This document shows positions 1-64,000 of a DNA stretch of 64,000 nt, in pieces. Origin of the DNA: Moorella glycerini (GTDB lineage: Bacteria; Bacillota; DSM-521; Neomoorellales; Neomoorellaceae). The translations under genes and the position numbers were made by a program. Under the pieces are notes generated by a model. That model was not told the DNA's origin and did no database searches. It was given only the letters and a program-made list of their open reading frames with translations. Position 1 is the stretch's first letter, and each line of letters begins with the position of its first letter. The stretch covers positions 2,480,001 to 2,544,000 of the forward strand of contig NZ_CP046244.1 of the NCBI RefSeq assembly GCF_009735625.1, in the 5' to 3' direction.

Positions 1-1187
1 CTACCGTGGCCCTGGGAGGACTTTTAACCGACCGGGAGATTGCCGTTAGCGTTCTCGTCGGGGTAGCGGAAATGCTTCATGCCGGCGTTACCAGCTGTCT
101 CGACCATTTTCCTCACTTACCCCGGCTGGCAGCGGCAGCAAGGGCTTATAATCAGGCCGGCTTCCGGGTTAGCCTGGCCCCAATGCTAAGCGATGTTTAC
201 GAGCATTTAGTTGTTCCCGGCGTAGCCGAACGGTTACCCCGGGAATTACGCCGCAATCTTGAAGCGACGCCACCCCGATCGGTTCAAGATTTCAGGGAAT
301 TTTATTTAGCAGCACTACAGGAATATCACCAACCCCGGGGCACCATGCAGGTTGTGGTGGGTCCCAATGCTCCCCAGCGGGCCAGCATGGAACTATTAGA
401 AATGGCTGCCGAACTGGCCAGGAAATATGAATTAACCATCCATACCCATCTTTTGGAAACAAAATGGCAGGCGATGGCAGCCCGCCGGGCTGGTAGCAGC
501 CTGGTTGCAAAGCTGGATAGAGCGGGGTTGCTGGGACCGAAAACGGCAGTCGCCCACGCCATCTGGTTGGAGGAAAAGGAACGGGCATTACTATCTGAGC
601 GGGACAGCCTGGTAGTCCACAACCCTGCCAGCAATGCCATGCTGGGCAGCGGGCGGGCGCCATTGATTGCTTATCTGCGGGAAAATATTCGTGTCGCCCT
701 GGGCACGGATGGCTTGAACTGCGGTACTAGCCATAATCTGTTAGAAACCATGCGTTGGGCCGGCTTGCTGGCACGCCTGGAGGAGCCGGATTATAAGTTA
801 TGGCCCGGGGTTAGTGATCTCTGGCAGATGGCTACGGTAAATGGCGCGGCGGCAACGGGCTGGGGAGGTGTGACTGGCAAATTAGAACCCGGTTACCGGG
901 CTGATCTAATAATTGTATCTAATAATAGCCCGGCCCTGGCACCGGCTACCAATATACCGGCCCAGTTAATCTTGAATGAAACCAGGCTTGCTGTTCGTGA
1001 TGTATTCATAGACGGTCGGCCGGTAATGGTACAAGGGCGTATCCTTGCTTTTGATGAAGAAGACTTGCGCCGGGAAGCCGTAGAGATAGGCAGGAATTTA
1101 GTCGAACGCTCGCGCCCGGTTCTAGCGCAAACGGATGCCTTGCGGGAAGCTTATGAGGCCGCCTACCGCGCCTATTACTTGTCTTAA
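1..1187 (+). CDS. Amidohydrolase of the TRZ/ATZ deaminase group (5' end outside window)
   Basis: The frame is open from the left edge, so the N-terminus, with the first metal-binding HxH motif, lies upstream; the first usable start inside (GTG at 6) is unlikely to be the real one. What remains shows the rest of a metal-dependent deaminase barrel: a THLLET segment supplying the third histidine and catalytic glutamate, a VAHAIWL histidine, and an LGTDG aspartate. Known relatives deaminate or dechlorinate adenosine derivatives, guanine or triazines. It ends 27 bases before a class II aldolase gene that overlaps an MtnA-like isomerase gene. That order suggests deamination of 5'-deoxyadenosine or methylthioadenosine ahead of phosphorolysis and sugar-phosphate cleavage; this role is an inference. 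No nucleoside phosphorylase or kinase is visible downstream. Confidence 0.85.
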   Translation, partial: TVALGGLLTDREIAVSVLVGVAEMLHAGVTSCLDHFPHLPRLAAAARAYNQAGFRVSLAPMLSDVYEHLVVPGVAERLPRELRRNLEATPPRSVQDFREFYLAALQEYHQPRGTMQVVVGPNAPQRASMELLEMAAELARKYELTIHTHLLETKWQAMAARRAGSSLVAKLDRAGLLGPKTAVAHAIWLEEKERALLSERDSLVVHNPASNAMLGSGRAPLIAYLRENIRVALGTDGLNCGTSHNLLETMRWAGLLARLEEPDYKLWPGVSDLWQMATVNGAAATGWGGVTGKLEPGYRADLIIVSNNSPALAPATNIPAQLILNETRLAVRDVFIDGRPVMVQGRILAFDEEDLRREAVEIGRNLVERSRPVLAQTDALREAYEAAYRAYYLS

Positions 1188-1214
1188 TTAAATAAAAGCG
1201 GGGGGATACAAAAG

Positions 1215-1808
1215 ATGTTGGAACAATTGCGTGATGAATTAATTGAAGTTTGTCATGAAGTTTATAGACGCGGGCTTAGCAGCGGTTCCGGAGGTAATAT
1301 CAGCGTCCGCATCCCGGATAGCGATTATGTCCTGATTAAAAGGAGCGGCTGTTCCCTGGGCCGGGTTCAGGCGGTAGATTGTATACTAGTAGACATAGAC
1401 GGCAATCTGGTTGAAGGGCAGGGAAAACCGTCCAAAGAGATTAACTTTCATCTCGGTATTTATCGCTGCCGGCCGGAAGTGAGAGCTGTCCTCCATGCCC
1501 ACCCGCCCTATGCTATAGCCTTTGCCAACACCTACGGCTCCTTACCACTGGTTACAGTGTCCGCCCGGGCTTACCTGAAACAGGTGCCCAATATACCTTT
1601 TGCTCAGCCTGGTTCTGCAGAACTGGCCAGGCTGGTTATTGAGCAGTACCAGGGCACCGGTATTAACACCATTACCATGGTTGAACACGGGGCCGTAACG
1701 GTAGGGAAAAACCTCCGGGAAGCCTATGATTTAATGGATTACCTGGAGGATAACGCCAAAACGGCCCTGGCGATGCTCCAGATTAAGGCTCTGGGGGGAA
1801 AATTATGA
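1215..1808 (+). CDS. Class II aldolase/adducin family protein (fuculose-phosphate aldolase-like)
   Basis: A 197-residue protein with the class II aldolase signature: SGSGGNIS near the N-terminus (phosphate loop), a catalytic glutamate in KPSKEI, the HAHP zinc pair around residue 94, and a third zinc histidine in EHGAV near residue 157. Family members split sugar 1-phosphates into dihydroxyacetone phosphate and an aldehyde, or dehydrate methylthioribulose 1-phosphate. The length fits the family. The ATG follows a GGGGGA ribosome site, and the stop codon overlaps the start of the downstream MtnA-like gene (ATGA), implying translational coupling. The context favours cleavage of a 5-deoxy- or 5-methylthio-ribulose 1-phosphate, as in the DHAP shunt, but substrate specificity cannot be read from the sequence. 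Confidence 0.88.
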   Translation: MLEQLRDELIEVCHEVYRRGLSSGSGGNISVRIPDSDYVLIKRSGCSLGRVQAVDCILVDIDGNLVEGQGKPSKEINFHLGIYRCRPEVRAVLHAHPPYAIAFANTYGSLPLVTVSARAYLKQVPNIPFAQPGSAELARLVIEQYQGTGINTITMVEHGAVTVGKNLREAYDLMDYLEDNAKTALAMLQIKALGGKL

Positions 1809-2854
1809 CGCAACTGGTAAATGCGCTGGTACAAGAATTAAGAGAGCGAGAATTACTTCTTCCTATCTGGGGTGAAGGTGAAAAGGTCGTTTTACTTGAC
1901 CAGACCCGGTTACCCTTTAAGACAGTTTACCTTGAAATTTATACCGTAGTAGAGCTATGCACGGCAATTAAAGATATGACCATTCGTGGTTCCGGGGCCC
2001 TAGGGCTTGCCGGTGCCTGGGGAGCCTATCTGGCCAGCTTAAAGAACGACAACCTGGAAGCCTTCCAAAGGGACCTGGCTGCCCTTAAAGCTACCCGGCC
2101 AACGGCAGTTAACCTGGCCAAAACCGTGGATGAAATCGGGACCGATCTAGATCCCCGGCAATTTAAAGAACAGGTGGTACAGCGGTTGATAGATATCGTC
2201 CACCGGCAGTTGAATTTTGAACTGGCCCTGGGTGAGGCCGGTGCAGCCTTAATCCACGACGGGGATACCATTATGACCCATTGCCACTCCGGCGCCCTGG
2301 CCGGAGCCGGTTACGGCGGACGGGCGTTATCTGTTATCAGGCGCGCCTGGGAACAGGGCAAAAAAATCAGCGTCCTGGTCAATGAAACCCGCCCCTACCT
2401 GCAGGGGGCGCGTATTACGGCCTGGGAGCTCAAACGCCTGGGTATTCCCTTTACCTTGATTACCGACAACATGTCGGGCTTTTGCCTGGAAAAGGGTATG
2501 GTTAATTTGGTGGTGGTAGGTTCGGACCGGGTGGCCCGTAACGGCGATCTGGCCAATAAAATCGGAACGTACCTTCACGCTTTGGCGGCTTACGACAACA
2601 ACGTGCCCTTTTATACGGCTACCTCAAGCCATACCATTGATTTGAATACACCCAGCGGCGATACTATTCCGGTAGAGATGCGGCCTGCCGAAGAAGTGTT
2701 AACTCTAGCGGGACAGCCCATTGCAGAACCTGGTACCAAAGCCCTCTATCCTGCTTTCGATATTACGCCCCATCGCTTGATTACCGGTATCATTACGGAA
2801 AAGGGTGTAATCTACCCGCCTTTTGAAAAGAATTTGGTGGAAATATTTGGGTAA
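1805..2854 (+). CDS. MtnA/eIF2B-like sugar-1-phosphate isomerase (divergent)
   Basis: A 349-residue member of the MtnA (methylthioribose-1-phosphate isomerase)/eIF2B superfamily. The catalytic cysteine sits in THCHSGALAGAG and the catalytic aspartate in ARNGDLANKIGTY; TSSHTIDL and the C-terminal DITPHRLITGIITE block are also typical. Several signature motifs deviate: the usual RGAPAIG is RGSGALG here, and TxCNAG has His for Asn. This points to a related substrate such as 5-deoxyribose 1-phosphate, or to an MtnA paralogue; both are inference. It overlaps the upstream aldolase gene by 4 bases, so isomerase and aldolase probably act in sequence. The start is the ATG inside the ATGA overlap. Confidence 0.82.
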   Translation: MTQLVNALVQELRERELLLPIWGEGEKVVLLDQTRLPFKTVYLEIYTVVELCTAIKDMTIRGSGALGLAGAWGAYLASLKNDNLEAFQRDLAALKATRPTAVNLAKTVDEIGTDLDPRQFKEQVVQRLIDIVHRQLNFELALGEAGAALIHDGDTIMTHCHSGALAGAGYGGRALSVIRRAWEQGKKISVLVNETRPYLQGARITAWELKRLGIPFTLITDNMSGFCLEKGMVNLVVVGSDRVARNGDLANKIGTYLHALAAYDNNVPFYTATSSHTIDLNTPSGDTIPVEMRPAEEVLTLAGQPIAEPGTKALYPAFDITPHRLITGIITEKGVIYPPFEKNLVEIFG

Positions 2855-2970
2855 AAATTTCCACAGAAACCAGAGCAAATAAGCGCGGAAGATGTGGTTA
2901 TTTTATAAGGAGCAAGGTGGAGCGTGTACTGAAAAGCCCAATATGGGAATTACTCGGAGGTGAGTTTAAG

Positions 2971-3601
2971 TGGAAACAATGACCCCACGTCAGCGGGTCC
3001 TAACCGCGTTGGACCATCAAGTTCCCGATCGGGTCCCCTTCGATTTGCCCCTTACAATTGCAGCTTATAATAGATTGCGGGAGCATCTGGGTTTCGTCAA
3101 GGTAGAAACGCCCTTTGGGCCCGCCAGCGACATTGCCTAGGTTGAACCCGAGGTACTGTCCCTTTTAGGGGTCGATTTTATCAGAGTCCATGCTAAAGGG
3201 CCCAAGAAGCGCCCGGTAAAGATAAACGCCGATGGTACTATGGTCGACGAATGGGGTATCACGCGGCAGCGGGTTGATTTGGCTGAGGGCTTTACTACAT
3301 TGAAATGGTTGGGCATCCTTTGAAAGACGCCCAGGTGGAAGATCTGGCCAGATATCCATGGCCCGATCCTTATGATGAAGGTTAAACCTCGCCTTAAAAC
3401 ATTAATAACTTTTGCCAGGGAAACCTTGCACAAGTATAACCCCCAAGGCAAGGTGCTACTGTATTCCTGCGGTGACATATTGCCACCCTGGGCGCCGGGG
3501 GCGGTTTTATTCTGGCCCCTGCCCACAATGTTCAGGGGGATGTGCCGCCGGAAAACTTGCTGGCCATGGCAGAAGCCGTACGAAACTGTAAAATTGCGTA
3601 G
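2971..3601 (+). pseudogene. Decayed URO-D/MtaA-like methyltransferase gene
   Basis: Starting at GTG 2971, behind an AGGTGAG ribosome site, the reading begins VETMTPRQRVLTALDH, the typical start of uroporphyrinogen decarboxylase-family (MtaA/MtbA-like) corrinoid methyltransferases. It is broken by an in-frame TAG at about 3137, then a frameshift near 3298: the alignable YYIEMVGHPLKD and YPWPDPYDEG segments lie in the next frame. A TAA follows at about 3382. A third shift precedes IATLGAGGGFILAPAH and a family-like tail ending at 3601. The central part of the family barrel is missing, so there is also an internal deletion. Such enzymes move methyl groups between corrinoid proteins and coenzymes in methylotrophic acetogens. 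The copy must be inactive. Confidence 0.8.
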
Positions 3602-3678
3602 CCGCAAAAAACTGATGTTGTGGTATCAATGACGCCCGGAGGTGCGATCCCGGGCGCTGTTGTTAATGATCAAATTGT

Positions 3679-4419
3679 TTACCATTTGCCTTTTTTGGGC
3701 AAGAAGCGCTGGTAAACTGATTGATTGACAGCCAGCTCCAAAGTATCGTCCAGAGGTGGCAGTTCTACTTCGCCATAACGACGCTGCAGGGCCAGCCGGA
3801 GGAGATAATCGGCCAGGTGCGGGTTCTTACTCAATAAAGGGCCGTGGAGGTAGGTGCCGATGGCGTTCCGGTACCGGGCTCCCTCCGTCTGGTCGGTGCC
3901 GTTGTTGCCATCGCCGTAAATTACCCGGCCCAGGGGCCGGGCTCCCTTCAGGAAAGTGCGGCCGCCGTGGTTTTCAAAACCAATCACCGGCCGGTCCGTA
4001 CCTAACTCCTCCACCTGGATGGCAATATTACCCTTCAAGCGCTTGTTCCCGGCTTCGGTATAGGCAGCAAAAAGGCCTACGCCGGGTAATGTTTCCCCTG
4101 TACTGGTGCGGTAATACTCGCCGAGGAGCTGGTAGCCGCCGCAGATGGCCATCAGGGCGGCGCCTGCTTCTACCGCCTCTTTGAGCCAGGGACCTTTAGC
4201 AACTAAATCGGCACTGGCCACCCCCTGCTCCTGGTCGGGTCCGCCACCCAGGAAGAAAAGGTCATAGTCCTTCGGGTCCAGCTTATCCCCCAGGGAGATC
4301 CGGGTCACTTCCACCTCAATACCCCGCCACTCGGCCCGGCGGCGAAGGATTAAGACATTACCCCGGTCGCCGTAGAGGTTAAGGAGTTCCGGATAGAGAT
4401 GGCAGAGGCGTAACTTCAC
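3679..4419 (-). CDS. gatD: Lipid II isoglutaminyl synthase, glutaminase subunit GatD
   Basis: A 246-residue class I glutamine amidotransferase. The nucleophile Cys93 lies in AICGGYQLLG and the partner His192 in TYLHGPLLSKNP; GDRGN near the N-terminus and FENHGGRT are typical of GatD. It supplies ammonia to MurT, which amidates the alpha-carboxyl of D-glutamate in lipid II on the cytoplasmic side of the membrane. The start is GTG at 4419, preceded on the coding strand by a strong AAGGGGGG site, and it lies 41 bases inside the murT 3' end, indicating translational coupling. The alternative cobyric acid synthase-like amidotransferases (CobB/CobQ) are ruled out by size and by the murT neighbour. 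Confidence 0.93.
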   Translation of the reverse strand: MKLRLCHLYPELLNLYGDRGNVLILRRRAEWRGIEVEVTRISLGDKLDPKDYDLFFLGGGPDQEQGVASADLVAKGPWLKEAVEAGAALMAICGGYQLLGEYYRTSTGETLPGVGLFAAYTEAGNKRLKGNIAIQVEELGTDRPVIGFENHGGRTFLKGARPLGRVIYGDGNNGTDQTEGARYRNAIGTYLHGPLLSKNPHLADYLLRLALQRRYGEVELPPLDDTLELAVNQSVYQRFLPKKGKW

Positions 4420-5746
4420 TGACAGCCCCCCTTGCTTTCAGGATGCGGCGGTAAAGGGCCAGGTTGGTATAGGTACAGAGAATCAGGCCTTCGTCGACTG
4501 GTTCTCCCAGTAAAAAGTCGACGCTTTCTTCCTGGTCGGGGATAACCTTCAGGTCCGCCTCTTTTACCCCCTGGTATTTGAGACAAATGGCCATATCGCC
4601 GGCCCGGAGGCCGGCGCAGATAATCCGGTTGTAAGGAGCCTGTAACAAGGGACTGACATCGGCATCCCACAGCCAGGAGACGTCGCGGCCGTCGGCGGCC
4701 AGGTCATTGATGGCCAGGAGATAAGTCGCTTTCCCGCGGCCGGCAGTCAGGGTTTTTAAGGCCACGCTCAAGCCGGTAGGATTTTTTACTAACATCAGGG
4801 TCAATCGTTTATCCCTGAGGCTAAAAGTTTCAGCCCGGCCCTGGCCCGGGAGGAAGGTCGCCACCACCCAGGCAATGGTTACCGGGTCAATCTTTAATAG
4901 CAGGGCGGCACTGGCAGCGGCCAGGACATTATAGACATTATAAATCCCCGGCATAGGGGTCCGGAGGACCAGTTTTCCGGCCGGGTAAACCAGGTCAAAC
5001 CGGGCGCCCGCGGAACTTAGCTCTAATTCCCGGGCTTCATAATCGGCCGGGGGGCGGCTGTAGGAACACTGCGGGCAGTAATAATTCCCCAGGTGGCTGT
5101 AATGGTAGAAATTAAACTGGAGGGGCCGGCGGCAGCGGGGACAGATATGGCCCTCCAGGACTTCACTGGTTGTCGCCTGGCTCCAGGGGGTCCGGGCCAG
5201 GCCAAAATAATGGACATTCTCCCTTACCTGGCTTAAAGAGGTTACCAGGGAATCATCGGCGTTGAGCATCAGGGTAGCCGCCGGGATGGCTGCCAGGGCG
5301 CGGCTGATGGCCGCTGCCAGCTGTTCCAGCTCATGGTAGCGGTCCAGCTGATCCCGCAATAAATTCGTAATAATCACCATATCGGCCTTGACCTGCCGGG
5401 TAACCAGGCCCAGGGTGCCTTCATCTACTTCCAGGACAGCAACTTCCCCCCGCCGGGCAAGGAGGGCCGTGGCCACGCCGGCTGGCATATTGGCCCCCTC
5501 GCTATTATGAACCACCTTTAACCCGGCGGCCCGTAAAATACTCGCCAGGAGGTTGGTGGTCGTCGTTTTGCCGTTGGTCCCGGTAACGATAATAACTTTT
5601 TCATACCTGGATGTTATACGGCCCATTAACTGCGGGTCAATCTTCAAGGCTAGATAGCCCGGCAGGGAGGTACCCCCTCGCTTCAACCAGCGGGATACCA
5701 GGGCAACCAGCCGACCAGTCCAGATAGCCAGGAAAGTGCGGAACAT
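4379..5746 (-). CDS. murT: Lipid II isoglutaminyl synthase, Mur ligase-like subunit MurT
   Basis: I place the start at ATG 5746 (MFRTFLAIW); the open frame upstream is only the shadow of murJ. The 455-residue protein has the Mur-ligase P-loop GTNGKTTT at 56-63, an ITNLLRDQLDRY block near 126-138, a four-cysteine zinc ribbon (Cys202, 205, 224, 227) and a C-terminal DUF1727 region. MurT activates the glutamate carboxyl of lipid II with ATP and, with GatD, converts it to isoglutamine, a step needed for efficient cross-linking in many Gram-positive bacteria. It starts 14 bases after murJ ends and overlaps gatD, forming a three-gene wall operon. Confidence 0.94.
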   Translation of the reverse strand: MFRTFLAIWTGRLVALVSRWLKRGGTSLPGYLALKIDPQLMGRITSRYEKVIIVTGTNGKTTTTNLLASILRAAGLKVVHNSEGANMPAGVATALLARRGEVAVLEVDEGTLGLVTRQVKADMVIITNLLRDQLDRYHELEQLAAAISRALAAIPAATLMLNADDSLVTSLSQVRENVHYFGLARTPWSQATTSEVLEGHICPRCRRPLQFNFYHYSHLGNYYCPQCSYSRPPADYEARELELSSAGARFDLVYPAGKLVLRTPMPGIYNVYNVLAAASAALLLKIDPVTIAWVVATFLPGQGRAETFSLRDKRLTLMLVKNPTGLSVALKTLTAGRGKATYLLAINDLAADGRDVSWLWDADVSPLLQAPYNRIICAGLRAGDMAICLKYQGVKEADLKVIPDQEESVDFLLGEPVDEGLILCTYTNLALYRRILKARGAVSEVTPLPSLSGTP

Positions 5747-5760
5747 CTTTTCAACCACCT

Positions 5761-7344
5761 CTAGCCCGTTGCGGCCCGGGAACGGTGCAGGCGGCGGCTG
5801 AGGATATTTAGAAACATGGCCAGTTCCTCCATGCGCAACAACCACGTCAGGCCGCCGTAACTTAAAATCCCCAGGGTAATCAGCAGGGCCAGTTCCAGTC
5901 CCTCCCGTACCAGGCGGGGCCAGGTTACCGGTAGCAAAAGATGGCCGGCTGCCAGGGTCAGGAGAAGGCCCATGACCAGAGCTGCCAGGAGACTTTTCAT
6001 AGCAGTTTGCAGCAACCGGCGACCTTCCAGGGAGGTTTGCACCTTGCGCCGCAGGTAATAGAGCAGCAGGGCGACGTTGACGCAACCGGCCAGGGAGTAG
6101 GCCAGGGCCAGGCCGCGGATACCAAAGGCCGGTCCCAGGGTAAAGTTCAAGGCGGTACCTGCTGCCAGGGTAACCAGGCCAATCTTCAGGGGGGTTACCG
6201 TATCCTGGGTGGCATAGAAGGCCCGGCTCAAGATCTCATAGGCACCATAGGCCGTTATCCCCAGGGAATAAAAGACCAGGGCTTCGGTAGTGGCCAGGGT
6301 GTCGGCACTGGTAAAGCGGCCATGCTGGAAGAGGACCCTGACCACCGGTTGCCCCAGGGCAATTAGACCTACCGTGGCCGGGATGGAGATGAAGACCACG
6401 GCCCTTAAAGAGCCCGCCAGGTAACGGGTAAAGGAACTATAATCCCCCTCCATGGCAATACGGGTCAGGGCCGGCAGAAGGGCAATCCCCATGGATGAGG
6501 CGAAGAGGATGGGCACCAGCACCACCCGGCTGGAGATGGTCAGGGCATTAATGGAACCCCGGGGCAGGTAGGAGGCAATGAAAGTCTGGTTAAAGAAAAG
6601 GTTTAACTGGGCAATGGAAAGGCCAATGGTTACCGGCAGCATTAGTTTAAAAATCCTACGGATGCCTGGGTTCTTAAGGTCCAGGACCAGCCGGTAGCGG
6701 GGCTTAAGGTGCCATACCCCCCAGACCTGCACCAGGAAATTCAGGGCCGCGCCAATCAGGGTAGAAATGGCAAAGGCGGCGATGCTGTATTTACCGGCCA
6801 GGGCGAGGCCAAAAACGATAATGGCAGCGTTATATACCAGGGGGCCAATGGCCGTCCCTATAAAGGACTGGTAGGCGTACTCTGTCCCCATTAAGACCCC
6901 ATTCAGGCAGTGAAAAAGGATGGCCAGGAGGACAATCCGGGTCAGATAGGCGGTATAAGCTACTTGCTCAGCCTCAAAGCCCGGGGCTATCAGGTGTACC
7001 AGCCAGGGAGCCCAGATCATCCCCAGGATTACGGCTACTCCTACCAGGGTCAGGACCAGATTAAAGGCAATGCTTACTGTTTGCCAGACGGCATCTTCAT
7101 TCTCTTCCGCCAGGTAACTGGCCAGTACCGGGATAAAGGCCGAGCTAACCCCGCCGCCCACCAGAATTAAATAGATGGTATCCGGGATAACAAAGGAGGT
7201 ATTGAGCATGTCGGTCAGCTGGTTCTGGCCAAACAGGGCGGAAATAGCTGTATTGCGTAAAAAACCAAGAATCCGTGACACGCCGGCAGCCAGGCTCATG
7301 ATAGCTACTGAGCGGGCCAGTCCCATTGTCCCTTGTTCTGCCAC
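5761..7344 (-). CDS. murJ: Lipid II flippase MurJ
   Basis: A 527-residue polytopic membrane protein with about 14 hydrophobic segments and the MurJ/MviN sequence pattern: SRILGFLRNTAISALFG early in the protein, FVIPDTIYLILVGGGVSSAFIPV, and an RAFYATQDTVTPL segment in the second half. MurJ exports lipid-linked peptidoglycan precursor across the cytoplasmic membrane. It heads a minus-strand operon with murT and gatD, so amidation and export of the same lipid II substrate are co-expressed. The ATG at 7344 gives a normal N-terminus. The 233-base divergent spacer to the spore coat gene must hold its promoter, but I could not identify a convincing one. Confidence 0.94.
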   Translation of the reverse strand: MAEQGTMGLARSVAIMSLAAGVSRILGFLRNTAISALFGQNQLTDMLNTSFVIPDTIYLILVGGGVSSAFIPVLASYLAEENEDAVWQTVSIAFNLVLTLVGVAVILGMIWAPWLVHLIAPGFEAEQVAYTAYLTRIVLLAILFHCLNGVLMGTEYAYQSFIGTAIGPLVYNAAIIVFGLALAGKYSIAAFAISTLIGAALNFLVQVWGVWHLKPRYRLVLDLKNPGIRRIFKLMLPVTIGLSIAQLNLFFNQTFIASYLPRGSINALTISSRVVLVPILFASSMGIALLPALTRIAMEGDYSSFTRYLAGSLRAVVFISIPATVGLIALGQPVVRVLFQHGRFTSADTLATTEALVFYSLGITAYGAYEILSRAFYATQDTVTPLKIGLVTLAAGTALNFTLGPAFGIRGLALAYSLAGCVNVALLLYYLRRKVQTSLEGRRLLQTAMKSLLAALVMGLLLTLAAGHLLLPVTWPRLVREGLELALLITLGILSYGGLTWLLRMEELAMFLNILSRRLHRSRAATG

Positions 7345-7577
7345 TTTTACGCTTCCTTTTTATTTTGCATTGTTGACACACTACCTGTATTTTAATCCTT
7401 TGGGATATAAAAAGGAAGCCTTAGGGTGACAGAATGTATAACGGAAAGGGAAGGCACGTTGACAGAGCGTACTCCCTGGAGGAAAAGGGATTTCCGGCCA
7501 GACTGGTTAAATAATTTACCCGGGAGGGGGACATAATAACTTTCGACCCAAACTATCTTTTTCAGGAGGAGATTTTT

Positions 7578-8144
7578 ATGGCGGCCCAGTACGGCGCCCA
7601 TGAAGTAATGGAAATCCATGAAGTTTTGAGCGACACTATCGATGGGATCAATCAATTCCAGTTGTACCGCCCCCACGTCAAAGACCACCAGCTCCGTTCT
7701 ATCCTGGACAAACAGCTGCAATTTATGACCCAGGAGTACAATAACATGGTTCAAGCCATCAACCAGCGCGGTATCACCCAGGCGGTGCCTTACCGCGTAC
7801 CCCGAACGGCTACCCCGGTTTACGGCTTAAATAACCCGGAAACCCAAATGCCGAATACCTCTATTCACGACATGGATGACCGGGATGTAGCCAGCGGCAT
7901 GCTGGGATGCCATAAGGCTTCAGCAGCCTTTAGAATGATGGCTTCCTTAGAATGTGCTGACCTGGAACTGCGGCGCATGATCCAGCAGGGGGCCATTAAC
8001 TGCGCCGAGCAGGCTTATGAAGTATGGCAGTACATGAATCAAAAAGGCTATTACCAGGTACCGACCATGAAGGACGTAACGACAAGCACCATGATTAATA
8101 CTTACAGCCCGGCCGGTATAGGCCAGATAAGGCAGTATCAGTAA
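7578..8144 (+). CDS. CotF-type spore coat protein
   Basis: A 188-residue protein with the coat F fold: a helical core beginning EVMEIHEVLSDTIDGINQF, then a second half containing HKASAAFRMMASLECADLELRRMIQ and QAYEVWQYMNQKGYYQVP. Family members are ferritin-like helical proteins of the spore coat. The ATG has a clear AGGAGGA site nine bases upstream. It is transcribed divergently from murJ and ends at a strong intrinsic terminator, so it is a single-gene unit. Its presence supports a spore-forming host. Control by a sporulation sigma factor is expected from the family, but I did not find a clear sigma-E or sigma-K promoter. Confidence 0.9.
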   Translation: MAAQYGAHEVMEIHEVLSDTIDGINQFQLYRPHVKDHQLRSILDKQLQFMTQEYNNMVQAINQRGITQAVPYRVPRTATPVYGLNNPETQMPNTSIHDMDDRDVASGMLGCHKASAAFRMMASLECADLELRRMIQQGAINCAEQAYEVWQYMNQKGYYQVPTMKDVTTSTMINTYSPAGIGQIRQYQ

Positions 8145-8194
8145 TAAACCGCGCTATTCTGGGCGCAACCGCTGTCCCCTTAGACATGCAAAAA

Positions 8195-8230
8195 CGCCCC
8201 GCCTGCTAGTAGTAGGCAGGGCTTTTTTAT
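8195..8230 (+). terminator. Intrinsic terminator after the spore coat gene
   Basis: An 11-pair stem with one mismatch and one G-T pair (arms beginning GCCCCGCCTGC and GTAGGCAGGGC, loop TAGTA), followed directly by six T residues. It lies 50 bases past the coat gene stop. Confidence 0.9.
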
Positions 8231-8272
8231 TTCCAGTAGATTTCTAAGTCAATACTGACTTCTCCATGGAGC

Positions 8273-8292
8273 TTATAACCCAACTTTGACAC
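8273..8292 (+). repeat. Left terminal inverted repeat of the IS
   Basis: TTATAACCCAACTTTGACAC, the exact reverse complement of the repeat at 10343-10362. Confidence 0.92.
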
Positions 8293-8361
8293 CGCCCCTT
8301 AAAAATCAAGGGGTCCATAGGGACAATTGTCACTACAACCCCTTTCTGGGGCTCTTAGTGG

Positions 8362-10176
8362 CTACCTGAAGGTTAAAATTTTAGGTGGAAGTGGAAGGCC
8401 CAAAATTTTTAACAATTCACTCTGGCTTTGTCCGGGCTGGGTGATACTATAAATCCGCTTATCAAGAAACTGCTGGTCAACAGCCTTTATCTCTTCTAAT
8501 AATTCCAGGATACGGCGGCCGCTTTTATGGGCAACCTTCCAGCGGCGTAACTCTCTTTCTTGACTTTCAGGATCAGGGATTTGTTTCGCCTTAAAAATCT
8601 CATCTTCAATATATCGGCGATGTATCACCTCCAGCCATTTTTCAAAGAGATAAGCCAGCACACATATAAAGATGTGTCCCTTAACCCGACTTTCGTTGTA
8701 GTGGTAGATAGGCCTCAAGCGAATGAAGTCCTTGATATGGCGAAAGGCGGTTTCTACCTGGAGCAGGTTTTTATAGGCGGCAATTACCTCCTCAGCTGGC
8801 AGGTCAGCATTAGTCTGGATTAAAAATTTGCCGTCCCGCAAAGCCTCTTTAGCCAGAGCCGGCTCATTAATTTCAAAGTTGAAAGACTTGCCGTCATAAG
8901 TAATATCAAAAATTGGAGCAAGGCCCTTCTTGTTAAGGATAGCAGCTGCTTTAAGCATGACTCCTTTTGTGGTAGGCTTGCGCCCCCGCCGCGGGGTTTC
9001 CCGGGCCAGCCTGTCTTTCAGCTCTTGCAATTTTATCCTGGCTTCTTCTATCGCTTTGACCCGAAATTCATAATCCTCTTGGGCTTTGAGAGGATTGTGG
9101 CAAAGGATATAGCGAACCGGAGGCTCGAAGTTTTCCTTTTCTTCCTCTTCTCCCTCTACCAAGTTTTCTTTAGGGGGAGCCTGTACCTGCTCTGGTGGTA
9201 CTTCCACATAAAAGAGGGGGTTATCGCCGTCTATTAGCTGGTATTCTTCGAGGTTTTGGTACCTGGCCAGTAGTTCATCGCTCACTTCCCGGCCGCGTTT
9301 ATGAAAGCCCAGGATATAACGGAAGTTAGCCTCCTTGAGTTCTTCTAAATTATGACTGGTCAGCATACCCCGGTCGCCCACGAAAATACAGCTCTTGATG
9401 GCAAACTTTTGCTTAAGTTGTTCGATGGCGCCAGCCACGGTTACTTTATCAGGTATATTACCTTCAAATACCTGGTGGGCAATAGGCATGCCTTCCGGAG
9501 TCACCAGGAGGCCAATATTAATTTGCCGGCAGTCCGGCCGGTGGTCGCGGGAATAACCGAACCTGGCCAGGGGGCAATGGGTACCTTCAAAGTAGCTGCT
9601 GGTCAAGTCGTAAAACACCAGGTTAAGCTGATAACTCAAGAGATCCGTAAGCCGGTTGTACAAGTGGCGTTCCAGATAATCCTTCATTTCTTCCAGGACG
9701 TCAAGAGTACGGTAAAAATGATGCAACTCAGGCTGTTTCTCTTCCAGTTCCGGCAGGTAAATTTGCCTTAACCATTGGGATACTCCAAGCTTGCTTTTAG
9801 GAGCGATGAGGCGGTTTAAAATCATAATCTTGGTGCATAAGGCCACATCCATCTCTACTTGACGATTTTGGAGATAGTTTTTAAAGAAGGCGTCCAGGTC
9901 CAGTCGCTCCCAGAAAAAATTCACCACATAGGGGATACCATAATGCTTGGTGCCGAAGGTCTGGAGGTCCTTAACAGTGCCCAGCTCATCTTCCTTAAGG
10001 AATTCCCGCAGTTTATTAATAAGCCGCTGTATCTCTTCCTGGGAATACTGGTCGATGTTGCCTAAATGCCCAACCTGGCGCTGTTTTACCTTGCCTTTTT
10101 CCCGGTAGGATTCTACCAGGACCAGATAATGGTAGGTATGGCCGCCGCGCCTGGTAGTGATAATACGGGGGAACAA
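8362..10176 (-). CDS. IS1634/IS4-type DDE transposase
   Basis: A 604-residue transposase. The catalytic triad can be read as Asp190 (VFYDLTSSYFEG), Asp268 (FVGDRGM) and Glu475 (QVETAFRHIKDF). The N-terminal YREKGKVKQRQVGHLG block and the long insertion between the second Asp and the Glu are typical of IS1634-type enzymes. No stop or frameshift interrupts it and inverted repeats flank it, so it is probably active or recently active. The Asp268-Glu475 interval holds a charged, glutamate-rich segment (about 330-352). Confidence 0.93.
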   Translation of the reverse strand: MFPRIITTRRGGHTYHYLVLVESYREKGKVKQRQVGHLGNIDQYSQEEIQRLINKLREFLKEDELGTVKDLQTFGTKHYGIPYVVNFFWERLDLDAFFKNYLQNRQVEMDVALCTKIMILNRLIAPKSKLGVSQWLRQIYLPELEEKQPELHHFYRTLDVLEEMKDYLERHLYNRLTDLLSYQLNLVFYDLTSSYFEGTHCPLARFGYSRDHRPDCRQINIGLLVTPEGMPIAHQVFEGNIPDKVTVAGAIEQLKQKFAIKSCIFVGDRGMLTSHNLEELKEANFRYILGFHKRGREVSDELLARYQNLEEYQLIDGDNPLFYVEVPPEQVQAPPKENLVEGEEEEKENFEPPVRYILCHNPLKAQEDYEFRVKAIEEARIKLQELKDRLARETPRRGRKPTTKGVMLKAAAILNKKGLAPIFDITYDGKSFNFEINEPALAKEALRDGKFLIQTNADLPAEEVIAAYKNLLQVETAFRHIKDFIRLRPIYHYNESRVKGHIFICVLAYLFEKWLEVIHRRYIEDEIFKAKQIPDPESQERELRRWKVAHKSGRRILELLEEIKAVDQQFLDKRIYSITQPGQSQSELLKILGLPLPPKILTFR

Positions 10177-10342
10177 AGGGGCATCACCTCGGTTATCGTC
10201 ATTACTATTATACCAAGAGATGCCCGGCGTGAAAATACTCTAAGGCAGATTTGTTTTCACTACGTTTTGCCGACTTCGGTAGAGAAAGATCGTTGATATT
10301 ACTAGTCTTGGTGGTCTTTAAGCCCTTGAAATAGAAGTTTTA

Positions 10343-10362
10343 GTGTCAAAGTTGGGTTATAA
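10343..10362 (-). repeat. Right terminal inverted repeat of the IS
   Basis: GTGTCAAAGTTGGGTTATAA, matching 8273-8292 in inverted orientation over all 20 bases. Confidence 0.92.
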
Positions 10363-10652
10363 ACCCTTGCAAGCTTTTCCCGCCCGGTGTAAACTGTAAC
10401 CAGTTCATCTAATCCAGTTATAATTAGAGGCGGGGCATCCCGCCCCAGCCAGATTCCTTGCAGGCCTCTGAGGCCTTTATCGTTGCGGAAAGTCTTTATT
10501 TATTCTTTAGATAAAAAGCATTATATCCCTTGATCTTAAGAACTTCTTAACATTTTCTCGATAATATCCTGAGACTCCTGGGGTATGCTATTCCTAAACC
10601 AAGAAACAACAGGCCTGGTTGTTTCGAGAAAAAAAGAAAGGGATGATGTAAG
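10363..10652. other. Spacer upstream of the secreted-protein gene
   Basis: No gene is seen. It holds a six-pair GC-rich hairpin (GGCGGG/CCCGCC, 10429-10444) without a T tail and an AT-rich stretch (about 10490-10580) that probably contains the promoter of the downstream gene. I could not fix the -35 and -10 boxes. Confidence 0.5.
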
Positions 10653-11228
10653 GTGACGAAGGGCAAAAAGATACTGGCTGCTGTGGCAGCCCCGCTGGTG
10701 CTGGGAGGATTCCTGGTGGCAACCCAGCCCGGGTCTTCCCTGGCAGCCGCAGGTACCCCGGTTCAGTCCACCCAGACTACTTATGGTCCAGGTTTAGGCT
10801 TGGGGTTGGGGCGAGCCCAGGGAGGGATGCTCGGTATACTCAGCAAAATCCTGGGCTTGGACCTGGCAGACTTAAGGGCCGAGCGCCAGGCCGGTAAATC
10901 CATAGCCGGGATTGCCGCTGAACACGGGATTAGTAAAGACCAGCTGGTAGACACGATAACGGCTGAACGGCAAAAGCTCCTGGATGAAAAGGTGGCCGCC
11001 GGCCAGATAACCCCGGAGCAGGCCAGTTACTGCCTGGAAAACATGAAGGAGAGGATTGGGCAGAACCTTGAACGGACGACAGTTGGTCCCAATGGCCAGG
11101 GCCGGGGCGGCTGGAAGGCCGGTGCCCCGGGCAATAGCGGAGCCCGCCAGGGGATGCAGGCCGGGCCAAGGGGGCGGGCCGGCCAGGGTGCAGGCTTTGG
11201 CCGCGGCCAGGCTAGCAGTCAACAGTAA
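10653..11228 (+). CDS. Secreted DUF2680-like protein with Gly/Arg/Gln-rich tail
   Basis: A 191-residue protein starting at GTG. It has a signal peptide (MTKGKK, then a hydrophobic AAVAAPLVLGGFLVA stretch and an alanine-rich cleavage region about residues 30-35). Next comes a compact helical domain (about 58-135) that resembles repeats found in exported DUF2680-type proteins: LGLDLADLRAERQAGKSIAGIAAEHG and QITPEQASYCLENMKERI. The last 55 residues are low complexity, rich in Gly, Arg and Gln. Immediately downstream, after a hairpin, come a response regulator and a sensor kinase whose extracytoplasmic loop has a very similar composition. I infer that the protein may be sensed by, or controlled through, that kinase. 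The biochemical function is unknown. Confidence 0.75.
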   Translation: MTKGKKILAAVAAPLVLGGFLVATQPGSSLAAAGTPVQSTQTTYGPGLGLGLGRAQGGMLGILSKILGLDLADLRAERQAGKSIAGIAAEHGISKDQLVDTITAERQKLLDEKVAAGQITPEQASYCLENMKERIGQNLERTTVGPNGQGRGGWKAGAPGNSGARQGMQAGPRGRAGQGAGFGRGQASSQQ

Positions 11229-11290
11229 CCTGTACGGGTAGTTTTAACCATCCAGTTAAAGGTTTTCAGGAAGGTTCCCGTAGTTGTGTC

Positions 11291-11316
11291 TACCCAGGGG
11301 GATTACCCCCTGGGTA
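11291..11316 (+). terminator. Hairpin between the secreted protein and the two-component genes
   Basis: A perfect 11-pair stem (TACCCAGGGGG/CCCCCTGGGTA) with loop ATTA, followed only by ATTCTT. The weak T tract suggests partial termination or an RNA-stabilising hairpin that sets different levels for the secreted protein and the regulators. Confidence 0.65.
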
Positions 11317-11397
11317 TTCTTAAACCAGGAGAAATAAAGGAAAAACACTGCTGGTAGCGAAACAGTTAATAACATAGCCTCCCCGGGGAGGAAAAGG

Positions 11398-12087
11398 ATG
11401 GATAAAAAGAAAATTTTAATCATCGAAGATGAAGAAAAAATAGCCACTATGATCCAGCAATATTTACTTAAGGAACAGTTTGCAGTCTTAATAGCTGCTG
11501 ATGGAGTCATGGGGCTAAAAAAAGCGCGCCAGGAAAAGCCCGACCTGATTATTTTAGATTTAATGCTGCCGGGCTTGAGCGGTCTCGATGTCTGCCGGGA
11601 AATCAGGAAGGAAAGCCAGGTCCCTATCATCATGCTCACGGCTAAAGCTGAGGAAATAGACAAACTTTTAGGACTGGAGCTGGGAGCCGACGATTACATC
11701 ACCAAGCCCTTCAGTTTAGCCGAGCTGGCGGCGCGTATCCGGGCCGTCTTGCGCCGTACCGGTGGCCAGGAACAGCCCAAAAATACGGTGCAGACCAGGG
11801 GCGATTTGACCATAGATTTTAGTGGCCTCCAGGTATACAAAAAGGGACAGCCCCTGAACCTTACTCCGACGGAATTTAATCTTTTATCTGTTTTGTTCCA
11901 GCATCCGGGCCGGGTGTACAGCCGGCTGCAGCTCCTGGATGCGGCCCTGGGCGAAGCATACCAGGGATATGAAAGGTCCATTGACACCCATATCAGCAAC
12001 CTGCGCCGTAAAATCGAAGACGACCCGGCCAATCCGCGCTACATTCTCACCGTTTACGGTGTGGGGTATAAATTTGGCGAAGGATAG
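11398..12087 (+). CDS. OmpR-family response regulator
   Basis: A 229-residue protein with an N-terminal receiver domain (acidic pair Glu10-Asp11, phosphoacceptor Asp54 in IILDLMLPG, Thr81 and Lys103 in ITKPF) and a C-terminal winged-helix DNA-binding domain (PTEFNLLSVLFQHPGRVYSR through ILTVYGVGYKF). The ATG follows a GGGGAGGAAAAGG site. The cognate sensor gene starts 17 bases downstream. The likely targets include its own operon with the secreted-protein gene; that is inference from position. Confidence 0.93.
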   Translation: MDKKKILIIEDEEKIATMIQQYLLKEQFAVLIAADGVMGLKKARQEKPDLIILDLMLPGLSGLDVCREIRKESQVPIIMLTAKAEEIDKLLGLELGADDYITKPFSLAELAARIRAVLRRTGGQEQPKNTVQTRGDLTIDFSGLQVYKKGQPLNLTPTEFNLLSVLFQHPGRVYSRLQLLDAALGEAYQGYERSIDTHISNLRRKIEDDPANPRYILTVYGVGYKFGEG

Positions 12088-12104
12088 ATTCCGGGCAGAA
12101 AAGG

Positions 12105-13532
12105 GTGAGCGGGTTGAAACTCAGGACCAGGTTAACCCTGGCCTTTATCATGGTAGTTCTCCTGGCGGTAGCGACCCTGGCGGTTGCCGTAGGCTGGGCC
12201 ACCAGGACTTTCTTTCATGGGTACCTGGATGAGGTAGCCTGGAAACGCCAGCAGGTGTGGGCCGATTTTTTTACCGCTTATTACCGCGACAGAGGGGACT
12301 GGACCGGGGTCCAGGAGCTTTTTAATACCCCATGGCACGGCGGCCGGGGCCAGGGCATGGTCCGGGGGCAGGGTATGGGGCGGGGGCAGGGGTTGGGCTG
12401 GGGTCGGACCGGTTTAGAAAGGGTGATCCTGGCCGATAGCAGTAGCCTTGTTGTTGCTGATACTTATGGGCTCAGGTTAGGTGAAAGACTGTCCGAACAG
12501 GAATTGGCGCAGGGTACAGCGATTATCGTTAATGGCCAGAGGGTGGGTACCCTGTGGTTGACTACTACAACCCCACCGGGTGTCCTGTCCCAGGAAGACC
12601 TTTTTACCCGCTCCGTTACCGTGGCGATCATCCTGGCAGGTATAGCGGTATTAATCCTGGCCGGCCTGGCAGGCTTTTTCCTGGCCCGGCGGATAGCCGG
12701 GCCCTTGAGCAAACTTACAAAGGCAGTCCACAGGCTGGATGCCGGCGGCTGGGAACAGCGCCTGGTCCTAACCGGCGATGAAGAAATCGTCCAGCTGGTG
12801 ACAGCCTTTAACGACATGGCTGCCCGGCTGGAAAAATATGAGGCCATGCGCCGCAACCTGGTTGCTGATGTGGCCCATGAACTGCGCACACCTCTAACCG
12901 TCCTGCGGGGTCAACTGGAATCCCTCCAGGCAGGAGCCCTGGAGGCAAAGCCGGAAGTAATAATGTCCTTGCATGATGAGATCCTGCGCCTCTCCCGGCT
13001 GGTTCATGATTTACAGGAACTGAGCCTGGCCGAAGCGAAAAAACTACCCCTGCACCAGGAAACTTTCAACCTGGTTGAGGCAGTGCAGAAGGTGTTGAAT
13101 TTCTTCCAGGTTGAAGCTGAAGGTAAAAATATTACTCTAACCCTTAATGCTGAGGGACAGGAAATACAGGTAAAAGGGGACAGGGACCGCCTTACCCAGG
13201 TCTTAATTAACCTCCTGGGCAATGCCCTGCGTTATACGCCCCCGCAGGGCCAGGTAGGGGTAACCATCAAGGAGAAGTCCGGCGAAGTTAGCGTTTCAGT
13301 GGCTGATACCGGCCCGGGGATCGCAGCTGCCGATCTCCCCTATGTCTTTGAAAGGTTTTACCGGCCCGATAAGTCCCGGAGCAGGGCCCAGGGGGGAGCG
13401 GGGCTGGGCCTGGCCATTGCCAAAGGTTTCGTTGAAGCCCATGGGGGTAGAATCTGGGTCGAAAGCCAGCCTGGCCAGGGTACCAGGTTTACCTTTACCA
13501 TTCCGGTTACCCGCCATATTATTCCTTCATAA
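12105..13532 (+). CDS. Membrane sensor histidine kinase
   Basis: A 475-residue kinase starting at GTG. Order: TM1 (about 11-31), extracytoplasmic region (32-168), TM2 (171-194), HAMP (about 195-247), a HisKA dimerisation domain with phospho-His258 in DVAHELRTPL, and an HATPase domain with N box (LINLLGNALRYT), G1 (DTGPGIA) and G2 (GGAGLGLAI) motifs. The extracytoplasmic loop contains a low-complexity run (about 79-100) of Gly, Arg, Gln and Met resembling the tail of the secreted protein encoded two genes upstream. The architecture is like CpxA/BaeS envelope sensors, where a periplasmic partner modulates the kinase; the ligand here is unknown. Confidence 0.92.
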   Translation: MSGLKLRTRLTLAFIMVVLLAVATLAVAVGWATRTFFHGYLDEVAWKRQQVWADFFTAYYRDRGDWTGVQELFNTPWHGGRGQGMVRGQGMGRGQGLGWGRTGLERVILADSSSLVVADTYGLRLGERLSEQELAQGTAIIVNGQRVGTLWLTTTTPPGVLSQEDLFTRSVTVAIILAGIAVLILAGLAGFFLARRIAGPLSKLTKAVHRLDAGGWEQRLVLTGDEEIVQLVTAFNDMAARLEKYEAMRRNLVADVAHELRTPLTVLRGQLESLQAGALEAKPEVIMSLHDEILRLSRLVHDLQELSLAEAKKLPLHQETFNLVEAVQKVLNFFQVEAEGKNITLTLNAEGQEIQVKGDRDRLTQVLINLLGNALRYTPPQGQVGVTIKEKSGEVSVSVADTGPGIAAADLPYVFERFYRPDKSRSRAQGGAGLGLAIAKGFVEAHGGRIWVESQPGQGTRFTFTIPVTRHIIPS

Positions 13533-14007
13533 TTTCTCCATATATCCTATATTTAACACTCCTGGTTATAATTTATAAAAATTTGAGTTCCTTCCAACTT
13601 ATCCATATCCATATATCCCGCCACTCCATTTCGCTATCATGCCGCTTTTTCGGGATATATTCGACTTTAAATCCTCAGCAGGCCGGAAAAGAGCACCAAA
13701 ATATCACTGATGGATCACATCGTCCTGTTAGCCATCTTGACATCATTCAGAAGGCGTATTATAGTTAAGAAAACGGGGAAATTGGGGAAATTGTGGTTTA
13801 TCTTATCGCCCATCGGCAACTTCTTATAAACCAACTATCCTGGGCGGAGGCGGTAGCGGAGCTACGGTCCCGGCAAGCCTCGAAGACCGTATCCTGACCT
13901 GAAAACATGCTTTATTTCGTTAAAATGATACCGCCCTTGACGGGGCCGGCACAGGGGGGTGATAATATTAATTGAGAGCAATAACTAACCTGGGGGAGGA
14001 AAATATA
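13533..14007. other. Intergenic region with repeated GGATATATGG-like motif
   Basis: No convincing gene. The AT-rich 5' half carries CCATATATCC-type elements at 13538-13548 and 13609-13619 and GGGATATAT at 13652-13660. A related GGGGATATTTGGG lies at 14735-14747, on the other side of the regulator gene. They may be operator sites for that regulator. The rest shows no structure I can interpret. Confidence 0.4.
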
Positions 14008-14706
14008 ATGCGCATCACCCGGCGGCGCCTGGACTTCCTGCAAAAGATTAAACAGCTTTACGAAGCTACCAACTTGCCGGTGCATTACGCGCGGGTGGCC
14101 GAACTGCTGGGAGTCAGCAAGTGGAGCGCTTACGAGATGCTGAAAACATTGGAAAAGGAAGGTTTTTTGGCCAGCCAGTACGAAGTGAACCAGGGAGAAA
14201 AGTTTCCCGGCCGGGCGATGGTGCTGTTCGCGCCTACCCGCCTGGCTGAGGCGGTGCTGTCAGGGAAAACCCTGGAGGAGAAGGTTCCTGTTAAGGAATG
14301 GCGGCAAGTTAAAGAACGGTTGTTGTCCCTGTGCGAAGAACTGAAAAAGAACAATCCCAGGGAATTGATCGAACAACTGATGGCGGAACTGCCCGGCCTG
14401 GAACGCCCTTTGATTTTCAGCGCGTACATGATCGCCTTTTTAATCGCGCAACTACAAACCCTCAGTGAAAAGAGCCTCGGACTGGTTAAAAGCATGGTGA
14501 TGAATGCGACCAAGGCGGAAACGGGACTGGCCATGTTTGCCGGCGCCGCCATGGGCAGTATGCTGAAAACAGCCCCCCAGTTTCCGCTGCTGTCCCAGAT
14601 GACCGGCCATCTGGCCAGATTCCAGGGGAATCTGGCCAAGCTCAGCCAATCCGAACAGGCCCTGCTTATGGATTTCCTGGAAGAGATGTGGGAAAAAGCC
14701 ACTTAA
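14008..14706 (+). CDS. Winged-helix transcriptional regulator with helical C-terminal domain
   Basis: I choose ATG 14008, which follows a GGGGGAGG site, rather than the earlier in-frame TTG at 13972. The 232-residue protein starts with a helix-turn-helix (about residues 10-60: LPVHYARVAELLGVSKWSAYEMLKTLEKEGFL), a MarR/DtxR-like wing, and then an alpha-helical domain rich in Leu, Glu and Ala with an unusual Met/Ala/Gly stretch near 175-195. The function of the second domain is unknown. It precedes genes for a phasin-like and a UbiA-like protein, so it may regulate these and itself. Confidence 0.75.
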   Translation: MRITRRRLDFLQKIKQLYEATNLPVHYARVAELLGVSKWSAYEMLKTLEKEGFLASQYEVNQGEKFPGRAMVLFAPTRLAEAVLSGKTLEEKVPVKEWRQVKERLLSLCEELKKNNPRELIEQLMAELPGLERPLIFSAYMIAFLIAQLQTLSEKSLGLVKSMVMNATKAETGLAMFAGAAMGSMLKTAPQFPLLSQMTGHLARFQGNLAKLSQSEQALLMDFLEEMWEKAT

Positions 14707-14805
14707 TTCTCTTGGCAAGATATTTGGGGATATAGGGGATATTTGGGTTACCTGATGAGGGATTGCACAGATATTAGCATTACAAAAATTGAGGAGGAGT
14801 AACAC

Positions 14806-15105
14806 ATGAAAGAATTGGTACGCAAGGCCTTTGCCCTGGGTTGGGGAGCCATAGCCTTAACCAGGGAAGCGGCGGAAAAATTGGTGGACGAACTGGTGAA
14901 GAAAGGGGAAATGGGGCAGGAAGAGGCCAGGGAACTGGTAAATGACCTGCTGGAACGGGGTAAAAAAGAGCGGGAAGAGGTACAAAAAGTCATCCGCCAG
15001 GAAATGGAGCGGGTGCTGGGTGAATTAAACCTGCCCTCCCGGGACGACCTGTTGCGGCTGGAAGAAAAGGTAGACCGGCTGCTACAGCGGGGTGAGGAGA
15101 AGTAG
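14806..15105 (+). CDS. Phasin-like coiled-coil protein
   Basis: A 99-residue, highly charged, all-helical protein with the pattern of small phasin/PHA granule-associated proteins (TIGR01837-like): ALGWGAIALTREAAEKLVDELVKKGEMGQEEARELVNDLL, followed by a coiled-coil tail ending in EEKVDRLLQRGEE. ATG with a GAGGAGGAG site upstream. Such proteins coat storage granules or membranes, but many Firmicutes carrying them lack PHA synthase, and none is visible here. The phasin name therefore describes similarity and not proven function. Confidence 0.7.
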   Translation: MKELVRKAFALGWGAIALTREAAEKLVDELVKKGEMGQEEARELVNDLLERGKKEREEVQKVIRQEMERVLGELNLPSRDDLLRLEEKVDRLLQRGEEK

Positions 15106-15139
15106 GTGAGCCGCCATAGTTAAGAGGGATTATCAAAAT

Positions 15140-16054
15140 TTGCACCAGGATAAATTGAAAAGTCTCGCTTTATACTTCTTGTTGCCCCGTCCGGGAGCTA
15201 TTACAGGCGGCGCGATCTACTTCTGGGGTGGCATTGCCTATGGGGTAGCCCAGAGCCACCACTTTTCGGTAGTTGATATCGCCGTTGCCTGGTTGGGAAC
15301 CGAGTTTCTGGTCAATCAAGCCAAATACTGGCTTAACGACTATAAAGATGCCGCAAGCGATCGGCTTCACCCACGGAAAAGGGAGCGAGCTGCGGCGGGC
15401 GGGGATTTGCCGGTAAAGTGGTTGCCCGCCCTGGCTGCTCTACGTATGATAACCGGGATCATTTTTTTGCTTTGGCACCAGCCTAAGATGCTGCCCCTGG
15501 CGCTGCTTTTGCCGGCAATCCAGCTTTGGTACGACACCGTCAAAAGGCTGCCGCTGCTTAACGCCGGGGTGGCAGCCAGCGGTTCCGTGGTCAGGTTTGC
15601 CGCCGGGTTATGCGCCATAACGGGAGTGTGGCCGCTGTTTTTCCCCTGCCTCCTCGTCTACTGCCAGCGCCTGGCAATATACGTTGCCTCTTACAGCGCG
15701 GAGGGGCGTTACCTCTTGCGTTACGGTAAAACGCCCGGTAAAGAATATACCCTCTTCTACGCGCAACACCCTTACCTGGAAAAACTGGCGGTGGCGTTAT
15801 TCTTAGGGCTGCTCGTCTTTGCTCTGGGGCGGTCTATTCCCGGTGGGATCATTATTATCGGTATCGTGGTGGTCTTTTTGGGCGTACTTTACTACCGGAT
15901 TAACGGGCCGGGGGACAGGGTCTACTGGCAGGGCTGGAAACTCCTGTGGGCTACTTGCGCCTTCGTATCCAGACAGCTGTCGGAGCAATTCAGATTAAAG
16001 TACCGGCAAAGATTTCTTTCCCAAAGGAGGCTCCTGTGCCTCAGAGATGGTTGA
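15140..16054 (+). CDS. UbiA-like prenyltransferase family membrane protein
   Basis: A 304-residue protein with seven to nine hydrophobic segments and one recognisable UbiA signature, NDYKDAASDR (about residues 66-75; pattern NDxxDxxxD), followed by a basic RKRERAAAGGDLP segment equivalent to the RPLAAG turn of UbiA. The second Asp-rich motif (DxxxD) is not clear, so catalysis is uncertain. The start is TTG at 15140 behind an AGAGGGA site. Known relatives attach isoprenoid chains to quinone rings, haem or glycerol phosphates inside the membrane. No quinone pathway gene lies nearby. The basic C-terminal tail is probably cytoplasmic. Confidence 0.65.
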   Translation: MHQDKLKSLALYFLLPRPGAITGGAIYFWGGIAYGVAQSHHFSVVDIAVAWLGTEFLVNQAKYWLNDYKDAASDRLHPRKRERAAAGGDLPVKWLPALAALRMITGIIFLLWHQPKMLPLALLLPAIQLWYDTVKRLPLLNAGVAASGSVVRFAAGLCAITGVWPLFFPCLLVYCQRLAIYVASYSAEGRYLLRYGKTPGKEYTLFYAQHPYLEKLAVALFLGLLVFALGRSIPGGIIIIGIVVVFLGVLYYRINGPGDRVYWQGWKLLWATCAFVSRQLSEQFRLKYRQRFLSQRRLLCLRDG

Positions 16055-16159
16055 TTCCGGTTTGTAGTTGAAGTTTTGGTAGAACTGCCTGAGCGATGTG
16101 CCGTCCTAAGTGACGACAATCGCTCAACTTTTGGCAGGCCTACCGGAGATATGAGGGGG

Positions 16160-16220
16160 AATTACGCCTCCCCCTAGATAATGAGGATTCTAACTAATGA
16201 AAATACGAAAGCATTTGAGA
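16160..16220 (+). repeat. Relic of the antitoxin-like ORF at 59.1 kb
   Basis: About 61 bases match 59121-59180 with scattered substitutions and one inserted T in TCTAAC-T-AATGAAAA. In the 59-kb copy this encodes residues 20-39 of a small antitoxin-like protein. Here the reading ends at TAA after LDNEDSN, so this copy is a broken fragment. Confidence 0.75.
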
Positions 16221-16719
16221 GCGGGAACAGTCTATAACCCGGGCAGCGGCCGGGGCTATTCGGTCCCGGAGGTAATCAAGGCGGCAGAAAAGGTGATACG
16301 GCCGCTGCGGAGAGGGCGGCCGGGGAAAATAGGGTGGGTACTTAAATATAGCTTTATGGTCGCTGCGTTCATTAAACGGAGTGGGTACGGCGATGGTACG
16401 GTGATGTTCGTCTTAACCGGTTAAGTGCAATTTAAAAGGCCGGGTATAAGACCCCGGGGCGCCGGTGAGGGTGTGGCCGTCTGCCGCCGCAGGTTACGGG
16501 AAGAGGCTAAAAGAAAAATCATCCGGCAGGTAAATGATAAAAGTTGCAGCTAAAGGATAGCAGGAAAAAATCTGACGGTAGCGAAATAGATGCTTAACAG
16601 GTATCAGGCAGATGAATTATAGGCTAATTATCGTCCTTCAGGGCCAGGTCCTGCGGCACCTGGATCATTCATGAGGCCCGTAAACCTGAACACGATTATG
16701 ATCATAGCCATTAAGAGAG
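16221..16719. other. Intergenic region, no supported gene
   Basis: Low-information sequence upstream of the first molybdopterin enzyme gene. A 75-codon open frame (16197-16424) starts inside the antitoxin relic and shows no recognisable domain. A short reading near 16480-16551 (REEAKRKIIRQVN, then a stop) may be another gene remnant. No terminator or promoter could be assigned. Confidence 0.4.
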
Positions 16720-18807
16720 GTGTTCTCTATCGACGGCTACCAGGTTTACCGGCATGTTTGCCCGCGCAACTGCTTCTGCAGTTGCGGCCTCCTTTCCTAT
16801 GTCCGTCACGGGCGGCTGGAAAAAGTAGCGGGTGATCCCCGGCACGGTTTCAACCAGGGCCGGCTTTGCGCCAAAGGCTATGCTTATGTTCAGCGGGTCT
16901 ACTCACCCGAACGTGTGGTTTTTCCCCTGCGCCAGGTACCCCGGGGTTCAGGCAACTGGGAGCGTATTTCTTGGGACGAGGCTTTAGATATAATTGCCAG
17001 GAAAATTTTAGAGATTAAGGGTAGATATAATTCCCTTTTGCCGGTAGCGCTTTATGCTCATTATGGTAATATCGGCCTGTTGCACCAGGCCGTGGAAGGT
17101 TTTTTCGATGCACTGGGGTATATAAGTAAAATTAATGGTAATTTGTGCTGGTCTGCCGGTTTAGAGGCCAACCTATTAGATATGGGCACCAATTGCCAGC
17201 CCGATCCGGAAACAATGGCAGCTGCCCGGACGATTGTAGTTTGGGGGGCTAACCCGGCGTGGACAGCCCTGCATCAAATGCATATTATCGAAGCGGCCCG
17301 GCGACAGGGAGCTCTAATAGTAGTTATCGATCCGGTGTTAACGTCGACTGCTGCCCGGGCTGATGTCCATATCAGGATTAAACCGGGCGGCGATGGGGCC
17401 CTGGCCCTGGGTGTGGCCAAATATTTAATAGAGCAGGATTGGTGTGATCAGGAATTTATCGCCAACCGCGTTGCCGGATGGGATGAGTTCCTAACCTATC
17501 TCCAGCAGGAAATAGATTATGAAAAAGTTTGCCGGCTGGCCGGAGTAACAAGAGAGCAAATCGGCCTGCTGGCAGAACTTTTATCCCAGCGCCGTCCTGC
17601 GGTTATCTGGAAAGGTATGGGATTGCAACGTTATAGTAATGGCGGGCAAAATGTAAGGGCCATCAACGCCCTGGCTGCCATTACCGGCAACCTGGGTCAG
17701 TATGGCGGGGGGTTATACTATGCCAGCCTGCAGAACTGGGATTTATTCAATTATCATGCCCGCAACTGGTCACCCCCGGCGAATATGCAAGGCATTCCGG
17801 CCCCCGGGGGTGGTTTTACCCACCGGTTTTTAAACATCAACAGGACAGGGCGGGAATTATTGGCAGCTGCTGATCCGCCGGTCAGGTTTTTATGGCTGGC
17901 GCGCAGCAACCCCTTTTCCCAAGGCACAGACCTGGCCCTTATGGAAAAAGCAATCAAAGACATGGAAATGGTGGTCCTGGTTGATCAGTTTCTAACCCCT
18001 ACTGCTGCTATAGCTGATATATTTTTGCCCTGTACCACCCAGTTTGAAGAATGGGATATTGTTATCAGTTACTGGCACTCCTGGGTGGCAATTAATCAGC
18101 CGGCCATTGACCCGGTAGGGGAGAGCAGGTCGGATTTGCGAATTGCCTGGGCCTTATCTCACCGGCTTAATGATCTCTCGCCAGGGTGTTGCCGCTTTCC
18201 TGCTGGCGGAGAAGAAGAGGAATGGGTGGCAGCAGAGTTCAACCCCAGGGTCTACAAGTTGCTGGGCATCAGGGATTATCGGGAACTCCTAGCCGGACCC
18301 CGTAAGCTGCAGATATTACCTCCACCCTGGCAAAACGGCCCTTTCCCCACTCCGTCAGGGAAATACGAGCTATATTCCGCTCAGGCCGGGGATTTGGGTT
18401 TGCCAGCTTTACCGGAATTCAAGCCTCCTTTATCTCCTCCTCCTGCTTATCCCTATCGTCTTCTCACGCCTCACATGCAGGCCAGCAATAATTCCCAGTT
18501 TTATAACCTCTCCTGGCTTGCAGTCGGCAGCCAGGAGCCAGTCCTGCGCCTGCATCCAGAAGTGGCGGCCAGAGTAGGGCTTAAAGACGGCGGCAAGGTC
18601 CGTGTCTATAATAGCCAGGGGGAAATAATACTACCGGCCAGGATAACGGCGACTGTCCCGCCGGATATAGTAGTATGTTACCAGGGCGGAATGGGAAAAG
18701 CCGTGAATCGCCTGCTGGGGAATGTAAGTACCGATATGGGGTCCTGGGCGACGGGAGCTCCGGCGCCGGCTTTCTTTGATACCTTTGTCAATATTGTCCC
18801 TTTATAG
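16720..18807 (+). CDS. Molybdopterin (bis-MGD) oxidoreductase, cytoplasmic type
   Basis: A 695-residue DMSO reductase-family catalytic subunit. An N-terminal [4Fe-4S] motif is formed by Cys14, Cys18, Cys20/22 and Cys50 (RLCAKGY). The molybdopterin-binding and C-terminal dinucleotide-binding domains follow (WGANPAW, IDPVLTSTA, the final VCYQGGMG block). There is no Tat or Sec signal, so the enzyme is probably cytoplasmic, or exported only with a partner. GTG start at 16720 with a GAGAGGTG site. It is followed after 12 bases by a gene for a four-cluster ferredoxin-like subunit but no membrane anchor. The substrate is unknown; relatives include thiosulfate, polysulfide, DMSO and acetylene-type enzymes. 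Confidence 0.86.
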   Translation: MFSIDGYQVYRHVCPRNCFCSCGLLSYVRHGRLEKVAGDPRHGFNQGRLCAKGYAYVQRVYSPERVVFPLRQVPRGSGNWERISWDEALDIIARKILEIKGRYNSLLPVALYAHYGNIGLLHQAVEGFFDALGYISKINGNLCWSAGLEANLLDMGTNCQPDPETMAAARTIVVWGANPAWTALHQMHIIEAARRQGALIVVIDPVLTSTAARADVHIRIKPGGDGALALGVAKYLIEQDWCDQEFIANRVAGWDEFLTYLQQEIDYEKVCRLAGVTREQIGLLAELLSQRRPAVIWKGMGLQRYSNGGQNVRAINALAAITGNLGQYGGGLYYASLQNWDLFNYHARNWSPPANMQGIPAPGGGFTHRFLNINRTGRELLAAADPPVRFLWLARSNPFSQGTDLALMEKAIKDMEMVVLVDQFLTPTAAIADIFLPCTTQFEEWDIVISYWHSWVAINQPAIDPVGESRSDLRIAWALSHRLNDLSPGCCRFPAGGEEEEWVAAEFNPRVYKLLGIRDYRELLAGPRKLQILPPPWQNGPFPTPSGKYELYSAQAGDLGLPALPEFKPPLSPPPAYPYRLLTPHMQASNNSQFYNLSWLAVGSQEPVLRLHPEVAARVGLKDGGKVRVYNSQGEIILPARITATVPPDIVVCYQGGMGKAVNRLLGNVSTDMGSWATGAPAPAFFDTFVNIVPL

Positions 18808-18819
18808 AAGGAGTAAAAG

Positions 18820-19389
18820 TTGATTAACATGAAAATATTCCTTTTCCAGGTAGACCGGTGCCTGGGCTGTCGCAGTTGTGAACTGGCCTGCAAGAATGAG
18901 TATCATTTAGGTGAACGGCAGCTTTTCCGCCGGGTACAGGAAATAGAGCGCCAGACAACTCAAGGGTTAGTGGTGTATTATCTTTCCCTGGCCTGCAACC
19001 ATTGCGAACATCCTGAATGCTTCCGGGTGTGCCCTAACAGGACCTACCGGAAAAGAAGGGACGGGGTGGTCCTGCACGAAACAGGAAGATGCGATGGCTG
19101 CGGGCGCTGTGTCCAGGCCTGTCCCTACGGAGCTCCCCAGTATGATGAACATAAAGGGAAAGTTGATAAGTGCAACCTTTGTTATTCTAGGGTAGATGCC
19201 GGCCTGTTACCGGTTTGCGTTGAAGCCTGCCCTGTCGGTGCTTTGCATTTGGTGACAGCAGGCGAGGCAATTTTGGCAGATAGTGTCCAAGAGGTGCCGG
19301 GCTTTCCTGAACCCCATCTTACCGGTCCTTCCATACGCTTTATTCTTTCGGGACCGTTCAAAATTATGTTAAAAAAGACAACCAATTAA
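18820..19389 (+). CDS. DmsB/PhsB-type four-cluster iron-sulfur subunit
   Basis: A 189-residue electron-transfer subunit with four Cys groups: CLGCRSCELAC (N-terminal), CNHCEHPECFRVC, CDGCGRCVQAC and CNLCYSR, with the last cluster completed by CVEAC. Such subunits carry electrons between the molybdopterin subunit and a quinone anchor or soluble partner. The TTG at 18820 lies six bases after AAGGAG; an ATG nine bases later is also possible. It clearly pairs with the upstream catalytic subunit. The absence of a membrane-anchor gene means the electron partner is unidentified. Confidence 0.88.
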   Translation: MINMKIFLFQVDRCLGCRSCELACKNEYHLGERQLFRRVQEIERQTTQGLVVYYLSLACNHCEHPECFRVCPNRTYRKRRDGVVLHETGRCDGCGRCVQACPYGAPQYDEHKGKVDKCNLCYSRVDAGLLPVCVEACPVGALHLVTAGEAILADSVQEVPGFPEPHLTGPSIRFILSGPFKIMLKKTTN

Positions 19390-19431
19390 CCCGGAGCATT
19401 GTCAGATCTGCTATGAGGAAGGAGGGGGGAT

Positions 19432-20661
19432 ATGCCGAAACAATTATTATCCAGCTTGTTGGTGACCATAGCCCGGAATGAAGGCTTAACGGCCCTGGCC
19501 AGGCTGCTGGCAGAATACTTCCGCAACCCGGTAATAATTACCGACGCCATCTATCGCATCCTGACCGCCCAGTCTTTTGCCGCCGGTTCTTGCCCCTTTC
19601 ATGACTACCTGCCTTTACCTGTTAATTCCCGGCAACGCTGGCCGGAAATAAAGGGGAAGATCAACCGGGGAACTTTATCTGCCGCAGAGCACCCGCCTAC
19701 TCCGTATATTGCCGTAGCTTTAGGCGAGGAAAAACTGGAAGGTTTTATCTTTGTCCTGGAAGTCGTCAATAGCTGGCACGACAACTTAAATGGCGCTCTA
19801 CTGGAAGCGGCCCTGCCGATAGTGATCGAGATTAAAAAAGAACAAGCGCTCCTGGAGATAGAGCAGAAATATAAAAGGGAGTTTGTCCTGGAAATACTCT
19901 ACAATAACTTTGAAGACTATGAGACAATCGTTAACAGGGGAAAAGCCTGGGGATGGAATCTGGCTGAACCCTGGGCTTTAATGGTCCTGCAAGGGGACGA
20001 AGAAACAAATTGCCCCGCCGGCCGGGAAAACTTGGCTCGCCTCTATAAGATAATTGCTTCATTTTTAGAGAAAAGGGGAGCCATAACCATAGACAACAAA
20101 AACCAGATGATAGTCCTGGTGCCTTACCGGCGGGAACAGGATAAAGCCCAAATAAAAACGATGCTGGCAAACCTGGTGGCCCAACTCCGTAATCAGGTTA
20201 AAAAACGTTTCCCTGATACATCTTTTTCGGTGGGTATTGCTGATTTTTACGCCAGCGTTACCGAATTGTACCGCGCTTTTCAAGAGGCGAAAACGGCCTT
20301 AAAGCTGGGAACCCTATTTAAAGGCGGGGAAAGCCTCACTTATTTTTCCGAACTCGGCATTATCCGCCTGCTCTACAAAATGGGTGAACTGGAGTTACGC
20401 GATTACTGGCAGAGCATCCTGGGACCCTTAAGGGAATATGATCGCCAGCACGAATCGGAACTCCTGGCAACCCTCAAAATTTATTTCCGTTGTGACGGTG
20501 ACCAGCAGGAAACAGCTCGCCGCCTGTTTATTCATCCCAATACCCTCAAATATCGTTTAAAAAAGATCGAAGAAATCACAGCCTTGAACCTTAATAAAGT
20601 GGAAGCCATGGTTAACCTCTACCTGGCCCTCCAGGTGATGCATCTCCAAACCGCACCTTGA
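19432..20661 (+). CDS. PucR-family transcriptional regulator
   Basis: A 409-residue regulator. The C-terminal PucR helix-turn-helix is clear: ETARRLFIHPNTLKYRLKKIEEITAL, about residues 360-385. A GGDEF-like/linker domain (about 130-300) precedes it, and the N-terminal region (1-110) resembles a GAF/PAS-like sensing module. PucR proteins activate catabolic genes for purines, diacids and amino acids. The gene lies between the two molybdopterin operons and behind a GGAGGGGG site. It ends at a strong terminator, so it probably belongs with the first operon and may control either. It is a distant paralogue of the CdaR-type regulator at 56.9 kb. Confidence 0.85.
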   Translation: MPKQLLSSLLVTIARNEGLTALARLLAEYFRNPVIITDAIYRILTAQSFAAGSCPFHDYLPLPVNSRQRWPEIKGKINRGTLSAAEHPPTPYIAVALGEEKLEGFIFVLEVVNSWHDNLNGALLEAALPIVIEIKKEQALLEIEQKYKREFVLEILYNNFEDYETIVNRGKAWGWNLAEPWALMVLQGDEETNCPAGRENLARLYKIIASFLEKRGAITIDNKNQMIVLVPYRREQDKAQIKTMLANLVAQLRNQVKKRFPDTSFSVGIADFYASVTELYRAFQEAKTALKLGTLFKGGESLTYFSELGIIRLLYKMGELELRDYWQSILGPLREYDRQHESELLATLKIYFRCDGDQQETARRLFIHPNTLKYRLKKIEEITALNLNKVEAMVNLYLALQVMHLQTAP

Positions 20662-20675
20662 AGGTTACTCCATTG

Positions 20676-20720
20676 GGGGCGCTTGTTGTCTTCAGGGACA
20701 GTAGGCGCCTCTTTTATTTT
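20676..20720 (+). terminator. Intrinsic terminator after the PucR-family gene
   Basis: A 15-pair stem, four pairs of them G-T (20676-20690 with 20697-20711), loop TTCAGG, followed by TTTTATTTT. It separates the first molybdopterin operon with its regulator from the second. Confidence 0.88.
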
Positions 20721-20791
20721 GTCCATAACCATAAAGGTAAATCGAGAAGGCAGCGAGAAATACGTGAAAGAAATCCCATGGAGGAGGGGAT

Positions 20792-23140
20792 ATGAACCGT
20801 ATGAGTACCAATTTTAAACTTTCGCGGCGCAGCTTTTTAAAGGGCACGGCGGCGGTGGCTGCCGCAGCAGGCGCCGGCTGGGCCGGGTTAAAGGCACCTG
20901 GATGGTTGCAACCTGCTACCGCGGCACCGCCCGGGGTGCAAGAAAAGGTAGTACGAACCATTTGTTCGCCTAACTGCTGGCAGACGTGTAATCATTTAGT
21001 TACCGTGCGGGATGGCAGAGTAGTGAAGACGGCCCCGGCACCCATGCCCGATCGGGAATACGACCGCATCTGCCTGCGGGGCCTGAGCCACATCCAGCGC
21101 ATTTACCACCCGGACAGGTTGAAGTACCCCATGCGCCGGACCGGTGCGAGGGGGGAAGGGAAATGGGAGCGCATCAGCTGGGACCAGGCATTTAATATGA
21201 TTGCCGATAAGTTTAAAGAATTGCGCAGCCAGTACGGGCCCCAGGCCGTTGCAGTTGTCCACCAATCGGGCAACTACGGTGTCTTAAATGGCGGTTACGC
21301 TGGTGCTTACCGCTTTGCCGGTATCCTGGAAAGTGTCCTGGCCTCAGGCAGTGTGGACCAGGCTATTCCTACGGGATTTGCTGCCGCCCTGGGGATGGGG
21401 ATCTTCGACGCTTATTCTAACGAATGCGCCGATTGGGTTAATGCCAGGACCATTATTTTGTGGGGCAGCGCCTGTGCCGAGTCGCAAATCAACGAATGGC
21501 ATTTTATCCAGGAAGCGGTGGAAAAGGGCGCCCACCTGGTGGTAATTGACCCCATATATACGACTACGGCGCAAAAGGCCCGGACCTGGGTCAACCTGCG
21601 CCCGGGTAGCGACACGGCCTTTGCCCTGGGGATGCTCAATATAATTATCAGTAATAAATTATATGATGCGGATTATGCCTTAAACAATACCTGCGCGCCT
21701 TTCCTGGTGAGGGAAGATACCAGGCTTTTTGTCCGGGAAAAGGAAAAACCCCTCGTTTGGGATACGGTTACCAGCCGGGCCGTCCCCTTCGATACGCCGG
21801 GAATAAAACCTGCTTTAGAAGGCGATTTTGCTGTTAGCGGTGTTAAATGCCGGACGGTATTTGCTAGATTAAAGGAAAACGTTCGTGATTACACTCCGGA
21901 GAAGGTGGCAGAACTTACTGGTGTTAAGGCAGAACTGGTCACCCGAGTAGCCACTTTGCTGGCGACCAATCGTCCGGGAGGTATCAAATTCGGTTTTGGC
22001 GCCGACCGTTATCACCACGCCGATCTCCTGGGCCAGGCCCTGATTACCCTCCTGGGCCTGACAGGGAACATCGGCAAGTCGGGTAATATTTTAGGCATGT
22101 TCTTCGCCGGCTTCGATCCCATGGTGTATAATGCCGGCTGGCTTTTCCCGGCCGGGACCTTTCCCAAGGTTTTGCCTCTCATCCAGCTCCAGGACACCAT
22201 TATCAAACAGAACCCTTACCCCATAAAAGCCCTCTATATTACCTGCTCCAACCTGCTGGTGCAGACAACGGAGCGTAATAAATGGCTCAAAGAGGTCTGG
22301 CCTAAAGTGGATTTCGTTGTTGCTGTCGACCAGTTCTTTAATAATACCTTAAATTATGCCGACCTGATCTTGCCGGCGGCCCATTACTATGAAACAGAAG
22401 AAGTCGTCCTTGCCGGTGACGTTCCCTATATCATGTACCGCCAGAAGGCTGTTGACCCCGTGGGGGAGGCAAAACCTGATTGGGAGATTTATAAAGGGAT
22501 AGCTTCCCGGCTCGGTTTTAGTCAATACTTCGGTACCATCGAAGAAGAGTCGGCGAAGTGGCTGGATGTGCCTCTTTTACGCCAGCAGGGAATTACCTAC
22601 CAGCGCTTACGGCAAGAACAGGCCATCCGCTTCCTGCCCAAACCCTATATACCCTGGCAGGATGGCAAATTCAAAACGCCTACCGGCCGGCTGGAGTTTT
22701 ACCTGGAAAAGAAGGTTAAGGAAGGGGAGGAACTGCCGGTCTTCAAGTGGCCCCTGGAGGCGGGACCGGATAACCCCCTGGCGGCCAAATATCCTTTAAC
22801 TCTGATTACCCGCCATGAAAAATTCCGCATCCATTCCCAGTATGAAAATCAACCCTGGCTGCGGGAATTAAATCCTGAACCGGTAGCAGATTTGAATCCT
22901 GGCGAGGCGCAAAAACGGGGTATTGCCGACGGCGCCATGGTAGAGGTATTTAACGACCGTGGTCATGTAGTTTTAAAATGCCGTTATAATGAAGCCATTC
23001 CTCCCGGAGTGGTGCATATCCAGCAGGGCTGGTGGTATTACCCGGCAGGCCACCACCAGGAATTGACCCATGCTAATTTTAAAGCCAATACCTTGAATTA
23101 CTCGTTTTTCGATGTAAGGGTAGATGTGAAAAAAGCTTAA
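20792..23140 (+). CDS. Tat-exported molybdopterin oxidoreductase, catalytic subunit
   Basis: A 782-residue DMSO reductase-family enzyme with a twin-arginine signal (SRRSFLKG at 11-18, a hydrophobic alanine-rich stretch to about residue 45), so it acts outside the cytoplasmic membrane. A [4Fe-4S] site is formed by Cys58, Cys62, Cys66 and Cys94. The molybdopterin-binding blocks follow (WGSACAESQINEWHF, VVIDPIYTTTA, AVDQFFNNT and the C-terminal HIQQGWW segment). ATG follows GGAGGAGGGG. Genes for a four-cluster Fe-S subunit and an NrfD-type anchor follow closely, giving a complete A/B/C complex. The substrate (polysulfide, thiosulfate, DMSO, arsenic or selenium oxyanion) is not decided by the visible residues. 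Confidence 0.9.
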   Translation: MNRMSTNFKLSRRSFLKGTAAVAAAAGAGWAGLKAPGWLQPATAAPPGVQEKVVRTICSPNCWQTCNHLVTVRDGRVVKTAPAPMPDREYDRICLRGLSHIQRIYHPDRLKYPMRRTGARGEGKWERISWDQAFNMIADKFKELRSQYGPQAVAVVHQSGNYGVLNGGYAGAYRFAGILESVLASGSVDQAIPTGFAAALGMGIFDAYSNECADWVNARTIILWGSACAESQINEWHFIQEAVEKGAHLVVIDPIYTTTAQKARTWVNLRPGSDTAFALGMLNIIISNKLYDADYALNNTCAPFLVREDTRLFVREKEKPLVWDTVTSRAVPFDTPGIKPALEGDFAVSGVKCRTVFARLKENVRDYTPEKVAELTGVKAELVTRVATLLATNRPGGIKFGFGADRYHHADLLGQALITLLGLTGNIGKSGNILGMFFAGFDPMVYNAGWLFPAGTFPKVLPLIQLQDTIIKQNPYPIKALYITCSNLLVQTTERNKWLKEVWPKVDFVVAVDQFFNNTLNYADLILPAAHYYETEEVVLAGDVPYIMYRQKAVDPVGEAKPDWEIYKGIASRLGFSQYFGTIEEESAKWLDVPLLRQQGITYQRLRQEQAIRFLPKPYIPWQDGKFKTPTGRLEFYLEKKVKEGEELPVFKWPLEAGPDNPLAAKYPLTLITRHEKFRIHSQYENQPWLRELNPEPVADLNPGEAQKRGIADGAMVEVFNDRGHVVLKCRYNEAIPPGVVHIQQGWWYYPAGHHQELTHANFKANTLNYSFFDVRVDVKKA

Positions 23141-23155
23141 GGGAGGTGGAGCCGG

Positions 23156-23776
23156 ATGGCTAAAAAATATGGCATGGTTATTGATCTTAAACGCTGCATA
23201 GGCTGTCATACCTGCGCCGTCGCCTGCAAGTTAGAAAATAATGTACCCATGGGTATGTTCTGGAACCGGGTTTTAACCAGGGAGGCCAGCAGTATAGACC
23301 TGCCCCAGGGGAACTACCCTAATCTTAGCCGCGAATACCTGCCGGTAGCCTGCCAGCACTGCGAAAATGCGCCCTGCGTCAAGGTATGCCCGGTAGGGGC
23401 GACTTATAAAGACCCTGAGGGGCGGGTCCTGATCAACTACGAGCGCTGTATCGGCTGCCGTTACTGCATGACCGCCTGCCCTTATAATGCCCGGGTTTTC
23501 AACTGGCAGGAACCGGTGCGCATTCCTGCTCACGATTACGGTTCAGCCGGTGTGCCCCAAAGAAAACGCGGGATAGTAGAGAAGTGTTCCTTTTGCGAGC
23601 AACTGGTCAATGCGGGCGGGGAACCCTTTTGCGTCACCTGCTGCCCGGCCAGGGCACGGAAATTTGGCGATCTTAATGATCCAGACAGTGAGGTGGCCCG
23701 CCTCATCAGGGAACGACATGGCGAGCGGCTTTTAGAAGATAGGGGCACAAAACCCCAGGTTTATTATTTGCGTTAG
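23156..23776 (+). CDS. DmsB/NrfC-type iron-sulfur subunit
   Basis: A 206-residue protein with four [4Fe-4S] groups: CIGCHTCAVAC, CQHCENAPCVKVC, CIGCRYCMTAC, and CSFCEQL completed by CVTCC. It has no signal peptide of its own, as is normal for subunits exported with a Tat-bearing partner. It lies between the catalytic subunit gene (15 bases) and the membrane anchor gene (15 bases), with GGGAGGTGG as ribosome site. Its role is electron transfer between the menaquinone-interacting anchor and the molybdenum site. Confidence 0.92.
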   Translation: MAKKYGMVIDLKRCIGCHTCAVACKLENNVPMGMFWNRVLTREASSIDLPQGNYPNLSREYLPVACQHCENAPCVKVCPVGATYKDPEGRVLINYERCIGCRYCMTACPYNARVFNWQEPVRIPAHDYGSAGVPQRKRGIVEKCSFCEQLVNAGGEPFCVTCCPARARKFGDLNDPDSEVARLIRERHGERLLEDRGTKPQVYYLR

Positions 23777-23791
23777 CAAGGGGGGAAAGAC

Positions 23792-25015
23792 ATGAACAAG
23801 CAAAGATACTACTTCTGGCTTGGTGTTTTACTGCTCTTGTCCCTGGGTGGCCTGCTAGCCTGGATCTATCAAGTGGCTAACGGCCTGGTTGTCACCGGGA
23901 TGCGAAACATCGTTTCGTGGGGCTTGTATATTAGTGCTTTCATGTTTCTTGTCGGCTTATCGGCTGGTGGTTTGATTGTTTCTTCCTCAGCTACGGTTTT
24001 CAACATCCGCCAGTTCAAGCCCGCCGCCAAACCGGCGATATTGCTTTCCGCCGTATGTATAATCATGGCCGTCATGTTTATTTTTGTTGATCTCGGCCGG
24101 CCGGACCGTTTTTTCAACCTCTTGCTCACGCCCAAATTTAATTCACCCCTCATCTGGGATGTGGTGGTAATAGCAGTTTACCTGGCAATTTCCCTCTATT
24201 ACCTGTGGTTAACTTCCCGCCCCAAACTCGAAGAAAACAGGTACCGCGTCATCTCTGCCCTGGCCCTGCCGGTAGCTATCCTGGTGCACTCGGTAACCGC
24301 CTGGATTTTCGGCCTGCAAATTGCCCGGCCAACCTGGCACAGCGCTTTGCTGGCGCCCCTTTTTGTCGTATCCGCCCTGGATTCGGGCCTGGCCCTTTTG
24401 CTGGTGGTTTTAATCATCCTGGATCGGCTGGGATGGTATAAGCTGGAGAAGGAACTCCTGGCCACCCTGGGCGGCCTGCTGGCAGTATTGATTGCCGTAG
24501 ATGTGTTTTTCATCTTTTCCGAGGTGCTTACCGCCCTCTACCCGGCCGAAGAACGTTTGATGAAGTATATCAATCTGCTGCTGATCGGTAGCCTGGCTCC
24601 CTTTTTCTGGGGAGAAATTGTCCTGGCGGCAGTTCCTTTCCTGATTCTCGTTTTTCGTTCCAACCGGGAGAGAAAGAGCCTGGTGGGCCTGGCGGCTTCC
24701 CTGGTGGTGGTCGGGGTGTTCTGCAAGCGCATCTGGTTGCTCTTTTCGGCCCTGATGCTGCCCCTCATCCCTTACGGCCCGGGCGTTACCCTGGGCAGCT
24801 ATGCCCTGCCGCCAGGTGAATTCAGCCGTTACTACCCCAGGGTCTGGTCGACGGCCGGCCAGTATGTGCCTACCTGGGTGGAACTGCTGATCTTTACTGG
24901 CATCTTTGCCTTTGGCGCTTTGCTTTATATTCTCGCAGCCAGGATTATCCTGGCCGAGGGTCCCGGGGAGCAAAAAGCTCCTGTAACCGGCGATGAGCTT
25001 AAAGTTATAGCTTAA
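23792..25015 (+). CDS. NrfD/PsrC-type membrane anchor
   Basis: A 407-residue integral membrane protein with about nine or ten hydrophobic helices and NrfD family features: an early SWGLYISAFMFLVGLSAGG segment, DLGRPDRFFNLLLTPKFNSPLIWD, and HSVTAWIFGLQIARPTWHSALLAP. PsrC/NrfD anchors exchange electrons with menaquinone in the membrane. It completes the exported complex encoded by the two preceding genes and ends at an intrinsic terminator. Direction of electron flow (reductase or quinone-reducing oxidase) cannot be told. Confidence 0.92.
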   Translation: MNKQRYYFWLGVLLLLSLGGLLAWIYQVANGLVVTGMRNIVSWGLYISAFMFLVGLSAGGLIVSSSATVFNIRQFKPAAKPAILLSAVCIIMAVMFIFVDLGRPDRFFNLLLTPKFNSPLIWDVVVIAVYLAISLYYLWLTSRPKLEENRYRVISALALPVAILVHSVTAWIFGLQIARPTWHSALLAPLFVVSALDSGLALLLVVLIILDRLGWYKLEKELLATLGGLLAVLIAVDVFFIFSEVLTALYPAEERLMKYINLLLIGSLAPFFWGEIVLAAVPFLILVFRSNRERKSLVGLAASLVVVGVFCKRIWLLFSALMLPLIPYGPGVTLGSYALPPGEFSRYYPRVWSTAGQYVPTWVELLIFTGIFAFGALLYILAARIILAEGPGEQKAPVTGDELKVIA

Positions 25016-25027
25016 TTATTAACGGCA

Positions 25028-25056
25028 GGGGCAACCCGGATCGGGTTGTCCCTTAA
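25028..25056 (+). terminator. Intrinsic terminator after the NrfD-type gene
   Basis: A stem of ten or eleven pairs, GGGGCAACCCG/CGGGTTGTCCC with one G-T pair (25028-25038 with 25042-25052), followed by a TTAAATTT tail. Confidence 0.8.
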
Positions 25057-25403
25057 ATTTGTCATTGCTTGAGCCATGAAAAAGCTGGGCTAAATTGGCT
25101 CTTTATTTTCAAATATAGGCAAGCATTTGTCTTTTAACTTTTCCGTGGTGGGAGCGAAGCGGAGACAATTGTCATGGATAATGCCCGTGTAAGCCCTATA
25201 GATGCCACATTGTTCCATATTAGCAAAACTCTAGCCTGGACGGTGGTAAAATTTAATTTTTACTAAGGTGACCATCAAAAGACGTTATACACGTACAATA
25301 TTATGATTAGTCTTTTTCACCACCTTAGCAGTAACTCCCGTGTCTTTCGGCGAATAGCAGGCGAATAGCAAAAGTTGGGTAGAAAACCATCAGGGGGTTA
25401 ACT
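25057..25403. other. Gene-poor AT-rich spacer
   Basis: No gene was found. It contains a short tandem duplication of GGCGAATAGCA near 25348-25369 and, close by, AAAGTTGGGTAGAAAACC, which loosely resembles the inner part of the IS end at 10343. This may be a trace of another element but is too weak to call. Confidence 0.4.
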
Positions 25404-25541
25404 ATGCTAGCCATTGTCAATTCCGTCGTCCTCGTAGGCCTGGAGGGGCACAGGGTCAGGGTAGAAGTCGATATCAGCAACGGCCTGCCGGTTTGTGAGA
25501 GTGTTGGTCGAATTATATACACCAAAAGTCTACAATCGTAG
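25404..25541 (+). pseudogene. comM: 5' fragment of comM (YifB-type Mg-chelatase-like ATPase)
   Basis: An ATG behind an AGGGGG site opens a 45-codon frame whose first 29 residues (MLAIVNSVVLVGLEGHRVRV and EVDISNGLP) are the standard N-terminus of ComM/YifB proteins. The homology then stops abruptly and the frame ends at a TAG after 16 unrelated residues. The full protein is normally about 500 residues, so roughly 95% of the gene is missing. The breakpoint lies about 155 bases before transposon ends, consistent with loss by deletion around an insertion element. Confidence 0.78.
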
Positions 25542-25664
25542 GCTAGTTTTTTAAATAAAAATAAGCTATCTCATGGGAAATTAATTCTAGCTAAACTATG
25601 CAATGCAATACAATACTTTTCGATACGTCGTCCACCGATGCTTAGGAAATCAACTTATGTTAAA

Positions 25665-25685
25665 GGACAGTGAAAATGTCACCCC
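25665..25685 (+). repeat. Extra transposon-end-like repeat
   Basis: GGACAGTGAAAATGTCACCCC, nearly identical to the true left end of the ISNCY-like remnant 35 bases downstream, in the same orientation. Confidence 0.7.
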
Positions 25686-25699
25686 AAAAACACCTTAAC

Positions 25700-26468
25700 G
25701 GGACAGAGAAAATGTCACCCCCCTTGACTGGCAGGTAAGAGATTATTGTGGGGTAAAGGAATCGCTTTTTTAGCCGGGTTGATGGGCATACGACGCCAGG
25801 GATGGTCTGGCGCTGGCTTATAAGCCCTACTTGCCGGGGCTTTCTTAGGCTCTTCAGCCATCACCTTTGGTGGCTGGGTAAGCTCCCGCAATAAGTAGCG
25901 ATTACCGCCATAGAGGGCGCTTAAAGAACCATCCAGGTGGGTTAGCACCTCCACATTAGCCCCCGGGCGCAAAACGACCACGGAGCCTTTCATATCTACC
26001 AACTGGTAGATATGGCAAGAATAGGAGAAGGAAGATCCGCGGGAAGCCTTGCGCTCTTGTCGTAAAGATAAAATTTGTTTTAATGTAGCCGGAGAAGGGC
26101 AAGGGCGTAAGCCGGTTCCGGGCAGGCTGGTGTAACGGCAAAACGCCGGTTAAACCTCTGGATAAAACCTGGCAGGAAGGCATTAGCCTCTTCCAGGGTG
26201 GAAATACCAGCCAGGCGGAGCTCAACCACCAGGCGGCCTTGTAGAGTGCCCCGGAGGCGCTCCACGCGCCCTTTAGCCTGGGAGGAGCAAGCGGGTATAT
26301 GGTTAATACCCAGCTCGGCAATGGCCCGGGGGCGTTCACTTAAGCCCAGGACCTCAGCAGCCTGCCTGTTGGTAATCTTGCCTTTTATGACTTGTTCAAT
26401 CACAAACACCTGCGCGACTCTTTGACACTCAAAAAGATTTCTCTTCCATAGTGACATTTTCTCAGTCC
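25700..26468 (-). mobile_element. Internally deleted ISNCY-like element
   Basis: Bounded by inverted ends GGGACAGAGAAAATGTCAC (25700-25718) and the reverse complement of GGACTGAGAAAATGTCAC (26451-26468). Inside, on the minus strand, are pieces of one transposase gene. About 770 bases remain, less than a typical full element of this kind, and the transposase cannot be functional. Confidence 0.75.
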
Positions 26469-26478
26469 GCTTACACAT
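25715..26478 (-). pseudogene. ISNCY-like transposase remnant
   Basis: Minus strand. The first piece (26478-26080) begins with an N-terminal helix-turn-helix (QVIKGKITNRQAAEVLGLSE) but jumps directly to the end of the catalytic core (ELGINHIPACSSQAKGRVERL, then LQGRLVVELRLAGISTLEEA), showing an in-frame internal deletion of the central DDE region. The C-terminal part continues in another frame (about 26002-25715: LTHLDGSLSALYGGNRYLLREL, PAPDHPWRR). Deletion plus frameshift make it a dead gene. Confidence 0.75.
26451..26468 (-). repeat. Right inverted end of the ISNCY-like remnant
   Basis: GTGACATTTTCTCAGTCC, inverted with respect to 25700-25718 with a single difference over 18 bases. Confidence 0.78.
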
Positions 26479-26493
26479 AGAGCCATCAACCTA

Positions 26494-26522
26494 TTGACAT
26501 TATAGAAACGTGGAACTATAAT
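26494..26522 (+). promoter_or_regulatory. Consensus sigma-A promoter
   Basis: TTGACA (26494-26499), a 17-base spacer and TATAAT (26517-26522): a perfect match to the housekeeping consensus. Transcription would start near 26529 and run into the two-terminator leader. It lies 25 bases outside the ISNCY-like remnant, pointing towards the amidohydrolase/AOR cluster. Confidence 0.85.
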
Positions 26523-26574
26523 AGTTCTAAAAGTTAATAAGTTGGATAAGCAAAGATGCTTACAAGACGATGAG

Positions 26575-26607
26575 GTTACCTGTTGTTAGAAGGCGGGTAA
26601 CTTTTTT
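26575..26607 (+). terminator. First terminator of the leader
   Basis: GTTACCTG (26575-26582) pairs with CGGGTAAC (26594-26601), followed by six T residues. Confidence 0.8.
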
Positions 26608-26633
26608 CGTAATTAAGTGTGGCTAAGCGAAGG

Positions 26634-26677
26634 TGCTACTGTGTGGGTTTTCAAGAAACCCGCTGGTAGCATTTTTT
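26634..26677 (+). terminator. Second terminator of the leader
   Basis: TGCTAC (26634-26639) pairs with GTAGCA (26666-26671), and GGGTTT with AAACCC inside it (loop TCAAG). Six T residues follow. The 5' arm includes the end of the second TAAGCGAAGGTGCT motif. Confidence 0.82.
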
Positions 26678-27114
26678 ATATTAAAAATATATTGGATTTC
26701 GCTAGAGATTCCATATAAATAAATTGGCACTCATAATGGCATTTATAGTTACTGTTTTTGGGTTGTAAAATGATTTTAAGGATCCAGCACTTATTTATGT
26801 CCACTAAACTTATCCTTAGTATTTGCGATGATTATTGTTATCCCAACTTTTTGGAAACAATGGGAAGCTTTTTTGGAATTTAGGGTGACTGGCTGTTACA
26901 AGGGCCATGTATCGATTTGTCAAAAATGCCGAAAAATATCTTCTGGAGCGAATGCTATTTTGGAAATTCCTACGAAGGAGATATTCAATATAAGGAAGAA
27001 TAATAGAGGTGTAATTTGCGATAAACGCTTTCTCCTTTCCTGTATTGGCGCCAACTGGGAAAACAGGAAAAAGGATTATACTGGAATTGTGGTTAGGGAG
27101 GAGATAGGGTAATT
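26678..27114. other. Long untranslated stretch before the amidohydrolase cluster
   Basis: AT-rich and unlike the coding regions around it. A 94-codon open frame (26828-27112) ends two bases before the amidohydrolase start, but its codon use is poor, it resembles no known family and it lacks a ribosome site. The sequence holds the amidohydrolase ribosome site (GGGAGGAGATAGGG) and possibly a second promoter; none is certain. Confidence 0.45.
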
Positions 27115-28518
27115 ATGGTTGACCTTATAGTTCAAAACGGCATCTTGCTAACCATGGATCAAGAACGCCGGGTATTTCGCGGGTCAATGGCAATCAATGG
27201 CGGTAAAATTGTGGCTATTGGCGATTGTTACCATTTAGAGGCAAGTAAAACTATTGATGCTACTAATTGCGTGGTTATGCCAGGCATGATAAATTGTCAT
27301 ACGCACATTTATCAAGCCCTCATCGAAGGCATTGGCTACGACATGCACTTTGAACCCTGGAATTGGCGTTTCTTATTTCCCATCGTTTCGCGCATGAGCC
27401 CCGAACATTCTGCTATAAGTGCGGAACTAGCCAGCCTGGAGATGATAAAGTCGGGGACCACTATGGTATGTGACCACTGGTATATGCACACTTCCTTTCA
27501 AAACATACGCCAGGTGGCCGAGGCCCTGGATCGTAGCGGCATCCGCGCCAACATCATCTACGGCCTGCTAGACCAGACCTTTGCCGGCGAGCGTATCAAT
27601 TCGGAATATATGACCATGATTCACGACAAGGACAACTTGATTGAAGACGCCCGCGATTTTGTCCGGGAATGGCACGGCAGCAATCGCACCATAGTTTCCA
27701 TCGGCGCCGGGTCGAGTGAGGATGCTTCGGAGGCCTTGTTGATTAAATCCAAGGAACTGGCGGATGAATTGTGCATCCAGGTGAACACCCACCTGGCCGG
27801 GTGGCAGGATATCCTGGCCTACTGCTACCGAAAATACGGAATGCGGGATTTGGAATTCATGCATAGCCGCGGTCTCACCGGGCCCACCTCGGTCTTTGTG
27901 CATGCCGTCTGGTTAACCCCCGAAGAAATAAACATCATAGCTGAAACAGGCAGCCGCATTGTCCACTGCCCGGTGGCCAACGCCCTCTTAGGCTACGGGG
28001 TGGCGCCAGTTCCAGCCATGCTGGCGGCAGGCATCCCCGTGGGCCTGGGCACCGATGGGGCAGCCAGCTACACCTATGATCTTTTTGAGGTGTTGAAAGC
28101 TGCTGCCATGATCCAAAAAGTACACAACATGTCGGCTGATCTGTTGACCGCGGAACAGGCCCTGGAGATGGCAACTATTGGCGGGGCCAGGGTTCTGGGG
28201 GTCGATTCCCAAGTGGGCTCCCTGGAAATAGGGAAGGAAGCCGATGTGATCCTAGTGGATTTTGATAGTCCCCACCTGTTGCCTATTAACCGGGTAGTTC
28301 CCAAACTGGTTTACAGTGCTAAAGGCAGTGATGTGCGGACGGTAATAATCAACGGCAAAATAGTGATGGAAGACCGTAAGGTCCTGACAGTGGATGAAAA
28401 AGCCATCAAAGAACGGGCTCTACAGGCTGCTGCCGAACTGGTGCATAATGCCGGCCCGGAAACCGAGGCATTGTTGCGGGGAGCCTGGGGAGGCAAACGC
28501 CCCTACTGGCGTAGCTAA
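27115..28518 (+). CDS. Amidohydrolase (TRZ/ATZ group), first of four in the cluster
   Basis: A 467-residue metal-dependent hydrolase with the full barrel: metal ligands His62 and His64 (NCHTHIYQ), His226 (NTHLAGW), His263 (VHAVWL) and Asp314 (LGTDGAAS), plus the C-terminal small-domain block GSLEIGKEADVILVD. The usual catalytic glutamate after the third histidine (HLxE) is replaced here: the motif reads HLAG. That argues against an ordinary aminohydrolase mechanism and suggests a ring-opening or altered chemistry. It is the first gene after the tandem-terminator leader and lies 31 bases before an AOR gene. Its substrate is probably a nitrogen heterocycle or its derivative (inference). Confidence 0.88.
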   Translation: MVDLIVQNGILLTMDQERRVFRGSMAINGGKIVAIGDCYHLEASKTIDATNCVVMPGMINCHTHIYQALIEGIGYDMHFEPWNWRFLFPIVSRMSPEHSAISAELASLEMIKSGTTMVCDHWYMHTSFQNIRQVAEALDRSGIRANIIYGLLDQTFAGERINSEYMTMIHDKDNLIEDARDFVREWHGSNRTIVSIGAGSSEDASEALLIKSKELADELCIQVNTHLAGWQDILAYCYRKYGMRDLEFMHSRGLTGPTSVFVHAVWLTPEEINIIAETGSRIVHCPVANALLGYGVAPVPAMLAAGIPVGLGTDGAASYTYDLFEVLKAAAMIQKVHNMSADLLTAEQALEMATIGGARVLGVDSQVGSLEIGKEADVILVDFDSPHLLPINRVVPKLVYSAKGSDVRTVIINGKIVMEDRKVLTVDEKAIKERALQAAAELVHNAGPETEALLRGAWGGKRPYWRS

Positions 28519-28549
28519 GACTTAAAACCCGTGCATCGAGGTGTAGATC

Positions 28550-30370
28550 ATGGCCCGTTTTGGTACCCTGCTGCGCATTAACTTAACCCTTGAGCAGGCC
28601 AGGGAAGAAGAGATCAACCCGGACGTTCTGGAGCAGTTCGTAGGCGGTAAAGGGCTGGGAGCCTGGTACCTTTTTAATGAAATTCCCACGGGCTGCGACC
28701 CTTTAGGTGAGGAGAACAAATTATTTATGGCGCCCGGCGTCTTAAGCGGGACGCCGGCACCGGGCGCTTCCAAATATTTTGTAGTTACAAAATCGCCACT
28801 AACCGGTATATTCTTAGATACCAACTCAGGTGGCCATTTCGGGCCAGAATTGAAGGCCACGGGTCACGACCTGGTGATCATCGAAGGCCGAGCCTCGCGC
28901 CCGACGTGGATTTATATTGAGAATGACAAAGTAAGCTTTATTGCGGCCGAGGACCTCTGGGGCAAAGGGATATACGAGACAGAGACCATTATTCGTGAGC
29001 GCTTGAAGGATCCCCGGGTGCGGTGCGCTTCTATCGGCCCGGCCGGGGAAAACCTGGTGCGCTATGCCTGCATCGCCAATGATTATTCCCGGCACCTGGG
29101 GAGAGGCGGTGCCGGCGCCGTAATGGGTTCCAAAAATCTTAAGGCCATCGCTGTGCGGGGTTGGCAGGATGTAAAGGTGGCCCGGCCGGAACTGTTTGAG
29201 CAGGCGGTAAAGGCCGCCGTAGCCTGGGTCATGCAGAACGGATGGGTCGCCTTGAAGCGCCGCTGGGGCACCTCTGAAGCCGTGGAAATAATGAATCAGC
29301 AGGGCATCTGGCCGGTGAATAATTTTAGTGCTACTACCTTTGAGGGAGTAGATCGGATTAACCACGAAGCCTTTGACCGCGGCCTGGTAAGGAGGCTGGC
29401 CTGCGCCACCTGCCCGGTCGCCTGTTCTAAAGGCTACCGTGATACCACTTATACCGGCGGAGAAGTCGAAGGTCCGGAATTCGAAACCATCACTTTGCTG
29501 GGGGCCAACCTGGGCCTGGCCGATCCCCAGGCTATAGCCGCAGCCAACTATCTATGCAACAACTATGGTCTAGACACGATTTCCACGGGTGCCGTTATCG
29601 GCCTGGTTCTGGACGGTTTGCGCCAGGGGAAGTTGACCCAAAACCAATTAGGGTTGCCGGAGAACAAGACTGGGGTAGAGCTGGTGCTGTGGTTAGTTAA
29701 CGCTATCGCCCGGCGCCAGGGTTGCGGAGACCTGCTGGCCCAGGGCTCCCGGCGTATGGCGGAAGAATTGGGGTTGGGGGATACGGCGCCCCAGGTTAAG
29801 GGCATGGAAATGTCGGCCTACGACCCGCGGGCTTCTTACGGCATAGGCCTGGCCTACCAGACCTCGGACCGGGGAGCCTGTCACCTCAGGACCTGGCCCA
29901 TCGGCCGGGAGATAAGCGGCGAGCTGCCGCCGCGGAACTCCATTGAGGGCAAGCCCGAATTCGTCAAACGGCAGCAGGATGAGAAAGCAGCCCAGGAGTG
30001 CCTGGGGGTGTGTCAGTTCCCCTACGGCATAGGGTTACTGGGTGACGAACTCATTAATTTGCTGAATGCGGCCATAGGAACCAATTTCACAGTGGATAGT
30101 TTTCGCCGGGTAGGCGAGAGAATCTGGAATCTGGCGCGGCTGTTCAACGTAAGGGAGGGCCTGAGCCGCAAGGATGACCTTTTGCCTCTCAAGTTTAGCA
30201 TTGAACCCTTACCTGATGGGTTATCCAGAGGCAAGACCTTGAGTTACCCTTTGCAGGAACAAATGCTGGACCGCTACTACCAGCTTCGCGGCTGGGATGA
30301 AGACGGCATACCTTCGGCCGCAAAACTGCAAGAACTGGGTTTACAGCTTAAGGTACCGGGAGGAAAGTGA
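28550..30370 (+). CDS. Aldehyde:ferredoxin oxidoreductase family protein (AOR-1)
   Basis: A 606-residue tungsten-type AOR. It has the N-terminal pterin-binding domain, the RGGAGAVMGSKNLKAIAVRG motif near 185-204, the [4Fe-4S] ligands Cys285, Cys288 and Cys292 with a C-terminal Cys484 or Cys488, and the central GLDTISTGAVIG block. AORs oxidise aldehydes to acids, or run in reverse, with ferredoxin, using a tungsten bis-pyranopterin. A polyferredoxin-like gene follows after six bases. The order amidohydrolase-AOR-Fe-S is repeated at 33.4-37.2 kb. Its substrate is likely a product of the neighbouring hydrolase, but closer identification is not possible. Confidence 0.9.
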   Translation: MARFGTLLRINLTLEQAREEEINPDVLEQFVGGKGLGAWYLFNEIPTGCDPLGEENKLFMAPGVLSGTPAPGASKYFVVTKSPLTGIFLDTNSGGHFGPELKATGHDLVIIEGRASRPTWIYIENDKVSFIAAEDLWGKGIYETETIIRERLKDPRVRCASIGPAGENLVRYACIANDYSRHLGRGGAGAVMGSKNLKAIAVRGWQDVKVARPELFEQAVKAAVAWVMQNGWVALKRRWGTSEAVEIMNQQGIWPVNNFSATTFEGVDRINHEAFDRGLVRRLACATCPVACSKGYRDTTYTGGEVEGPEFETITLLGANLGLADPQAIAAANYLCNNYGLDTISTGAVIGLVLDGLRQGKLTQNQLGLPENKTGVELVLWLVNAIARRQGCGDLLAQGSRRMAEELGLGDTAPQVKGMEMSAYDPRASYGIGLAYQTSDRGACHLRTWPIGREISGELPPRNSIEGKPEFVKRQQDEKAAQECLGVCQFPYGIGLLGDELINLLNAAIGTNFTVDSFRRVGERIWNLARLFNVREGLSRKDDLLPLKFSIEPLPDGLSRGKTLSYPLQEQMLDRYYQLRGWDEDGIPSAAKLQELGLQLKVPGGK

Positions 30371-30376
30371 AAGCCA

Positions 30377-30754
30377 ATGGCACGCCTTAAGTTAAATAAG
30401 AATTTTTGTACAGGGTGCCGCACCTGTGAATACGCCTGCTCTCTGGCCCACGGGGGTGCCTACAATCCCGAACACAGCCGCATCCGGTTATACCGGACGG
30501 GTTGCCTGCAGATAGAAGCTAGGTATTGCGTTCAATGTTCTCGCCCCCGGTGCGTAGGCGCTTGCCCCAGGGGAGCCATCCACAAGCAGGATGAAAAGGT
30601 TACCATCGATCCTGAGTTGTGTGACGGCTGCGGTATATGTCAAGGTATCTGTAATCGGATTATGCTGGACAGAGCCACCGAAAAAGCCGTAATGTGCGAT
30701 GGCTGTGGCGCGTGTGTCCCCGCCTGTCCTGAAAGAGCCCTGGCCCTTAGCTGA
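30377..30754 (+). CDS. 4Fe-4S ferredoxin-type partner of AOR-1
   Basis: A 125-residue protein with four cysteine groups: CTGCRTCEYAC, CVQCSRPRCVGAC, CDGCGICQGIC and CDGCGACVPAC. This pattern is of the HycB/AOR-associated polyferredoxin type. It starts six bases after the AOR-1 stop and is probably its dedicated electron acceptor. No signal peptide, so cytoplasmic. Confidence 0.9.
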   Translation: MARLKLNKNFCTGCRTCEYACSLAHGGAYNPEHSRIRLYRTGCLQIEARYCVQCSRPRCVGACPRGAIHKQDEKVTIDPELCDGCGICQGICNRIMLDRATEKAVMCDGCGACVPACPERALALS

Positions 30755-30804
30755 TGGGAGAGGCCGGGCAAATTATTTAGTGAATTCAAGGAGGAGAATT
30801 TCTA

Positions 30805-32154
30805 ATGATACTCATAAAAAATGCGCTAATTGTAACCCAGGACCAGGATCATACCGTCATCCGCAACGGTTACATCCAGGTGGACGGCGATCACATTTCG
30901 GCTCTGGGCCCTATGGAGGAATTGAGGGACCAGGAGATTCCGGGAGCCGAAGTCATTGATGCCAATGACCAGATCGCCATTCCCGGATTTGTGTGCTGTC
31001 ACAACCACCTCTATAGCGCCATTGTACGGAGTCTTCCCTATTCCGGTTATGATGACGTGGACTTTTCCTTCGTCTCCTGGATGGAACGTTTCTGGTTTGA
31101 CAAGTTGGAAAACAAGGTCAATAACGACGATGTATATATAGGCACGCTGATCAATTGCATGGAGCAGGTCAAGCGCGGCATCACCACCACGGCTGATACG
31201 GTGGAGGGCCCCAATGCCCTCCCGGGAACCCTTTTTGCGGCCGGCAAGGCAGCTCAAGAATCCGGTATGCGGGCCGTCCTGTCCTTTGAGACCACCGGCC
31301 GGATAAGCGAGGAAAACGCCAGGCTGGGTCTGGAGGAAAATATCAATTTTGTCGAAGCCATGCGTAAGAACCCCGGACGCATCGAGGGCCGTATCGGCGT
31401 CCACACTACCTACACCTGCTCCACTGAACTCATCCAGGCCGCCCGTCGGGAGGCCGACCGCCTGGGTTGCGGTCTGCAGATGCACTTATGCGATGACCGC
31501 TGGCACAGCTTTGATACCACCTTACGCTTTGGCAAGCGGGCCGTCAAATATCTGGAAGACATCGGCTTCCTGGGGCCTGACGTGTTATTCGCTCACGCCA
31601 GCTATATCGACCCTTTGCAGGACCCTGAGATCCTGGCCAAATATGACTGCAAGATTTCCCACCAGGCAGTTTCCAATGCCATCTTCGGGTTTTGGCCCAA
31701 TATGGTACCCTTAATTCGCGCCGGGGTAACGGTGGCCCTGGGCATAGACGGTATGACCCAATCCATGTTTGAAATTATGCGGGCGGCCCAAATGATTCAC
31801 CGGATACGCTATGAGAACCTGGAGCTGCTCTCCGATAGCGAGGTCTTTAATATGGCTACTATGAACGGGGCGCGGTGCCTCCAGAAGGAAAAGGAAATCG
31901 GCTCCCTGGAAGTGGGCAAAAAAGCTGATATCGTGCTCCTGGATAACACTAGCCCGGTGCCGGTGTTCGAAGGGAACGTATACAACTTCCTGGTCAGCGT
32001 AGCTGATAGTTCCCATGTGGATACGGTTCTGGTGGATGGTCAGGTGGTGGTTCGCCATAAGAAACACCAACTGGTGGATGAGGCCGCCATGCGCGAAGAG
32101 TGCCGGGAAAGGGCTAAAGATTTCTGGAAGCGGAACGGGTGGCCTATCCCATGA
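30805..32154 (+). CDS. Amidohydrolase, second of the cluster
   Basis: A 449-residue TRZ/ATZ-type hydrolase. Metal ligands are His66 and His68 (CCHNHLYS), His227 (MHLCDD), His264 (FAHASYID) and Asp315 (in LGIDGM, where relatives have GTDG). As in the first paralogue, the HLxE glutamate is missing (HLCD). The 3' end overlaps an M20 deacylase gene (ATGA), a coupling which suggests sequential hydrolysis of amide or ureido bonds. ATG behind AAGGAGGAG. The strongly altered active-site loops make substrate transfer from known deaminases unsafe. Confidence 0.88.
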   Translation: MILIKNALIVTQDQDHTVIRNGYIQVDGDHISALGPMEELRDQEIPGAEVIDANDQIAIPGFVCCHNHLYSAIVRSLPYSGYDDVDFSFVSWMERFWFDKLENKVNNDDVYIGTLINCMEQVKRGITTTADTVEGPNALPGTLFAAGKAAQESGMRAVLSFETTGRISEENARLGLEENINFVEAMRKNPGRIEGRIGVHTTYTCSTELIQAARREADRLGCGLQMHLCDDRWHSFDTTLRFGKRAVKYLEDIGFLGPDVLFAHASYIDPLQDPEILAKYDCKISHQAVSNAIFGFWPNMVPLIRAGVTVALGIDGMTQSMFEIMRAAQMIHRIRYENLELLSDSEVFNMATMNGARCLQKEKEIGSLEVGKKADIVLLDNTSPVPVFEGNVYNFLVSVADSSHVDTVLVDGQVVVRHKKHQLVDEAAMREECRERAKDFWKRNGWPIP

Positions 32155-33422
32155 ACAAACCCCGGGTAAAGGCGGCGGACGCGGACGTCAAAACGATTTC
32201 GGAACCGGAAACCCTTGTGGGACGGCCCGGCGGGATATCCCGGGAGCAGGTTGTGGAGCTCACCAGCAAATTGATCGCCATTCCCAGCGTAAACGGGGAA
32301 GAGGGCTGCCTTGGGGAATACCTGCGGGAACTCTTCCAAATTCTGGGCCTCCAGGTAGTCACCCAGGAAGTGGCCCCTGGCAGGTTTAATGTCCTCGGGA
32401 TATGGCCACCCATTGAAGAGATCGCAGTCGCGACAGCAGGCCTTCTGCTTCACGCTCACTATGATACGGCTGCCCCCTACGATATGGAGGAGCCCTTCTC
32501 GGGAGCTGTCAGAGGAGGTTATATTTGGGGCCGGGGCACTGTAGACCAGAAAGGGGGCCTGGCAGCAGCCATCATGGCGGTGGCGACGGTAAAAAGCCTG
32601 GGGTTTAAGCCGAGCAAGCCCGTTGTAGTGGCCGCCGTGGTGGATGAAGAGGCTGAACATCGCGGGAGCAGCCGCCTGGTACAAAGCGGCCTGAAGGCGG
32701 ATATGGCCATAGTGACTGAGCCCTCAAGCTTGAGGATAGTCCCGGGCTGTAAGGGCACCGTACCCCTGAAAATCGAGGTGGAGGGGAGGGCGGCCCACGG
32801 CTGCCGGCCCTGGCTGGGAATCAACGCAGTGGCCCGGGCGCTGCCAATCTTGAAGCGTCTTTTCGAGCTTACCTACCCGGAAGTAGATCTGGGGCCCGAG
32901 CTGGGCCGTATCCGGGGGTCCTTGAATGTAGGGCTGATCCAGGGCGGAGTGGCCTACAACATGGTACCTGCCAGTTGCACTATATGGCTGGATCGCCGGA
33001 CGGTTCCCGGCGAAACCCCAGCAGGGGTAATGGCCGAAATACAAAAAGTCCTGACCCTGGCGAGAGAAGAGGTGCCGGACTTAAAGGCGGATGTCAGCAT
33101 CGCCCGTCCCGATTGGAACTGGGAGCCCATCAGGAAGCGCGGACTGAATCCCGCTTTGACTGCGGTGGACTCGGCGGTTGTTTCCCTGGTACGGGAGACT
33201 CACCAGCAGGTGCTGGGGAAAGACCCGGTGCTATATTTTACCGATGGTTATAACGAACTGGATTTTCTGGTAAACGACCTGGGCATTCCCTCCATCCAGT
33301 ACGGGCCAGGCGACTCCAGGTTGGCCCATACCTCTGAGGAAAGGGTGGAGGTGGAGGAACTGATAACCTGCACCGAGGTTTACGCCCGCCTGATCCTTAA
33401 GGCTTGCGGAGGGGAGGTATGA
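32151..33422 (+). CDS. M20-family metallohydrolase (ArgE/DapE/ACY1-like)
   Basis: A 423-residue zinc amidohydrolase. Metal and catalytic motifs are LLHAHYDTAAP, RGTVDQKGGLAA and VVDEEAEHRG; the dimerisation domain contains EGRAAHG and the final metal histidine is in LAHTSEERVEV. I use ATG 32151, overlapping the stop of the upstream amidohydrolase, though GTG 32139 is in frame. Relatives remove acyl, succinyl, formyl or carbamoyl groups from amino acids, and related M20 genes occur with ssnA and xdh genes in enteric purine-related clusters. Here it may cleave a ring-opened N-acyl or ureido acid (inference). Confidence 0.88.
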   Translation: MNKPRVKAADADVKTISEPETLVGRPGGISREQVVELTSKLIAIPSVNGEEGCLGEYLRELFQILGLQVVTQEVAPGRFNVLGIWPPIEEIAVATAGLLLHAHYDTAAPYDMEEPFSGAVRGGYIWGRGTVDQKGGLAAAIMAVATVKSLGFKPSKPVVVAAVVDEEAEHRGSSRLVQSGLKADMAIVTEPSSLRIVPGCKGTVPLKIEVEGRAAHGCRPWLGINAVARALPILKRLFELTYPEVDLGPELGRIRGSLNVGLIQGGVAYNMVPASCTIWLDRRTVPGETPAGVMAEIQKVLTLAREEVPDLKADVSIARPDWNWEPIRKRGLNPALTAVDSAVVSLVRETHQQVLGKDPVLYFTDGYNELDFLVNDLGIPSIQYGPGDSRLAHTSEERVEVEELITCTEVYARLILKACGGEV

Positions 33423-33425
33423 GCA

Positions 33426-34766
33426 TTGTCGGCAATTCCCCAGAAGGCGGACCTGTTGCTTACCGGCGGCTATGTGCTAACCATGAATGAGCGGCAGGAG
33501 CGCCTGGTTAAAGGAGCGGTGGCCATTAAAGGGAGCCGCCTGGTAGGCGTGGGCGAGGCGGAGGCCTTAAAGGCTCAATTTGTGGCCGACAAAGTTATTG
33601 ATTGTACCGGTGCTATCATAATGCCCGGTCTGGTAAATGCCCATACCCATGAAACCCTTACCCGGGGCCTGGCCGAGGATTTGCCCTTGATGCGCTGGCT
33701 GCAAGAGATCTGTTATCCCCTTGAGAAGAATTATACCGCCGCAGATATGCAGGCGGCAGCCCTCATGAACCAGCTGGAAATGATAAGAGGAGGCATTACC
33801 TGCTTTATCGATATTTTCCGCTTTGCGGATGCCGCAGCAGCGGTGGCCCGGGAATCGGGCCTTCGGGCCATCTTCTCCCCCCAGATTATTGACGAGTTCT
33901 CCTCCTTTGGGGAATCCCTGCCCCGCACCGAAAGGCTCATAAAGGAGTGGCACGGTTGCTGCGACAACCGGATCCAGGTGTGGGTGGGAGTGCATGCGCC
34001 CTATTCCAACTCACCGGCGGTTTACCGCCAGGCCCGGGAACTGGCCAACCGCTACGGGGTGGGCCTCCACACTCATCTGGCGGAAACCCGCGATGAAGTG
34101 CGCCTTATCGCCGAGAAATATGGCAAGACTCCGGCCCGGCATCTTTTTGATCTGGGAGTTTTTGACGGCCCCTCGGTGGTGGCCCACTGCGTGCACCTCT
34201 CGGAAGAGGATATGGATATCCTGGCCCGGCAGAAGGTGGGGATTGCTTACAATCCCACGAGCAATATTAAAATGGCGGCCGGCATAGCCCCGGTTCCCCA
34301 GATGCTGGCCAAAGGCTGCCGGGTGGGGTTAGGTACGGATTCAAACTTAAGCAATAACAATTTAGATATGTTTGAAGAAATGAGATGGGGTTCCTACATC
34401 CAGAAAATGGCTCATAATGATGCCGGGATCCTGCCGGCTTACCGGATGCTGCACCTGGCCACCATGGGTAGCGCTGCTGCCCTGGGTTTGGATAAGGAAA
34501 TTGGCTCCCTGGAAGTGGGAAAAAAGGCGGACATTATAGTGTTAAGCCTTAAGGCGCCCCACCTGTGGCCTGTTTATACAGACCGGGCCGACAATGTGGT
34601 GGAGCAGATAGTGTATTCGGCCAGGGCTGACGACGTAATTACCACTATTGTGGATGGCCGCCTCCTTATGGAAGACAAAAAAGTTTTAACCATTGATGAA
34701 GATAGGGCCTTCCATCAGGTGCAGAGTGCTGCTGCCAGCCTGTATGAAAGGAGTTTTGGGCAGTGA
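33426..34766 (+). CDS. Amidohydrolase, third of the cluster (canonical active site)
   Basis: A 446-residue hydrolase of the MTA/SAH deaminase-SsnA group with an intact site: His73 and His75 (NAHTHETL), His217 and Glu220 (HTHLAET), His254 (VAHCVHL) and Asp305 (LGTDSNLSNNN). It therefore probably deaminates or hydrolyses an aromatic amine or ring. The start is TTG 33426, seven bases after GGAGGT; the overlapping ATG at 33419 is in another frame and soon stops. The stop overlaps the GTG of AOR-2, so hydrolase and AOR are translationally coupled. Confidence 0.9.
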   Translation: MSAIPQKADLLLTGGYVLTMNERQERLVKGAVAIKGSRLVGVGEAEALKAQFVADKVIDCTGAIIMPGLVNAHTHETLTRGLAEDLPLMRWLQEICYPLEKNYTAADMQAAALMNQLEMIRGGITCFIDIFRFADAAAAVARESGLRAIFSPQIIDEFSSFGESLPRTERLIKEWHGCCDNRIQVWVGVHAPYSNSPAVYRQARELANRYGVGLHTHLAETRDEVRLIAEKYGKTPARHLFDLGVFDGPSVVAHCVHLSEEDMDILARQKVGIAYNPTSNIKMAAGIAPVPQMLAKGCRVGLGTDSNLSNNNLDMFEEMRWGSYIQKMAHNDAGILPAYRMLHLATMGSAAALGLDKEIGSLEVGKKADIIVLSLKAPHLWPVYTDRADNVVEQIVYSARADDVITTIVDGRLLMEDKKVLTIDEDRAFHQVQSAAASLYERSFGQ

Positions 34767-36682
34767 AGAGTGTTAAAGGCGACACCGTGTTACGGGTAAA
34801 CCTGTCCACCGGCCAGAGCAGGATCGAAAAATTGAGCCCACACTTTGTGGCTGATTACCTTGGGGGCCGTGGCTTTACCTCTCGCCTTATGCTGGAGGAA
34901 ATAGGTGCCGAGGTTGATCCTTTAGGTCCGGAGAATAAACTTTTCTTCGCTACCGGCCCCTTTACCGGCACGTCGTGGCCCTCTTCTTCCCGCTATACCG
35001 TGGCGGCCAAATCACCTCTAACAGGCATCCTGGGCGATGCCAATTCAGGAGGTTTCTGGGCGGTAGAACTTAAACGGGCGGGTTATGACGCTCTGATAAT
35101 TGAGGGCCGGAGCCCGGAACCGGTTTACCTTTTCATTGACGACAGTCAGGTGAGCTTGAGGAGCGCCCGAGGTATATGGGGCAAGGATTTCATTACGGCT
35201 ACCGACTTGATTCGGGAGGAGCTAGGGGACCCTGAAATTAAAGTAGCCGGAATCGGGCAGGCCGGCGAGAACCTGGTGCGTTTTGCAGCCGTAATGAATG
35301 ACTACTACCGGGCCGCCGGCAGGACCGGTATGGGCGCAGTCATGGGCTCCAAGAATCTAAAAGCCATTGCCGTAAGGGGTAGCCAGGGCGTTCGCCCGGC
35401 CGACATGGAGCGTTTCCAGCGGGCAGTTGCAGTCGCTTACCAGAAGAACATGGCCAGCCCCTGGCTGCGTAGCTTTCGGGATGCCGGTACGGCTATGCTG
35501 GTGGACCTGTGCGCGCCTCTGGGCATCATGTCCACCCGTAACTTTGCCAGCGGGGTTTTCCCCCATTGGCGGAAGATCAATGCAGAGGCCTTTCGCAGCC
35601 GCTATCGGATGACCAACGGGGCCTGTGCCAACTGCGTTAATCGGTGCGATAAACGCCTGGTGGTGCTGGAAGGCCAATACCGGGGCCTCTTTGGCCGGGC
35701 GCCGGAGTATGAGGCTATTTCCGCCTTCGGCCCCCGGTGCGACATCGACGATCTGGACGCCATAGTCTATGCCAACCATCTCTGCAACCTTTATGGGATG
35801 GACGTCATGTCGGCAGGGGGCGTCATTGCCTTTGCCATCGATCTCTTCCAGGCCGGCCTGTTGACCCCTGAAGAAACCGGTGGCCAGGTTCTCAAGTGGG
35901 GTGATCCCGAGCTTCTGGTGAACCTGGTCCAGGATATAGCCTTCCGGAAGGGTCTGGGTGATCTCCTGGCCGAAGGTGAGCGCCGGCTGGCACAACACGT
36001 GGGCGATGCTGCCAGGGAACTGGAGACGGATATTAAAGGTTTGGAAATGGTCGGCGGGGACATCCGGGGCCAGTTGGAGCATGCCCTGGGTTGGGCCGTG
36101 GCCAGCCGGGGCTGCGACCATTTGCGCGGTCTGGCCAACGTGGTCCTTTTTGGGGACCGGGAGACAGTGGAGAAAGTTTTTGGCAGGGAAAAGTTTCCGG
36201 AAATCCTGGACAGCCACTCCCCCAAATATAAGGGCTACGTTATTAACTGGTGTGAGAATTTCCTGAGCGCCGTGGATGCCCTGGGCCTTTGCAAGTATGT
36301 CACGGCTTACCCGGTCTTCCTGCCGGAAGACCTCTGTGAAGCCTATGCCGCCCTTACCGGTCGGGAGGTAACTCCCGAGTACTTCATGCTGTGCGGGGAG
36401 CGCATCACCAACGTGGAGCGCCTGTTTAATCTGCGCCAGGGCCTTACGGCGGCGGACGACATCGTTGGCCTGAAATTCACCAAACCCATGCCGGAAGGCC
36501 CGGCCAAGGGAATAGCTGTGGAAATCGAACCCATGGTCGCCGAATACTACCGGGTCCGCCACTGGGATGCCCAGGGGGTACCTACCAGGGCCAAGCTGCA
36601 GGAGCTGGGACTTTTGGACGCAGGGTTGCAAGTGGCTGAGGCCAGGGGGTTAACCCTATCAGAGGGGGGAAAAGAGAATTGA
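34763..36682 (+). CDS. Aldehyde:ferredoxin oxidoreductase family protein (AOR-2)
   Basis: A 639-residue AOR paralogue. The N-terminal pterin-binding domain is present. The RTGMGAVMGSKNLKAIAVRG motif carries Thr where AOR-1 and AOR-3 have Gly. Cluster cysteines lie in CANCVNRC, with a fourth in the late LGLCKYV segment; the GMDVMSAGGVIAFA block replaces the usual GLDT. These changes set it apart from AOR-1, suggesting a different aldehyde or a different reaction. GTG start overlaps the upstream amidohydrolase stop, and its own stop overlaps the next Fe-S gene by 4 bases, so three proteins are made in a coupled series. Confidence 0.9.
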   Translation: MKSVKGDTVLRVNLSTGQSRIEKLSPHFVADYLGGRGFTSRLMLEEIGAEVDPLGPENKLFFATGPFTGTSWPSSSRYTVAAKSPLTGILGDANSGGFWAVELKRAGYDALIIEGRSPEPVYLFIDDSQVSLRSARGIWGKDFITATDLIREELGDPEIKVAGIGQAGENLVRFAAVMNDYYRAAGRTGMGAVMGSKNLKAIAVRGSQGVRPADMERFQRAVAVAYQKNMASPWLRSFRDAGTAMLVDLCAPLGIMSTRNFASGVFPHWRKINAEAFRSRYRMTNGACANCVNRCDKRLVVLEGQYRGLFGRAPEYEAISAFGPRCDIDDLDAIVYANHLCNLYGMDVMSAGGVIAFAIDLFQAGLLTPEETGGQVLKWGDPELLVNLVQDIAFRKGLGDLLAEGERRLAQHVGDAARELETDIKGLEMVGGDIRGQLEHALGWAVASRGCDHLRGLANVVLFGDRETVEKVFGREKFPEILDSHSPKYKGYVINWCENFLSAVDALGLCKYVTAYPVFLPEDLCEAYAALTGREVTPEYFMLCGERITNVERLFNLRQGLTAADDIVGLKFTKPMPEGPAKGIAVEIEPMVAEYYRVRHWDAQGVPTRAKLQELGLLDAGLQVAEARGLTLSEGGKEN

Positions 36683-37152
36683 AAAAGTTGCTCGTTGATT
36701 ATAGCAAATGCACCGGATGCGGTTCCTGCGAGATGCACTGTTCTTCCCGGAGCGGAGAATTCAACCCCCTCTTAAGCTTCATCAATGTGGTGCGCAGGGA
36801 AAAGGAAGGTGCCTTCATCCCCCTGGTCTGCGCCCACTGCGAGGAGCCGGTCTGCCAGGCGGTATGCCCTTACGGCGCCATTAGCAGGGTAGACGGAATC
36901 GTGCGGGTGGAACAACAAAAATGTCGCGGCTGCCGCCTGTGTCTGCAGGTATGTCCCTTTGGCGCCCTTCGGCAGTTGCCCGGCCAGAAGACGGTGCAGA
37001 AATGCGACCTCTGTGGTGGGGACCCCCAGTGCGCCCGATATTGCCCCAGCGGGTCCTTACAATACGTGGAAGAGGAAGTCTATAACCGTAGCCGGCGGCG
37101 CGAACTGGCGGCGCGGGTTTGGGATGAAGCCACCTCTGAAAGGAGCACGTAA
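36679..37152 (+). CDS. 4Fe-4S ferredoxin-type partner of AOR-2
   Basis: A 157-residue polyferredoxin-like protein with cysteine groups CTGCGSCEMHC, CAHCEEPVCQAVC, CRGCRLCLQVC and CDLCGGDPQCARYC. TTG start at 36679 inside the AOR-2 stop, with a GGGGGGAAAAG site. It most likely accepts electrons from AOR-2. The fourth group, with its GGDPQC insertion, is shared with the partner of AOR-3 and absent from that of AOR-1. Confidence 0.9.
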   Translation: MKKLLVDYSKCTGCGSCEMHCSSRSGEFNPLLSFINVVRREKEGAFIPLVCAHCEEPVCQAVCPYGAISRVDGIVRVEQQKCRGCRLCLQVCPFGALRQLPGQKTVQKCDLCGGDPQCARYCPSGSLQYVEEEVYNRSRRRELAARVWDEATSERST

Positions 37153-37155
37153 ACT

Positions 37156-38091
37156 ATGCCCGGAGTAGACCAACCCGGCCGGTTTCAAGGAGTTATAACC
37201 GCCCTCCTTACTCCTTTTACGCGGGGCGGGCAGGAAGTAGATATGGGCGCCCTTAAAGGGTTGTGCGAGTGGCAGATAAAAGCCGGGATACACTGCCTGT
37301 TCCCCCTGGGCACCACCGGCGAGGGCCTGTTACTGTCACCGGAAGAAAGAAAACGGGCGGCTGAAGCAGTGGTGGAGCAGGTGGCCGGGCGTATCCCGGT
37401 GATCTTGCATGTAGGGCATATAAGCACCTCGGTAAGCTGTGACCTGGCCCTGCATGCCGCCGCCACCGGGGCCGATGCCGTAGCAGTGATAGCACCCTAC
37501 TTCTATCCCCTGGACGAGGAAGCCCTGGTGAACCACCTGGTGGCGGTAGCCCGATCCGTGCCCCGGCTGCCGGTTTTCCTGTATAACAATCCGGCCACTG
37601 CCGTAAACAGCATCAGCCGACGGGTTTTCCGGCGGGTCAGCCAGGCATGCGATAACATCATGGGTCTAAAAGACAGTAGTAAAAGCCTGGAAATCCTGGC
37701 TGGCTTTGTGGAGGAACGGGAGCCGGGCCAGGTGGTGCTGGTAGGCGGGGATGGTCTAGTCTATGAGGCCCTGGAGTTGGGCGCCGCCGGTTGTGTGAGC
37801 AGCCTGTCCGGGGTATTCCCCTGGGCCATGCTGGATATTTACCGCCTCTGGCAGACGGGCGATAAGGAAGGAGCCCGGTCGGCCCAGACCCGTGCCCGGG
37901 CCCTGCAGCAAGCCCTCCAAAAAGGCCCTTACTACGCTAGCTGTAAAAAGATTTTAAAGTGGATGGGCCTGCCAGGCGGTGAGGTACGGCCTCCTATGCG
38001 CGATTTGACCGCGGATGAGGAAAGGATGGTTCTGGAGGCCTTAGAGGGATTTCAGCATGTTAAAAGAGGTGGCACCCATGGAACTCCGTAG
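37156..38091 (+). CDS. DHDPS/N-acetylneuraminate lyase-family aldolase
   Basis: A 311-residue class I aldolase of the DapA superfamily. Visible are the substrate loop PLGTTGEG, the catalytic tyrosine in FLYNNPA, the Schiff-base lysine in IMGLKDSS and the VGGDGL segment. The family uses pyruvate or 2-oxo acids in reversible aldol or dehydration reactions (dihydrodipicolinate, KDG, 2-keto-3-deoxy-pentonate and others). No lysine-pathway gene adjoins it, and the next gene encodes an IlvD-like dehydratase, a pairing also seen in sugar-acid catabolism. ATG behind AAAGGAG; the end overlaps the next gene. Confidence 0.9.
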   Translation: MPGVDQPGRFQGVITALLTPFTRGGQEVDMGALKGLCEWQIKAGIHCLFPLGTTGEGLLLSPEERKRAAEAVVEQVAGRIPVILHVGHISTSVSCDLALHAAATGADAVAVIAPYFYPLDEEALVNHLVAVARSVPRLPVFLYNNPATAVNSISRRVFRRVSQACDNIMGLKDSSKSLEILAGFVEEREPGQVVLVGGDGLVYEALELGAAGCVSSLSGVFPWAMLDIYRLWQTGDKEGARSAQTRARALQQALQKGPYYASCKKILKWMGLPGGEVRPPMRDLTADEERMVLEALEGFQHVKRGGTHGTP

Positions 38092-39748
38092 CCGTAAAGT
38101 GGTGAGCGGACCAGAGCGCCTTCCCTGGTCGGCCAACCTTAAAGCCTGTGGCTTTACCGATTTGGAGTTGTCCCAGCCTCTGGTGGCAGTAGCCAATAGC
38201 TGGAATGAAATCTGCCCGGGTCATATTCACCTGCGCAGCATATCTCAGGCCGTGAAGGACGGCATACGCCTGGCCGGCGGCACTCCCATGGAATTCAACA
38301 CCATGGCCATCTGCGACGCTCTGGCTCAGGGGCACGAAGGGATGCGATATGTTCTGCCCAGCCGCGAAGTCATTACGGCTGCCATTGAGCTGACGGTGCA
38401 GGCTTACCAGTTTGACGCCCTGGTACTTATAGGCTCCTGCGATAAAATTCTCCCGGCCCAGCTCATGGCAGCCGGGCGTCTGAACATCCCCACTCTGATG
38501 ATAACGGGCGGCCCTATGCTCCAGGCCACCCACCGGGGCCAGAAGGTGGCCCCGACCGATGTCCTGGAGAGCCTGATGCGCCTGCGCCGCGGGGAAATGG
38601 AGGCAGCCGAACTTAAAGCGCTGGCAGAAGCCTCTTTCCCCACTGCCGGGTCCTGCCTGGGAGTCTGGACTGCCAATTCCATGGCTTGTGTAGCCGAAGC
38701 CCTGGGAATGACTCTACCAGGTTCGGGGACCATCCCGGCCGTCTACTCCCGGCGCCTGTGGCTGGCTAAAGAAACAGGTATTAAAGTAATGGAACTGCTC
38801 CGCCGAGGTATTAAGCCATCGGACATTATGACCCGCGAGGCTTTTGTCAATGCCATCAGGGTGGCCATGGCCCTGGGAGCCTCCACCAACGTGTTTTTGC
38901 ACCTGCCAGCCATTGCCGCCGAACTGGACTTAACGATTGATCTTGACCTTTTCGACGCCCTAAGCCACACCACTCCGCGCTTGTGTACCCTCAACCCGGG
39001 CGGCCCCCACGTCATACCGGATCTCGACGAAGCCGGCGGAGTCCAGGCTGTTATGCTTGAACTGGGCGACCTCATCAACGGCGAGGCCTTGACCGGAACC
39101 GGGCGTACGGTGAGAGAAAACCTGGCAGGGAAAAGGGTTTTGAACCCGGAAGTGATCCGGCCGCGGGCCCGCCCGGTGGCACCGGAGGGGGGGCTGGCGG
39201 TCCTCAAGGGCAGTCTGGCCCCCCGGGGCGCCGTGGTCCGGACCGCCACTATAGACCTGGGCAGCCGGCATTTTTGCGGCCGGGCCAGGGTATTTGAATC
39301 TGAGGAAGCAGCCACCGGGGCCATACTTTCCGGCCGCATTTCCCCGGGGGATGTTATGGTAGTGCGCTACGAGGGGCCACGGGGCGGGCCCGGCATGCGG
39401 GAAATGTTGACGGCTTCGGCCACCCTCAATGGAGCAGGGCTGGGCACCCAGGTAGCCCTGATCACCGACGGCCGTTTCTCCGGGGCCAGCCGGGGTATAT
39501 GCATAGGCCACATCTCGCCCGAAGCAGCCGAGGGCGGTCCCATCGCCCTGGTTCAGGAGGGGGACTTGATTGAGATTGACTTAGAGAGGCGTACCCTGGA
39601 TATCTGCCTGTCGAAAGAAGAGCTGAACGAGCGGCGGCGGGCCTGGCAGCCGCCTCCGCCCCGGATAACCAGGGGGTATCTTGGCCTTTATGCCAGGGTG
39701 GCTAGCTCTGCCGATAAAGGAGCTGCCGTTAACCCTGGCTGGCTCTAA
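38078..39748 (+). CDS. IlvD/Edd-family dehydratase
   Basis: I choose ATG 38078 (MELRSRKVVSGPERLP) behind AAAGAGGTGG; an earlier in-frame ATG is at 38057. The roughly 556-residue protein has IlvD/Edd family motifs: NSWNEICPGHIHL, PMEFNTMAICDALAQGHEGM, the Fe-S cysteine in GSCDKI, PTAGSCLGVWTANSMACVAEALG and the late TDGRFSGASRGICIGHISPEAA. Members dehydrate dihydroxy acids or aldonic acids. Canonical IlvD has NCDK where this reads SCDK. An IlvC-like gene follows, but no acetolactate synthase gene is present, so a catabolic or specialised role is likely (inference). Confidence 0.88.
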   Translation: MELRSRKVVSGPERLPWSANLKACGFTDLELSQPLVAVANSWNEICPGHIHLRSISQAVKDGIRLAGGTPMEFNTMAICDALAQGHEGMRYVLPSREVITAAIELTVQAYQFDALVLIGSCDKILPAQLMAAGRLNIPTLMITGGPMLQATHRGQKVAPTDVLESLMRLRRGEMEAAELKALAEASFPTAGSCLGVWTANSMACVAEALGMTLPGSGTIPAVYSRRLWLAKETGIKVMELLRRGIKPSDIMTREAFVNAIRVAMALGASTNVFLHLPAIAAELDLTIDLDLFDALSHTTPRLCTLNPGGPHVIPDLDEAGGVQAVMLELGDLINGEALTGTGRTVRENLAGKRVLNPEVIRPRARPVAPEGGLAVLKGSLAPRGAVVRTATIDLGSRHFCGRARVFESEEAATGAILSGRISPGDVMVVRYEGPRGGPGMREMLTASATLNGAGLGTQVALITDGRFSGASRGICIGHISPEAAEGGPIALVQEGDLIEIDLERRTLDICLSKEELNERRRAWQPPPPRITRGYLGLYARVASSADKGAAVNPGWL

Positions 39749-39779
39749 AATCCAGGTTTAAGGGAAGGAGATAAACACT

Positions 39780-40772
39780 ATGCCCAGGATTTATTACGAC
39801 CAGGATGCCGATCTTTCCTATCTGAAGGACAAAACGGTGGCCATTGTAGGCTATGGTAACCAGGGCCGCTCACAGGCGCTGAACCTGAGGGATAGCGGCA
39901 TTAACGTTATCGTAGGCAATACCAGGGACCGGGCCTGGGATCAGGCTAAGGAGGACGGCTTTGAAACCTATCCGGTGGCTGAGGCCGTGGAGAGGGCCGA
40001 TGTCATTGCCCTGCTGGTACCTGACGAAATAGCTCCCCAGGTTTATGAGGAAAGCATTGTGCCTCATCTCAAGGAAGGAAAGGTCCTGGATTTTGCCAGC
40101 GGCTATAATGTTACCTATGATTTCATCCAATTCCCCGAGTACATCGACGTGATTATGGTAGCACCCCGTATGATCGGTCGCTCAGTGCGGGACCTCTTCG
40201 TGCAGGGAAGTGGTGGACCCAGCCTGGTAGGCGTTCACCAGGATTATTCCGGCCAGGCCTGGGAGAGGGCCCTGGCCTTTGCCAAGGGAATAGGCTCCAC
40301 CCGGGTGGGTGCCGTAGAATCCAGCTTTGAAGAGGAGACCCGCTGCGACCTCTTCGGCGAGCAGCTGTCCGGCGGGTTGCTTTATATGATCCGGACCGCC
40401 TATGAGATTATGGTGGCCAACGGCATAAGTGAGGAGGCCGCTATCCTGGAGCTCGTGGCTTCCGGTGAGCGGGAGGAAACGGTCCGGGCCATGACGGAAA
40501 TGGGTCTCTTCCATCAACTGGTGCTTCATTCCCACACCAGCCAGTACGGCCAGTTGACCCGGGGCCGACGCATGGTGACCGACAAAACCAGGATGGTAAT
40601 GGAAGAGATCATGCAGGAAATCGTGACCGGAGCCTTTGCCAAGGAGTGGATGCTGGAACAACAGGCGGGCCTGCCCCTGTTTAAGGGCCTCTGGAAGCAG
40701 AGCCTGCGCCATTCGTTCACAGCAGCAGAAAAGCGTGTACACGACAAGCTGGCTCGAAAAGAGAAGGAATAA
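39780..40772 (+). CDS. IlvC-like reductoisomerase with altered active site
   Basis: A 330-residue protein aligning along its length with class I ketol-acid reductoisomerase: dinucleotide motif VGYGNQGRSQALNLRDSG, LLVPDE, and the metal-site segment EEETRCDLFGEQLSGG. The highly conserved APKGPGH loop reads APRMIGR, so the catalytic lysine and histidine are both arginine. The C-terminal knotted domain is also divergent in the second glutamate region (ILELVASGEREET). It follows an IlvD-like gene by 31 bases but there is no ilvBN. I conclude it is a paralogue with a different 2-oxo or hydroxy-acid substrate, perhaps only a reductase. ATG behind GGAAGGAG. Confidence 0.85.
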   Translation: MPRIYYDQDADLSYLKDKTVAIVGYGNQGRSQALNLRDSGINVIVGNTRDRAWDQAKEDGFETYPVAEAVERADVIALLVPDEIAPQVYEESIVPHLKEGKVLDFASGYNVTYDFIQFPEYIDVIMVAPRMIGRSVRDLFVQGSGGPSLVGVHQDYSGQAWERALAFAKGIGSTRVGAVESSFEEETRCDLFGEQLSGGLLYMIRTAYEIMVANGISEEAAILELVASGEREETVRAMTEMGLFHQLVLHSHTSQYGQLTRGRRMVTDKTRMVMEEIMQEIVTGAFAKEWMLEQQAGLPLFKGLWKQSLRHSFTAAEKRVHDKLARKEKE

Positions 40773-40893
40773 TACTTGCCCCGGTCGGTTAACGCAGTCA
40801 TCCAGTTCGCCAGTTCTGCCCGTACCGTGCACTTAAAGCCTGGCGACCGGAGGGGGTGCAGTTGGTCCGGGATTTCCCAAGGAGGAGGTACTA

Positions 40894-41985
40894 ATGGTTA
40901 GCAGTATTGACCTGTCAGTTGATTTAGCCGGCGTCCGGTTGGCTAACCCCCTGATCTTAAGCGAAGGGCCTTTAAGTGGAAGCGCCAGGCTCATCGAAAA
41001 GGTGGCCGAGCACAGGGTGGGCGCCATTATCACCAAAAGCATACGCCAGGAAAAGGCCCAGTCGCCCAACCTTTATATGATCAAGGCCGGCCGGGGGTTG
41101 CTCAACGCTGACTGGAGCGATATGGGATTCAAGGCCTGGTGCCATGAGCTTAGGCAGCTGCAAATAAAGGTACCGTTAATCACCAATGTAGCTACCAACC
41201 ATGTGCCCCCCAGGGAAGCAGCCGAGTTCGCTGCCGTTTTGCAGGATTGCGGCGCCAGCATAGTGACGTTTTCGGATTATGAAGTGGAAAACCTGGTGGA
41301 AGTGGTGAGCCGGGCCCGCCAGAGGGTCCAGGTGCCCATAATGGTTAAACTGCCCCCCTTTGTGCCCAACCTAAACCGGTTAATCCAGCGCCTGGAAGAG
41401 GCCGGCGTCAGCGCCATTGCAGCCATGGATGCCGTAGGTCCCGGGCTGCTCATCGATATTGAGACCGGAGCCCCCCTCCTGGGAGGTCCCGGGGGCAGCG
41501 GATATTTATCTGGACCCCCAATCCTCCCCCTGGCCCTGCATTATATAGCCGAAATCAGCCGTCATGCTAAGGTTCCGGTAGTGGGTGTAGGCGGAGTGGG
41601 CGGCTACCAGGATGTACTTCAGATGATCATGGCCGGAGCTACGGCCGTAGGCCTCCATTCGGCGGCCATTCTGCAGGGGCCTGGCATCTTCGATAAGATA
41701 GCCAGTGACCTGGAACAGTATCTGGTTGGCAAGGGCTTCCAAAACCTTGGGCAACTAAGGAGACTGCTCCATCGGAGGTTAGCAGAGCAGTCGGAAATCT
41801 ACGACTGGAGGGCCAGCATAAGGCAGGAGCTCTGTAATGGCTGCGGCCTCTGCTTGAGGTCCTGCTTTAAAGGCGCCATAAATGAAGGGGCTCATGGTAT
41901 GGTAGTCGCAACTGAGGAATGTGCCGGTTGCGGGGTTTGTGTTACTACCTGCCCCAGGGGCGCCATTGCCCCGCCGGCCAGGTAA
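40894..41985 (+). CDS. Dihydroorotate dehydrogenase-like flavoprotein with C-terminal ferredoxin domain (PreA-like)
   Basis: A 363-residue protein. Residues 1-310 form an FMN barrel of the dihydroorotate/dihydropyrimidine dehydrogenase family (LANPLILSEGPLSG, MVKLPPFVPNL, VVGVGGVGGYQDVLQMIMAGATAVGLHS). Residues 310-363 carry two [4Fe-4S] motifs, CNGCGLCLRSC and CAGCGVCVTTC. This matches the PreA architecture, which reduces uracil or thymine, or runs in reverse. The PreA partner PreT is absent, so ferredoxin may be the donor. Together with the nucleoside-type transporter downstream it supports a pyrimidine- or purine-like substrate. AGGAGGT precedes the ATG. Confidence 0.87.
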   Translation: MVSSIDLSVDLAGVRLANPLILSEGPLSGSARLIEKVAEHRVGAIITKSIRQEKAQSPNLYMIKAGRGLLNADWSDMGFKAWCHELRQLQIKVPLITNVATNHVPPREAAEFAAVLQDCGASIVTFSDYEVENLVEVVSRARQRVQVPIMVKLPPFVPNLNRLIQRLEEAGVSAIAAMDAVGPGLLIDIETGAPLLGGPGGSGYLSGPPILPLALHYIAEISRHAKVPVVGVGGVGGYQDVLQMIMAGATAVGLHSAAILQGPGIFDKIASDLEQYLVGKGFQNLGQLRRLLHRRLAEQSEIYDWRASIRQELCNGCGLCLRSCFKGAINEGAHGMVVATEECAGCGVCVTTCPRGAIAPPAR

Positions 41986-42117
41986 AATTGCTTTAATGGC
42001 CCGTGGCGGGATTGCCCTGCGATAAAGGGGGGATGGAGGAAAGCATGGTTAAAGGTCGCAGGGTGGCCCGGTACCATAGGAGAAACAGGTGCCCAATAAC
42101 ACAGGAGGTGAAGGATA

Positions 42118-43182
42118 ATGAAAAAGTTGTTAGTCGTGATTTTAGCCCTGTTTTTAAGCGTAGCCTTTGTGGGCTGCGGCGGCCAGACCGGTCAGCAGGG
42201 CGGGCAGAAAGGCGGTCAAAGCACTGCGTCCGGGAACCAGGGGGAAAAGAAGCTTCGCTTTGTAATGGTTACGGACCAGGCGGGGGTAGGGGATGAAGGC
42301 TTCAACGACATGGCCTGGGCCGGCCTAAAAAGAGCCGAAAAAGAATTGGGAGCCGAGATCAAGGTCATCGAGTCATCGGAGATGACCCAGTATACCACCA
42401 ATTTGGCAGCCGGAGCCGAACAGGGTTATAATATGGTAGTGGCCGTAGGCTTTCTCCTGGTAGATGCCTTGAAGGAAGTGGCACCCCGCTACCCAAATAC
42501 TAAATTTGTAATAATTGACGGGGTAGTAGAAGGTCCTAATGTGGCTTCCGTGGTCTTCAAGGAAAACGAAGGGGCTTATCTGGCCGGGGCTTTAGCGGGG
42601 CTAACCACCAAGACCAATAAGTTGGGTTATGTGGGCGGTATGGAGGCACCGCCGACCATAAGGTTCGAATCGGGCTGGCTGGCGGGCATCAAAACCACCA
42701 ACCCCAAAGCGGAAACCTCAGTGGCCTATGTGGGCAGCTTCAACGACCCCGGCAAAGCCAAGGAGACTGCCCTGGCCCAGTACAACCAGGGCGTCGACAT
42801 CATTTTTGAAGTGGCAGGCCTGGGCGGTTTGGGAGTCATTGAGGCGGCCAAAAATTCTAAGGAAGGCAATTTGTATGTAGCAGTTGACCGGGATAAGTCT
42901 AAGATCGGCGGAGGCCGGCAGCTAACGGCGGTTTTGAAGCGCATCGATAATGCCGTTTTTGAAATAGCTCAAAAGGTGAAGGATGGTACCTTTAAAGGCG
43001 GCATCTATGAACTTGGTCTGAAGGAAGGCGGCATGGGCCTGCCGGAAACCACCAAGGAAAAGGCCACTCCCGAGGCCATGGCGGTGGTAGAAAAGCTAAA
43101 AAAGATGATCCTGGACGGCCAGCTCCAGGTTCCCAAGAGCAGGGAAGAAGTCAAGACCTTTACTCCCCCCAGCTTAAAGTAG
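42118..43182 (+). CDS. BMP-family ABC transporter substrate-binding lipoprotein
   Basis: A 354-residue exported lipoprotein: signal MKKLLVVILALFLSVAFVG with lipid-anchored Cys20, a Gly/Gln-rich linker (21-45), then a BMP/Med-type periplasmic-binding fold (VTDQAGVGDEGFNDMAWAGL, YNMVVAVGFLLVDALKEVA, GYVGGMEAPPTIRFESGW). Family members such as PnrA/BmpA bind purine and pyrimidine nucleosides. AGGAGGTGAAGG precedes the ATG. It begins a four-gene transporter operon with an ATPase and two permeases, which is the canonical order for nucleoside uptake. The exact ligand is not determined. Confidence 0.92.
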   Translation: MKKLLVVILALFLSVAFVGCGGQTGQQGGQKGGQSTASGNQGEKKLRFVMVTDQAGVGDEGFNDMAWAGLKRAEKELGAEIKVIESSEMTQYTTNLAAGAEQGYNMVVAVGFLLVDALKEVAPRYPNTKFVIIDGVVEGPNVASVVFKENEGAYLAGALAGLTTKTNKLGYVGGMEAPPTIRFESGWLAGIKTTNPKAETSVAYVGSFNDPGKAKETALAQYNQGVDIIFEVAGLGGLGVIEAAKNSKEGNLYVAVDRDKSKIGGGRQLTAVLKRIDNAVFEIAQKVKDGTFKGGIYELGLKEGGMGLPETTKEKATPEAMAVVEKLKKMILDGQLQVPKSREEVKTFTPPSLK

Positions 43183-43228
43183 CAGTGAGCCTAGACCAAA
43201 AGGGACTACCTCGAGGAGGCTGGGCTGG

Positions 43229-44746
43229 ATGAACATTGTGGAAATGCGTGACATAGTTAAGCGTTTCCCGGGAGTTGTGGCCAATGATGGAATAACGCTG
43301 CAAGTTCGCCAGGGGGAAATTCACGCCCTCCTGGGGGAAAACGGGGCCGGAAAAACTACGTTGATGAATATTCTATATGGCCTGTACCGGCCCGATGCTG
43401 GCGAGATCTGCCTCCGCGGCCAAAAAGTTGCGATTCATAGCCCGGACCAGGCCATCAAGCTCGGTATAGGTATGGTCCACCAGCATTTTATGCTGGTGCC
43501 GACTTTGACCGTGGCAGAAAACCTGGTGGTAGGAGCTGAACCGGTCAAGGGTCCCTTTTTGGATCTCAGGTTAGCCGTTGCCAAAGTAGAGGCAATTTCC
43601 CAGGAATACGGGCTCAGGGTCGATCCCCTGGCCCGTATTCAAGACATTTCGGTAGGCATGCAGCAGCGGGTGGAGATCCTGAAAGCCCTTTATCGAGGTA
43701 CTAAAATACTCATCCTGGATGAGCCTACTGCCGTGCTTACCCCCCAGGAAATAAGCGAGCTGCATATCATACTGGAGAAACTGCGGTCCAGCGGCCATAC
43801 CATAATCATCATAACCCACAAACTCAAGGAAGTGAGGCAGTTCAGCGACAGGGTTACGGTTATCCGCAATGGTCGTAATATAGACACGGTGGACAGCAAA
43901 AAGACCTCCGAAAGCGAACTGGCCCGGATGATGGTGGGCCGGGAAGTCATGCTGCGGGTAGACAAAAAGCCGGCGGAACCCGGCCAGGTGGTGCTACGCC
44001 TGGAGGGTGTGGAGGCCAACAATTACCGGGGGCTTCCAGCACTAAAGGGAGTTACCCTGGAAGTCCGGGCCGGTGAAATAGTGGGTGTGGCCGGGGTAGA
44101 AGGCAACGGCCAGACGGAACTCGTGGAAGTGCTCACGGGCCTGCGCCAGCCCACGGCAGGCGACATTTATTTTGGCGGTCAAAAAATAGTCCGTGGGCAG
44201 CCTCGCCAGTTGATGGGTTTGGGCTTGGGTCATATCCCGGAGGACAGGCAGAAGAGGGGGCTGGTGCTGGATTTTAACATCATGGAGAACCTGCTGCTGG
44301 GTTTTGAGGATGCGGCCGCCTTCAGCCGGGGCCCGCTCCTGGACTATGCCAGCATCCAGGATTTCGCCAAAAAGCTAGTAAAAGAGTACGACGTTCGCAC
44401 ACCCAGCATAAAGTCCATGGCCCGGACCCTGTCGGGAGGCAACCAGCAGAAGGTAATCGTTGCTCGCGAAATCGCGCGGCAACCCAAGCTATTGATCGCC
44501 GCCCAGCCCACCCGGGGCCTGGATGTGGGTGCCATTGAATTTGTTCACCAGCAGTTGCTGAAGCAGCGGGATACCGGGGCGGCGGTCTTGCTGGTATCGT
44601 ATGAACTGGATGAAATCATGAATTTAAGCGACCGCATCCTGGTAATCTACGGCGGGAAAATAGTGGCCGGCTTCCAGGCAGGACAGGTTTCCACGGAGGA
44701 ACTCGGTTTCTTAATGGGCGGGGGTTCGGTAGCTAAAGCCGGATAA
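43229..44746 (+). CDS. Nucleoside-type ABC transporter ATPase (duplicated)
   Basis: A 505-residue protein with two fused nucleotide-binding domains, as in RbsA/YufO. The N-terminal half has a full Walker A (GENGAGKTT), a signature variant ([11 protein letters not shown]) and Walker B ([12 protein letters not shown]). The C-terminal half has a degenerate Walker A ([10 protein letters not shown]), a canonical LSGGNQQKV signature and [14 protein letters not shown], where the Walker B glutamate is Gln, as is usual in this subfamily. It energises uptake with the two permeases that follow. The permease gene starts immediately after it. Confidence 0.93.
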
Positions 44747-44758
44747 AAGGTGGGAAAC

Positions 44759-45874
44759 ATGCGAAAAAACAAGATGAAAGTAACAACTTACCTTTGGGAG
44801 GCGGCCGGCAGCTTACTGGATCCAATTGTCGCCATCATTATCGCCCTAACATTGGGGGCCGTGGTGGTGTCTGCTTTAGGCAATGATGTGGGGCTGGCCT
44901 ACCGGGCGCTATTTAAAGGAGCCTTCGGCAACCTCCGGAGCTTAACTGAGACGCTTCTGGCCACTACTCCCCTGCTGTTGACCGGCCTGGCCTTTGGCGT
45001 GGCCTTCCGGTGTGGCCTCTTCAATATCGGGATTGAAGGCCAGTTGTATATAGGTTCCATAGTAGGAGCCTACGTGGGCTTCACCTTTAGCGGGTTGCCA
45101 CCTTTGGTGCTTTTGCCTTTAACCCTCGCGGCAGGGGCAGCAGCTGGCGCTGCGTGGGGTTTTTTGCCCGGCCTTCTCAAGGCTAAGGTTGGGGCCCATG
45201 AAGTAATCAACACGATCATGATGAACTATATTGCCATCCACCTCACCAGCTACCTCGTAGGCCCGGATGGCCCCTTGCGGGCCCCGGGGGAACTGCCGGC
45301 CACGCCCTGGATAGCAGAAGGGGCCCGTCTCGCTAAACTGGTCCCGGGCACCAGGCTTAACACAGGTATCTTCATAGCCCTGGGGGCAGCCGTTCTGGTC
45401 TGGGTAATCCTGTGGAAGAGCCGCCAGGGCTACAAAATCCGGGCTGTCGGCCTTAATCCCCTGGCTGCCGAATACGCAGGGATCAATGTGAGTCGGAGTA
45501 TAATTACCGCTATGATGTTAAGCGGCTGTTTGGCCGGCCTGGCCGGGATAGTGGAAGTAGCCGGACTGCATTACCGCTTCTACGATTCCTTTTCACCGGG
45601 GTACGGCTTTGACGCCATAGCAGTATCCCTGCTGGGGGCCAACCACCCGGTGGGCATAGCCCTGGCGGCCCTCTTGTTCGGCGCCTTGAAGACCGGGGCC
45701 ATGAGTATGCAGGTGCTGGCCGGAACCAACAGGGAGCTAGTGCGGCTATTGCAGTCCCTGGTGATCTTCTTTGTGGCCGCCAAATGGAGCGTAATTACCA
45801 TCTTGCAGTGGAAAGCCAGGAAGGAGGGGAGCATAGATGGCAGAGACCATGGCAGCGTTAAGCGGGCTGTTTAG
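44759..45874 (+). CDS. ABC transporter permease (nucleoside type, YufP-like)
   Basis: A membrane protein of about 371 residues with eight to ten helices and the BMP-transporter permease pattern (FRCGLFNIGIEGQLYIGSIVGAYVGF, VGAHEVINTIMMNYIAIHLTSYL, LNPLAAEYAGINV). ATG 44759 is favoured by the AAAGGTGG site; a GTG at 44750 is in frame. Its 3' end overlaps the second permease gene by 38 bases, a strong sign of coupling. It forms the translocation pore with the second permease. Confidence 0.92.
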   Translation: MRKNKMKVTTYLWEAAGSLLDPIVAIIIALTLGAVVVSALGNDVGLAYRALFKGAFGNLRSLTETLLATTPLLLTGLAFGVAFRCGLFNIGIEGQLYIGSIVGAYVGFTFSGLPPLVLLPLTLAAGAAAGAAWGFLPGLLKAKVGAHEVINTIMMNYIAIHLTSYLVGPDGPLRAPGELPATPWIAEGARLAKLVPGTRLNTGIFIALGAAVLVWVILWKSRQGYKIRAVGLNPLAAEYAGINVSRSIITAMMLSGCLAGLAGIVEVAGLHYRFYDSFSPGYGFDAIAVSLLGANHPVGIALAALLFGALKTGAMSMQVLAGTNRELVRLLQSLVIFFVAAKWSVITILQWKARKEGSIDGRDHGSVKRAV

Positions 45875-46781
45875 CCTTGGCCTTTTGCTGGCTACCCTCC
45901 GTATGGCTACGCCCCTGATCTTCGGCGCCATAGGGTGCATGTTTTCCGAACGCTCCGGCGTCATGAACATCGGGGCCGAGGGCATGATGCTCATGGGGGC
46001 GTTTGCAGCCGCCCTGACTTCCCTTTTCACAGGCAACCCCTGGTTGGGAGTCCTTGCCGCCGCCATAGCCGGCGGCTTCATGGGCACCCTCCACGCCATA
46101 ATGAGCATCCATTTCCGCGCTGACCAGGTAGTAAGCGGAGCAGCTATCAACATCATGGCCGTGGGGGTCCCGGCCCTGGTGCTGCAGCGCCTTTGGGGCA
46201 ATCCAGGCCGTTCACCCCTGGTGCCTTCCCTCCCCGAGATTACTATTCCGGGTTTAAAGGAAGTACCGGTACTGGGCGCCCTCTTGGGGACACACAACCC
46301 CCTGGTTTATTTGGCCCTCCTGCTGGTGCCCCTGGCGCATATAGTGTTGTTCAAGACCAGATTCGGACTACATGTCCGGGTAGTGGGGGAACACCCCCGG
46401 GCCGCGGACACGGTAGGTATTAACGTATTTGCCATACGCTATGTCTGCGTCATTTTGAGCGGTGTCCTCGCTGGCCTGGGGGGCGCTTACCTTTCCCTGG
46501 GGCAACTGTCCCTCTTCGTCCAGCAAATGACTGCCGGCCGCGGTTTTATCGGCATGGCCGCCATGATCTTCGGCAAGTGGACTCCCCTGGGGGCATTCCT
46601 GGCCTGCCTCTTGTTTGGTTTTGCCGACGGCTTGCAGATGACGGCACAGGCCATAGGTATACCTATCCCCAAGAATTTTCTATTGATGATTCCTTATGTC
46701 CTGACCATGGTGGCCTTGGCTGGCTTCATAGGCAGGGCAATGCCTCCGGCAGCCATAGGTAAACCCTACCGTAAAGAATAA
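45837..46781 (+). CDS. ABC transporter permease (nucleoside type, YufQ-like)
   Basis: A 314-residue membrane protein with about eight helices and the conserved FSERSGVMNIGAEGMMLMGAFAA, FRADQVVSGAAINIMAVG and GFIGMAAMIFGKWTPLGAF segments of the second permease of nucleoside BMP transporters. It completes the lipoprotein-ATPase-permease-permease set. ATG with a GGAGGGG site inside the end of the preceding permease gene. Confidence 0.92.
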   Translation: MAETMAALSGLFSLGLLLATLRMATPLIFGAIGCMFSERSGVMNIGAEGMMLMGAFAAALTSLFTGNPWLGVLAAAIAGGFMGTLHAIMSIHFRADQVVSGAAINIMAVGVPALVLQRLWGNPGRSPLVPSLPEITIPGLKEVPVLGALLGTHNPLVYLALLLVPLAHIVLFKTRFGLHVRVVGEHPRAADTVGINVFAIRYVCVILSGVLAGLGGAYLSLGQLSLFVQQMTAGRGFIGMAAMIFGKWTPLGAFLACLLFGFADGLQMTAQAIGIPIPKNFLLMIPYVLTMVALAGFIGRAMPPAAIGKPYRKE

Positions 46782-46849
46782 CTGGGGACTGTAGTGTGCT
46801 TGAGGCTACCTGCTGGGCTACGGTGTCTAAACTTGAATTCTTACAGGTG

Positions 46850-48250
46850 ATGTCAGTGACTGAGAACAAAGCCTCAATTTTGATCAAAGGTGGCTGGCTG
46901 GTCACCATGAACCGGCAGCGCGAAATCAAGCAGGGGGACCTATTGATAGAAGATGGCATAATAAAGGCCATCGGCCACTTCAAGGGGCCGGCCCGGCTAA
47001 CCATCGATGCCAGCGAGATGATAGTGTTGCCCGGATTTATCCAGACCCATGTTCACCTCTGCCAGGTGCTTTTTCGGGGACTGGCCGATGACGTAGATGT
47101 AGTAGACTGGTTAAAGCACCGTATCTGGCCCCTGGAAAACGCCCACGATGAGGAGAGCATCTATTGTTCGGCCTGGTTGGGCATAGCCGAACTCCTGGCG
47201 GGAGGCACCACGACCATACTGGCCATGGAGACCACCAGGCATACCGATGCCGTGTTTCAGGCCCTGCTGGAGAGCGGAATGCGCGCCGTGGCCGGTAATG
47301 CCATGATGGATGTCCAGGAGCCGGGAACGGAAATGGAAGGCCAGGATTCCCGCACCGTCCTGGCTGAGAGCAAGCGGCTCTGGCGAAGCTGGCACGGCCG
47401 GGATAATGGCCGGCTCCAGTATGCCCTGACTCCTCGAGGCCCCAGGAATTGTTCTCCGGAATTGCTGTCCGAAATAGCCCGCCTTTCGGCTGAGGAGGGA
47501 CTCCTGGTGCACAGCCATGCGGCCGAAAACGGGCCCCTGGCGGAGAGGGTGGCCCGGGAGACGGGTGTAAGGGATGTGGTGCTTTTCCATCGCCTGGGCC
47601 TCGCCAGTCCCCGGCTGGTACTGGCCCACTGCATCTGGCTGGACGAACAAGAACTGGAACTGGCGGCTTCCACCGGTATTAAGGTTACCCATTGCCCTTC
47701 AGCCAATCTCAAGCTCAGCTCCGGGTTTGCTAAAATACCGGAAATGCGGTCCAGGGGTATCAATGTTTCCCTGGGCGCCGATGGAGCACCCTGCAACAAC
47801 AACCTGGACATGTTTAACGAGATGCGCCTGGCCGCCCTCATCCATAAGCCGCGCTGTGGGCCACGGACCCTGCCTGCCGAGGAAGTGCTGGAAATGGCCA
47901 CCCTGGGGGGCGCCAGGGCACTGGGCCTGGAGAAAGAAATCGGCAGCCTGGAAGTGGGCAAGAAGGCCGATGTGACCCTGGTGCGGCGGGACCGTTTCCA
48001 TAGTAGCCCCTGGCAACGGGTGCCTCTGCCTTCTCAGATAGTGTACTCCCTTAAGGCTGGTGATGTGGATACCACCCTGGTTGAAGGGCGCATCTTGTAC
48101 CGCCATGGCCGACTGACTATGCGCGCAGGTAACGATATCGTTGAGGCAGCCAACACGGCTATCGAGCGGGTACTGGAGCGGGTTCCCTTTGGGCGGGAAT
48201 TCGGCCGGCAGCCGGGTAGCAGAATATGGAGTTCTGAAAGAGGTGTTTAA
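46850..48250 (+). CDS. Amidohydrolase, fourth of the cluster (deaminase-like)
   Basis: A TRZ/ATZ-group hydrolase of about 466 residues. From ATG 46850 the first metal pair is His67 and His69 (FIQTHVHLCQ); then come HSHAAENG with the glutamate present, AHCIWLDEQE, and LGADGAPCNNN (the metal aspartate in GADG). The motif set resembles the N-ethylammeline chlorohydrolase/8-oxoguanine deaminase-like subgroup, so an aromatic ring deamination is plausible. The start is uncertain: GTG 46856 lies at ideal distance from AGGTG, while GTG 46796 would add 18 unlikely residues. It lies between the transporter and an SDR gene, with two bases to the latter. Confidence 0.88.
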   Translation: MSVTENKASILIKGGWLVTMNRQREIKQGDLLIEDGIIKAIGHFKGPARLTIDASEMIVLPGFIQTHVHLCQVLFRGLADDVDVVDWLKHRIWPLENAHDEESIYCSAWLGIAELLAGGTTTILAMETTRHTDAVFQALLESGMRAVAGNAMMDVQEPGTEMEGQDSRTVLAESKRLWRSWHGRDNGRLQYALTPRGPRNCSPELLSEIARLSAEEGLLVHSHAAENGPLAERVARETGVRDVVLFHRLGLASPRLVLAHCIWLDEQELELAASTGIKVTHCPSANLKLSSGFAKIPEMRSRGINVSLGADGAPCNNNLDMFNEMRLAALIHKPRCGPRTLPAEEVLEMATLGGARALGLEKEIGSLEVGKKADVTLVRRDRFHSSPWQRVPLPSQIVYSLKAGDVDTTLVEGRILYRHGRLTMRAGNDIVEAANTAIERVLERVPFGREFGRQPGSRIWSSERGV

Positions 48251-48252
48251 CG

Positions 48253-49014
48253 ATGCGTTTAGCCGGGAAAGTAGCTATTATCACGGGAGCCGGTTCTGGC
48301 ATCGGCCGGGCCAGTGCCCTGGCCTTTGCCCGTGAAGGTGCCCGGGTAGTAGCTGCCGACATTAACGAGGAAACTTGCCGGGCCACTGTGGAAGCCATCA
48401 AGGAGCGAGGAGGCCGGGCCGTGGCTGTTAGGGTGGACGTAACTAAAGCCGCCGACTGCCAGCGTATGGTTAATACGGCCCTCGAGCATTTTGGTAAATT
48501 GGATGTATTGTTCAACAATGCGGGTATCAACCACGCTGCCCGCCTGCACGAAACCCTGGAAGAAGATTGGGATCGTGTGCTGGCGGTGAACCTTAAGAGC
48601 ATCTTTCTATGCTCTAAATATGCCATCCCGGCCCTCATCCAGAATGGCGGAGGCTCCATTATCAACACGGCTTCGCCGGCAGGTCTCGTAGGGTTAAGGG
48701 GTCTGGCTGCCTACTGCGCCTCCAAGGGTGGGGTCATCTCCTTGAGCAAGAACATGGCGCTGGATTACGCCCCATACAACATCCGCGTCAACTATATATG
48801 CCCAGGAGTTATATATACGCCCATGACCCAGGCCATCATCGCCACCCACGAGGATCCGCAAAAATTTGAGGAAGAATATTCTAAAATGCGGCCCCTGGGG
48901 CGCTTTGGAAAGCCTGAAGAAATAGCCAATGCAGCTGTGTTCCTGGCCTCTGACGAGTCTAGCTTCATGACCGGTGCCTCTATTGTTATGGATGGAGGCT
49001 TTACTGCCGGCTAA
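48253..49014 (+). CDS. Short-chain dehydrogenase/reductase
   Basis: A 253-residue classical SDR: cofactor motif TGAGSGIG, Asp in ADINEE (favouring NAD), NNAG, the catalytic serine in NTASPAG and the YCASK pair, and the C-terminal ASIVMDGGFTAG. Such enzymes interconvert alcohols and ketones. Here it probably oxidises a hydroxy intermediate of the cluster's carbon skeleton; the substrate is unknown. It sits two bases after the fourth amidohydrolase gene, so both are co-expressed. Confidence 0.92.
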   Translation: MRLAGKVAIITGAGSGIGRASALAFAREGARVVAADINEETCRATVEAIKERGGRAVAVRVDVTKAADCQRMVNTALEHFGKLDVLFNNAGINHAARLHETLEEDWDRVLAVNLKSIFLCSKYAIPALIQNGGGSIINTASPAGLVGLRGLAAYCASKGGVISLSKNMALDYAPYNIRVNYICPGVIYTPMTQAIIATHEDPQKFEEEYSKMRPLGRFGKPEEIANAAVFLASDESSFMTGASIVMDGGFTAG

Positions 49015-49040
49015 ATAACTTAAGGTAAGGTGGCCCGGAA

Positions 49041-50015
49041 ATGTATAAAGTGTACTGTACTACTGAATATCCCCAGCCGCTGGTGGAAATGCTGTGTCCC
49101 ACCTGCGAGTTGGATGTAAATATCAGCGGGCGCCCGGCCAGTAAAGAAGAAATAATCGCCCGCGTAAGGGATAAAGATGGCCTAATCTGCCTGCTAAACG
49201 ACGTAATTGATGAAGAAATCATAGCCCAGGCTCCAAAATTAAAGGTTATTACCCTTTTTGCCGAAAGCACTTTCAACATTGATGTGGCCGCTGCCACCAG
49301 GCGCGGCATCCTGGTGACCAACACCCCCGGCGAATTGACGGAAACCACGGCGGACCTTACCTGGGCTCTGCTCATGGCCGTGGCCCGGCGTATCCCCGAA
49401 GCCGATGCCTACGTCCGGCAGGGCAGGTTTAAAGGCTGGGCCCCGACGGTGTTACTGGGCGGCGATATCTACGGCAAAACCTTAGGTATCATCGGCCTGG
49501 GCAATATCGGTGCGGCCGTGGCGAGGAGAGCACGGGGCTTTAACATGAAGGTAATCTATTACTCGGCGAGCGGTCCCAAACCGGATCGGGAGGAGGAGCT
49601 GGGCTGCCGGTACGTGCCCCTGGACCGCCTGTTGCGTGACTCCGATTTCGTATCCGTCCACTGCAGGCTGACCCCCCAGACCCGCCATCTCCTCGGAGCC
49701 CATGAGCTTTCCCTTATGAAAAAGACGGCATACCTGATCAATACTGCCCGGGGCCCGGTGGTGGATGAAATGGCCTTGGTTGAGGCCTTAAGGCAGGGGC
49801 GGCTGGCCGGGGCAGGCCTCGACGTCTTCGAAAACGAGCCTCAACTTGCGCCCGGCCTGGCCGATCTTCCCAATGTAGTCCTAACACCCCATATCGGGGT
49901 GGCCAGCCGGGAAAACCGGTTTGCCATGGCCCGCATTGCGGCCGCCAACCTGCTGGCCGCCCTTCATGATCAAGTTCCGCCCAATCTGGTCAATGAAGAA
50001 GTGAGGAAGGATTGA
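49041..50015 (+). CDS. D-2-hydroxyacid dehydrogenase family protein
   Basis: A 324-residue NAD-dependent D-isomer-specific 2-hydroxyacid dehydrogenase: Rossmann motif GLGNIGAAVARRARGF, the catalytic arginine in NTARGPVVD, glutamate in FENEPQLAPG and histidine in LTPHIGVASREN. Relatives include phosphoglycerate, glyoxylate/hydroxypyruvate and D-lactate dehydrogenases. In this cluster a glyoxylate-like or 2-oxo acid is plausible (inference). AAGGTGG precedes the ATG, and the next gene follows after ten bases. Confidence 0.9.
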   Translation: MYKVYCTTEYPQPLVEMLCPTCELDVNISGRPASKEEIIARVRDKDGLICLLNDVIDEEIIAQAPKLKVITLFAESTFNIDVAAATRRGILVTNTPGELTETTADLTWALLMAVARRIPEADAYVRQGRFKGWAPTVLLGGDIYGKTLGIIGLGNIGAAVARRARGFNMKVIYYSASGPKPDREEELGCRYVPLDRLLRDSDFVSVHCRLTPQTRHLLGAHELSLMKKTAYLINTARGPVVDEMALVEALRQGRLAGAGLDVFENEPQLAPGLADLPNVVLTPHIGVASRENRFAMARIAAANLLAALHDQVPPNLVNEEVRKD

Positions 50016-50025
50016 AAAGCAAATC

Positions 50026-52836
50026 ATGAACAAGATAGCAGTACGCCTTACTGTTAACGGCCAGGAAGTAGTGGCCGAGGTTAAACCCCAAATGACCCTT
50101 TTGGAATTCTTGCGCACCCAGCTGGGCCTGGTGGGAGCCAAGAACGGCTGCGCCCGGGGTCACTGCGGGGCCTGCACGGTGATAGTCAACGGCCAGGCCC
50201 GGCGTTCCTGCCTCTTGCCCATGGCCAGGATGGACGGTACGGTAGTGGAAACCATCGAAGGCCTGGCGCCAAACGGTCATCTCCACCCCCTGCAAGAAGC
50301 CTTTTTGGCGGCGGGAGCTGTGCAATGCGGCTTTTGTACACCCGGCATGATCATGGCGGCTAAAGCTCTGCTGGATCGGAACCCCGACCCCAGTGAGCAC
50401 GAAATCAAGGAAGCTTTAAAGCACAACCTTTGCCGCTGCACCGGATATGTCAAAATCATTAAGGCGGTGCGCATGGCGGCAGCCGCCTTGTCCGGCCGGA
50501 CTGCTGTGTCGCTGGCTTTTCCCCAGGAATCCGACGTGGTGGGCAGGTCCGTGCCCAGGGTGGACGGCCTGGCCAAAGTGAAGGGCGAGCCCCTCTACAC
50601 CGATGACTTCCGCCTGGAGGGAGCGCTGGAAGGCCGCGCCCTGCGGAGCCCTTATCCCCATGCGGAGATCCTGTCCATCGACGTATCGGCTGCCCGCCGG
50701 GCTCCCGGCATCAAAGCCGTGCTGACGGCGGCCGACATACCGGGCCGCAAAACATTTGGCCTTATTACTCCCCATCAGCCCGTACTGGCGGAAGATCGGG
50801 TGCGCTATGTAGGTGACCCGGTAGCCCTGGTCCTGGGGGAGACTTCCGAGGAAGTAGAGGAGGCCTTAAAACTTATCAAAGTGGAATATCGCCCCTTGGA
50901 AGTAATAGACTCTCCCTTCCGGGCCCTGGAGGAACACGCCCCGGACCTGCATGAAGGAGGTAACGTGCTGGCCCACATCAAAGTACGCAAGGGCAATATC
51001 GAGACCGGGTTTGCCCAGGCCGATGTGGTGCTGGAGGGGGATTACTACGTTCCTTTCATTGAGCATGGCTACCTGGAACCCGAAGCCGCCCTGGCCAGGG
51101 TAGGGGAGGACGGCGTACTCACCGTCTGGTGCCCAAGCCAGAGCTCCTTTGCCTTCCAGAAGGACATCTGCGCTACCTTGAACCTGCCGGAAGAAAAGGT
51201 GAGGGTGATATACCGGCCGGCAGGAGGAGCCTTTGGTGGTCGGGAAGAGCCGACAGTACAGATCCTGTGTGCCCTGGGAGCCTGGGTTACCGGCCGCCCG
51301 GTGCGCATGGTAATGACCCGGGAGGAATCCATTGCCGTCTCTACTAAACGCCATGCTGAATACCTCCACTATAGGTTGGGCGCCACCCGGCAGGGCAAGC
51401 TGACGGTCCTGGAAGCCAGGATTATAGGCGACACCGGGGCCTACGCCTCAGCGGGGGAGGCGGTACTTTTCCGTTCAGCGGCTTTTGCGGGGGGACCCTA
51501 CGAGATCCCTCATGCCAAGGTTGATGCCTTTGCTGTTTATACCAACCATCCACCGGGGGGCGCCATGCGCGGCTTCGGCAGCACGCAGCCGACCTTTGCC
51601 ATGGAAGTCATGATGGACCGCCTGGCCGAGGCCCTGGGCCTGGATCCCTTTACGTTGCGCGAACTCAACGGGTGGGACGTGGGTAAAAAGACGTTGACCG
51701 GCCAGATCCTGGACCACAGCGTAGGGTTTAAAGAAACCCTGGCCAAGGTCAAGGAAGCTCTCTCAAAGGAAGATTTACCTCAGCCCCGGCCGGGCCGGAA
51801 GAGGGGCATCGGTATTGCTGCGGCAGTCAAGAACGTGGGGCTCGGGTCCGGTATGGTCGACGGCGCCGGCGCCATCCTGGAGCTCACCACCGCGGGGGAA
51901 TTGCTGGTGAAGGTGGGCTGTGTAGATACGGGCCAGGGATCGGACACGGCCATGGCCCAAATTGCCGCCGAGGCCACTGGTGTGCCCTTTAGCGCCATCA
52001 GGGTCCTGGCCAGCGACACCCACCAGACCCTGGACGGCGGCGTTACTACCGCCTCCCGGCAGACCTTTGTGTCCGGCAACGCCGTGCGCATAGCCGGGGG
52101 TCGCTTCCGGTCGGCTTTGCTGGAGTTTGTCTCCCAAGAGATAGGTTATCCGGCTGAAAAACTGACCCTCAAGAATGGCGGGGTAGAGATGTTGGGCAAC
52201 ACCCAGAGAATATCCTTAACTCTTCAGGAAATTGCAGCTTTAGCTCAAGAGCGGGGCCAGGCACTCAGGGCCGAGTATTTCTACATCGCTCCCCGGACCT
52301 ACCCCCTTAAAGAACGCTGCGATAATGAGGAATTCGATTTCGAGGAGTACCGTCTGCATTTTGCTTACTGTTTTGGGACTCAGGCGGCCGTGGTGGAGGT
52401 TGATGAAGAAACGGGGGAGGTTGAGGTCCTTAAAGTTATTGCCGCCCACGACGTGGGCCGTCCCATCAATCCCCTGGCCGTGGAAGGCCAGATCGAAGGG
52501 GCCGTGATGATGGGCTTGGGATATGCCCTGTCGGAGGAATTCCGCCTGAAGGGGGGCCAGGTGGAAACCAACACCCTGGCCAAGCTTAGACTCCCTAAAA
52601 TTACCCAGACGCCGGAAATAGAGGTCCTAGTGGTGGACGATTACCATCCCTTCGGCCCCTATGGCGCCAAAGGCATGGGAGAATTGCCCCTTAATCCTAC
52701 GGCTCCGGCCATTATTAACGCCATATACAATGCTGTTGGAGTTAGGATTAATTCTCTTCCGGCCACCCGAGAAAAAATAAAAGAACTTATGGGTGAGAAG
52801 AAGGGGATAACTGGACCTCGTAGTCGGCAGGGGTGA
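50026..52836 (+). CDS. Xanthine dehydrogenase-family molybdenum hydroxylase, fused [2Fe-2S] and Mo domains
   Basis: A 936-residue fusion. Residues 1-160 hold two [2Fe-2S] clusters (Cys42, 47, 50, 62 and Cys101, 104, 136, 138). Residues 175-936 form the molybdopterin cytosine dinucleotide subunit, with GGAFGGREEP, RGFGSTQPTFAMEV, ASRQTFVSGNA and the catalytic Glu886 in KGMGELPLN. This arrangement, lacking an FAD domain, is that of Desulfovibrio Mop-type aldehyde oxidoreductase and of some purine hydroxylases. It hydroxylates a C-H next to ring nitrogen, or an aldehyde. A remnant resembling the FAD subunit follows, so a separate flavin subunit may have been lost. Confidence 0.9.
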   Translation: MNKIAVRLTVNGQEVVAEVKPQMTLLEFLRTQLGLVGAKNGCARGHCGACTVIVNGQARRSCLLPMARMDGTVVETIEGLAPNGHLHPLQEAFLAAGAVQCGFCTPGMIMAAKALLDRNPDPSEHEIKEALKHNLCRCTGYVKIIKAVRMAAAALSGRTAVSLAFPQESDVVGRSVPRVDGLAKVKGEPLYTDDFRLEGALEGRALRSPYPHAEILSIDVSAARRAPGIKAVLTAADIPGRKTFGLITPHQPVLAEDRVRYVGDPVALVLGETSEEVEEALKLIKVEYRPLEVIDSPFRALEEHAPDLHEGGNVLAHIKVRKGNIETGFAQADVVLEGDYYVPFIEHGYLEPEAALARVGEDGVLTVWCPSQSSFAFQKDICATLNLPEEKVRVIYRPAGGAFGGREEPTVQILCALGAWVTGRPVRMVMTREESIAVSTKRHAEYLHYRLGATRQGKLTVLEARIIGDTGAYASAGEAVLFRSAAFAGGPYEIPHAKVDAFAVYTNHPPGGAMRGFGSTQPTFAMEVMMDRLAEALGLDPFTLRELNGWDVGKKTLTGQILDHSVGFKETLAKVKEALSKEDLPQPRPGRKRGIGIAAAVKNVGLGSGMVDGAGAILELTTAGELLVKVGCVDTGQGSDTAMAQIAAEATGVPFSAIRVLASDTHQTLDGGVTTASRQTFVSGNAVRIAGGRFRSALLEFVSQEIGYPAEKLTLKNGGVEMLGNTQRISLTLQEIAALAQERGQALRAEYFYIAPRTYPLKERCDNEEFDFEEYRLHFAYCFGTQAAVVEVDEETGEVEVLKVIAAHDVGRPINPLAVEGQIEGAVMMGLGYALSEEFRLKGGQVETNTLAKLRLPKITQTPEIEVLVVDDYHPFGPYGAKGMGELPLNPTAPAIINAIYNAVGVRINSLPATREKIKELMGEKKGITGPRSRQG

Positions 52837-52838
52837 AG

Positions 52839-53006
52839 ATGACTTTGAAAGAGAAGGTGGACCTGGCCATTGTTTGTCAGGCGGCCCTGACCATGAACGC
52901 GGAGCGATGCGGAGAGGCCAAGACGGCCTTTGGCCAGGGCATTGACGTTACCATCAAGACTGGGCTGGAAACCTTAAGGCTTGCGGGAGGTGCTTTGAAA
53001 CGTTAA
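52839..53006 (+). pseudogene. Possible remnant of a CoxM-type FAD subunit (3' end)
   Basis: A 55-codon frame, three bases after the hydroxylase gene, reads EKVDLAIVCQAALTMNAERC and GEAKTAFGQG. This resembles the C-terminal domain of FAD-binding subunits of xanthine dehydrogenase/CO dehydrogenase (pattern VDLA-V-VA, then CREARIALG). The rest of such a subunit (usually about 280 residues) is absent, so I read it as what is left after an internal deletion, or a minimal derived peptide. The similarity is by eye and moderate. Confidence 0.5.
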
Positions 53007-53026
53007 CTACTGAAAGGGAAAGGCGC

Positions 53027-54190
53027 ATTATCGACTTTTGTCGCCGCTTGATTCAGGCCCCCAGTATAACCGGCCAGGAAAAGAATATCGCTTCCCTGGT
53101 TCAGCAGGAGATGGTTTCTTTAGGCTATACCGAGACCTGGATCGATGAGCTGGGCAATGTGATAGGTCGCGTGGCAGGCCGGGGGCAGGGCCCTGCCATC
53201 CTCTTCGATGGCCACCTGGACACGGTGGATGTAGCCGAGCCCGGGGCCTGGCAACACCCACCCTTCCAGGGCCGACTGGTTGACGGCAGAATCTACGGCC
53301 GGGGAGCTGCCGACATGAAGGGAGCCTTAGCCGCCATGGTGTGTGCCATAGGTTTCCTGGCCCAGGATGGCGTAAATAGGGGCGGAGATCTCTACGTAAC
53401 CGGTACTGTGGTGGAAGAAGTGGCTGAAGGAGTTGCTTTGAGCCATATTTTAAAAAAAATACGCCCGGCCGCAGTGGTTATCGGCGAAGCCACCGGCCTA
53501 AACCTCAACTTTGGCCAGCGCGGCAGGGCGGAAATCATTCTCGAAACCCGGGGCCGGCCGGCCCATTCCGCCAACCCAGAAGTCGGTGTAAATGCCGTAT
53601 ATAAAATGCTGCCCCTGGTAGAGGCCGTCCGTCACCTGGAGCTTCCCATGGATCCCCTTCTGGGCCCGGCCATAATGGAACTGACGGACATCATCTCGTC
53701 GCCCTACCCGGGAGCCTCGGTAGTTCCCCAGGGCTGTCGTGCAACCTACGATAGGCGTCTGCTGGTGGGGGAAGAACCGGACCAGGTCCTGGCGCCCCTT
53801 CAAGCCATAATTTCCGCAAGCCGGCTTGAAGATCCGGAACTTGAGGCCGAAGCCATGCTGGCTCCCCTGGATATTACTACTTACACCGGCAGGGCTTTAA
53901 GGGGCCTAAAATTTGCCCCGGCCTGGTGTATTGATAAGGGGCACCCCCTAGTGGCCGCAGCCCGGGAAGCCCTCTTCAAGGCAAGCCTGCAGTCTCCCCT
54001 TGGAACCTACCGTTTTTGCACCAACGGCAGCGGGTCGATGGGGAACCTGGGGATACCCACCGTCGGGTTCGGACCCGGCCGGGAAAGCCAGGCCCATGTT
54101 AGCGATGAGTATATTGAGGTGGATGAACTATTGGCTGCGGCCAAAGGCTACTACAGCCTGGCCGGAACTTTGAGCACCAGGGGCTGGTAG
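53027..54190 (+). CDS. M20-family metallohydrolase (second), irregular start
   Basis: An M20 deacylase with DGHLDTVDV, GRGAADMKGALAAM, VVEEVAEGV and the final VSDEYIEVDEL. Homology-like sequence (ERRIIDFCRRLIQAPSITGQE) extends upstream of the first canonical start, TTG 53048, but that upstream frame contains no ATG, GTG or TTG before a stop at 52943. Either translation starts at ATT 53027, eight bases after GAAAGGG, or the true start was lost when the adjoining FAD-subunit gene was deleted; then TTG 53048 gives a shortened 380-residue protein. Relatives include YgeY-like peptidases of purine-related clusters. The rest of the protein is intact. Confidence 0.8.
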   Translation: MIDFCRRLIQAPSITGQEKNIASLVQQEMVSLGYTETWIDELGNVIGRVAGRGQGPAILFDGHLDTVDVAEPGAWQHPPFQGRLVDGRIYGRGAADMKGALAAMVCAIGFLAQDGVNRGGDLYVTGTVVEEVAEGVALSHILKKIRPAAVVIGEATGLNLNFGQRGRAEIILETRGRPAHSANPEVGVNAVYKMLPLVEAVRHLELPMDPLLGPAIMELTDIISSPYPGASVVPQGCRATYDRRLLVGEEPDQVLAPLQAIISASRLEDPELEAEAMLAPLDITTYTGRALRGLKFAPAWCIDKGHPLVAAAREALFKASLQSPLGTYRFCTNGSGSMGNLGIPTVGFGPGRESQAHVSDEYIEVDELLAAAKGYYSLAGTLSTRGW

Positions 54191-54284
54191 GTGAAAAAGA
54201 AGGACTTAAATCCCTCGAGGGAGAAATTATTATTAAAAGAAATTTGTTAACGTATCTCTCGATGCTGCTTAGGAGGAGACGCCG

Positions 54285-55178
54285 ATGAAAGATATAGGCT
54301 TTATTGGTCTGGGTATCATGGGGAAGCCCATGGCCAAGAATTTGCTCAGGGCCGGTTACCGGCTGGTAGTTTATAACCGGACCGCCTCGAAAATGGAAGA
54401 AGTGGTGGCGGCGGGAGCCCAGCCGGCCCAATCCAACAGGGAAGTGGCCGAGAAATCGGAAGTTATAATAACTATGCTACCTAACTCACCGGAAGTTAAA
54501 GAGGTAGTCCTCGGCCCCAACGGGGTTTTGGAAGGGGCCAGGCCCGGCTCCATTATTATTGATATGAGCTCTATAGCACCCCTGGTCACCATGGAAATAG
54601 CTAAGATAGCGCAGGCTAAAGGCGTCCGGATGCTGGATGCCCCCGTCAGCGGGGGAGAGCCCGCGGCTATACAGGGCACCCTTTCCATTATGGTCGGGGG
54701 CCCGGAAGAAGATTTCCAGGCCTGCTATGATATACTCCGGGCCATGGGTTCTTCTGTAGTGCGAGTGGGCCCCATTGGTTTTGGCAACCTTGCCAAGCTG
54801 GCCAACCAGATCATCGTTGCCATAAACATTGCCGCCATGGCCGAAGCCTTTACTCTGGCTTGCAAAGCCGGCCTGGAACCTGCAGTGCTGTATGAAGCTA
54901 TCAAAGGAGGGCTGGCCGGCAGCAAGGTGCTGGATGCCAAGGCGCCGCTGGTCATGAACCGCAAGTTTGACCCGGGTTTCCGTATCAATCTGCATATTAA
55001 AGACTTAACCAACGTTCTGGAAACAAGCCACCAGCTGGGAGTACCCATGCCCCTTACATCCAGCGTCCTGGAAATGATGCACGCCATGAAGGTGGACGGA
55101 CATGGGGATGAGGATCACGGGGCATTGGCCAAATTCTATGAAAAGCTGGCCCAGACGGAAATCAAGACCAGGCAGTAA
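54285..55178 (+). CDS. 3-Hydroxyisobutyrate dehydrogenase-family protein
   Basis: A 297-residue beta-hydroxyacid dehydrogenase: Rossmann motif GFIGLGIMGKPMAKNL, substrate loop DAPVSGGEPAAIQGTLSIM, the catalytic lysine in LAKLANQIIVAINIAAMAEA, and KDLTNVLETSHQLGVPMPL. The family includes 3-hydroxyisobutyrate, tartronate semialdehyde and 2-(hydroxymethyl)glutarate dehydrogenases. A CoA-acylating semialdehyde dehydrogenase gene follows directly, so the likely product is a semialdehyde such as methylmalonate or malonate semialdehyde (inference). AGGAGGAG precedes the ATG. Confidence 0.9.
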   Translation: MKDIGFIGLGIMGKPMAKNLLRAGYRLVVYNRTASKMEEVVAAGAQPAQSNREVAEKSEVIITMLPNSPEVKEVVLGPNGVLEGARPGSIIIDMSSIAPLVTMEIAKIAQAKGVRMLDAPVSGGEPAAIQGTLSIMVGGPEEDFQACYDILRAMGSSVVRVGPIGFGNLAKLANQIIVAINIAAMAEAFTLACKAGLEPAVLYEAIKGGLAGSKVLDAKAPLVMNRKFDPGFRINLHIKDLTNVLETSHQLGVPMPLTSSVLEMMHAMKVDGHGDEDHGALAKFYEKLAQTEIKTRQ

Positions 55179-55231
55179 TACCCTCGGCTGGCAGGGTGAA
55201 AGCTGCACTATTCTCCGGGAGGAAACCGCCT

Positions 55232-56749
55232 ATGGTAGAAGTAAAAAGGTTAGGATATTGTGTCAACGGGGAATGGAAACAATCAAAGACCACCCAATAT
55301 ATGCCGGTCACTAACTCCAGCACGGGTGAAATAATTGCAGAAGTCCCACGGTGTACAGCGGAGGAGGTTAACGAAGCGGTGGAGGCGGCTCGGGCCGCCT
55401 TCCCGGCGTGGTCATCAACACCTGTGACCGAAAGAGCAGAGATCATGTTTCGGTTCAAAGTGGCCCTGGAAGCTCACTTAGAGGAACTCACGTTGCTGGT
55501 GGCCACAGAATTAGGGAAAAACCTGGACGAATCCCGGGGAGATGTGCTGAAGGCCATTGAAGGTGTGCAACTGGCCTGTGCTTGCCCCATTTTAATGCAG
55601 GGCGATTCTTTGATGAACGTGTCCCAGGGTTTTGATACGGTTATGTACCGGGAGCCCCTGGGGGTGTTTGCCGGTATAGTTCCATTTAACTTTCCTGCCA
55701 TGATCCCCTTTGGATGGATGCTCCCCCTATGCATTACCACCGGGAATACTTTTGTCCTTAAAGCAGCCAGCCTTACGCCCCTAACGGCTATGCGGATGCT
55801 GGAGTTATTACATGAGGTGGGGCTACCGCGGGGGGTAGTTAACCTGATTACCTGCGGTCGTAACGAGGTAGACATCCTTCTCAAGCACCCGGATGTTAGG
55901 GGTGTTTCCTTCGTGGGTTCCACCAGCGTAGGCCGGCATGTTTACGCCACCGCTTCGGCCTACGGGAAGAGGGTGCAGGCCCTGTGCGAAGCCAAGAATC
56001 ATGGCCTGGTCCTACGAGATGCCGACCTGGAGAATTCCGCCCGGGTAATAGTAAACGCTACCTTCGGTTGCGCCGGCCAAAGGTGCATGGCTCTGCCGGT
56101 AGTAGTGGTGGAAGAAGTAGTAGCCGATGAATTTGTTTCCTACCTGGTGAAATTTGCCCGGGAAAGAAAGATAGGCTGTGCCTATGACCCGGAGACCGAA
56201 TTAGGCCCGGTGGTTTCGGCCGAGCACAAAGAATTTATTTTTAACTGGATTGCTAAAGGAATAGAAGAAGGGGCTCTGCTTATCCTGGACGGGCGAAACG
56301 TAGTGATTAAAGGCTTTGAAGGGGGCTATTTCATTGGGCCAACTATATTTGACCATGTTAAACCGGGAATGAGCATCGGGGATTATGAGGTCTTCGGTCC
56401 CGTCACTTGTATTAAGCGAGTCCGGGATTTTGAGGAGGGCTTAAGTTTGATGAACGCCAATCCCTTTGGCAACGGGGCCACCATTTTTACCCAGAGCGGG
56501 TACTATGCCCGGGAATTCGTCCGCCGGACCCAGGCCGGAATGGTGGGCGTCAATGTGGGTATCCCAGTGCCTATAGCGGTTTTTCCCTTTGCCGGGCACA
56601 AAAATTCCTTCTTTGGGGACCTCCACGTTCTGGGGAAGGATGGAGTAGCCTTCTATACTGAAGCCAAATGCGTTACCTCAAGATGGTTTGATGCCAAGAT
56701 GGAAAACACCAGGATCGGTACCTGGGAAGGTACCATCACCAGGGTTTAG
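55232..56749 (+). CDS. CoA-acylating methylmalonate-semialdehyde dehydrogenase-like protein
   Basis: I use ATG 55232 behind GGGAGG; a GTG at 55196 would add 12 residues. The 505-residue aldehyde dehydrogenase has PFNFPAMIPFGWMLP, VGSTSVGR, EAKNHGLV and the catalytic Cys285 in GCAGQRCMAL. The Asn in AKNH, where other aldehyde dehydrogenases have glutamate, is the hallmark of CoA-acylating MmsA/IolA enzymes, which make propionyl-CoA or acetyl-CoA with loss of CO2. It follows the 3-hydroxyisobutyrate dehydrogenase-like gene, making a two-step route from a beta-hydroxy acid to an acyl-CoA. This gives the cluster an outlet into acetyl-CoA metabolism. Confidence 0.92.
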   Translation: MVEVKRLGYCVNGEWKQSKTTQYMPVTNSSTGEIIAEVPRCTAEEVNEAVEAARAAFPAWSSTPVTERAEIMFRFKVALEAHLEELTLLVATELGKNLDESRGDVLKAIEGVQLACACPILMQGDSLMNVSQGFDTVMYREPLGVFAGIVPFNFPAMIPFGWMLPLCITTGNTFVLKAASLTPLTAMRMLELLHEVGLPRGVVNLITCGRNEVDILLKHPDVRGVSFVGSTSVGRHVYATASAYGKRVQALCEAKNHGLVLRDADLENSARVIVNATFGCAGQRCMALPVVVVEEVVADEFVSYLVKFARERKIGCAYDPETELGPVVSAEHKEFIFNWIAKGIEEGALLILDGRNVVIKGFEGGYFIGPTIFDHVKPGMSIGDYEVFGPVTCIKRVRDFEEGLSLMNANPFGNGATIFTQSGYYAREFVRRTQAGMVGVNVGIPVPIAVFPFAGHKNSFFGDLHVLGKDGVAFYTEAKCVTSRWFDAKMENTRIGTWEGTITRV

Positions 56750-56859
56750 CCTGGCCTAAAGAATTCCTTTCAGACCAGTTTAGCAGCGAGCAGGCAAGGT
56801 ATACTAGAATTCTTATTTTGGGGCGGTTTCCAATAGGCCAATGAGGGGTGGCAATCAAA

Positions 56860-58098
56860 ATGCAAATAACCAGGGAAATTGCCCAGGCAATTGTTGAGCG
56901 TTTTGCCAGCGTTTTAAGCAACGTAGGTATAGATTTTATCAACGCCCAAGGCTTAATCATCGGCACTACTAGCCCCGCTAAAATGAACGCTTATGACCAA
57001 AAAGCCATCATGGTTATAAAGCGTGCCGATCCTTTAGAAGTTGAAGGTGGGGGCCCAGAGGACCAGGTTACCCTGTATTTGCCGGTTTTCTTTAATGCCA
57101 CCATTGTTGGTGTAATTGCTACCTCAGGTAAACCCGACCTAGCCCGCCCCATCGCCCGCCTGGCCAAGGCGATGACCGAAATGGTACTCCATCAGTCTTT
57201 TAAAAGTACCAAGAAGATGATGGAAAATCGGACTCAGGAGAGCTTTGTCCGGGATCTGGTATATAGCGACTATAAAGGCAACCCCAGCCTGGAGAGACTT
57301 ATAAGGCGGGAGGCTCTGGCTCTAGGTTACAATATAGATATTCCCTGGGCCGTGTTGGTGGTGGAAGTAAACAATCTGGCAGAAAAGACCCTGGAGAAGT
57401 ATAAATTCCCCAAGGATACCTTATCCACGGAAATTTTTAGTTCCCTACTGAAAGATGAGGTCCTGCAGTTATTACGGACCGACAGATACGGAGAGATCAT
57501 ATCTTTTATCGGTCGCCAGCACTTTGCTATATTACGTCCGGCAGCTACCGGCGACCAGTACAGTCTGCAGTCCGAGATCAATGATTATGCCCAGAAAATA
57601 GTCCAGGAGCTTCAGAACCGATTTGAACTGGATGCCACCATAGGTATTGGCGGAATCAAGAGCGGGGTTACAGGAATCAGCCAGAGCTTTAGGGAAGCCC
57701 TGGAAGCTATTAGCCTGGGCAGGCGGCTGCATAATGATAAGAAGGTCCACCATATTGATGAACTAGGCGTGGCCAGAATAATCAGCTTAATACCGAAGGA
57801 GATCCGGAGCACCATCATTGAAGTTTTTGGCAAAGGACGGGATTATCGAGCCCTGGAGGCAGAACTGCTACATACGGCTAAAATCTTTTGTAAAGAAAAC
57901 CTTAACGCTAGCCGGGCTGCGGAAGCCCTGTTTATTCACCGCAACACCCTTATGTACCGCTTAACCAAGATCAAAAAGATGACCGGTTTGGACCTGCACC
58001 TTTTTAATCATGCGGTGGAATTCTGGTTCTTATACCAAATGGCCTTGTTTGATAACCTGGAGCTAGTGCCGCCCCAGAAAAGACATACATCATATTAG
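56860..58098 (+). CDS. CdaR-type (sugar diacid regulator/PucR superfamily) transcription factor
   Basis: I place the start at ATG 56860 (MQITREIAQAIVERF), 11 bases after GAGGGG; GTG 56848 is also in frame. The 412-residue protein has an N-terminal sugar-diacid recognition domain (about 1-120: FINAQGLIIGTTSPAKM, LPVFFNATIVGVIATSG), a middle linker domain, and a C-terminal PucR helix-turn-helix (ASRAAEALFIHRNTLMYRLTKIKKMTGL). CdaR activates genes in response to glycerate or sugar diacids. As the last gene of the large catabolic cluster it is the best candidate for its regulator, and suggests a small hydroxy- or dicarboxylate inducer. Inverted AGAATTC elements about 40 bases apart in the upstream gap could be sites. 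Confidence 0.88.
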   Translation: MQITREIAQAIVERFASVLSNVGIDFINAQGLIIGTTSPAKMNAYDQKAIMVIKRADPLEVEGGGPEDQVTLYLPVFFNATIVGVIATSGKPDLARPIARLAKAMTEMVLHQSFKSTKKMMENRTQESFVRDLVYSDYKGNPSLERLIRREALALGYNIDIPWAVLVVEVNNLAEKTLEKYKFPKDTLSTEIFSSLLKDEVLQLLRTDRYGEIISFIGRQHFAILRPAATGDQYSLQSEINDYAQKIVQELQNRFELDATIGIGGIKSGVTGISQSFREALEAISLGRRLHNDKKVHHIDELGVARIISLIPKEIRSTIIEVFGKGRDYRALEAELLHTAKIFCKENLNASRAAEALFIHRNTLMYRLTKIKKMTGLDLHLFNHAVEFWFLYQMALFDNLELVPPQKRHTSY

Positions 58099-58124
58099 AA
58101 ATAAATACCACATATTAGGCAACC

Positions 58125-58330
58125 CGTATCTTTCGCTGTTCTTTGAGAATCTTTTCATCAGTCTTATGCCGGTTCCTGTAGGCAATGTATCGGCGGGTCG
58201 CCCGCATTTGCTCTTTGTGGTTTTGATAGTAAAAAGCTGTATAAGTTAGTAAGGGAAAAAGGTGGCTTTTTTCGTACCCTTTATCCACCCCCTGGCGGTG
58301 GCAAACAGAAAAGACACTATATGGCGGCCA
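58125..58330 (-). pseudogene. Possible 3' remnant of a transposase gene
   Basis: The minus strand is open over about 200 bases and ends with a basic segment (ATRRYIAYRNRHKTDEKILKEQ, then RKIRVA and a stop). This resembles the RYLRWRN-type tail of IS630-like transposases. No start, no catalytic part and no element ends were found, so it would be a dead fragment. The assignment rests on about 25 residues judged by eye and could be wrong. Confidence 0.3.
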
Positions 58331-58615
58331 GGAAATGTGCTATTGCCTATATCGAAACCAATGCTTTAATCACCCTAATCTATGAGGGGGTTTGTTCGCG
58401 TCTGGCAGGGAAATTTACTTTTATAAATCCATCAAAAAATAGGCATCCCGTTATGATTATGGATTTATATTGGTGGTTTGAAAAAGCCATTATTGAAAAC
58501 TATGCTAGTTGCTTTTTACTATGGTATATGGTACTATAAAATTTAGGAATGGTAAATTCTGTATAAGGAAGAATTGTGTAAGGCAAACATAGTTTTTCCT
58601 GGAGGCGATGATTTT
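58331..58615. other. AT-rich spacer before the MNT gene
   Basis: A 72-codon plus-strand frame (58321-58539) overlaps the region but shows no recognisable family and has no ribosome site. Otherwise nothing is seen beyond the ribosome site (GGAGGC) of the MNT gene. Confidence 0.4.
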
Positions 58616-58945
58616 ATGTCTCCAAATAAGAAAGCTTTAGATATTGTTAAGTTATACGTAGATACTTTGAGGAAGAGAAACCTCCCTGTGAAATCAGTCA
58701 TCTTATTCGGTTCCCAGGCCAGGGGGGATTATGAACATGGATCAGATATTGATGTACTGGTGGTTACTGAAAAGCTTGACAAGAAAATCCGTGAAACCAT
58801 CATCGACGAAGCCTACGAAATTAGCCTGAAGGAAGAGATCCCGGTAATCGCCCTGGTATATGATCTCGAGGAATTTCAATCCCCCTTGTTTCGGGCGGGG
58901 CCTTTTTACCAGAATATAAGCCGGGAAGGGATTAATGTTCTATGA
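58616..58945 (+). CDS. MNT-type minimal nucleotidyltransferase (antitoxin-like)
   Basis: ATG 58616, nine bases after GGAGGC, gives a 109-residue protein with the nucleotidyltransferase signature ILFGSQARGDYEHGSDIDVLVV (G-S followed by D-x-D). MNT proteins pair with HEPN-domain RNases; the MNT partner can inactivate the HEPN toxin by nucleotidylation. The stop overlaps the start of a HEPN-like gene in ATGA. The overlap is the normal MNT-HEPN arrangement, but the HEPN partner here is truncated, so the module is probably inactive. Confidence 0.85.
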   Translation: MSPNKKALDIVKLYVDTLRKRNLPVKSVILFGSQARGDYEHGSDIDVLVVTEKLDKKIRETIIDEAYEISLKEEIPVIALVYDLEEFQSPLFRAGPFYQNISREGINVL

Positions 58946-59085
58946 GTGATATGGAACTGAAAAAATTGTTTGCCCGGACCAAGATGGAAAAGGCGTGGGA
59001 AGCCTGGGATGAAGCCGAATGGGCTTTCAAGGGGGAAAAATACCCAGGCAGGGTGGTAAGTTATGGCCATAGAAAAAATTTATAA
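58942..59085 (+). pseudogene. Truncated HEPN-domain gene (5' part)
   Basis: A 47-codon frame overlapping the MNT stop reads MSDMELKKLFARTKMEKAWE and AWDEAEWAFKGEKYPGRVVS. This is the usual start of HEPN proteins (first helix, then the approach to the conserved RAYYAMFH region). It ends before any RX4-6H catalytic motif. A complete HEPN is about 120-140 residues, so about two thirds is missing. The break leads straight into an antitoxin-like ORF. Confidence 0.7.
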
Positions 59086-59227
59086 GGCGATTAAAAGACT
59101 CCCTCCCGCGGAACGGAAAAAATTACGCCATCTACTAGATAACGAGGATTCTAACAATGAAAACACGAAAGCATTTGAAAGAGCAGCAGGTTCCTGGAGC
59201 CGTCTTTCCGCCGGTGTACCGTGTTAA
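59063..59227 (+). CDS. Small antitoxin-like ORF, probably truncated
   Basis: A 54-codon frame starting at ATG 59063 encodes MAIEKIYKAIKRLPPAERKK, then LRHLLDNEDSNNENTKAFER. This resembles the N-terminal helices of small antitoxins that begin IYxAIKxLPPxE. The last 13 residues overlap, in antisense, a sensor-kinase fragment and are probably not native, so the real C-terminus is likely lost. The same 60-base stretch is found as a relic at 16160-16220. No toxin gene follows. Confidence 0.5.
   Translation: MAIEKIYKAIKRLPPAERKKLRHLLDNEDSNNENTKAFERAAGSWSRLSAGVPC
59121..59180 (+). repeat. Segment shared with the relic at 16.2 kb
   Basis: Direct match to 16160-16220, including GAGGATTCTAAC and GAAAGCATTTGA, with several substitutions and one indel. 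It lies inside the antitoxin-like ORF. Confidence 0.75.
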
Positions 59228-59553
59228 ACAGGATCTGTTCCTGCGTCCCCCTGACCAGAGGTTCGAGCAGTGCCCTGAAACTTTGCAGGTCAAGTTCGGG
59301 CTCGAGGTCAAGGGGTGTCATGGCGCTCAGTTCTTCCATTATATAACCCAAATTTTCCCTGGCACCGCGGTTTACAGCAATGAACTTTAAGGTTTCAGGG
59401 TGAAAAAAGATAGACCTCCGTCAATGAATCCTCAAATATCCGCTGGTACATCTTAATGTCGGCGCTGGCTGCATAAAGTTTGAGCGCCATTTCAACAGCG
59501 GATACAAGCACATGTTCGCCGGCATCCTTCAGCACATATCCATCCATAGCCAT
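59190..59553 (-). pseudogene. REC-PAS sensor fragment with frameshift
   Basis: On the minus strand, from 59553, the frame reads MAMDGYVLKDAGEHVLVSAV (the end of a receiver domain) and then IKMYQRIFEDSLTEVYLF, the start of a PAS domain. A run of six T/A bases near 59408 shifts the frame; HPETLKFIAVNRGARENLGY, MEELSAMTPLDLEPE and TVHRRKDGS continue the PAS core in the next frame. It stops near 59190, where it meets the antitoxin-like sequence. Both ends and the kinase or effector part are missing, so it is a decayed signalling gene. Confidence 0.75.
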
Positions 59554-59567
59554 ATTTGAGATAATTG

Positions 59568-60872
59568 CTAATTATGGCCAACTTTGCCTGTAACAGATTG
59601 TGAAACGCTTTGCCGGGGTTTCCTCAAAACTACATGTTCAAGGAGTATACTTCCAAGGACACCTACAATTACGCCGTTGCTCAATACGCCTGCCGCCCAC
59701 CCCGGAATCTGCTCCCACTGCGAGGGAGGCAGGAGCATGACGCCGATGCCAGAAAGCAGGCTCAGGCCGATAATAAAATTCTCACGTAAAGTAATCTCTT
59801 CGCGTCCCATATCCTGCAAACCGATCATTGCCAGGGAGCAGCCTGATACCAGCAGTATTGCTGCCGCAACAGGTTGGGGCACACTCCCGGCCAGGGCACC
59901 TAGAGGGGGAAACAACCCCATGGCTATAAATATAACACAGGAAAGTATAAAGGGCTTTGGCGACTTATTTCCCGAAAACGAGATTAAACCGGCGGATATG
60001 GCGAAAGGTATAGTACCTATTCCGCCAAAAACGCCTGCCAAAAAATTGGCCGTACCGCTCACGGCCAGCCCACGGTCGTATTTTTTCAGCGGTAAACGTT
60101 CACCTGTGGCAGCTTCCAGGGCTGCAATACTGCCGACAACATTGGGAATCAGTAAAAGGCCAAGCAAAAGGAATGAAACTACGCTTCCAATTTCAAAGCT
60201 AGGTGGCCCCCAGGGAAATAAGGGCGGCAGGGAAAACCATGTGGTACCACCCGGCAGGATAACTTCACCTGCCAAAAAACTTAGCAGCCAGCCAAAAGCT
60301 ACGCTCAATATAATGGCACTGTTTTTAAGCAGCCCCCTGCCATGAAGGGTAAGGTAGATTACCATCAGCAGTACCAAAAGACCAATTATAAGGAGCTTTA
60401 GCCCGCCGCCGGCCAGGCCTTTAATCCCCACGCCGCCGATCTGTAAACCCAGCAACATTAAAAGTATCCCGGTGACGCGGTTGGTAAACAAAGAACGCGC
60501 CCATTTAATCAGGCCAATCCACCCAAGTACAGCGAGGGTCAGGCCGGCAACAATCATCGCCCCTTCAATATCTGTCCGGACGCTTGCCAGGGGTCTCCCC
60601 ATTTCCTTTGCTATTCCCGCCAAAATTACACAGGCAGCCCACCAGGGAGCCGCCGGACCTTCGATAAGCAATCCCCCGTGGCCAAACCTTATTTGAATTA
60701 AGCTGGCAATGCCGGTCAAGAAGAAAGTCAACTGGCTCAGCTTACCGATTTCCGCAGGATTTAGTCCCAAAGCGTTACCCACCACTATCGGGGCCGAGAT
60801 AATTATGCCGATATGATAGACAAGCCATTGCAGGGCGTACAGGGCAACAATTCCTTTCTCCTTCAAAAGCAA
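59568..60872 (-). CDS. NCS2-family nucleobase (xanthine/uracil type) permease
   Basis: A membrane protein of about 435 residues with roughly 12 to 14 hydrophobic segments and NCS2/NAT features: ALQWLVYHIGIIISAPIVVG early on, SLIQIRFGHGGLLIEGPAAPWWA, and the later GSIAALEAATGERLPLKKYDRGLAVSGTANFLAGVFGGIGTIPFA block. I prefer TTG 60872, seven bases after GGGAGG; ATG 60950 is in frame but has no ribosome site. It would import a nucleobase by proton or sodium symport, and lies 128 bases downstream of the AOR-3 operon. The relation to the fused molybdenum hydroxylase suggests purine or pyrimidine use. Confidence 0.88.
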   Translation of the reverse strand: MLLKEKGIVALYALQWLVYHIGIIISAPIVVGNALGLNPAEIGKLSQLTFFLTGIASLIQIRFGHGGLLIEGPAAPWWAACVILAGIAKEMGRPLASVRTDIEGAMIVAGLTLAVLGWIGLIKWARSLFTNRVTGILLMLLGLQIGGVGIKGLAGGGLKLLIIGLLVLLMVIYLTLHGRGLLKNSAIILSVAFGWLLSFLAGEVILPGGTTWFSLPPLFPWGPPSFEIGSVVSFLLLGLLLIPNVVGSIAALEAATGERLPLKKYDRGLAVSGTANFLAGVFGGIGTIPFAISAGLISFSGNKSPKPFILSCVIFIAMGLFPPLGALAGSVPQPVAAAILLVSGCSLAMIGLQDMGREEITLRENFIIGLSLLSGIGVMLLPPSQWEQIPGWAAGVLSNGVIVGVLGSILLEHVVLRKPRQSVSQSVTGKVGHN

Positions 60873-61000
60873 ATTACTCCTCCCACCAGCCATCAGGAGG
60901 CTGGATGCAAATATTGATACTCCATTTATGGGCTTTGATAATTGGGACAAGCCAATATATGAGTTTTACACTTAGCGGAAAGCATATGAGTGGTGCCCAT

Positions 61001-61288
61001 CTAACCGCCGACCAGGTCAAGGGGGAGCAGGGCGATGGCATCCCCGTCGCGAAGCCTTATATCTAGCCCGTCGGGTGGAACCCGAAGGCCGTTTAACATG
61101 ATTATGACCCGGGGATGCTGGCAGGTCTGGCCGGCACCAATGGCCGCCAGGGTGCCGGCCGGTGGCAGCCCAGTCCGCCGGAGAATGAAGTCGCGCAGGG
61201 TGCAGCCTTCAGGTACTTCCTCTTCACCTTCGCTACCGGCAATAAGGATGGGGAGATGGCCGGCGGCCGTTACTTTAATCCGTATCAT
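61001..61288 (-). CDS. MoaD/ThiS-like sulfur carrier protein
   Basis: A 95-residue ubiquitin-like protein starting at ATG 61288 (MIRIKVTAAG) and ending in DLVGG, the diglycine tail needed for adenylation and thiocarboxylate formation. It overlaps the upstream Fe-S gene by 14 bases and belongs to the AOR-3 operon. MoaD-like proteins of AOR operons supply sulfur for the pterin dithiolene of the tungsten cofactor; no MoaE or MoeB gene is nearby. The open frame can be extended to 61444, but that part is the shadow of the Fe-S gene. Confidence 0.85.
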   Translation of the reverse strand: MIRIKVTAAGHLPILIAGSEGEEEVPEGCTLRDFILRRTGLPPAGTLAAIGAGQTCQHPRVIIMLNGLRVPPDGLDIRLRDGDAIALLPLDLVGG

Positions 61289-61772
61289 GGTATGGTTCAC
61301 CTGGCCTGACGGTTCCCTGTTTGCGGGTAGCCCATTGACGGGGTTCAACATAAGCCAGGGCCGGATATCCTGTATGGGGGAAGGTACGACAGAAACGGAC
61401 ACACTGAGGCTCGCCGCCACAAAGGTCACACTTGAGGGCGACATTTTCTACTGGATCGAAAAACATGGCGCCAAAGGGACAGGATTCCACGCAGGTACCG
61501 CACCCGGTACACCTGGCGGTATCGACCAGGGCAATACCTAGCTTGGTATCTATATAGATAGCTTTAAATTTGCAGGCCGCCAGGCACACCGGCTGCTGGC
61601 ATTGCCGGCATACTACAGGTTTGTCTTTGCCATGTAAAATATCGCTGACAATTTTTATCCTGGCCTTTTTGGGATTAACCTCTCCCGCTTTGCTGTGGTG
61701 CAGGGAGCAGATAATCTCGCAGTACTGGCACCCTGTACAGATAGAACTATCTACCATTAATTTGCGCACCAC
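61275..61772 (-). CDS. 4Fe-4S ferredoxin-type partner of AOR-3
   Basis: A 165-residue polyferredoxin-like protein starting at GTG 61772 (VVRKLMVDSS) behind AAAGGAGAGG; the longer frame to 61853 is shadow sequence within AOR-3. Cysteine groups: CTGCQYCEIIC, CRQCQQPVCLAAC, CTGCGTCVESC and CDLCGGEPQCVRFC. The GGEPQC insertion matches the partner of AOR-2. It overlaps AOR-3 by 26 bases and the MoaD-like gene by 14, so all three are translationally coupled. It should accept electrons from AOR-3. Confidence 0.9.
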   Translation of the reverse strand: MVRKLMVDSSICTGCQYCEIICSLHHSKAGEVNPKKARIKIVSDILHGKDKPVVCRQCQQPVCLAACKFKAIYIDTKLGIALVDTARCTGCGTCVESCPFGAMFFDPVENVALKCDLCGGEPQCVRFCRTFPHTGYPALAYVEPRQWATRKQGTVRPGEPYHDTD

Positions 61773-63678
61773 GGTATTCCTCTCCTTTAATCCCCTGATT
61801 AATCCCCCGGGCAGGTTTAAAACCCAGTTGTGCCATTTTTTCTGCAACAGCATCTAACGAAAGTTTTACTAATGTTTCCCCGGTGGGGACGCCTTCCCGG
61901 TCCCATCCCCGCAGGGCATAATATTCATCAAGCATGGTATCTAACATATCTTTGCTGAGGCTCTTACCCTTACCGGGGCCTATTTCCTCCGGCATAAAGC
62001 TGCGCGGCGCTAGGGTATCATCTTTCCTGGTAGCCCCCTCGCGCAGGTTGAAACAACGGCAGATAGTGGCAACTCGATCGGCCAGTAATTGCATATCTGC
62101 CGGCGTAACTTCCCTACCGGTAACCGCTGAATACATTTCCGCTGCTTCCGCGAAACCCAGCCCCGGAACCTGGACGCCAATGTCACAGTTAACGCCACAG
62201 TGCCAGGGGATTCTTTGATCATACAGCATTTTCACCAGTTGAGCCCTCCCGGCCGTAGAAAAAGGGGGGAGCTGCTGTTCGGCCAGGGCCGGCCATGCCC
62301 TCCGGTGGCAGGCTCCCCGTTCAGCAATGGCATAGGCAAGGCCAAACCCCGGAGAAACAGGGCCGGGGCGATAGGCGGGGTACTCCAGGCCTTTAATGTG
62401 CATGGCGAAGGTTTCGCTATTTTGGCCAAAATAGCGGGCAGCAGTACGTACCCCTTGTGCGAGGATGTCACCCAGTCCTTTCCGGTAGGCCATCATCTCA
62501 AGGAGTTCAGCTACGGCGGCCACATCACCGAAATTTAATGTAAACCCGAGGTCATTGCTGGTGATTAACCCCCGCGCGTAGCACTCCATGGTAAAACCGA
62601 CTACATTCCCGGCCCCTACGGTATCCAGGCCCAAGTCGTCACAAAGGCGGTTTAAATAAACAATGGCTTCCAGGGAAGGGTTGTCAATGTTGGCCCCGAA
62701 GAGCGCGTTCGTTTCGTACTCAGGACCACCCACTTCAGCGCCCTTATAGGGGCCGGTCCTGGCCCGGCTGAATTTTGTGCAGGCCATGCTGCAGGCATAG
62801 CAGCTCTTATCGGCAACAACTACTTTGCGGCGGAAGGCTTCGGCGTTAATCTCTTCGGCCCGGTCGTACTGGCCGTAAAAAAAGTTGCGGGTGGGAAGAA
62901 TGCCGATGGCATTGGTGATGTTTAAAGTAAAGGGCGTACCGTACTTCATCCGGTCGGCGACTGAACCCAGCAATCCTCCGCCGGTACCTGAAAATTTGTT
63001 TTCCACCGGCCCGGCTAAATAAGCCACGAGCCGGGCGGGATTGTTGATTTTAATGCCGCCGGTCCCCTTGACAGCTATGCCTTTCAGCCTTTTGGAGCCG
63101 AACACAGCCCCGGCGCCGCCCCGGCCGGCCTGATGAAAGTAATCGTTCTGGACGATGGCCAGGTTCGCCAGGTTCTCGCCCGCAGGACCGATTACCGCCA
63201 CCCTGGTGTCTTCGTCGCCCAGCTCTTTTTTAATCGCCGTTTCGGTTTCATAAGCCCTTTTCCCCCAGAGATGGCCGGCCGGCCGGATACTGAGACGGTT
63301 GTCTTCAACCAGGAGATAAACCGGGTGGGGGGATACCCCCTCGATCACCAGGGCATCGAAACCGGCAAATTTCAGTTCGGGCCCGAACCAGCCACCGGCG
63401 TACGAGTCCAGGAATAGGCCGGTCTGGGGCGATTTGGTAATAATTACATAGCGGTTGGCCGCCGTCACCGGTGTCCCGGTCAGGGGGCCGGTCATAAGAA
63501 TAATCTTATTCCCCGGGCTTAGGGGATCCACGCCCGGCTGTAGTTCATCGAATAACATTTTGGCGCCCAGCCCTCGCCCCCCGTAGAACAGGCGGGCGTC
63601 TTCGTAATTTAATGGCTCAATGGAACAGGAACGGTTGCTTAAGTTTACCCGACCTATGCGGCCTGCATAGCCTTCCAT
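61747..63678 (-). CDS. Aldehyde:ferredoxin oxidoreductase family protein (AOR-3)
   Basis: A 643-residue tungsten-type AOR with the standard motifs: GGRGLGAKMLFDEL near the N-terminus, GRGGAGAVFGSKRLKGIAVKG, cluster cysteines in CYACSMAC with a late cysteine in WHCGVNC, and GLDTVGAGNVVGF. The ATG at 63678 lies one base after the stop of a 48-codon ORF, whose last codons contain the AGGAGGG site, so translation of the two is coupled. Together with its Fe-S partner and the MoaD-like carrier it forms a self-contained aldehyde oxidation unit. Confidence 0.92.
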   Translation of the reverse strand: MEGYAGRIGRVNLSNRSCSIEPLNYEDARLFYGGRGLGAKMLFDELQPGVDPLSPGNKIILMTGPLTGTPVTAANRYVIITKSPQTGLFLDSYAGGWFGPELKFAGFDALVIEGVSPHPVYLLVEDNRLSIRPAGHLWGKRAYETETAIKKELGDEDTRVAVIGPAGENLANLAIVQNDYFHQAGRGGAGAVFGSKRLKGIAVKGTGGIKINNPARLVAYLAGPVENKFSGTGGGLLGSVADRMKYGTPFTLNITNAIGILPTRNFFYGQYDRAEEINAEAFRRKVVVADKSCYACSMACTKFSRARTGPYKGAEVGGPEYETNALFGANIDNPSLEAIVYLNRLCDDLGLDTVGAGNVVGFTMECYARGLITSNDLGFTLNFGDVAAVAELLEMMAYRKGLGDILAQGVRTAARYFGQNSETFAMHIKGLEYPAYRPGPVSPGFGLAYAIAERGACHRRAWPALAEQQLPPFSTAGRAQLVKMLYDQRIPWHCGVNCDIGVQVPGLGFAEAAEMYSAVTGREVTPADMQLLADRVATICRCFNLREGATRKDDTLAPRSFMPEEIGPGKGKSLSKDMLDTMLDEYYALRGWDREGVPTGETLVKLSLDAVAEKMAQLGFKPARGINQGIKGEEYRGAQINGR

Positions 63679-63679
63679 A

Positions 63680-63826
63680 TTATTTATAGAACCCTCCTAA
63701 ATATATGGTTGTGCGAGGTGAGAAGTGGGAGGTGGGTTTTATGGTTGAAACTGGCGGCGTCAGTTTCTGATTAATGCCTCCAACTCCTGGCATTTTCATC
63801 TTTGCGTTGATGTTAGCTGCCGCCAT
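63680..63826 (-). CDS. 48-residue ORF translationally coupled to AOR-3
   Basis: On the minus strand, ATG 63826 lies six bases after AAAGGAG and opens a 48-codon frame ending in TAA one base before the AOR-3 ATG. The peptide begins MAAANINAKMKMPGVGGINQ and contains KLTPPVSTIKPTSHF, then ends GGFYK. It has no signal peptide, no cysteine, and no amino-acid run typical of attenuation leaders. Good ribosome site, intact frame and tight coupling argue for a real gene. Function unknown: possibly an AOR assembly or regulatory peptide (inference), or a translated leader. Confidence 0.55.
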   Translation of the reverse strand: MAAANINAKMKMPGVGGINQKLTPPVSTIKPTSHFSPRTTIYLGGFYK

Positions 63827-64000
63827 AGATGGCTCCTTTCCAGCCCAGTCCGCGGGTGCCTGGACGGTTGCTGCCGCAGGATAAGGCTTTTAGTAACTAC
63901 TAGAGTGGTTGTTATTATAATTCTGCATTAAAAGAGATATTCCTTCTTGAATTAATAAAAAGATTAAATTTTTGTGTTCGACAGTGGAGGATCCCTGGCC
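63827..64000. other. Region upstream of the AOR-3 operon
   Basis: The minus strand carries an AT-rich stretch with a TATAAT (about 63915-63920) that could be a -10 box for the AOR-3 operon. No matching -35 sequence and no recognisable molybdenum/tungsten-cofactor riboswitch were found. Confidence 0.4.

Follow-up and report, generated by a model that had tools for sequence, protein, structure and literature searches.

A 31-kb gene set of Moorella glycerini that looks like reworked anaerobic uric acid machinery

What do the genes at 27115-58098 of the window (the whole 64,000-nucleotide stretch of Moorella glycerini DNA analysed here) do together? Pfam and NCBIfam searches delimit a gene set of ~31 kb with 24 genes, all on the + strand. 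The original prediction had spoken of about two dozen mostly co-directional genes, and every protein type that it listed was found in its place. The 4-base overlaps it described as numerous occur, with the listed starts, at just two junctions (AH3/AOR2 and AOR2/FdB); three other junctions overlap by 16, 35 and 38 bases. Catabolism of a nitrogen heterocycle or nucleoside remains the likeliest role. The island looks like anaerobic uric acid machinery that has been reworked and combined with tungsten-type and sugar-acid enzymes, and it probably serves the use of an N-ring compound. The genes are listed below in window coordinates, with the basis of each assignment in brackets.

27115..28518, +, AH1, amidohydrolase of ATZ/TRZ type (Pfam, NCBIfam)
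28550..30370, +, AOR1, AOR family, second-shell T-E-Y-H retained (Pfam, alignment)
30377..30754, +, FdA, polyferredoxin (Pfam)
30805..32154, +, AH2, diverged SsnA-like amidohydrolase (Pfam, NCBIfam, tree)
32139..33422, +, M20a, ArgE/DapE/YgeY-like (Pfam, NCBIfam)
33426..34766, +, AH3, amidohydrolase (Pfam, NCBIfam)
34763..36682, +, AOR2, AOR family, Gly at Tyr427 (Pfam, alignment, tree)
36679..37152, +, FdB, polyferredoxin, 32% to E. coli YgfS (Pfam, comparison with E. coli)
37156..38091, +, DHDPS-family lyase (Pfam, NCBIfam)
38057..39748, +, IlvD-family dehydratase, the genome's second copy (Pfam, NCBIfam)
39780..40772, +, IlvC-family reductoisomerase, the genome's second copy (Pfam, NCBIfam)
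40894..41985, +, PreA-like, diverged UacX-like reductase, DHO_dh and two 4Fe-4S motifs (Pfam, tree)
42118..43182, +, Bmp-family substrate-binding lipoprotein (Pfam)
43229..44746, +, ABC ATPase with two ABC_tran stretches (Pfam)
44750..45874, +, permease A (Pfam)
45837..46781, +, permease B (Pfam)
46796..48250, +, AH4, amidohydrolase, 5'-deoxyadenosine deaminase model (Pfam, NCBIfam)
48253..49014, +, SDR dehydrogenase (Pfam, NCBIfam)
49041..50015, +, 2-hydroxyacid dehydrogenase, glyoxylate-reductase-like, under cut-off (Pfam, NCBIfam)
50026..52836, +, fused [2Fe-2S]/molybdenum hydroxylase, XDH type (Pfam, NCBIfam, tree)
52839..53006, +, 55-codon ORF without clear relative among the compared loci
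53048..54190, +, YgeY, exceeds the PRK13004 cut-off (Pfam, NCBIfam)
54285..55178, +, GarR-type tartronate semialdehyde reductase, exceeds two cut-offs (Pfam, NCBIfam)
55196..56749, +, MmsA, CoA-acylating (methyl)malonate semialdehyde dehydrogenase, exceeds its cut-off (Pfam, NCBIfam)
56848..58098, +, CdaR/PucR-type regulator (Pfam, NCBIfam)
59568..60950, -, NCS2 nucleobase permease, final gene in the AOR3 run (Pfam, NCBIfam)
61001..61444, -, ThiS/MoaD-like
61275..61853, -, polyferredoxin of AOR3
61747..63678, -, AOR3, AOR family, T-E-Y-H retained (Pfam, alignment)

No equivalent island was found among the genomes sampled, which are samples and not all genomes. A search of genome contigs with AOR1, a scan that detects close relatives only and may miss near kin of this genome, returned nine loci, none above 41% identity. 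Across 18 family genomes, AOR1 had its best other match at 45%, and among 398 phylum genomes four matched at E<=1e-147, the three besides its own at 43-44%. The PreA-like protein has a match at E<=1e-38 in 25 of 299 phylum genomes, its own included, the best other being at 36%. Nor was a described cluster with this gene set found in the open-licence PMC literature; the claim that no known system has this set therefore holds, and the locus is undescribed, within the genomes and the open-licence PMC literature searched.

The purine-opening core

In the reductive uric acid pathway, whose enzymes were reported only in 2025, a UacX/YgfK-type reductase and SsnA reduce and open the purine ring. According to the available part of PMC12507026, YgfK and SsnA act together, UacX was assayed with reduced methyl viologen, and the genes form the E. 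coli cluster ygeWXY-hyuA-ygfK-ssnA-xdhD or the uacX/uacY form of C. difficile. The PreA-like protein of the island, both of whose 4Fe-4S motifs are intact, clusters with the UacX copies of its own genome and of genomes G016, G017, G067 and G170 (support 98/92), and AH2 is sister to the SsnA-like copies of its own genome, G016, G067 and G170 (SH-aLRT 89). Judged by sequence, the former is a fast-evolved relative of UacX, not of PreTA, and AH2 is probably a similarly diverged relative of SsnA, their exact placement being unsure because each has a long terminal branch (1.84 changes per column for the PreA-like protein and 1.34 for AH2). AH2 scores 299 and 282 bits against SsnA models with cut-offs of 444 and 455.5, and is 29% identical to E. 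coli SsnA. The two genes thus have their nearest relatives in mostly overlapping sets of a few genomes (the loci compared in the AH2 tree did not include the SsnA gene of G017), which sharpens the likeness to ssnA/xdh/ygeY clusters noted in the original prediction.

The island XDH is an XdhD-type hydroxylase by place and kind, with only 28% identity to E. coli XdhD, a long branch elsewhere in the tree. It groups (SH-aLRT 99) with fused XDHs located beside or within ~3 kb of UacX in other families (f30 and f80). Since it comes from another part of the tree than the XDHs of its own genome, G016, G067 and G170, the gene set of the island is a mosaic. YgeY reaches 405 bits against a cut-off of 321 (PRK13004) and 260 against 321.5 (TIGR03526); about 20 extra N-terminal residues appear to lie in frame upstream of it, without a usual start codon. 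AH4 scores 549.8 against the cut-off of 522 of its 5'-deoxyadenosine deaminase model, and where most amidohydrolases compared have Glu, AH1 has Gly and AH2 has Asp. The UacX/PreA tree excluded proteins of at least 480 residues (YgfK excepted) and matches of at most 250 residues, the SsnA/amidohydrolase tree used proteins of 380-560 residues and skipped short loci (L011-L049), and the XDH tree used XDHs of at least 600 residues, excluding those encoded by two separate genes or truncated at the end of a locus (among them most of L073-L079, L083, L060 and L065).

HyuA, YgeW and YgeX of E. coli found no island match at E<=1e-8, and none of the island proteins has an OTCase or PALP domain by Pfam; the absence of YgeW/UacY is judged from the YgeW comparison and these domains. 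A separate, fuller uric-acid-type cluster, with ygfK, UacX, HyuA, YgeY, YgeW, XDH, SsnA and PALP-type homologues, lies at 505-585 kb of the genome. The island would thus be free for another substrate, and probably handles a different heterocycle. Could it instead be one more cluster of the ordinary uric acid or xanthine kind, borrowing its missing steps from the 505-585 kb one? The UacX-like, SsnA-like, YgeY and XDH genes are all there, and the HyuA, YgeW and PALP-type homologues could be supplied by the other cluster, but AH2 and the PreA-like protein sit on much longer branches than their nearest copies in uric-acid-type clusters, and DHDPS, IlvD, IlvC, GarR and MmsA lie outside the pathway as set out in the available part of PMC12507026. 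We regard this as very unlikely. To a lineage-restricted catabolic locus whose core is a diverged copy of the unit that opens purines reductively we give an about even chance, counting against it the missing HyuA, YgeW/UacY and YgeX counterparts and the Glu that AH1 lacks.

Carbon-skeleton enzymes and layout of the locus

The UacX-like and SsnA-like genes flank the DHDPS-IlvD-IlvC part, one on either side. The DHDPS-family lyase retains the Schiff-base Lys and lacks an Arg present in the aligned DapA sequences. IlvD exceeds the cut-offs of dihydroxy-acid dehydratase models, and GarR and MmsA exceed equivalog and subfamily cut-offs (NCBIfam). Both IlvC and IlvD are second genome copies, the others being at C1:3134095 and C1:853416, and housekeeping branched-chain amino acid synthesis was rejected for them on this ground. 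A final oxidation to acyl-CoA is suggested by the family names and by MmsA exceeding its cut-off.

A DHDPS-IlvD pair with a nearby hydroxyacid dehydrogenase recurs in the family genomes G016 and G010, with an AOR-polyferredoxin pair ~8 and 18 kb off; the G016 neighbourhood also has a GarR-type gene. This recurrence would suit the complete degradation of a nucleoside, as would the Bmp importer, whose family is associated with nucleoside use, and the score of AH4 above the 5'-deoxyadenosine deaminase cut-off. The AH, XDH and PreA-like genes would then deal with the base and an IlvD/DHDPS/AOR/GarR branch with the ribose: the SDR or AOR1 would form ribonate, IlvD would dehydrate it, DHDPS-type cleavage would give pyruvate and glycolaldehyde, an AOR would oxidise the glycolaldehyde, and the hydroxyacid dehydrogenase and GarR would handle glycolate/glyoxylate and tartronate semialdehyde. 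However, neither a nucleoside hydrolase nor a nucleoside phosphorylase is among the island's Pfam matches, such a route leaves IlvC without a role, and the dihydroxy-acid dehydratase cut-offs exceeded by IlvD speak against it; we think it unlikely.

Five intergenic gaps (121, 132, 211, 94 and 98 bases, the 211-base one containing the 55-codon ORF at 52839-53006) leave room for several transcripts, and a single one is presumed. The AH/AOR, DHDPS/IlvD/IlvC, importer/XDH and GarR/MmsA parts might therefore be independent operons that lie side by side and serve different substrates, the more so as they differ in their nearest relatives and numerous Bmp, AH and AOR clusters are scattered over the genome. 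We consider this rather improbable: all 24 genes share one strand, the SsnA-like and UacX-like genes, whose nearest relatives match, lie on either side of the DHDPS-IlvD-IlvC part, and in a weak scan the first + strand terminator-like site to fall in an intergenic gap is at 58193, just past CdaR. Terminator-like sites are somewhat commoner than in shuffled sequence in the right half only (30 vs 20.5, sd 4.9), promoter-like sites show no excess over shuffled sequence in either half, and Rfam gave no match across 25000-64000.

The G+C content of the region is 56.6% (52.1% and 50.8% in the window's flanks), which is no proof of recent arrival because 17 other stretches of the genome range from 49.7% to 59.5%. 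An empty site was sought by comparing the 16-kb left flank with 18 family genomes, and no clean insertion point could be named because this flank is patchy and contains, at ~25.6-26.3 kb, repeats and a transposase remnant. Related genes continue rightward on the minus strand (59568-63678), with AOR3, its polyferredoxin, a ThiS/MoaD-like gene and an NCS2 nucleobase permease.

AOR-family enzymes

The reading of both AORs as plain aldehyde oxidisers is weakened. AOR1 retains all four second-shell residues of aldehyde oxidoreductases, Thr243, Glu313, Tyr427 and His448 (Pf numbering, PMC12096430), but the pattern of AOR2 is T-E-G-H, with Gly replacing Tyr427, and its clade is tied to purine-type clusters. 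All 11 other members of this clade have T-E-Q-H, with Gln at 427, and six of these 11 lie in, or at most 15 kb from, UacX/SsnA clusters. One archaeon (G310) has three such AORs in a UacX/SsnA/HyuA/YgeW cluster, and no xanthine-dehydrogenase-type gene was found in its draft genome, which is of 1.1 Mb and may be incomplete.

The survey comprised first 84 AORs, then 102 once the remaining AFOR_N matches from the 11 archaeal genomes that bear an XDH, and one from G016, had been added; those counted are the AORs of the loci compared, not a random sample. The first alignment excluded AOR matches shorter than ~380 residues and nine loci that overlapped others or had no AOR. The Tyr427 region aligns poorly in 11 of the 18 added AORs (10 GAPOR-like by pattern, and L178), which therefore say little on this residue. 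With 'linked' taken as at most 15 kb from a UacX/SsnA-type cluster gene, a limit chosen after the data were seen, Gln427 occurs in 6/8 linked and 5/90 unlinked AORs (n=98, excluding the three of the window and L168, whose catalytic columns differ), or in 6/9 and 5/89 if one AOR at ~16 kb is reckoned linked; the p values (1e-5 and 3e-5) are uncorrected for kinship and descriptive only.

AOR2 may belong to a class of tungsten-type AOR-family enzymes, so far unrecognised, whose substrates are purine-like rings instead of aldehydes, so that the island would be a tungsten-assisted route opening an N-heterocycle and the archaeal AORs would replace xanthine dehydrogenase. We put this joint proposal forward tentatively, as a doubtful one. 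The residue replaced by Gln, or by Gly in AOR2, is the proposed aldehyde-positioning Tyr427, and many Gln427 AOR genes sit in UacX/SsnA clusters, in bacteria as well as in the archaeon. However, two linked AORs keep Tyr (L126 in G561 and L161 in G310), as does AOR1 within the island itself, five Gln forms are unlinked, both the Gln forms and AOR2 retain Glu313 and His448, and the missing xanthine dehydrogenase of G310 rests on its draft genome.

Proposed route and comparison with known systems

For the diverged purine-opening locus, we infer the reactions, their order, a ferredoxin loop and co-transcription as follows. A nucleoside or free N-heterocycle would enter via the Bmp importer and be deaminated or opened by AH4 (and AH1/AH3), and the XDH-type enzyme would adjust the oxidation state of the ring. 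The UacX-like flavoprotein would reduce the ring with low-potential electrons, the reduced methyl viologen of the UacX assays in the available part of PMC12507026 being consistent with a ferredoxin-fed reductase, and AH2 would open the reduced ring and so pull the reduction. YgeY and M20a would remove ureido or acyl groups. IlvC, IlvD, the DHDPS-type lyase and GarR/MmsA would convert the carbon skeleton, along with any sugar acid, into pyruvate, glycerate-type acids and acyl-CoA. AOR1 would oxidise an aldehyde formed en route, its electrons reaching the UacX-like reductase via its polyferredoxin, and AOR2 would play the same role or, more unusually, act on the heterocycle itself.

The nicotinate fermentation of Eubacterium barkeri employs a Mo hydroxylase, a ring reductase, an amidohydrolase, an HIBADH-fold enzyme, a B12-mutase and a serine-dehydratase-type enzyme. 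The island shares the first four enzyme types, and this parallel was set aside since no B12-mutase or serine-dehydratase-type domain is among its Pfam matches. Like the PreTA dihydropyrimidine dehydrogenase, the PreA-like protein combines a DHO_dh domain with 4Fe-4S motifs; unlike it, it groups with UacX, and the island has no PreT-type partner (no Pyr_redox protein by Pfam). PreTA-type pyrimidine reduction, the parallel originally drawn for this flavoprotein, was rejected as the closest one because E. coli PreA occupies a different part of the tree. The island AORs resemble AOR sensu stricto and AorAB-type enzymes, as far as these are covered in the available parts of PMC12096430 and PMC6365974, in their AOR domains, Fe-S ligands, Glu313, His448 and adjoining polyferredoxin genes, but no FAD-subunit gene lies beside AOR1 or AOR2, and AOR2 has Gly for Tyr427. 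If purine-like rings are the substrates of the Gln427 clade, a group of tungsten-type enzymes now named after aldehydes would need a new function.

The island resembles the reductive uric acid cluster in its XDH-type enzyme, its UacX-like reductase with two 4Fe-4S motifs, its putatively SsnA-like amidohydrolase and YgeY. It differs in the missing HyuA, YgeW/UacY and YgeX counterparts, in the strong divergence of its UacX- and SsnA-like proteins and in its extra genes: two AOR/polyferredoxin pairs, three more amidohydrolases, a second M20 and the dehydratase/lyase/semialdehyde set. If the island is a re-tuned copy of this cluster, the UacX and SsnA couple would be a general oxygen-free tool for dearomatising nitrogen rings, and the island a concrete second case of it, with a substrate that can be screened for.

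Gene content and setting of the island

The island, 24 plus-strand genes at 27115-58098, is a real catabolic locus without a published assignment in the literature searched, and its most interesting thread is the second aldehyde oxidoreductase (AOR2) with its Gln427 relatives. The host genome (3.56 Mb, two contigs; window at C1:2480001-2544000) belongs to a class represented by 22 genomes in the collection used, and its gene content and size would fit a thermophilic acetogen of the Moorella kind. It holds 27 Amidohydro_1, 8 MoCoBD_1 and 13 AFOR_N matches, 3 of the last being short pieces. These lie at C1:440703-454590, two of them under the cut-off, and are likely remains of broken AOR genes. 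The features discussed here, in window positions, are as follows.

6-2854: row of amidohydrolase, class II aldolase and IF-2B/MtnA-type isomerase, which we take to resemble a 5'-deoxyadenosine/methylthioadenosine salvage set
8362-10176: DDE transposase
25.3-26.6 kb, directly left of the island: repeats that occur in many copies throughout the family, together with a transposase remnant
28550-30370, plus strand: AOR1
30805-32154, plus strand: AH2, an SsnA-like amidohydrolase
34763-36682, plus strand: AOR2
40894-41985, plus strand: PreA-like flavoprotein
52839-53006: 55-codon ORF inside the 211-base gap between XDH and YgeY, without clear relative among the compared loci
58574-58945, right of the island: nucleotidyltransferase (MNT-like) gene
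59568-63678, minus strand: row of AOR3, polyferredoxin, ThiS/MoaD-like and NCS2 nucleobase permease genes, another AOR beside a nucleobase gene

Pfam and NCBIfam matches bear out the protein families named in the original prediction. Overlaps of exactly 4 bases, described there as numerous, are confined to two junctions, and at five other places the island genes are 94-211 bases apart, which would allow several transcripts. In a weak scan, the first plus-strand terminator-like site within an intergenic gap was at 58193, just past the CdaR gene; terminator-like sites in all numbered 15 in the left half, versus 19.2 in shuffles, and 30 versus 20.5 in the right half. About 20 N-terminal residues of YgeY seem to be encoded in frame 5' of the TTG given as its start, where no usual start codon is present. 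Close copies were not found in the genome samples searched, either of AOR1 (including 18 family and 398 phylum genomes) or of the PreA-like protein (including 299 phylum genomes).

Residue 427 of the AORs

The AOR second shell consists of Thr243, Glu313, Tyr427 and His448, and reported exchanges at the Tyr427 position include Trp, with no activity found, and His; the second-shell residues are also described as lacking in BamB, which reduces rings, and in YdhV, a molybdenum protein (PMC12096430). AOR1 and AOR3 keep all four residues, and Gly replaces Tyr427 in AOR2. Among the 84 AORs of the compared loci, 54 were T-E-Y-H, 11 T-E-Q-H, 11 T-E-H-H and 8 others, including AOR2; extending the set by 18, to 102, left the Gln forms at the same 11. 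Together with AOR2, these form one group of 12 (SH-aLRT 96; tree of 84).

Five genomes, each of which also carries UacX, the YgfK counterpart, supply the Gln forms: an archaeal draft genome, G310 (3 of 7 AORs), the host (3 of 10 full-length), G016 (2 of 9), G017 (2 of 6 found at E<=1e-100) and G067 (1, the sole AOR examined there). The pattern was noted after nine sequences; the full G067 gene, whose fragment already looked alike, was examined afterwards and has Gln at 427. Between this AOR gene (2454-4355 of locus L136) and the gene of an XDH iron-sulphur subunit (4381-4854) on the same strand there are 25 bases, and the cluster around them also holds UacX, SsnA, HyuA, YgeW and YgeY homologues. 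The third Gln-form AOR of the host lies ~2.8 kb past a Bmp-type importer. The Gln forms retain Glu313 and His448, so they may still carry out aldehyde chemistry.

The G310 locus (L004; genome recorded as Thaumarchaeota archaeon) contains two YgeW-like genes, a single gene each of the HyuA-like, SsnA-like and GuaD-like (26%) types, a PALP gene, UacX and three AOR-polyferredoxin pairs. AFOR_N was present in 14/14 genomes searched, with seven matches in G310, and the XDH-type domain MoCoBD_1 was present in the other 13 and not found in the G310 draft. Close UacX occurred in 11 archaeal genomes besides G310 among 300 searched (L118-L128), with SsnA-like and YqeA-like genes nearby in 8 of the 11 loci, 6 of these 8 having YgeW-like genes as well. 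An XDH-type gene is present in each of these 11 genomes, and Gln at 427 was seen in none of the 41 AFOR_N matches that they hold, 11 of which align poorly there. The same search also gave two genomes with a more distant UacX, G523 and G594. The G310 pattern would be the expected look of an AOR-for-XDH swap, on the thin evidence of one draft genome. Among the open-licence PMC papers listed, none was seen to connect enzymes of the AOR family to uric acid or amidohydrolase clusters; the Clostridium acidurici genome paper gives three amidohydrolases, none assigned to xanthine, and its main text does not mention tungsten.

Carbon-skeleton enzymes

IlvC and IlvD matches occur in 16 and 17 of 18 family genomes, respectively, and the host carries two copies of each gene (46% and 54% alike), the island genes being the second copies. 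The best structure match of the island IlvC is 6jcv, an archaeal-type reductoisomerase. In the DHDPS-type protein, the Schiff-base lysine is conserved and an arginine present in the aligned DapA sequences is missing. Two family genomes, G016 and G010, also have a DHDPS-IlvD pair near a hydroxyacid dehydrogenase, with an AOR-polyferredoxin pair 8 and 18 kb away; G016 has a GarR-type gene there too. We infer the carbon-skeleton reactions from enzyme families: in reverse gene order, DHDPS-IlvD-IlvC would form a catabolic sequence of reductoisomerase, dehydratase and lyase, and GarR and MmsA, both over model cut-offs, would suit a tartronate- or malonate-type semialdehyde.

The UacX/SsnA-like core and the reductive uric acid pathway

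As outlined in PMC12507026, the XDH homologue XdhD yields 2,8-dioxopurine in this pathway, and YgfK and SsnA then reduce and open the ring, UacX taking the place of YgfK in C. difficile. In a tree of 48 UacX/PreA-type proteins, the island flavoprotein groups with UacX of the host, G016, G017, G067 and G170 (98/92); E. coli PreA falls outside this group, so the proposed PreTA parallel is not supported. In a tree of 59 amidohydrolases, AH2 groups with SsnA-like copies of the host, G016, G067 and G170 (SH-aLRT 89). The same partners for two linked functions suggest joint copying and re-tuning of both genes, although the long end branches (1.84 and 1.34 changes per column, respectively) make this a good lead and not a proof. 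By these groupings, the island core is a diverged, putative purine-opening couple. The island XDH groups with fused XDHs beside or near UacX from two other families, f30 and f80 (SH-aLRT 99); it thus joins other partners, making the island set a mosaic.

A separate, fuller cluster at C1:505001-585000 (L050-L053) holds ygfK, UacX, YgeY, HyuA, YgeW, SsnA, XDH and PALP-type homologues, at 35-52% identity to E. coli or archaeal queries, and Bmp-importer homologues. It is probably the host's uric acid route, and the island therefore probably serves something other than uric acid. Pfam domains and comparison with E. coli proteins revealed no HyuA, YgeW or YgeX counterparts in the island, which differs in this from the reductive uric acid cluster, whereas XDH-type, UacX-like and YgeY genes are shared and AH2 is a candidate SsnA counterpart; YgeY passes the cut-off of one model but falls below that of a second. 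The reading favoured for the island is a re-tuned variant of the reductive purine route to which carbon-skeleton and AOR parts have been added.

Follow-up and report, generated by a model that had tools for sequence, protein, structure and literature searches.

The ketol-acid reductoisomerase (KARI) homologue encoded at 39780-40772 of the window (the whole stretch of DNA analysed, 64,000 nucleotides) belongs, as judged from alignment and tree, to a rare and separate clade outside true IlvC and is not one odd protein. We refer to this group as the APRM clade, after its APRM signature. The label "ketol-acid reductoisomerase" that automatic annotation gives to this gene probably conceals another function. 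We give about an even chance to the protein having departed from branched-chain synthesis to act in sugar-acid catabolism, as an oxidoreductase of 2-oxo/2-hydroxy acids that is NAD(H)-linked and Mg-dependent and need not perform alkyl migration. The wider proposal falls a little short of even: the clade may be an unrecognised family with its own sugar-acid reaction (NAD-linked reduction, oxidation or oxidoisomerisation), sparse in bacteria and archaea, whose members databases wrongly call IlvC and one of whose structures has been deposited under a mistaken physiological role.

The KARI-like gene and its neighbourhood

The gene is an intact open reading frame of 330 codons on the plus strand, with an ATG start behind a GGAAGGAG site. 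Pfam matches to KARI_N (220.5 bits) and KARI_C (118.2 bits) identify a class I KARI-fold protein, and the predicted structure (pLDDT 95) aligns to KARIs, including their knot fold, with Z about 40. The protein also scores above the NCBIfam equivalog thresholds for ilvC (340.6 vs 336 and 309.5 vs 226); the cut-off fails to tell it apart from IlvC. The genes around it that enter the argument are as follows.

34763..36682, plus strand: aldehyde:ferredoxin oxidoreductase (AOR) family protein (PF01314/PF02730)
36679..37152, plus strand: 4Fe-4S electron carrier adjoining AOR (profile match)
37156..38091, plus strand: DapA-family lyase/aldolase, overlapping the ilvD start (PF00701, 208 bits; reaches no NCBIfam cut-off)
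38057..39748, plus strand: second IlvD, dihydroxy-acid dehydratase (DHAD) type, 563 aa (NF002068, 711 bits vs cut-off 644; TIGR00110, 683 vs 618)
39780..40772, plus strand: KARI-like protein of the APRM clade, 330 aa (open reading frame, Pfam, tree, structure model)
54285..55178, plus strand: tartronate semialdehyde (2-hydroxy-3-oxopropionate) reductase, in the same gene run (NF008592, 479.9 bits vs 397; TIGR01505, 408 vs 341)

These genes lie in a tight run with, in order, amidohydrolases, an M20 peptidase, AOR, the 4Fe-4S carrier, the DapA-family lyase, IlvD and the KARI-like gene. It continues with a DHOD-like flavoprotein with a ferredoxin domain, a BMP-type ABC transporter, a 5'-deoxyadenosine deaminase-like protein, an SDR and a D-2-hydroxyacid dehydrogenase, and then a molybdenum hydroxylase (by eye), a YgeY-type hydrolase, the tartronate semialdehyde reductase, MMSDH and a PucR-like regulator (by eye). 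As an earlier note on this DNA had stated, ilvBN is absent near the KARI-like gene in the window, but that note passed over the DHAD-type ilvD only 31 bases upstream. The product of this second ilvD is 54% identical to the canonical IlvD of the source genome, whose gene adjoins apparent ilvB and BCAT genes (by eye).

The source genome carries a separate canonical ilvC elsewhere, which makes the KARI-like gene a paralogue, as the earlier note had supposed. Among the remaining genus and family genomes in our set, we found neither the APRM paralogue (canonical or partial KARI matches only) nor a close copy of the second IlvD. From this distribution, both genes look either acquired in the source lineage or lost elsewhere.

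The window also contains three AOR-family genes in all, the one listed above and two recognised by eye (28550-30370 and 61747-63678), of which two have a 4Fe-4S partner gene. At 6-2854, 27115-34766 and 46796-48250 lie several amidohydrolases resembling deaminases (5'-deoxyadenosine, SsnA or MTA type), a gene for an MtnA-like protein (by eye) and PucR-like regulators, a set that possibly serves nucleoside or purine salvage.

Replaced and retained active-site residues

The positions that set the protein apart, and those that it shares with KARIs, fall in five segments.

39909..39929, plus strand: cofactor loop IVGNTRD, residues 44-50 (N47 and D50; the acidic residue is mostly absent from canonical loops)
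40092..40118, plus strand: FASGYNVTY, residues 105-113 (conserved His replaced by Ser107)
40161..40181, plus strand: APRMIGR, residues 128-134 (conserved Lys replaced by Arg130)
40347..40364, plus strand: DLFGEQ, residues 190-195 (metal ligands D190 and E194 retained)
40449..40469, plus strand: ELVASGE, residues 224-230 (Glu ligands E224 and E230 retained; two-residue insertion with the clade-unique Ser228)

The sequence bears out the earlier observation that an APRMIGR loop (within VIMVAPRMIGR) stands where canonical KARIs have an APKGPGH-like segment, with DLFGEQ and the nucleotide motif GYGNQG kept. The further claim that both the catalytic Lys and His of this loop are replaced held for Lys only. 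All 108 canonical homologues have Lys at position 130 and all 36 APRM proteins have Arg, whereas the loop His occurs in only 77 of the 108 canonical sequences and is thus not invariant. The truly conserved His is H107 of HGFN (108/108 canonical), which is Ser in the KARI-like protein. The 130/107 pair is spaced 23 residues apart, as are K155 and H132 of E. coli KARI, and the replaced Lys and His are among the residues tied to isomerisation.

The metal site is conserved. D190, E194, E224, E230 and S251 are invariant in 144/144 aligned homologues, E230 of the KARI-like protein being reached by the aligner past the two-residue insertion, and E186 is likewise retained. As a natural experiment, the clade may help to separate the KARI residues that support alkyl migration from those that support reduction: Lys has become Arg, His has usually become Ser and one insertion has been added, while the metal site is unaltered.

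A separate clade within the KARI family

The 144 non-redundant homologues split completely into 36 APRM proteins (R130, M131 and the two-residue insertion with invariant Ser228) and 108 canonical proteins, which have K130 and H107 and lack the insertion. Our search pattern contributed in part to the uniformity of R130 and M131, but it did not select for the insertion or for Ser107. This partition rules out chance or a misreading of the motif. Most APRM proteins have Ser107 and three retain His107 (L123, L151, L154). Judging by these sequences, Lys to Arg is the general change of the clade and His to Ser a common one. One of the His-retaining cases, from a Wolframiiraptor archaeon (L123; L149:3783-4817), combines APRM and the insertion with AHGFS and adjoins ABC transport genes.

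In a maximum-likelihood tree, the APRM set formed one side of a branch with 100/100 support, with the canonical KARIs on the other. Support remained at 99 when the signature columns were removed and the archaeal IlvC proteins of the same genomes were added, which rules out that the clade is an artefact of its own motifs. The family tree suggested in the earlier note therefore places these proteins in a clade of their own and not among true IlvC.

A canonical KARI accompanies the APRM copy in every APRM-bearing genome checked; in one (G755) it is class II only, recognised by length.

Gene context across the clade

Marker proteins revealed distinct surroundings for the two groups. An ilvB gene lay within 10 kb of 1/28 APRM loci vs 28/35 canonical loci (Fisher p 5e-10; ilvB query taken from a canonical locus, and loci from related genomes are not independent). 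At least two sugar-acid markers accompanied 10/28 APRM loci vs 1/35 canonical loci (p 0.0015), a count biased towards this result by marker queries taken from APRM loci and subject to the same non-independence. Half of the APRM loci have no sugar-acid marker.

The APRM contexts include a GntP permease with GntR; a tripartite tricarboxylate transporter with Fe-ADH and an MR/MLE enzyme; HpcH aldolase with 2-hydroxyacid dehydrogenase and Dak1; MR/MLE dehydratases with HpcH aldolase and Fe-ADH; TRAP with glycerate kinase and ALDH; many MR/MLE dehydratases with sugar ABC transport and aldolases; and AOR with UxuA, a TPP enzyme and an HIBADH-type enzyme. The proposed tie of the clade to amidohydrolase/AOR clusters proved mostly local: AOR occurs at one other APRM locus (L147), and amidohydrolases were not seen to recur.

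Exceptions to the sugar-acid context are the Sulfolobales, loci with a hemC-like neighbour, and Lachnospiraceae loci that adjoin molybdenum/selenium genes. ThiC directly adjoins the APRM gene in three Sulfolobales loci (L200:8145-10487, L201:6763-9102 and L211:6748-9503; Pfam-tested in one), twice in one genome, and was not seen at the remaining APRM loci read.

Comparison with known KARI-family enzymes

The nearest solved structure is Sso-KARI, the "Putative ketol-acid reductoisomerase 2" of Sulfolobus solfataricus (PDB 6JCV, 6JD2 and others), which is 50% identical to the KARI-like protein. It shares the SGYN, APRM and ASGE signatures and belongs to the same clade, but it adjoins ThiC, has no sugar-acid marker within 10 kb, and is filed as a KARI. 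The genome whose APRM gene matches it (G922, L200) has a canonical copy (L215) too. Sso-KARI structures contain Mg, NAD(P)H and CPD, an inhibitor of KARI, and the enzyme was reportedly assayed as a KARI with both NADH and NADPH. The title of its paper describes it as bispecific. Literature searches on Sso-KARI, ilvC2 and sugar-acid KARIs found nothing pertinent.

Class I KARI itself (IlvC, EC 1.1.1.86) shares the fold (Z about 40), the metal ligands, Ser251 and the Rossmann motif with the KARI-like protein, which differs in Arg130, Ser107, the two-residue insertion, the missing ilvB linkage and its separate clade. The repurposed enzyme BurG (PDB 7PCC), also of the KARI family, resembles it in fold (Z 38.6), in an Asn/Asp cofactor loop and in being a duplicate beside a canonical ilvC, but has another context and chemistry than the APRM clade. 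BurG uses Asn48 and Asp51 to keep the phosphate of NADP out of its cofactor site, and the NADH-specific enzyme reduces hydroxypyruvate to glycerate with a kcat of 16.3 per min (PMC9359912). The GNxxD loop of the KARI-like protein resembles that of BurG, and NAD(H) use is predicted on this basis. Closer kinship with BurG was unsupported: against a clade profile, BurG scored 239 bits (canonical level) and Sso-KARI 526. Hydroxypyruvate is reduced by KARIs generally, and the second KARIs Sco2 and Sli2 of Streptomyces are described in terms that fit the KARI-like protein, namely as paralogues with a suspected other function and hydroxypyruvate reduction (PMC4353338).

Proposed function and alternatives

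The earlier note had suggested that the paralogue catalyses another reduction or isomerisation. This is the better reading of the data, since the protein is a paralogue in a separate clade that often lies in catabolic clusters and rarely near ilvB; Sso-KARI, with its KARI ligands and reported KARI activity, speaks against it. As Tyagi reportedly found in 2005, E. coli KARI mutated at conserved polar active-site residues can lose isomerisation and keep reduction. Together with the BurG-like loop and the reduction of hydroxypyruvate by KARIs, this makes a reductase acting on hydroxylated 2-oxo acids without alkyl migration the simplest fit. A 2-oxo-3-hydroxy acid (alternatively the corresponding 2,3-dihydroxy acid) would be positioned above NAD(H) by two Mg ions, and hydride transfer would occur at C2, as it does in the reductive step of KARI, with alkyl migration lost or reduced to a hydrogen shift. 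In the pathway of the window, the enzyme would probably yield a 2,3-dihydroxy acid comparable to glycerate or a small sugar acid, which the adjacent DHAD-type IlvD could dehydrate to a 2-oxo acid, and the aldolase, AOR and tartronate semialdehyde reductase may serve the same pathway. Our guess at the substrate would begin with hydroxypyruvate or tartronate semialdehyde. IlvC naming in databases leads genome-scale models to draw a second valine/isoleucine step where a catabolic one is probable.

Several observations count against such an oxidoreductase, and some of them favour a working KARI in which Arg and Ser functionally replace Lys and His, the ilvD-ilvC pair then being an accessory branched-chain set or an NADH-using isozyme. 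The strongest is Sso-KARI, a clade member whose structures contain Mg, NAD(P)H and CPD and which reportedly has KARI activity. The ilvD directly upstream is equally compatible with a KARI step, every metal ligand is retained, and the ilvC equivalog cut-offs are passed. We nevertheless consider a working KARI unlikely given the canonical ilvC and ilvD already in the genome, the separate clade, the rarity of ilvB at APRM loci relative to canonical ones and the catabolic surroundings in the window. The window also already has a dedicated tartronate semialdehyde reductase, and the Sulfolobales pair the gene with ThiC and not with sugar-acid genes, while half of the loci are marker-free; these points, too, weigh against the oxidoreductase.

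D-apionate oxidoisomerase (ApnO) is reported to run KARI chemistry in reverse, as an NAD-linked oxidation with an acyl shift. A comparable sugar-acid oxidoisomerase would fit the metal site kept for ketol chemistry, the NAD-type loop and the sugar-acid neighbours and uptake systems at APRM loci, but it is improbable with both replaced residues among those tied to isomerisation and with a window that holds no recognisable branched sugar-acid pathway. The three ThiC-adjoining loci would suit a thiamine-related role or the reduction of ketopantoate or another precursor of a vitamin, and a KARI can supply ketopantoate reductase activity, to go by a title in the references of PMC4353338. With ThiC not seen at the other APRM loci read and catabolic contexts in most of the bacteria, this role appears highly improbable. 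Two replaced active-site residues might finally suggest a decaying or structural pseudoenzyme. That is scarcely credible for an intact reading frame within a tight gene run, in a clade whose 36 diverse members keep the metal ligands and Ser invariant along with R130, M131 and Ser228 (R130 and M131 partly pattern-selected). The NAD(H)-linked oxidoreductase remains our preferred reading.

Distribution of the clade

The sampled sequences suggest that the clade is spread sparsely and patchily over archaea, spirochaetes, Lachnospiraceae, and plasmids of Sulfitobacter and haloarchaea. An unselected genome scan returned 80 loci, which were canonical KARIs plus three SGYN/APRM genes (one spirochaete, two Lachnospiraceae). 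Pattern sampling, which requires exact codons and so yields lower bounds, found the exact APRM motif in 1/398 genomes of the phylum of the source genome (Bacillota), namely the source genome only; on this count, itself a lower bound, we reject a wide spread across Bacillota. By the same lower-bound measure, the pattern occurred in 8/200 genomes of one archaeal phylum (that of L058), in 13/118 genomes of the class of a Sulfolobales-like genome, in 4/118 genomes of the spirochaete class, and as one true match among 146 genomes of the order of L041, where a second match (L140) has in-frame stops. Plasmid records added members from Sulfitobacter and haloarchaea. On a second Sulfitobacter plasmid (L155:12001-12855), the APRM gene is shortened at its 5' end, lies between insertion sequences and is annotated as hypothetical.
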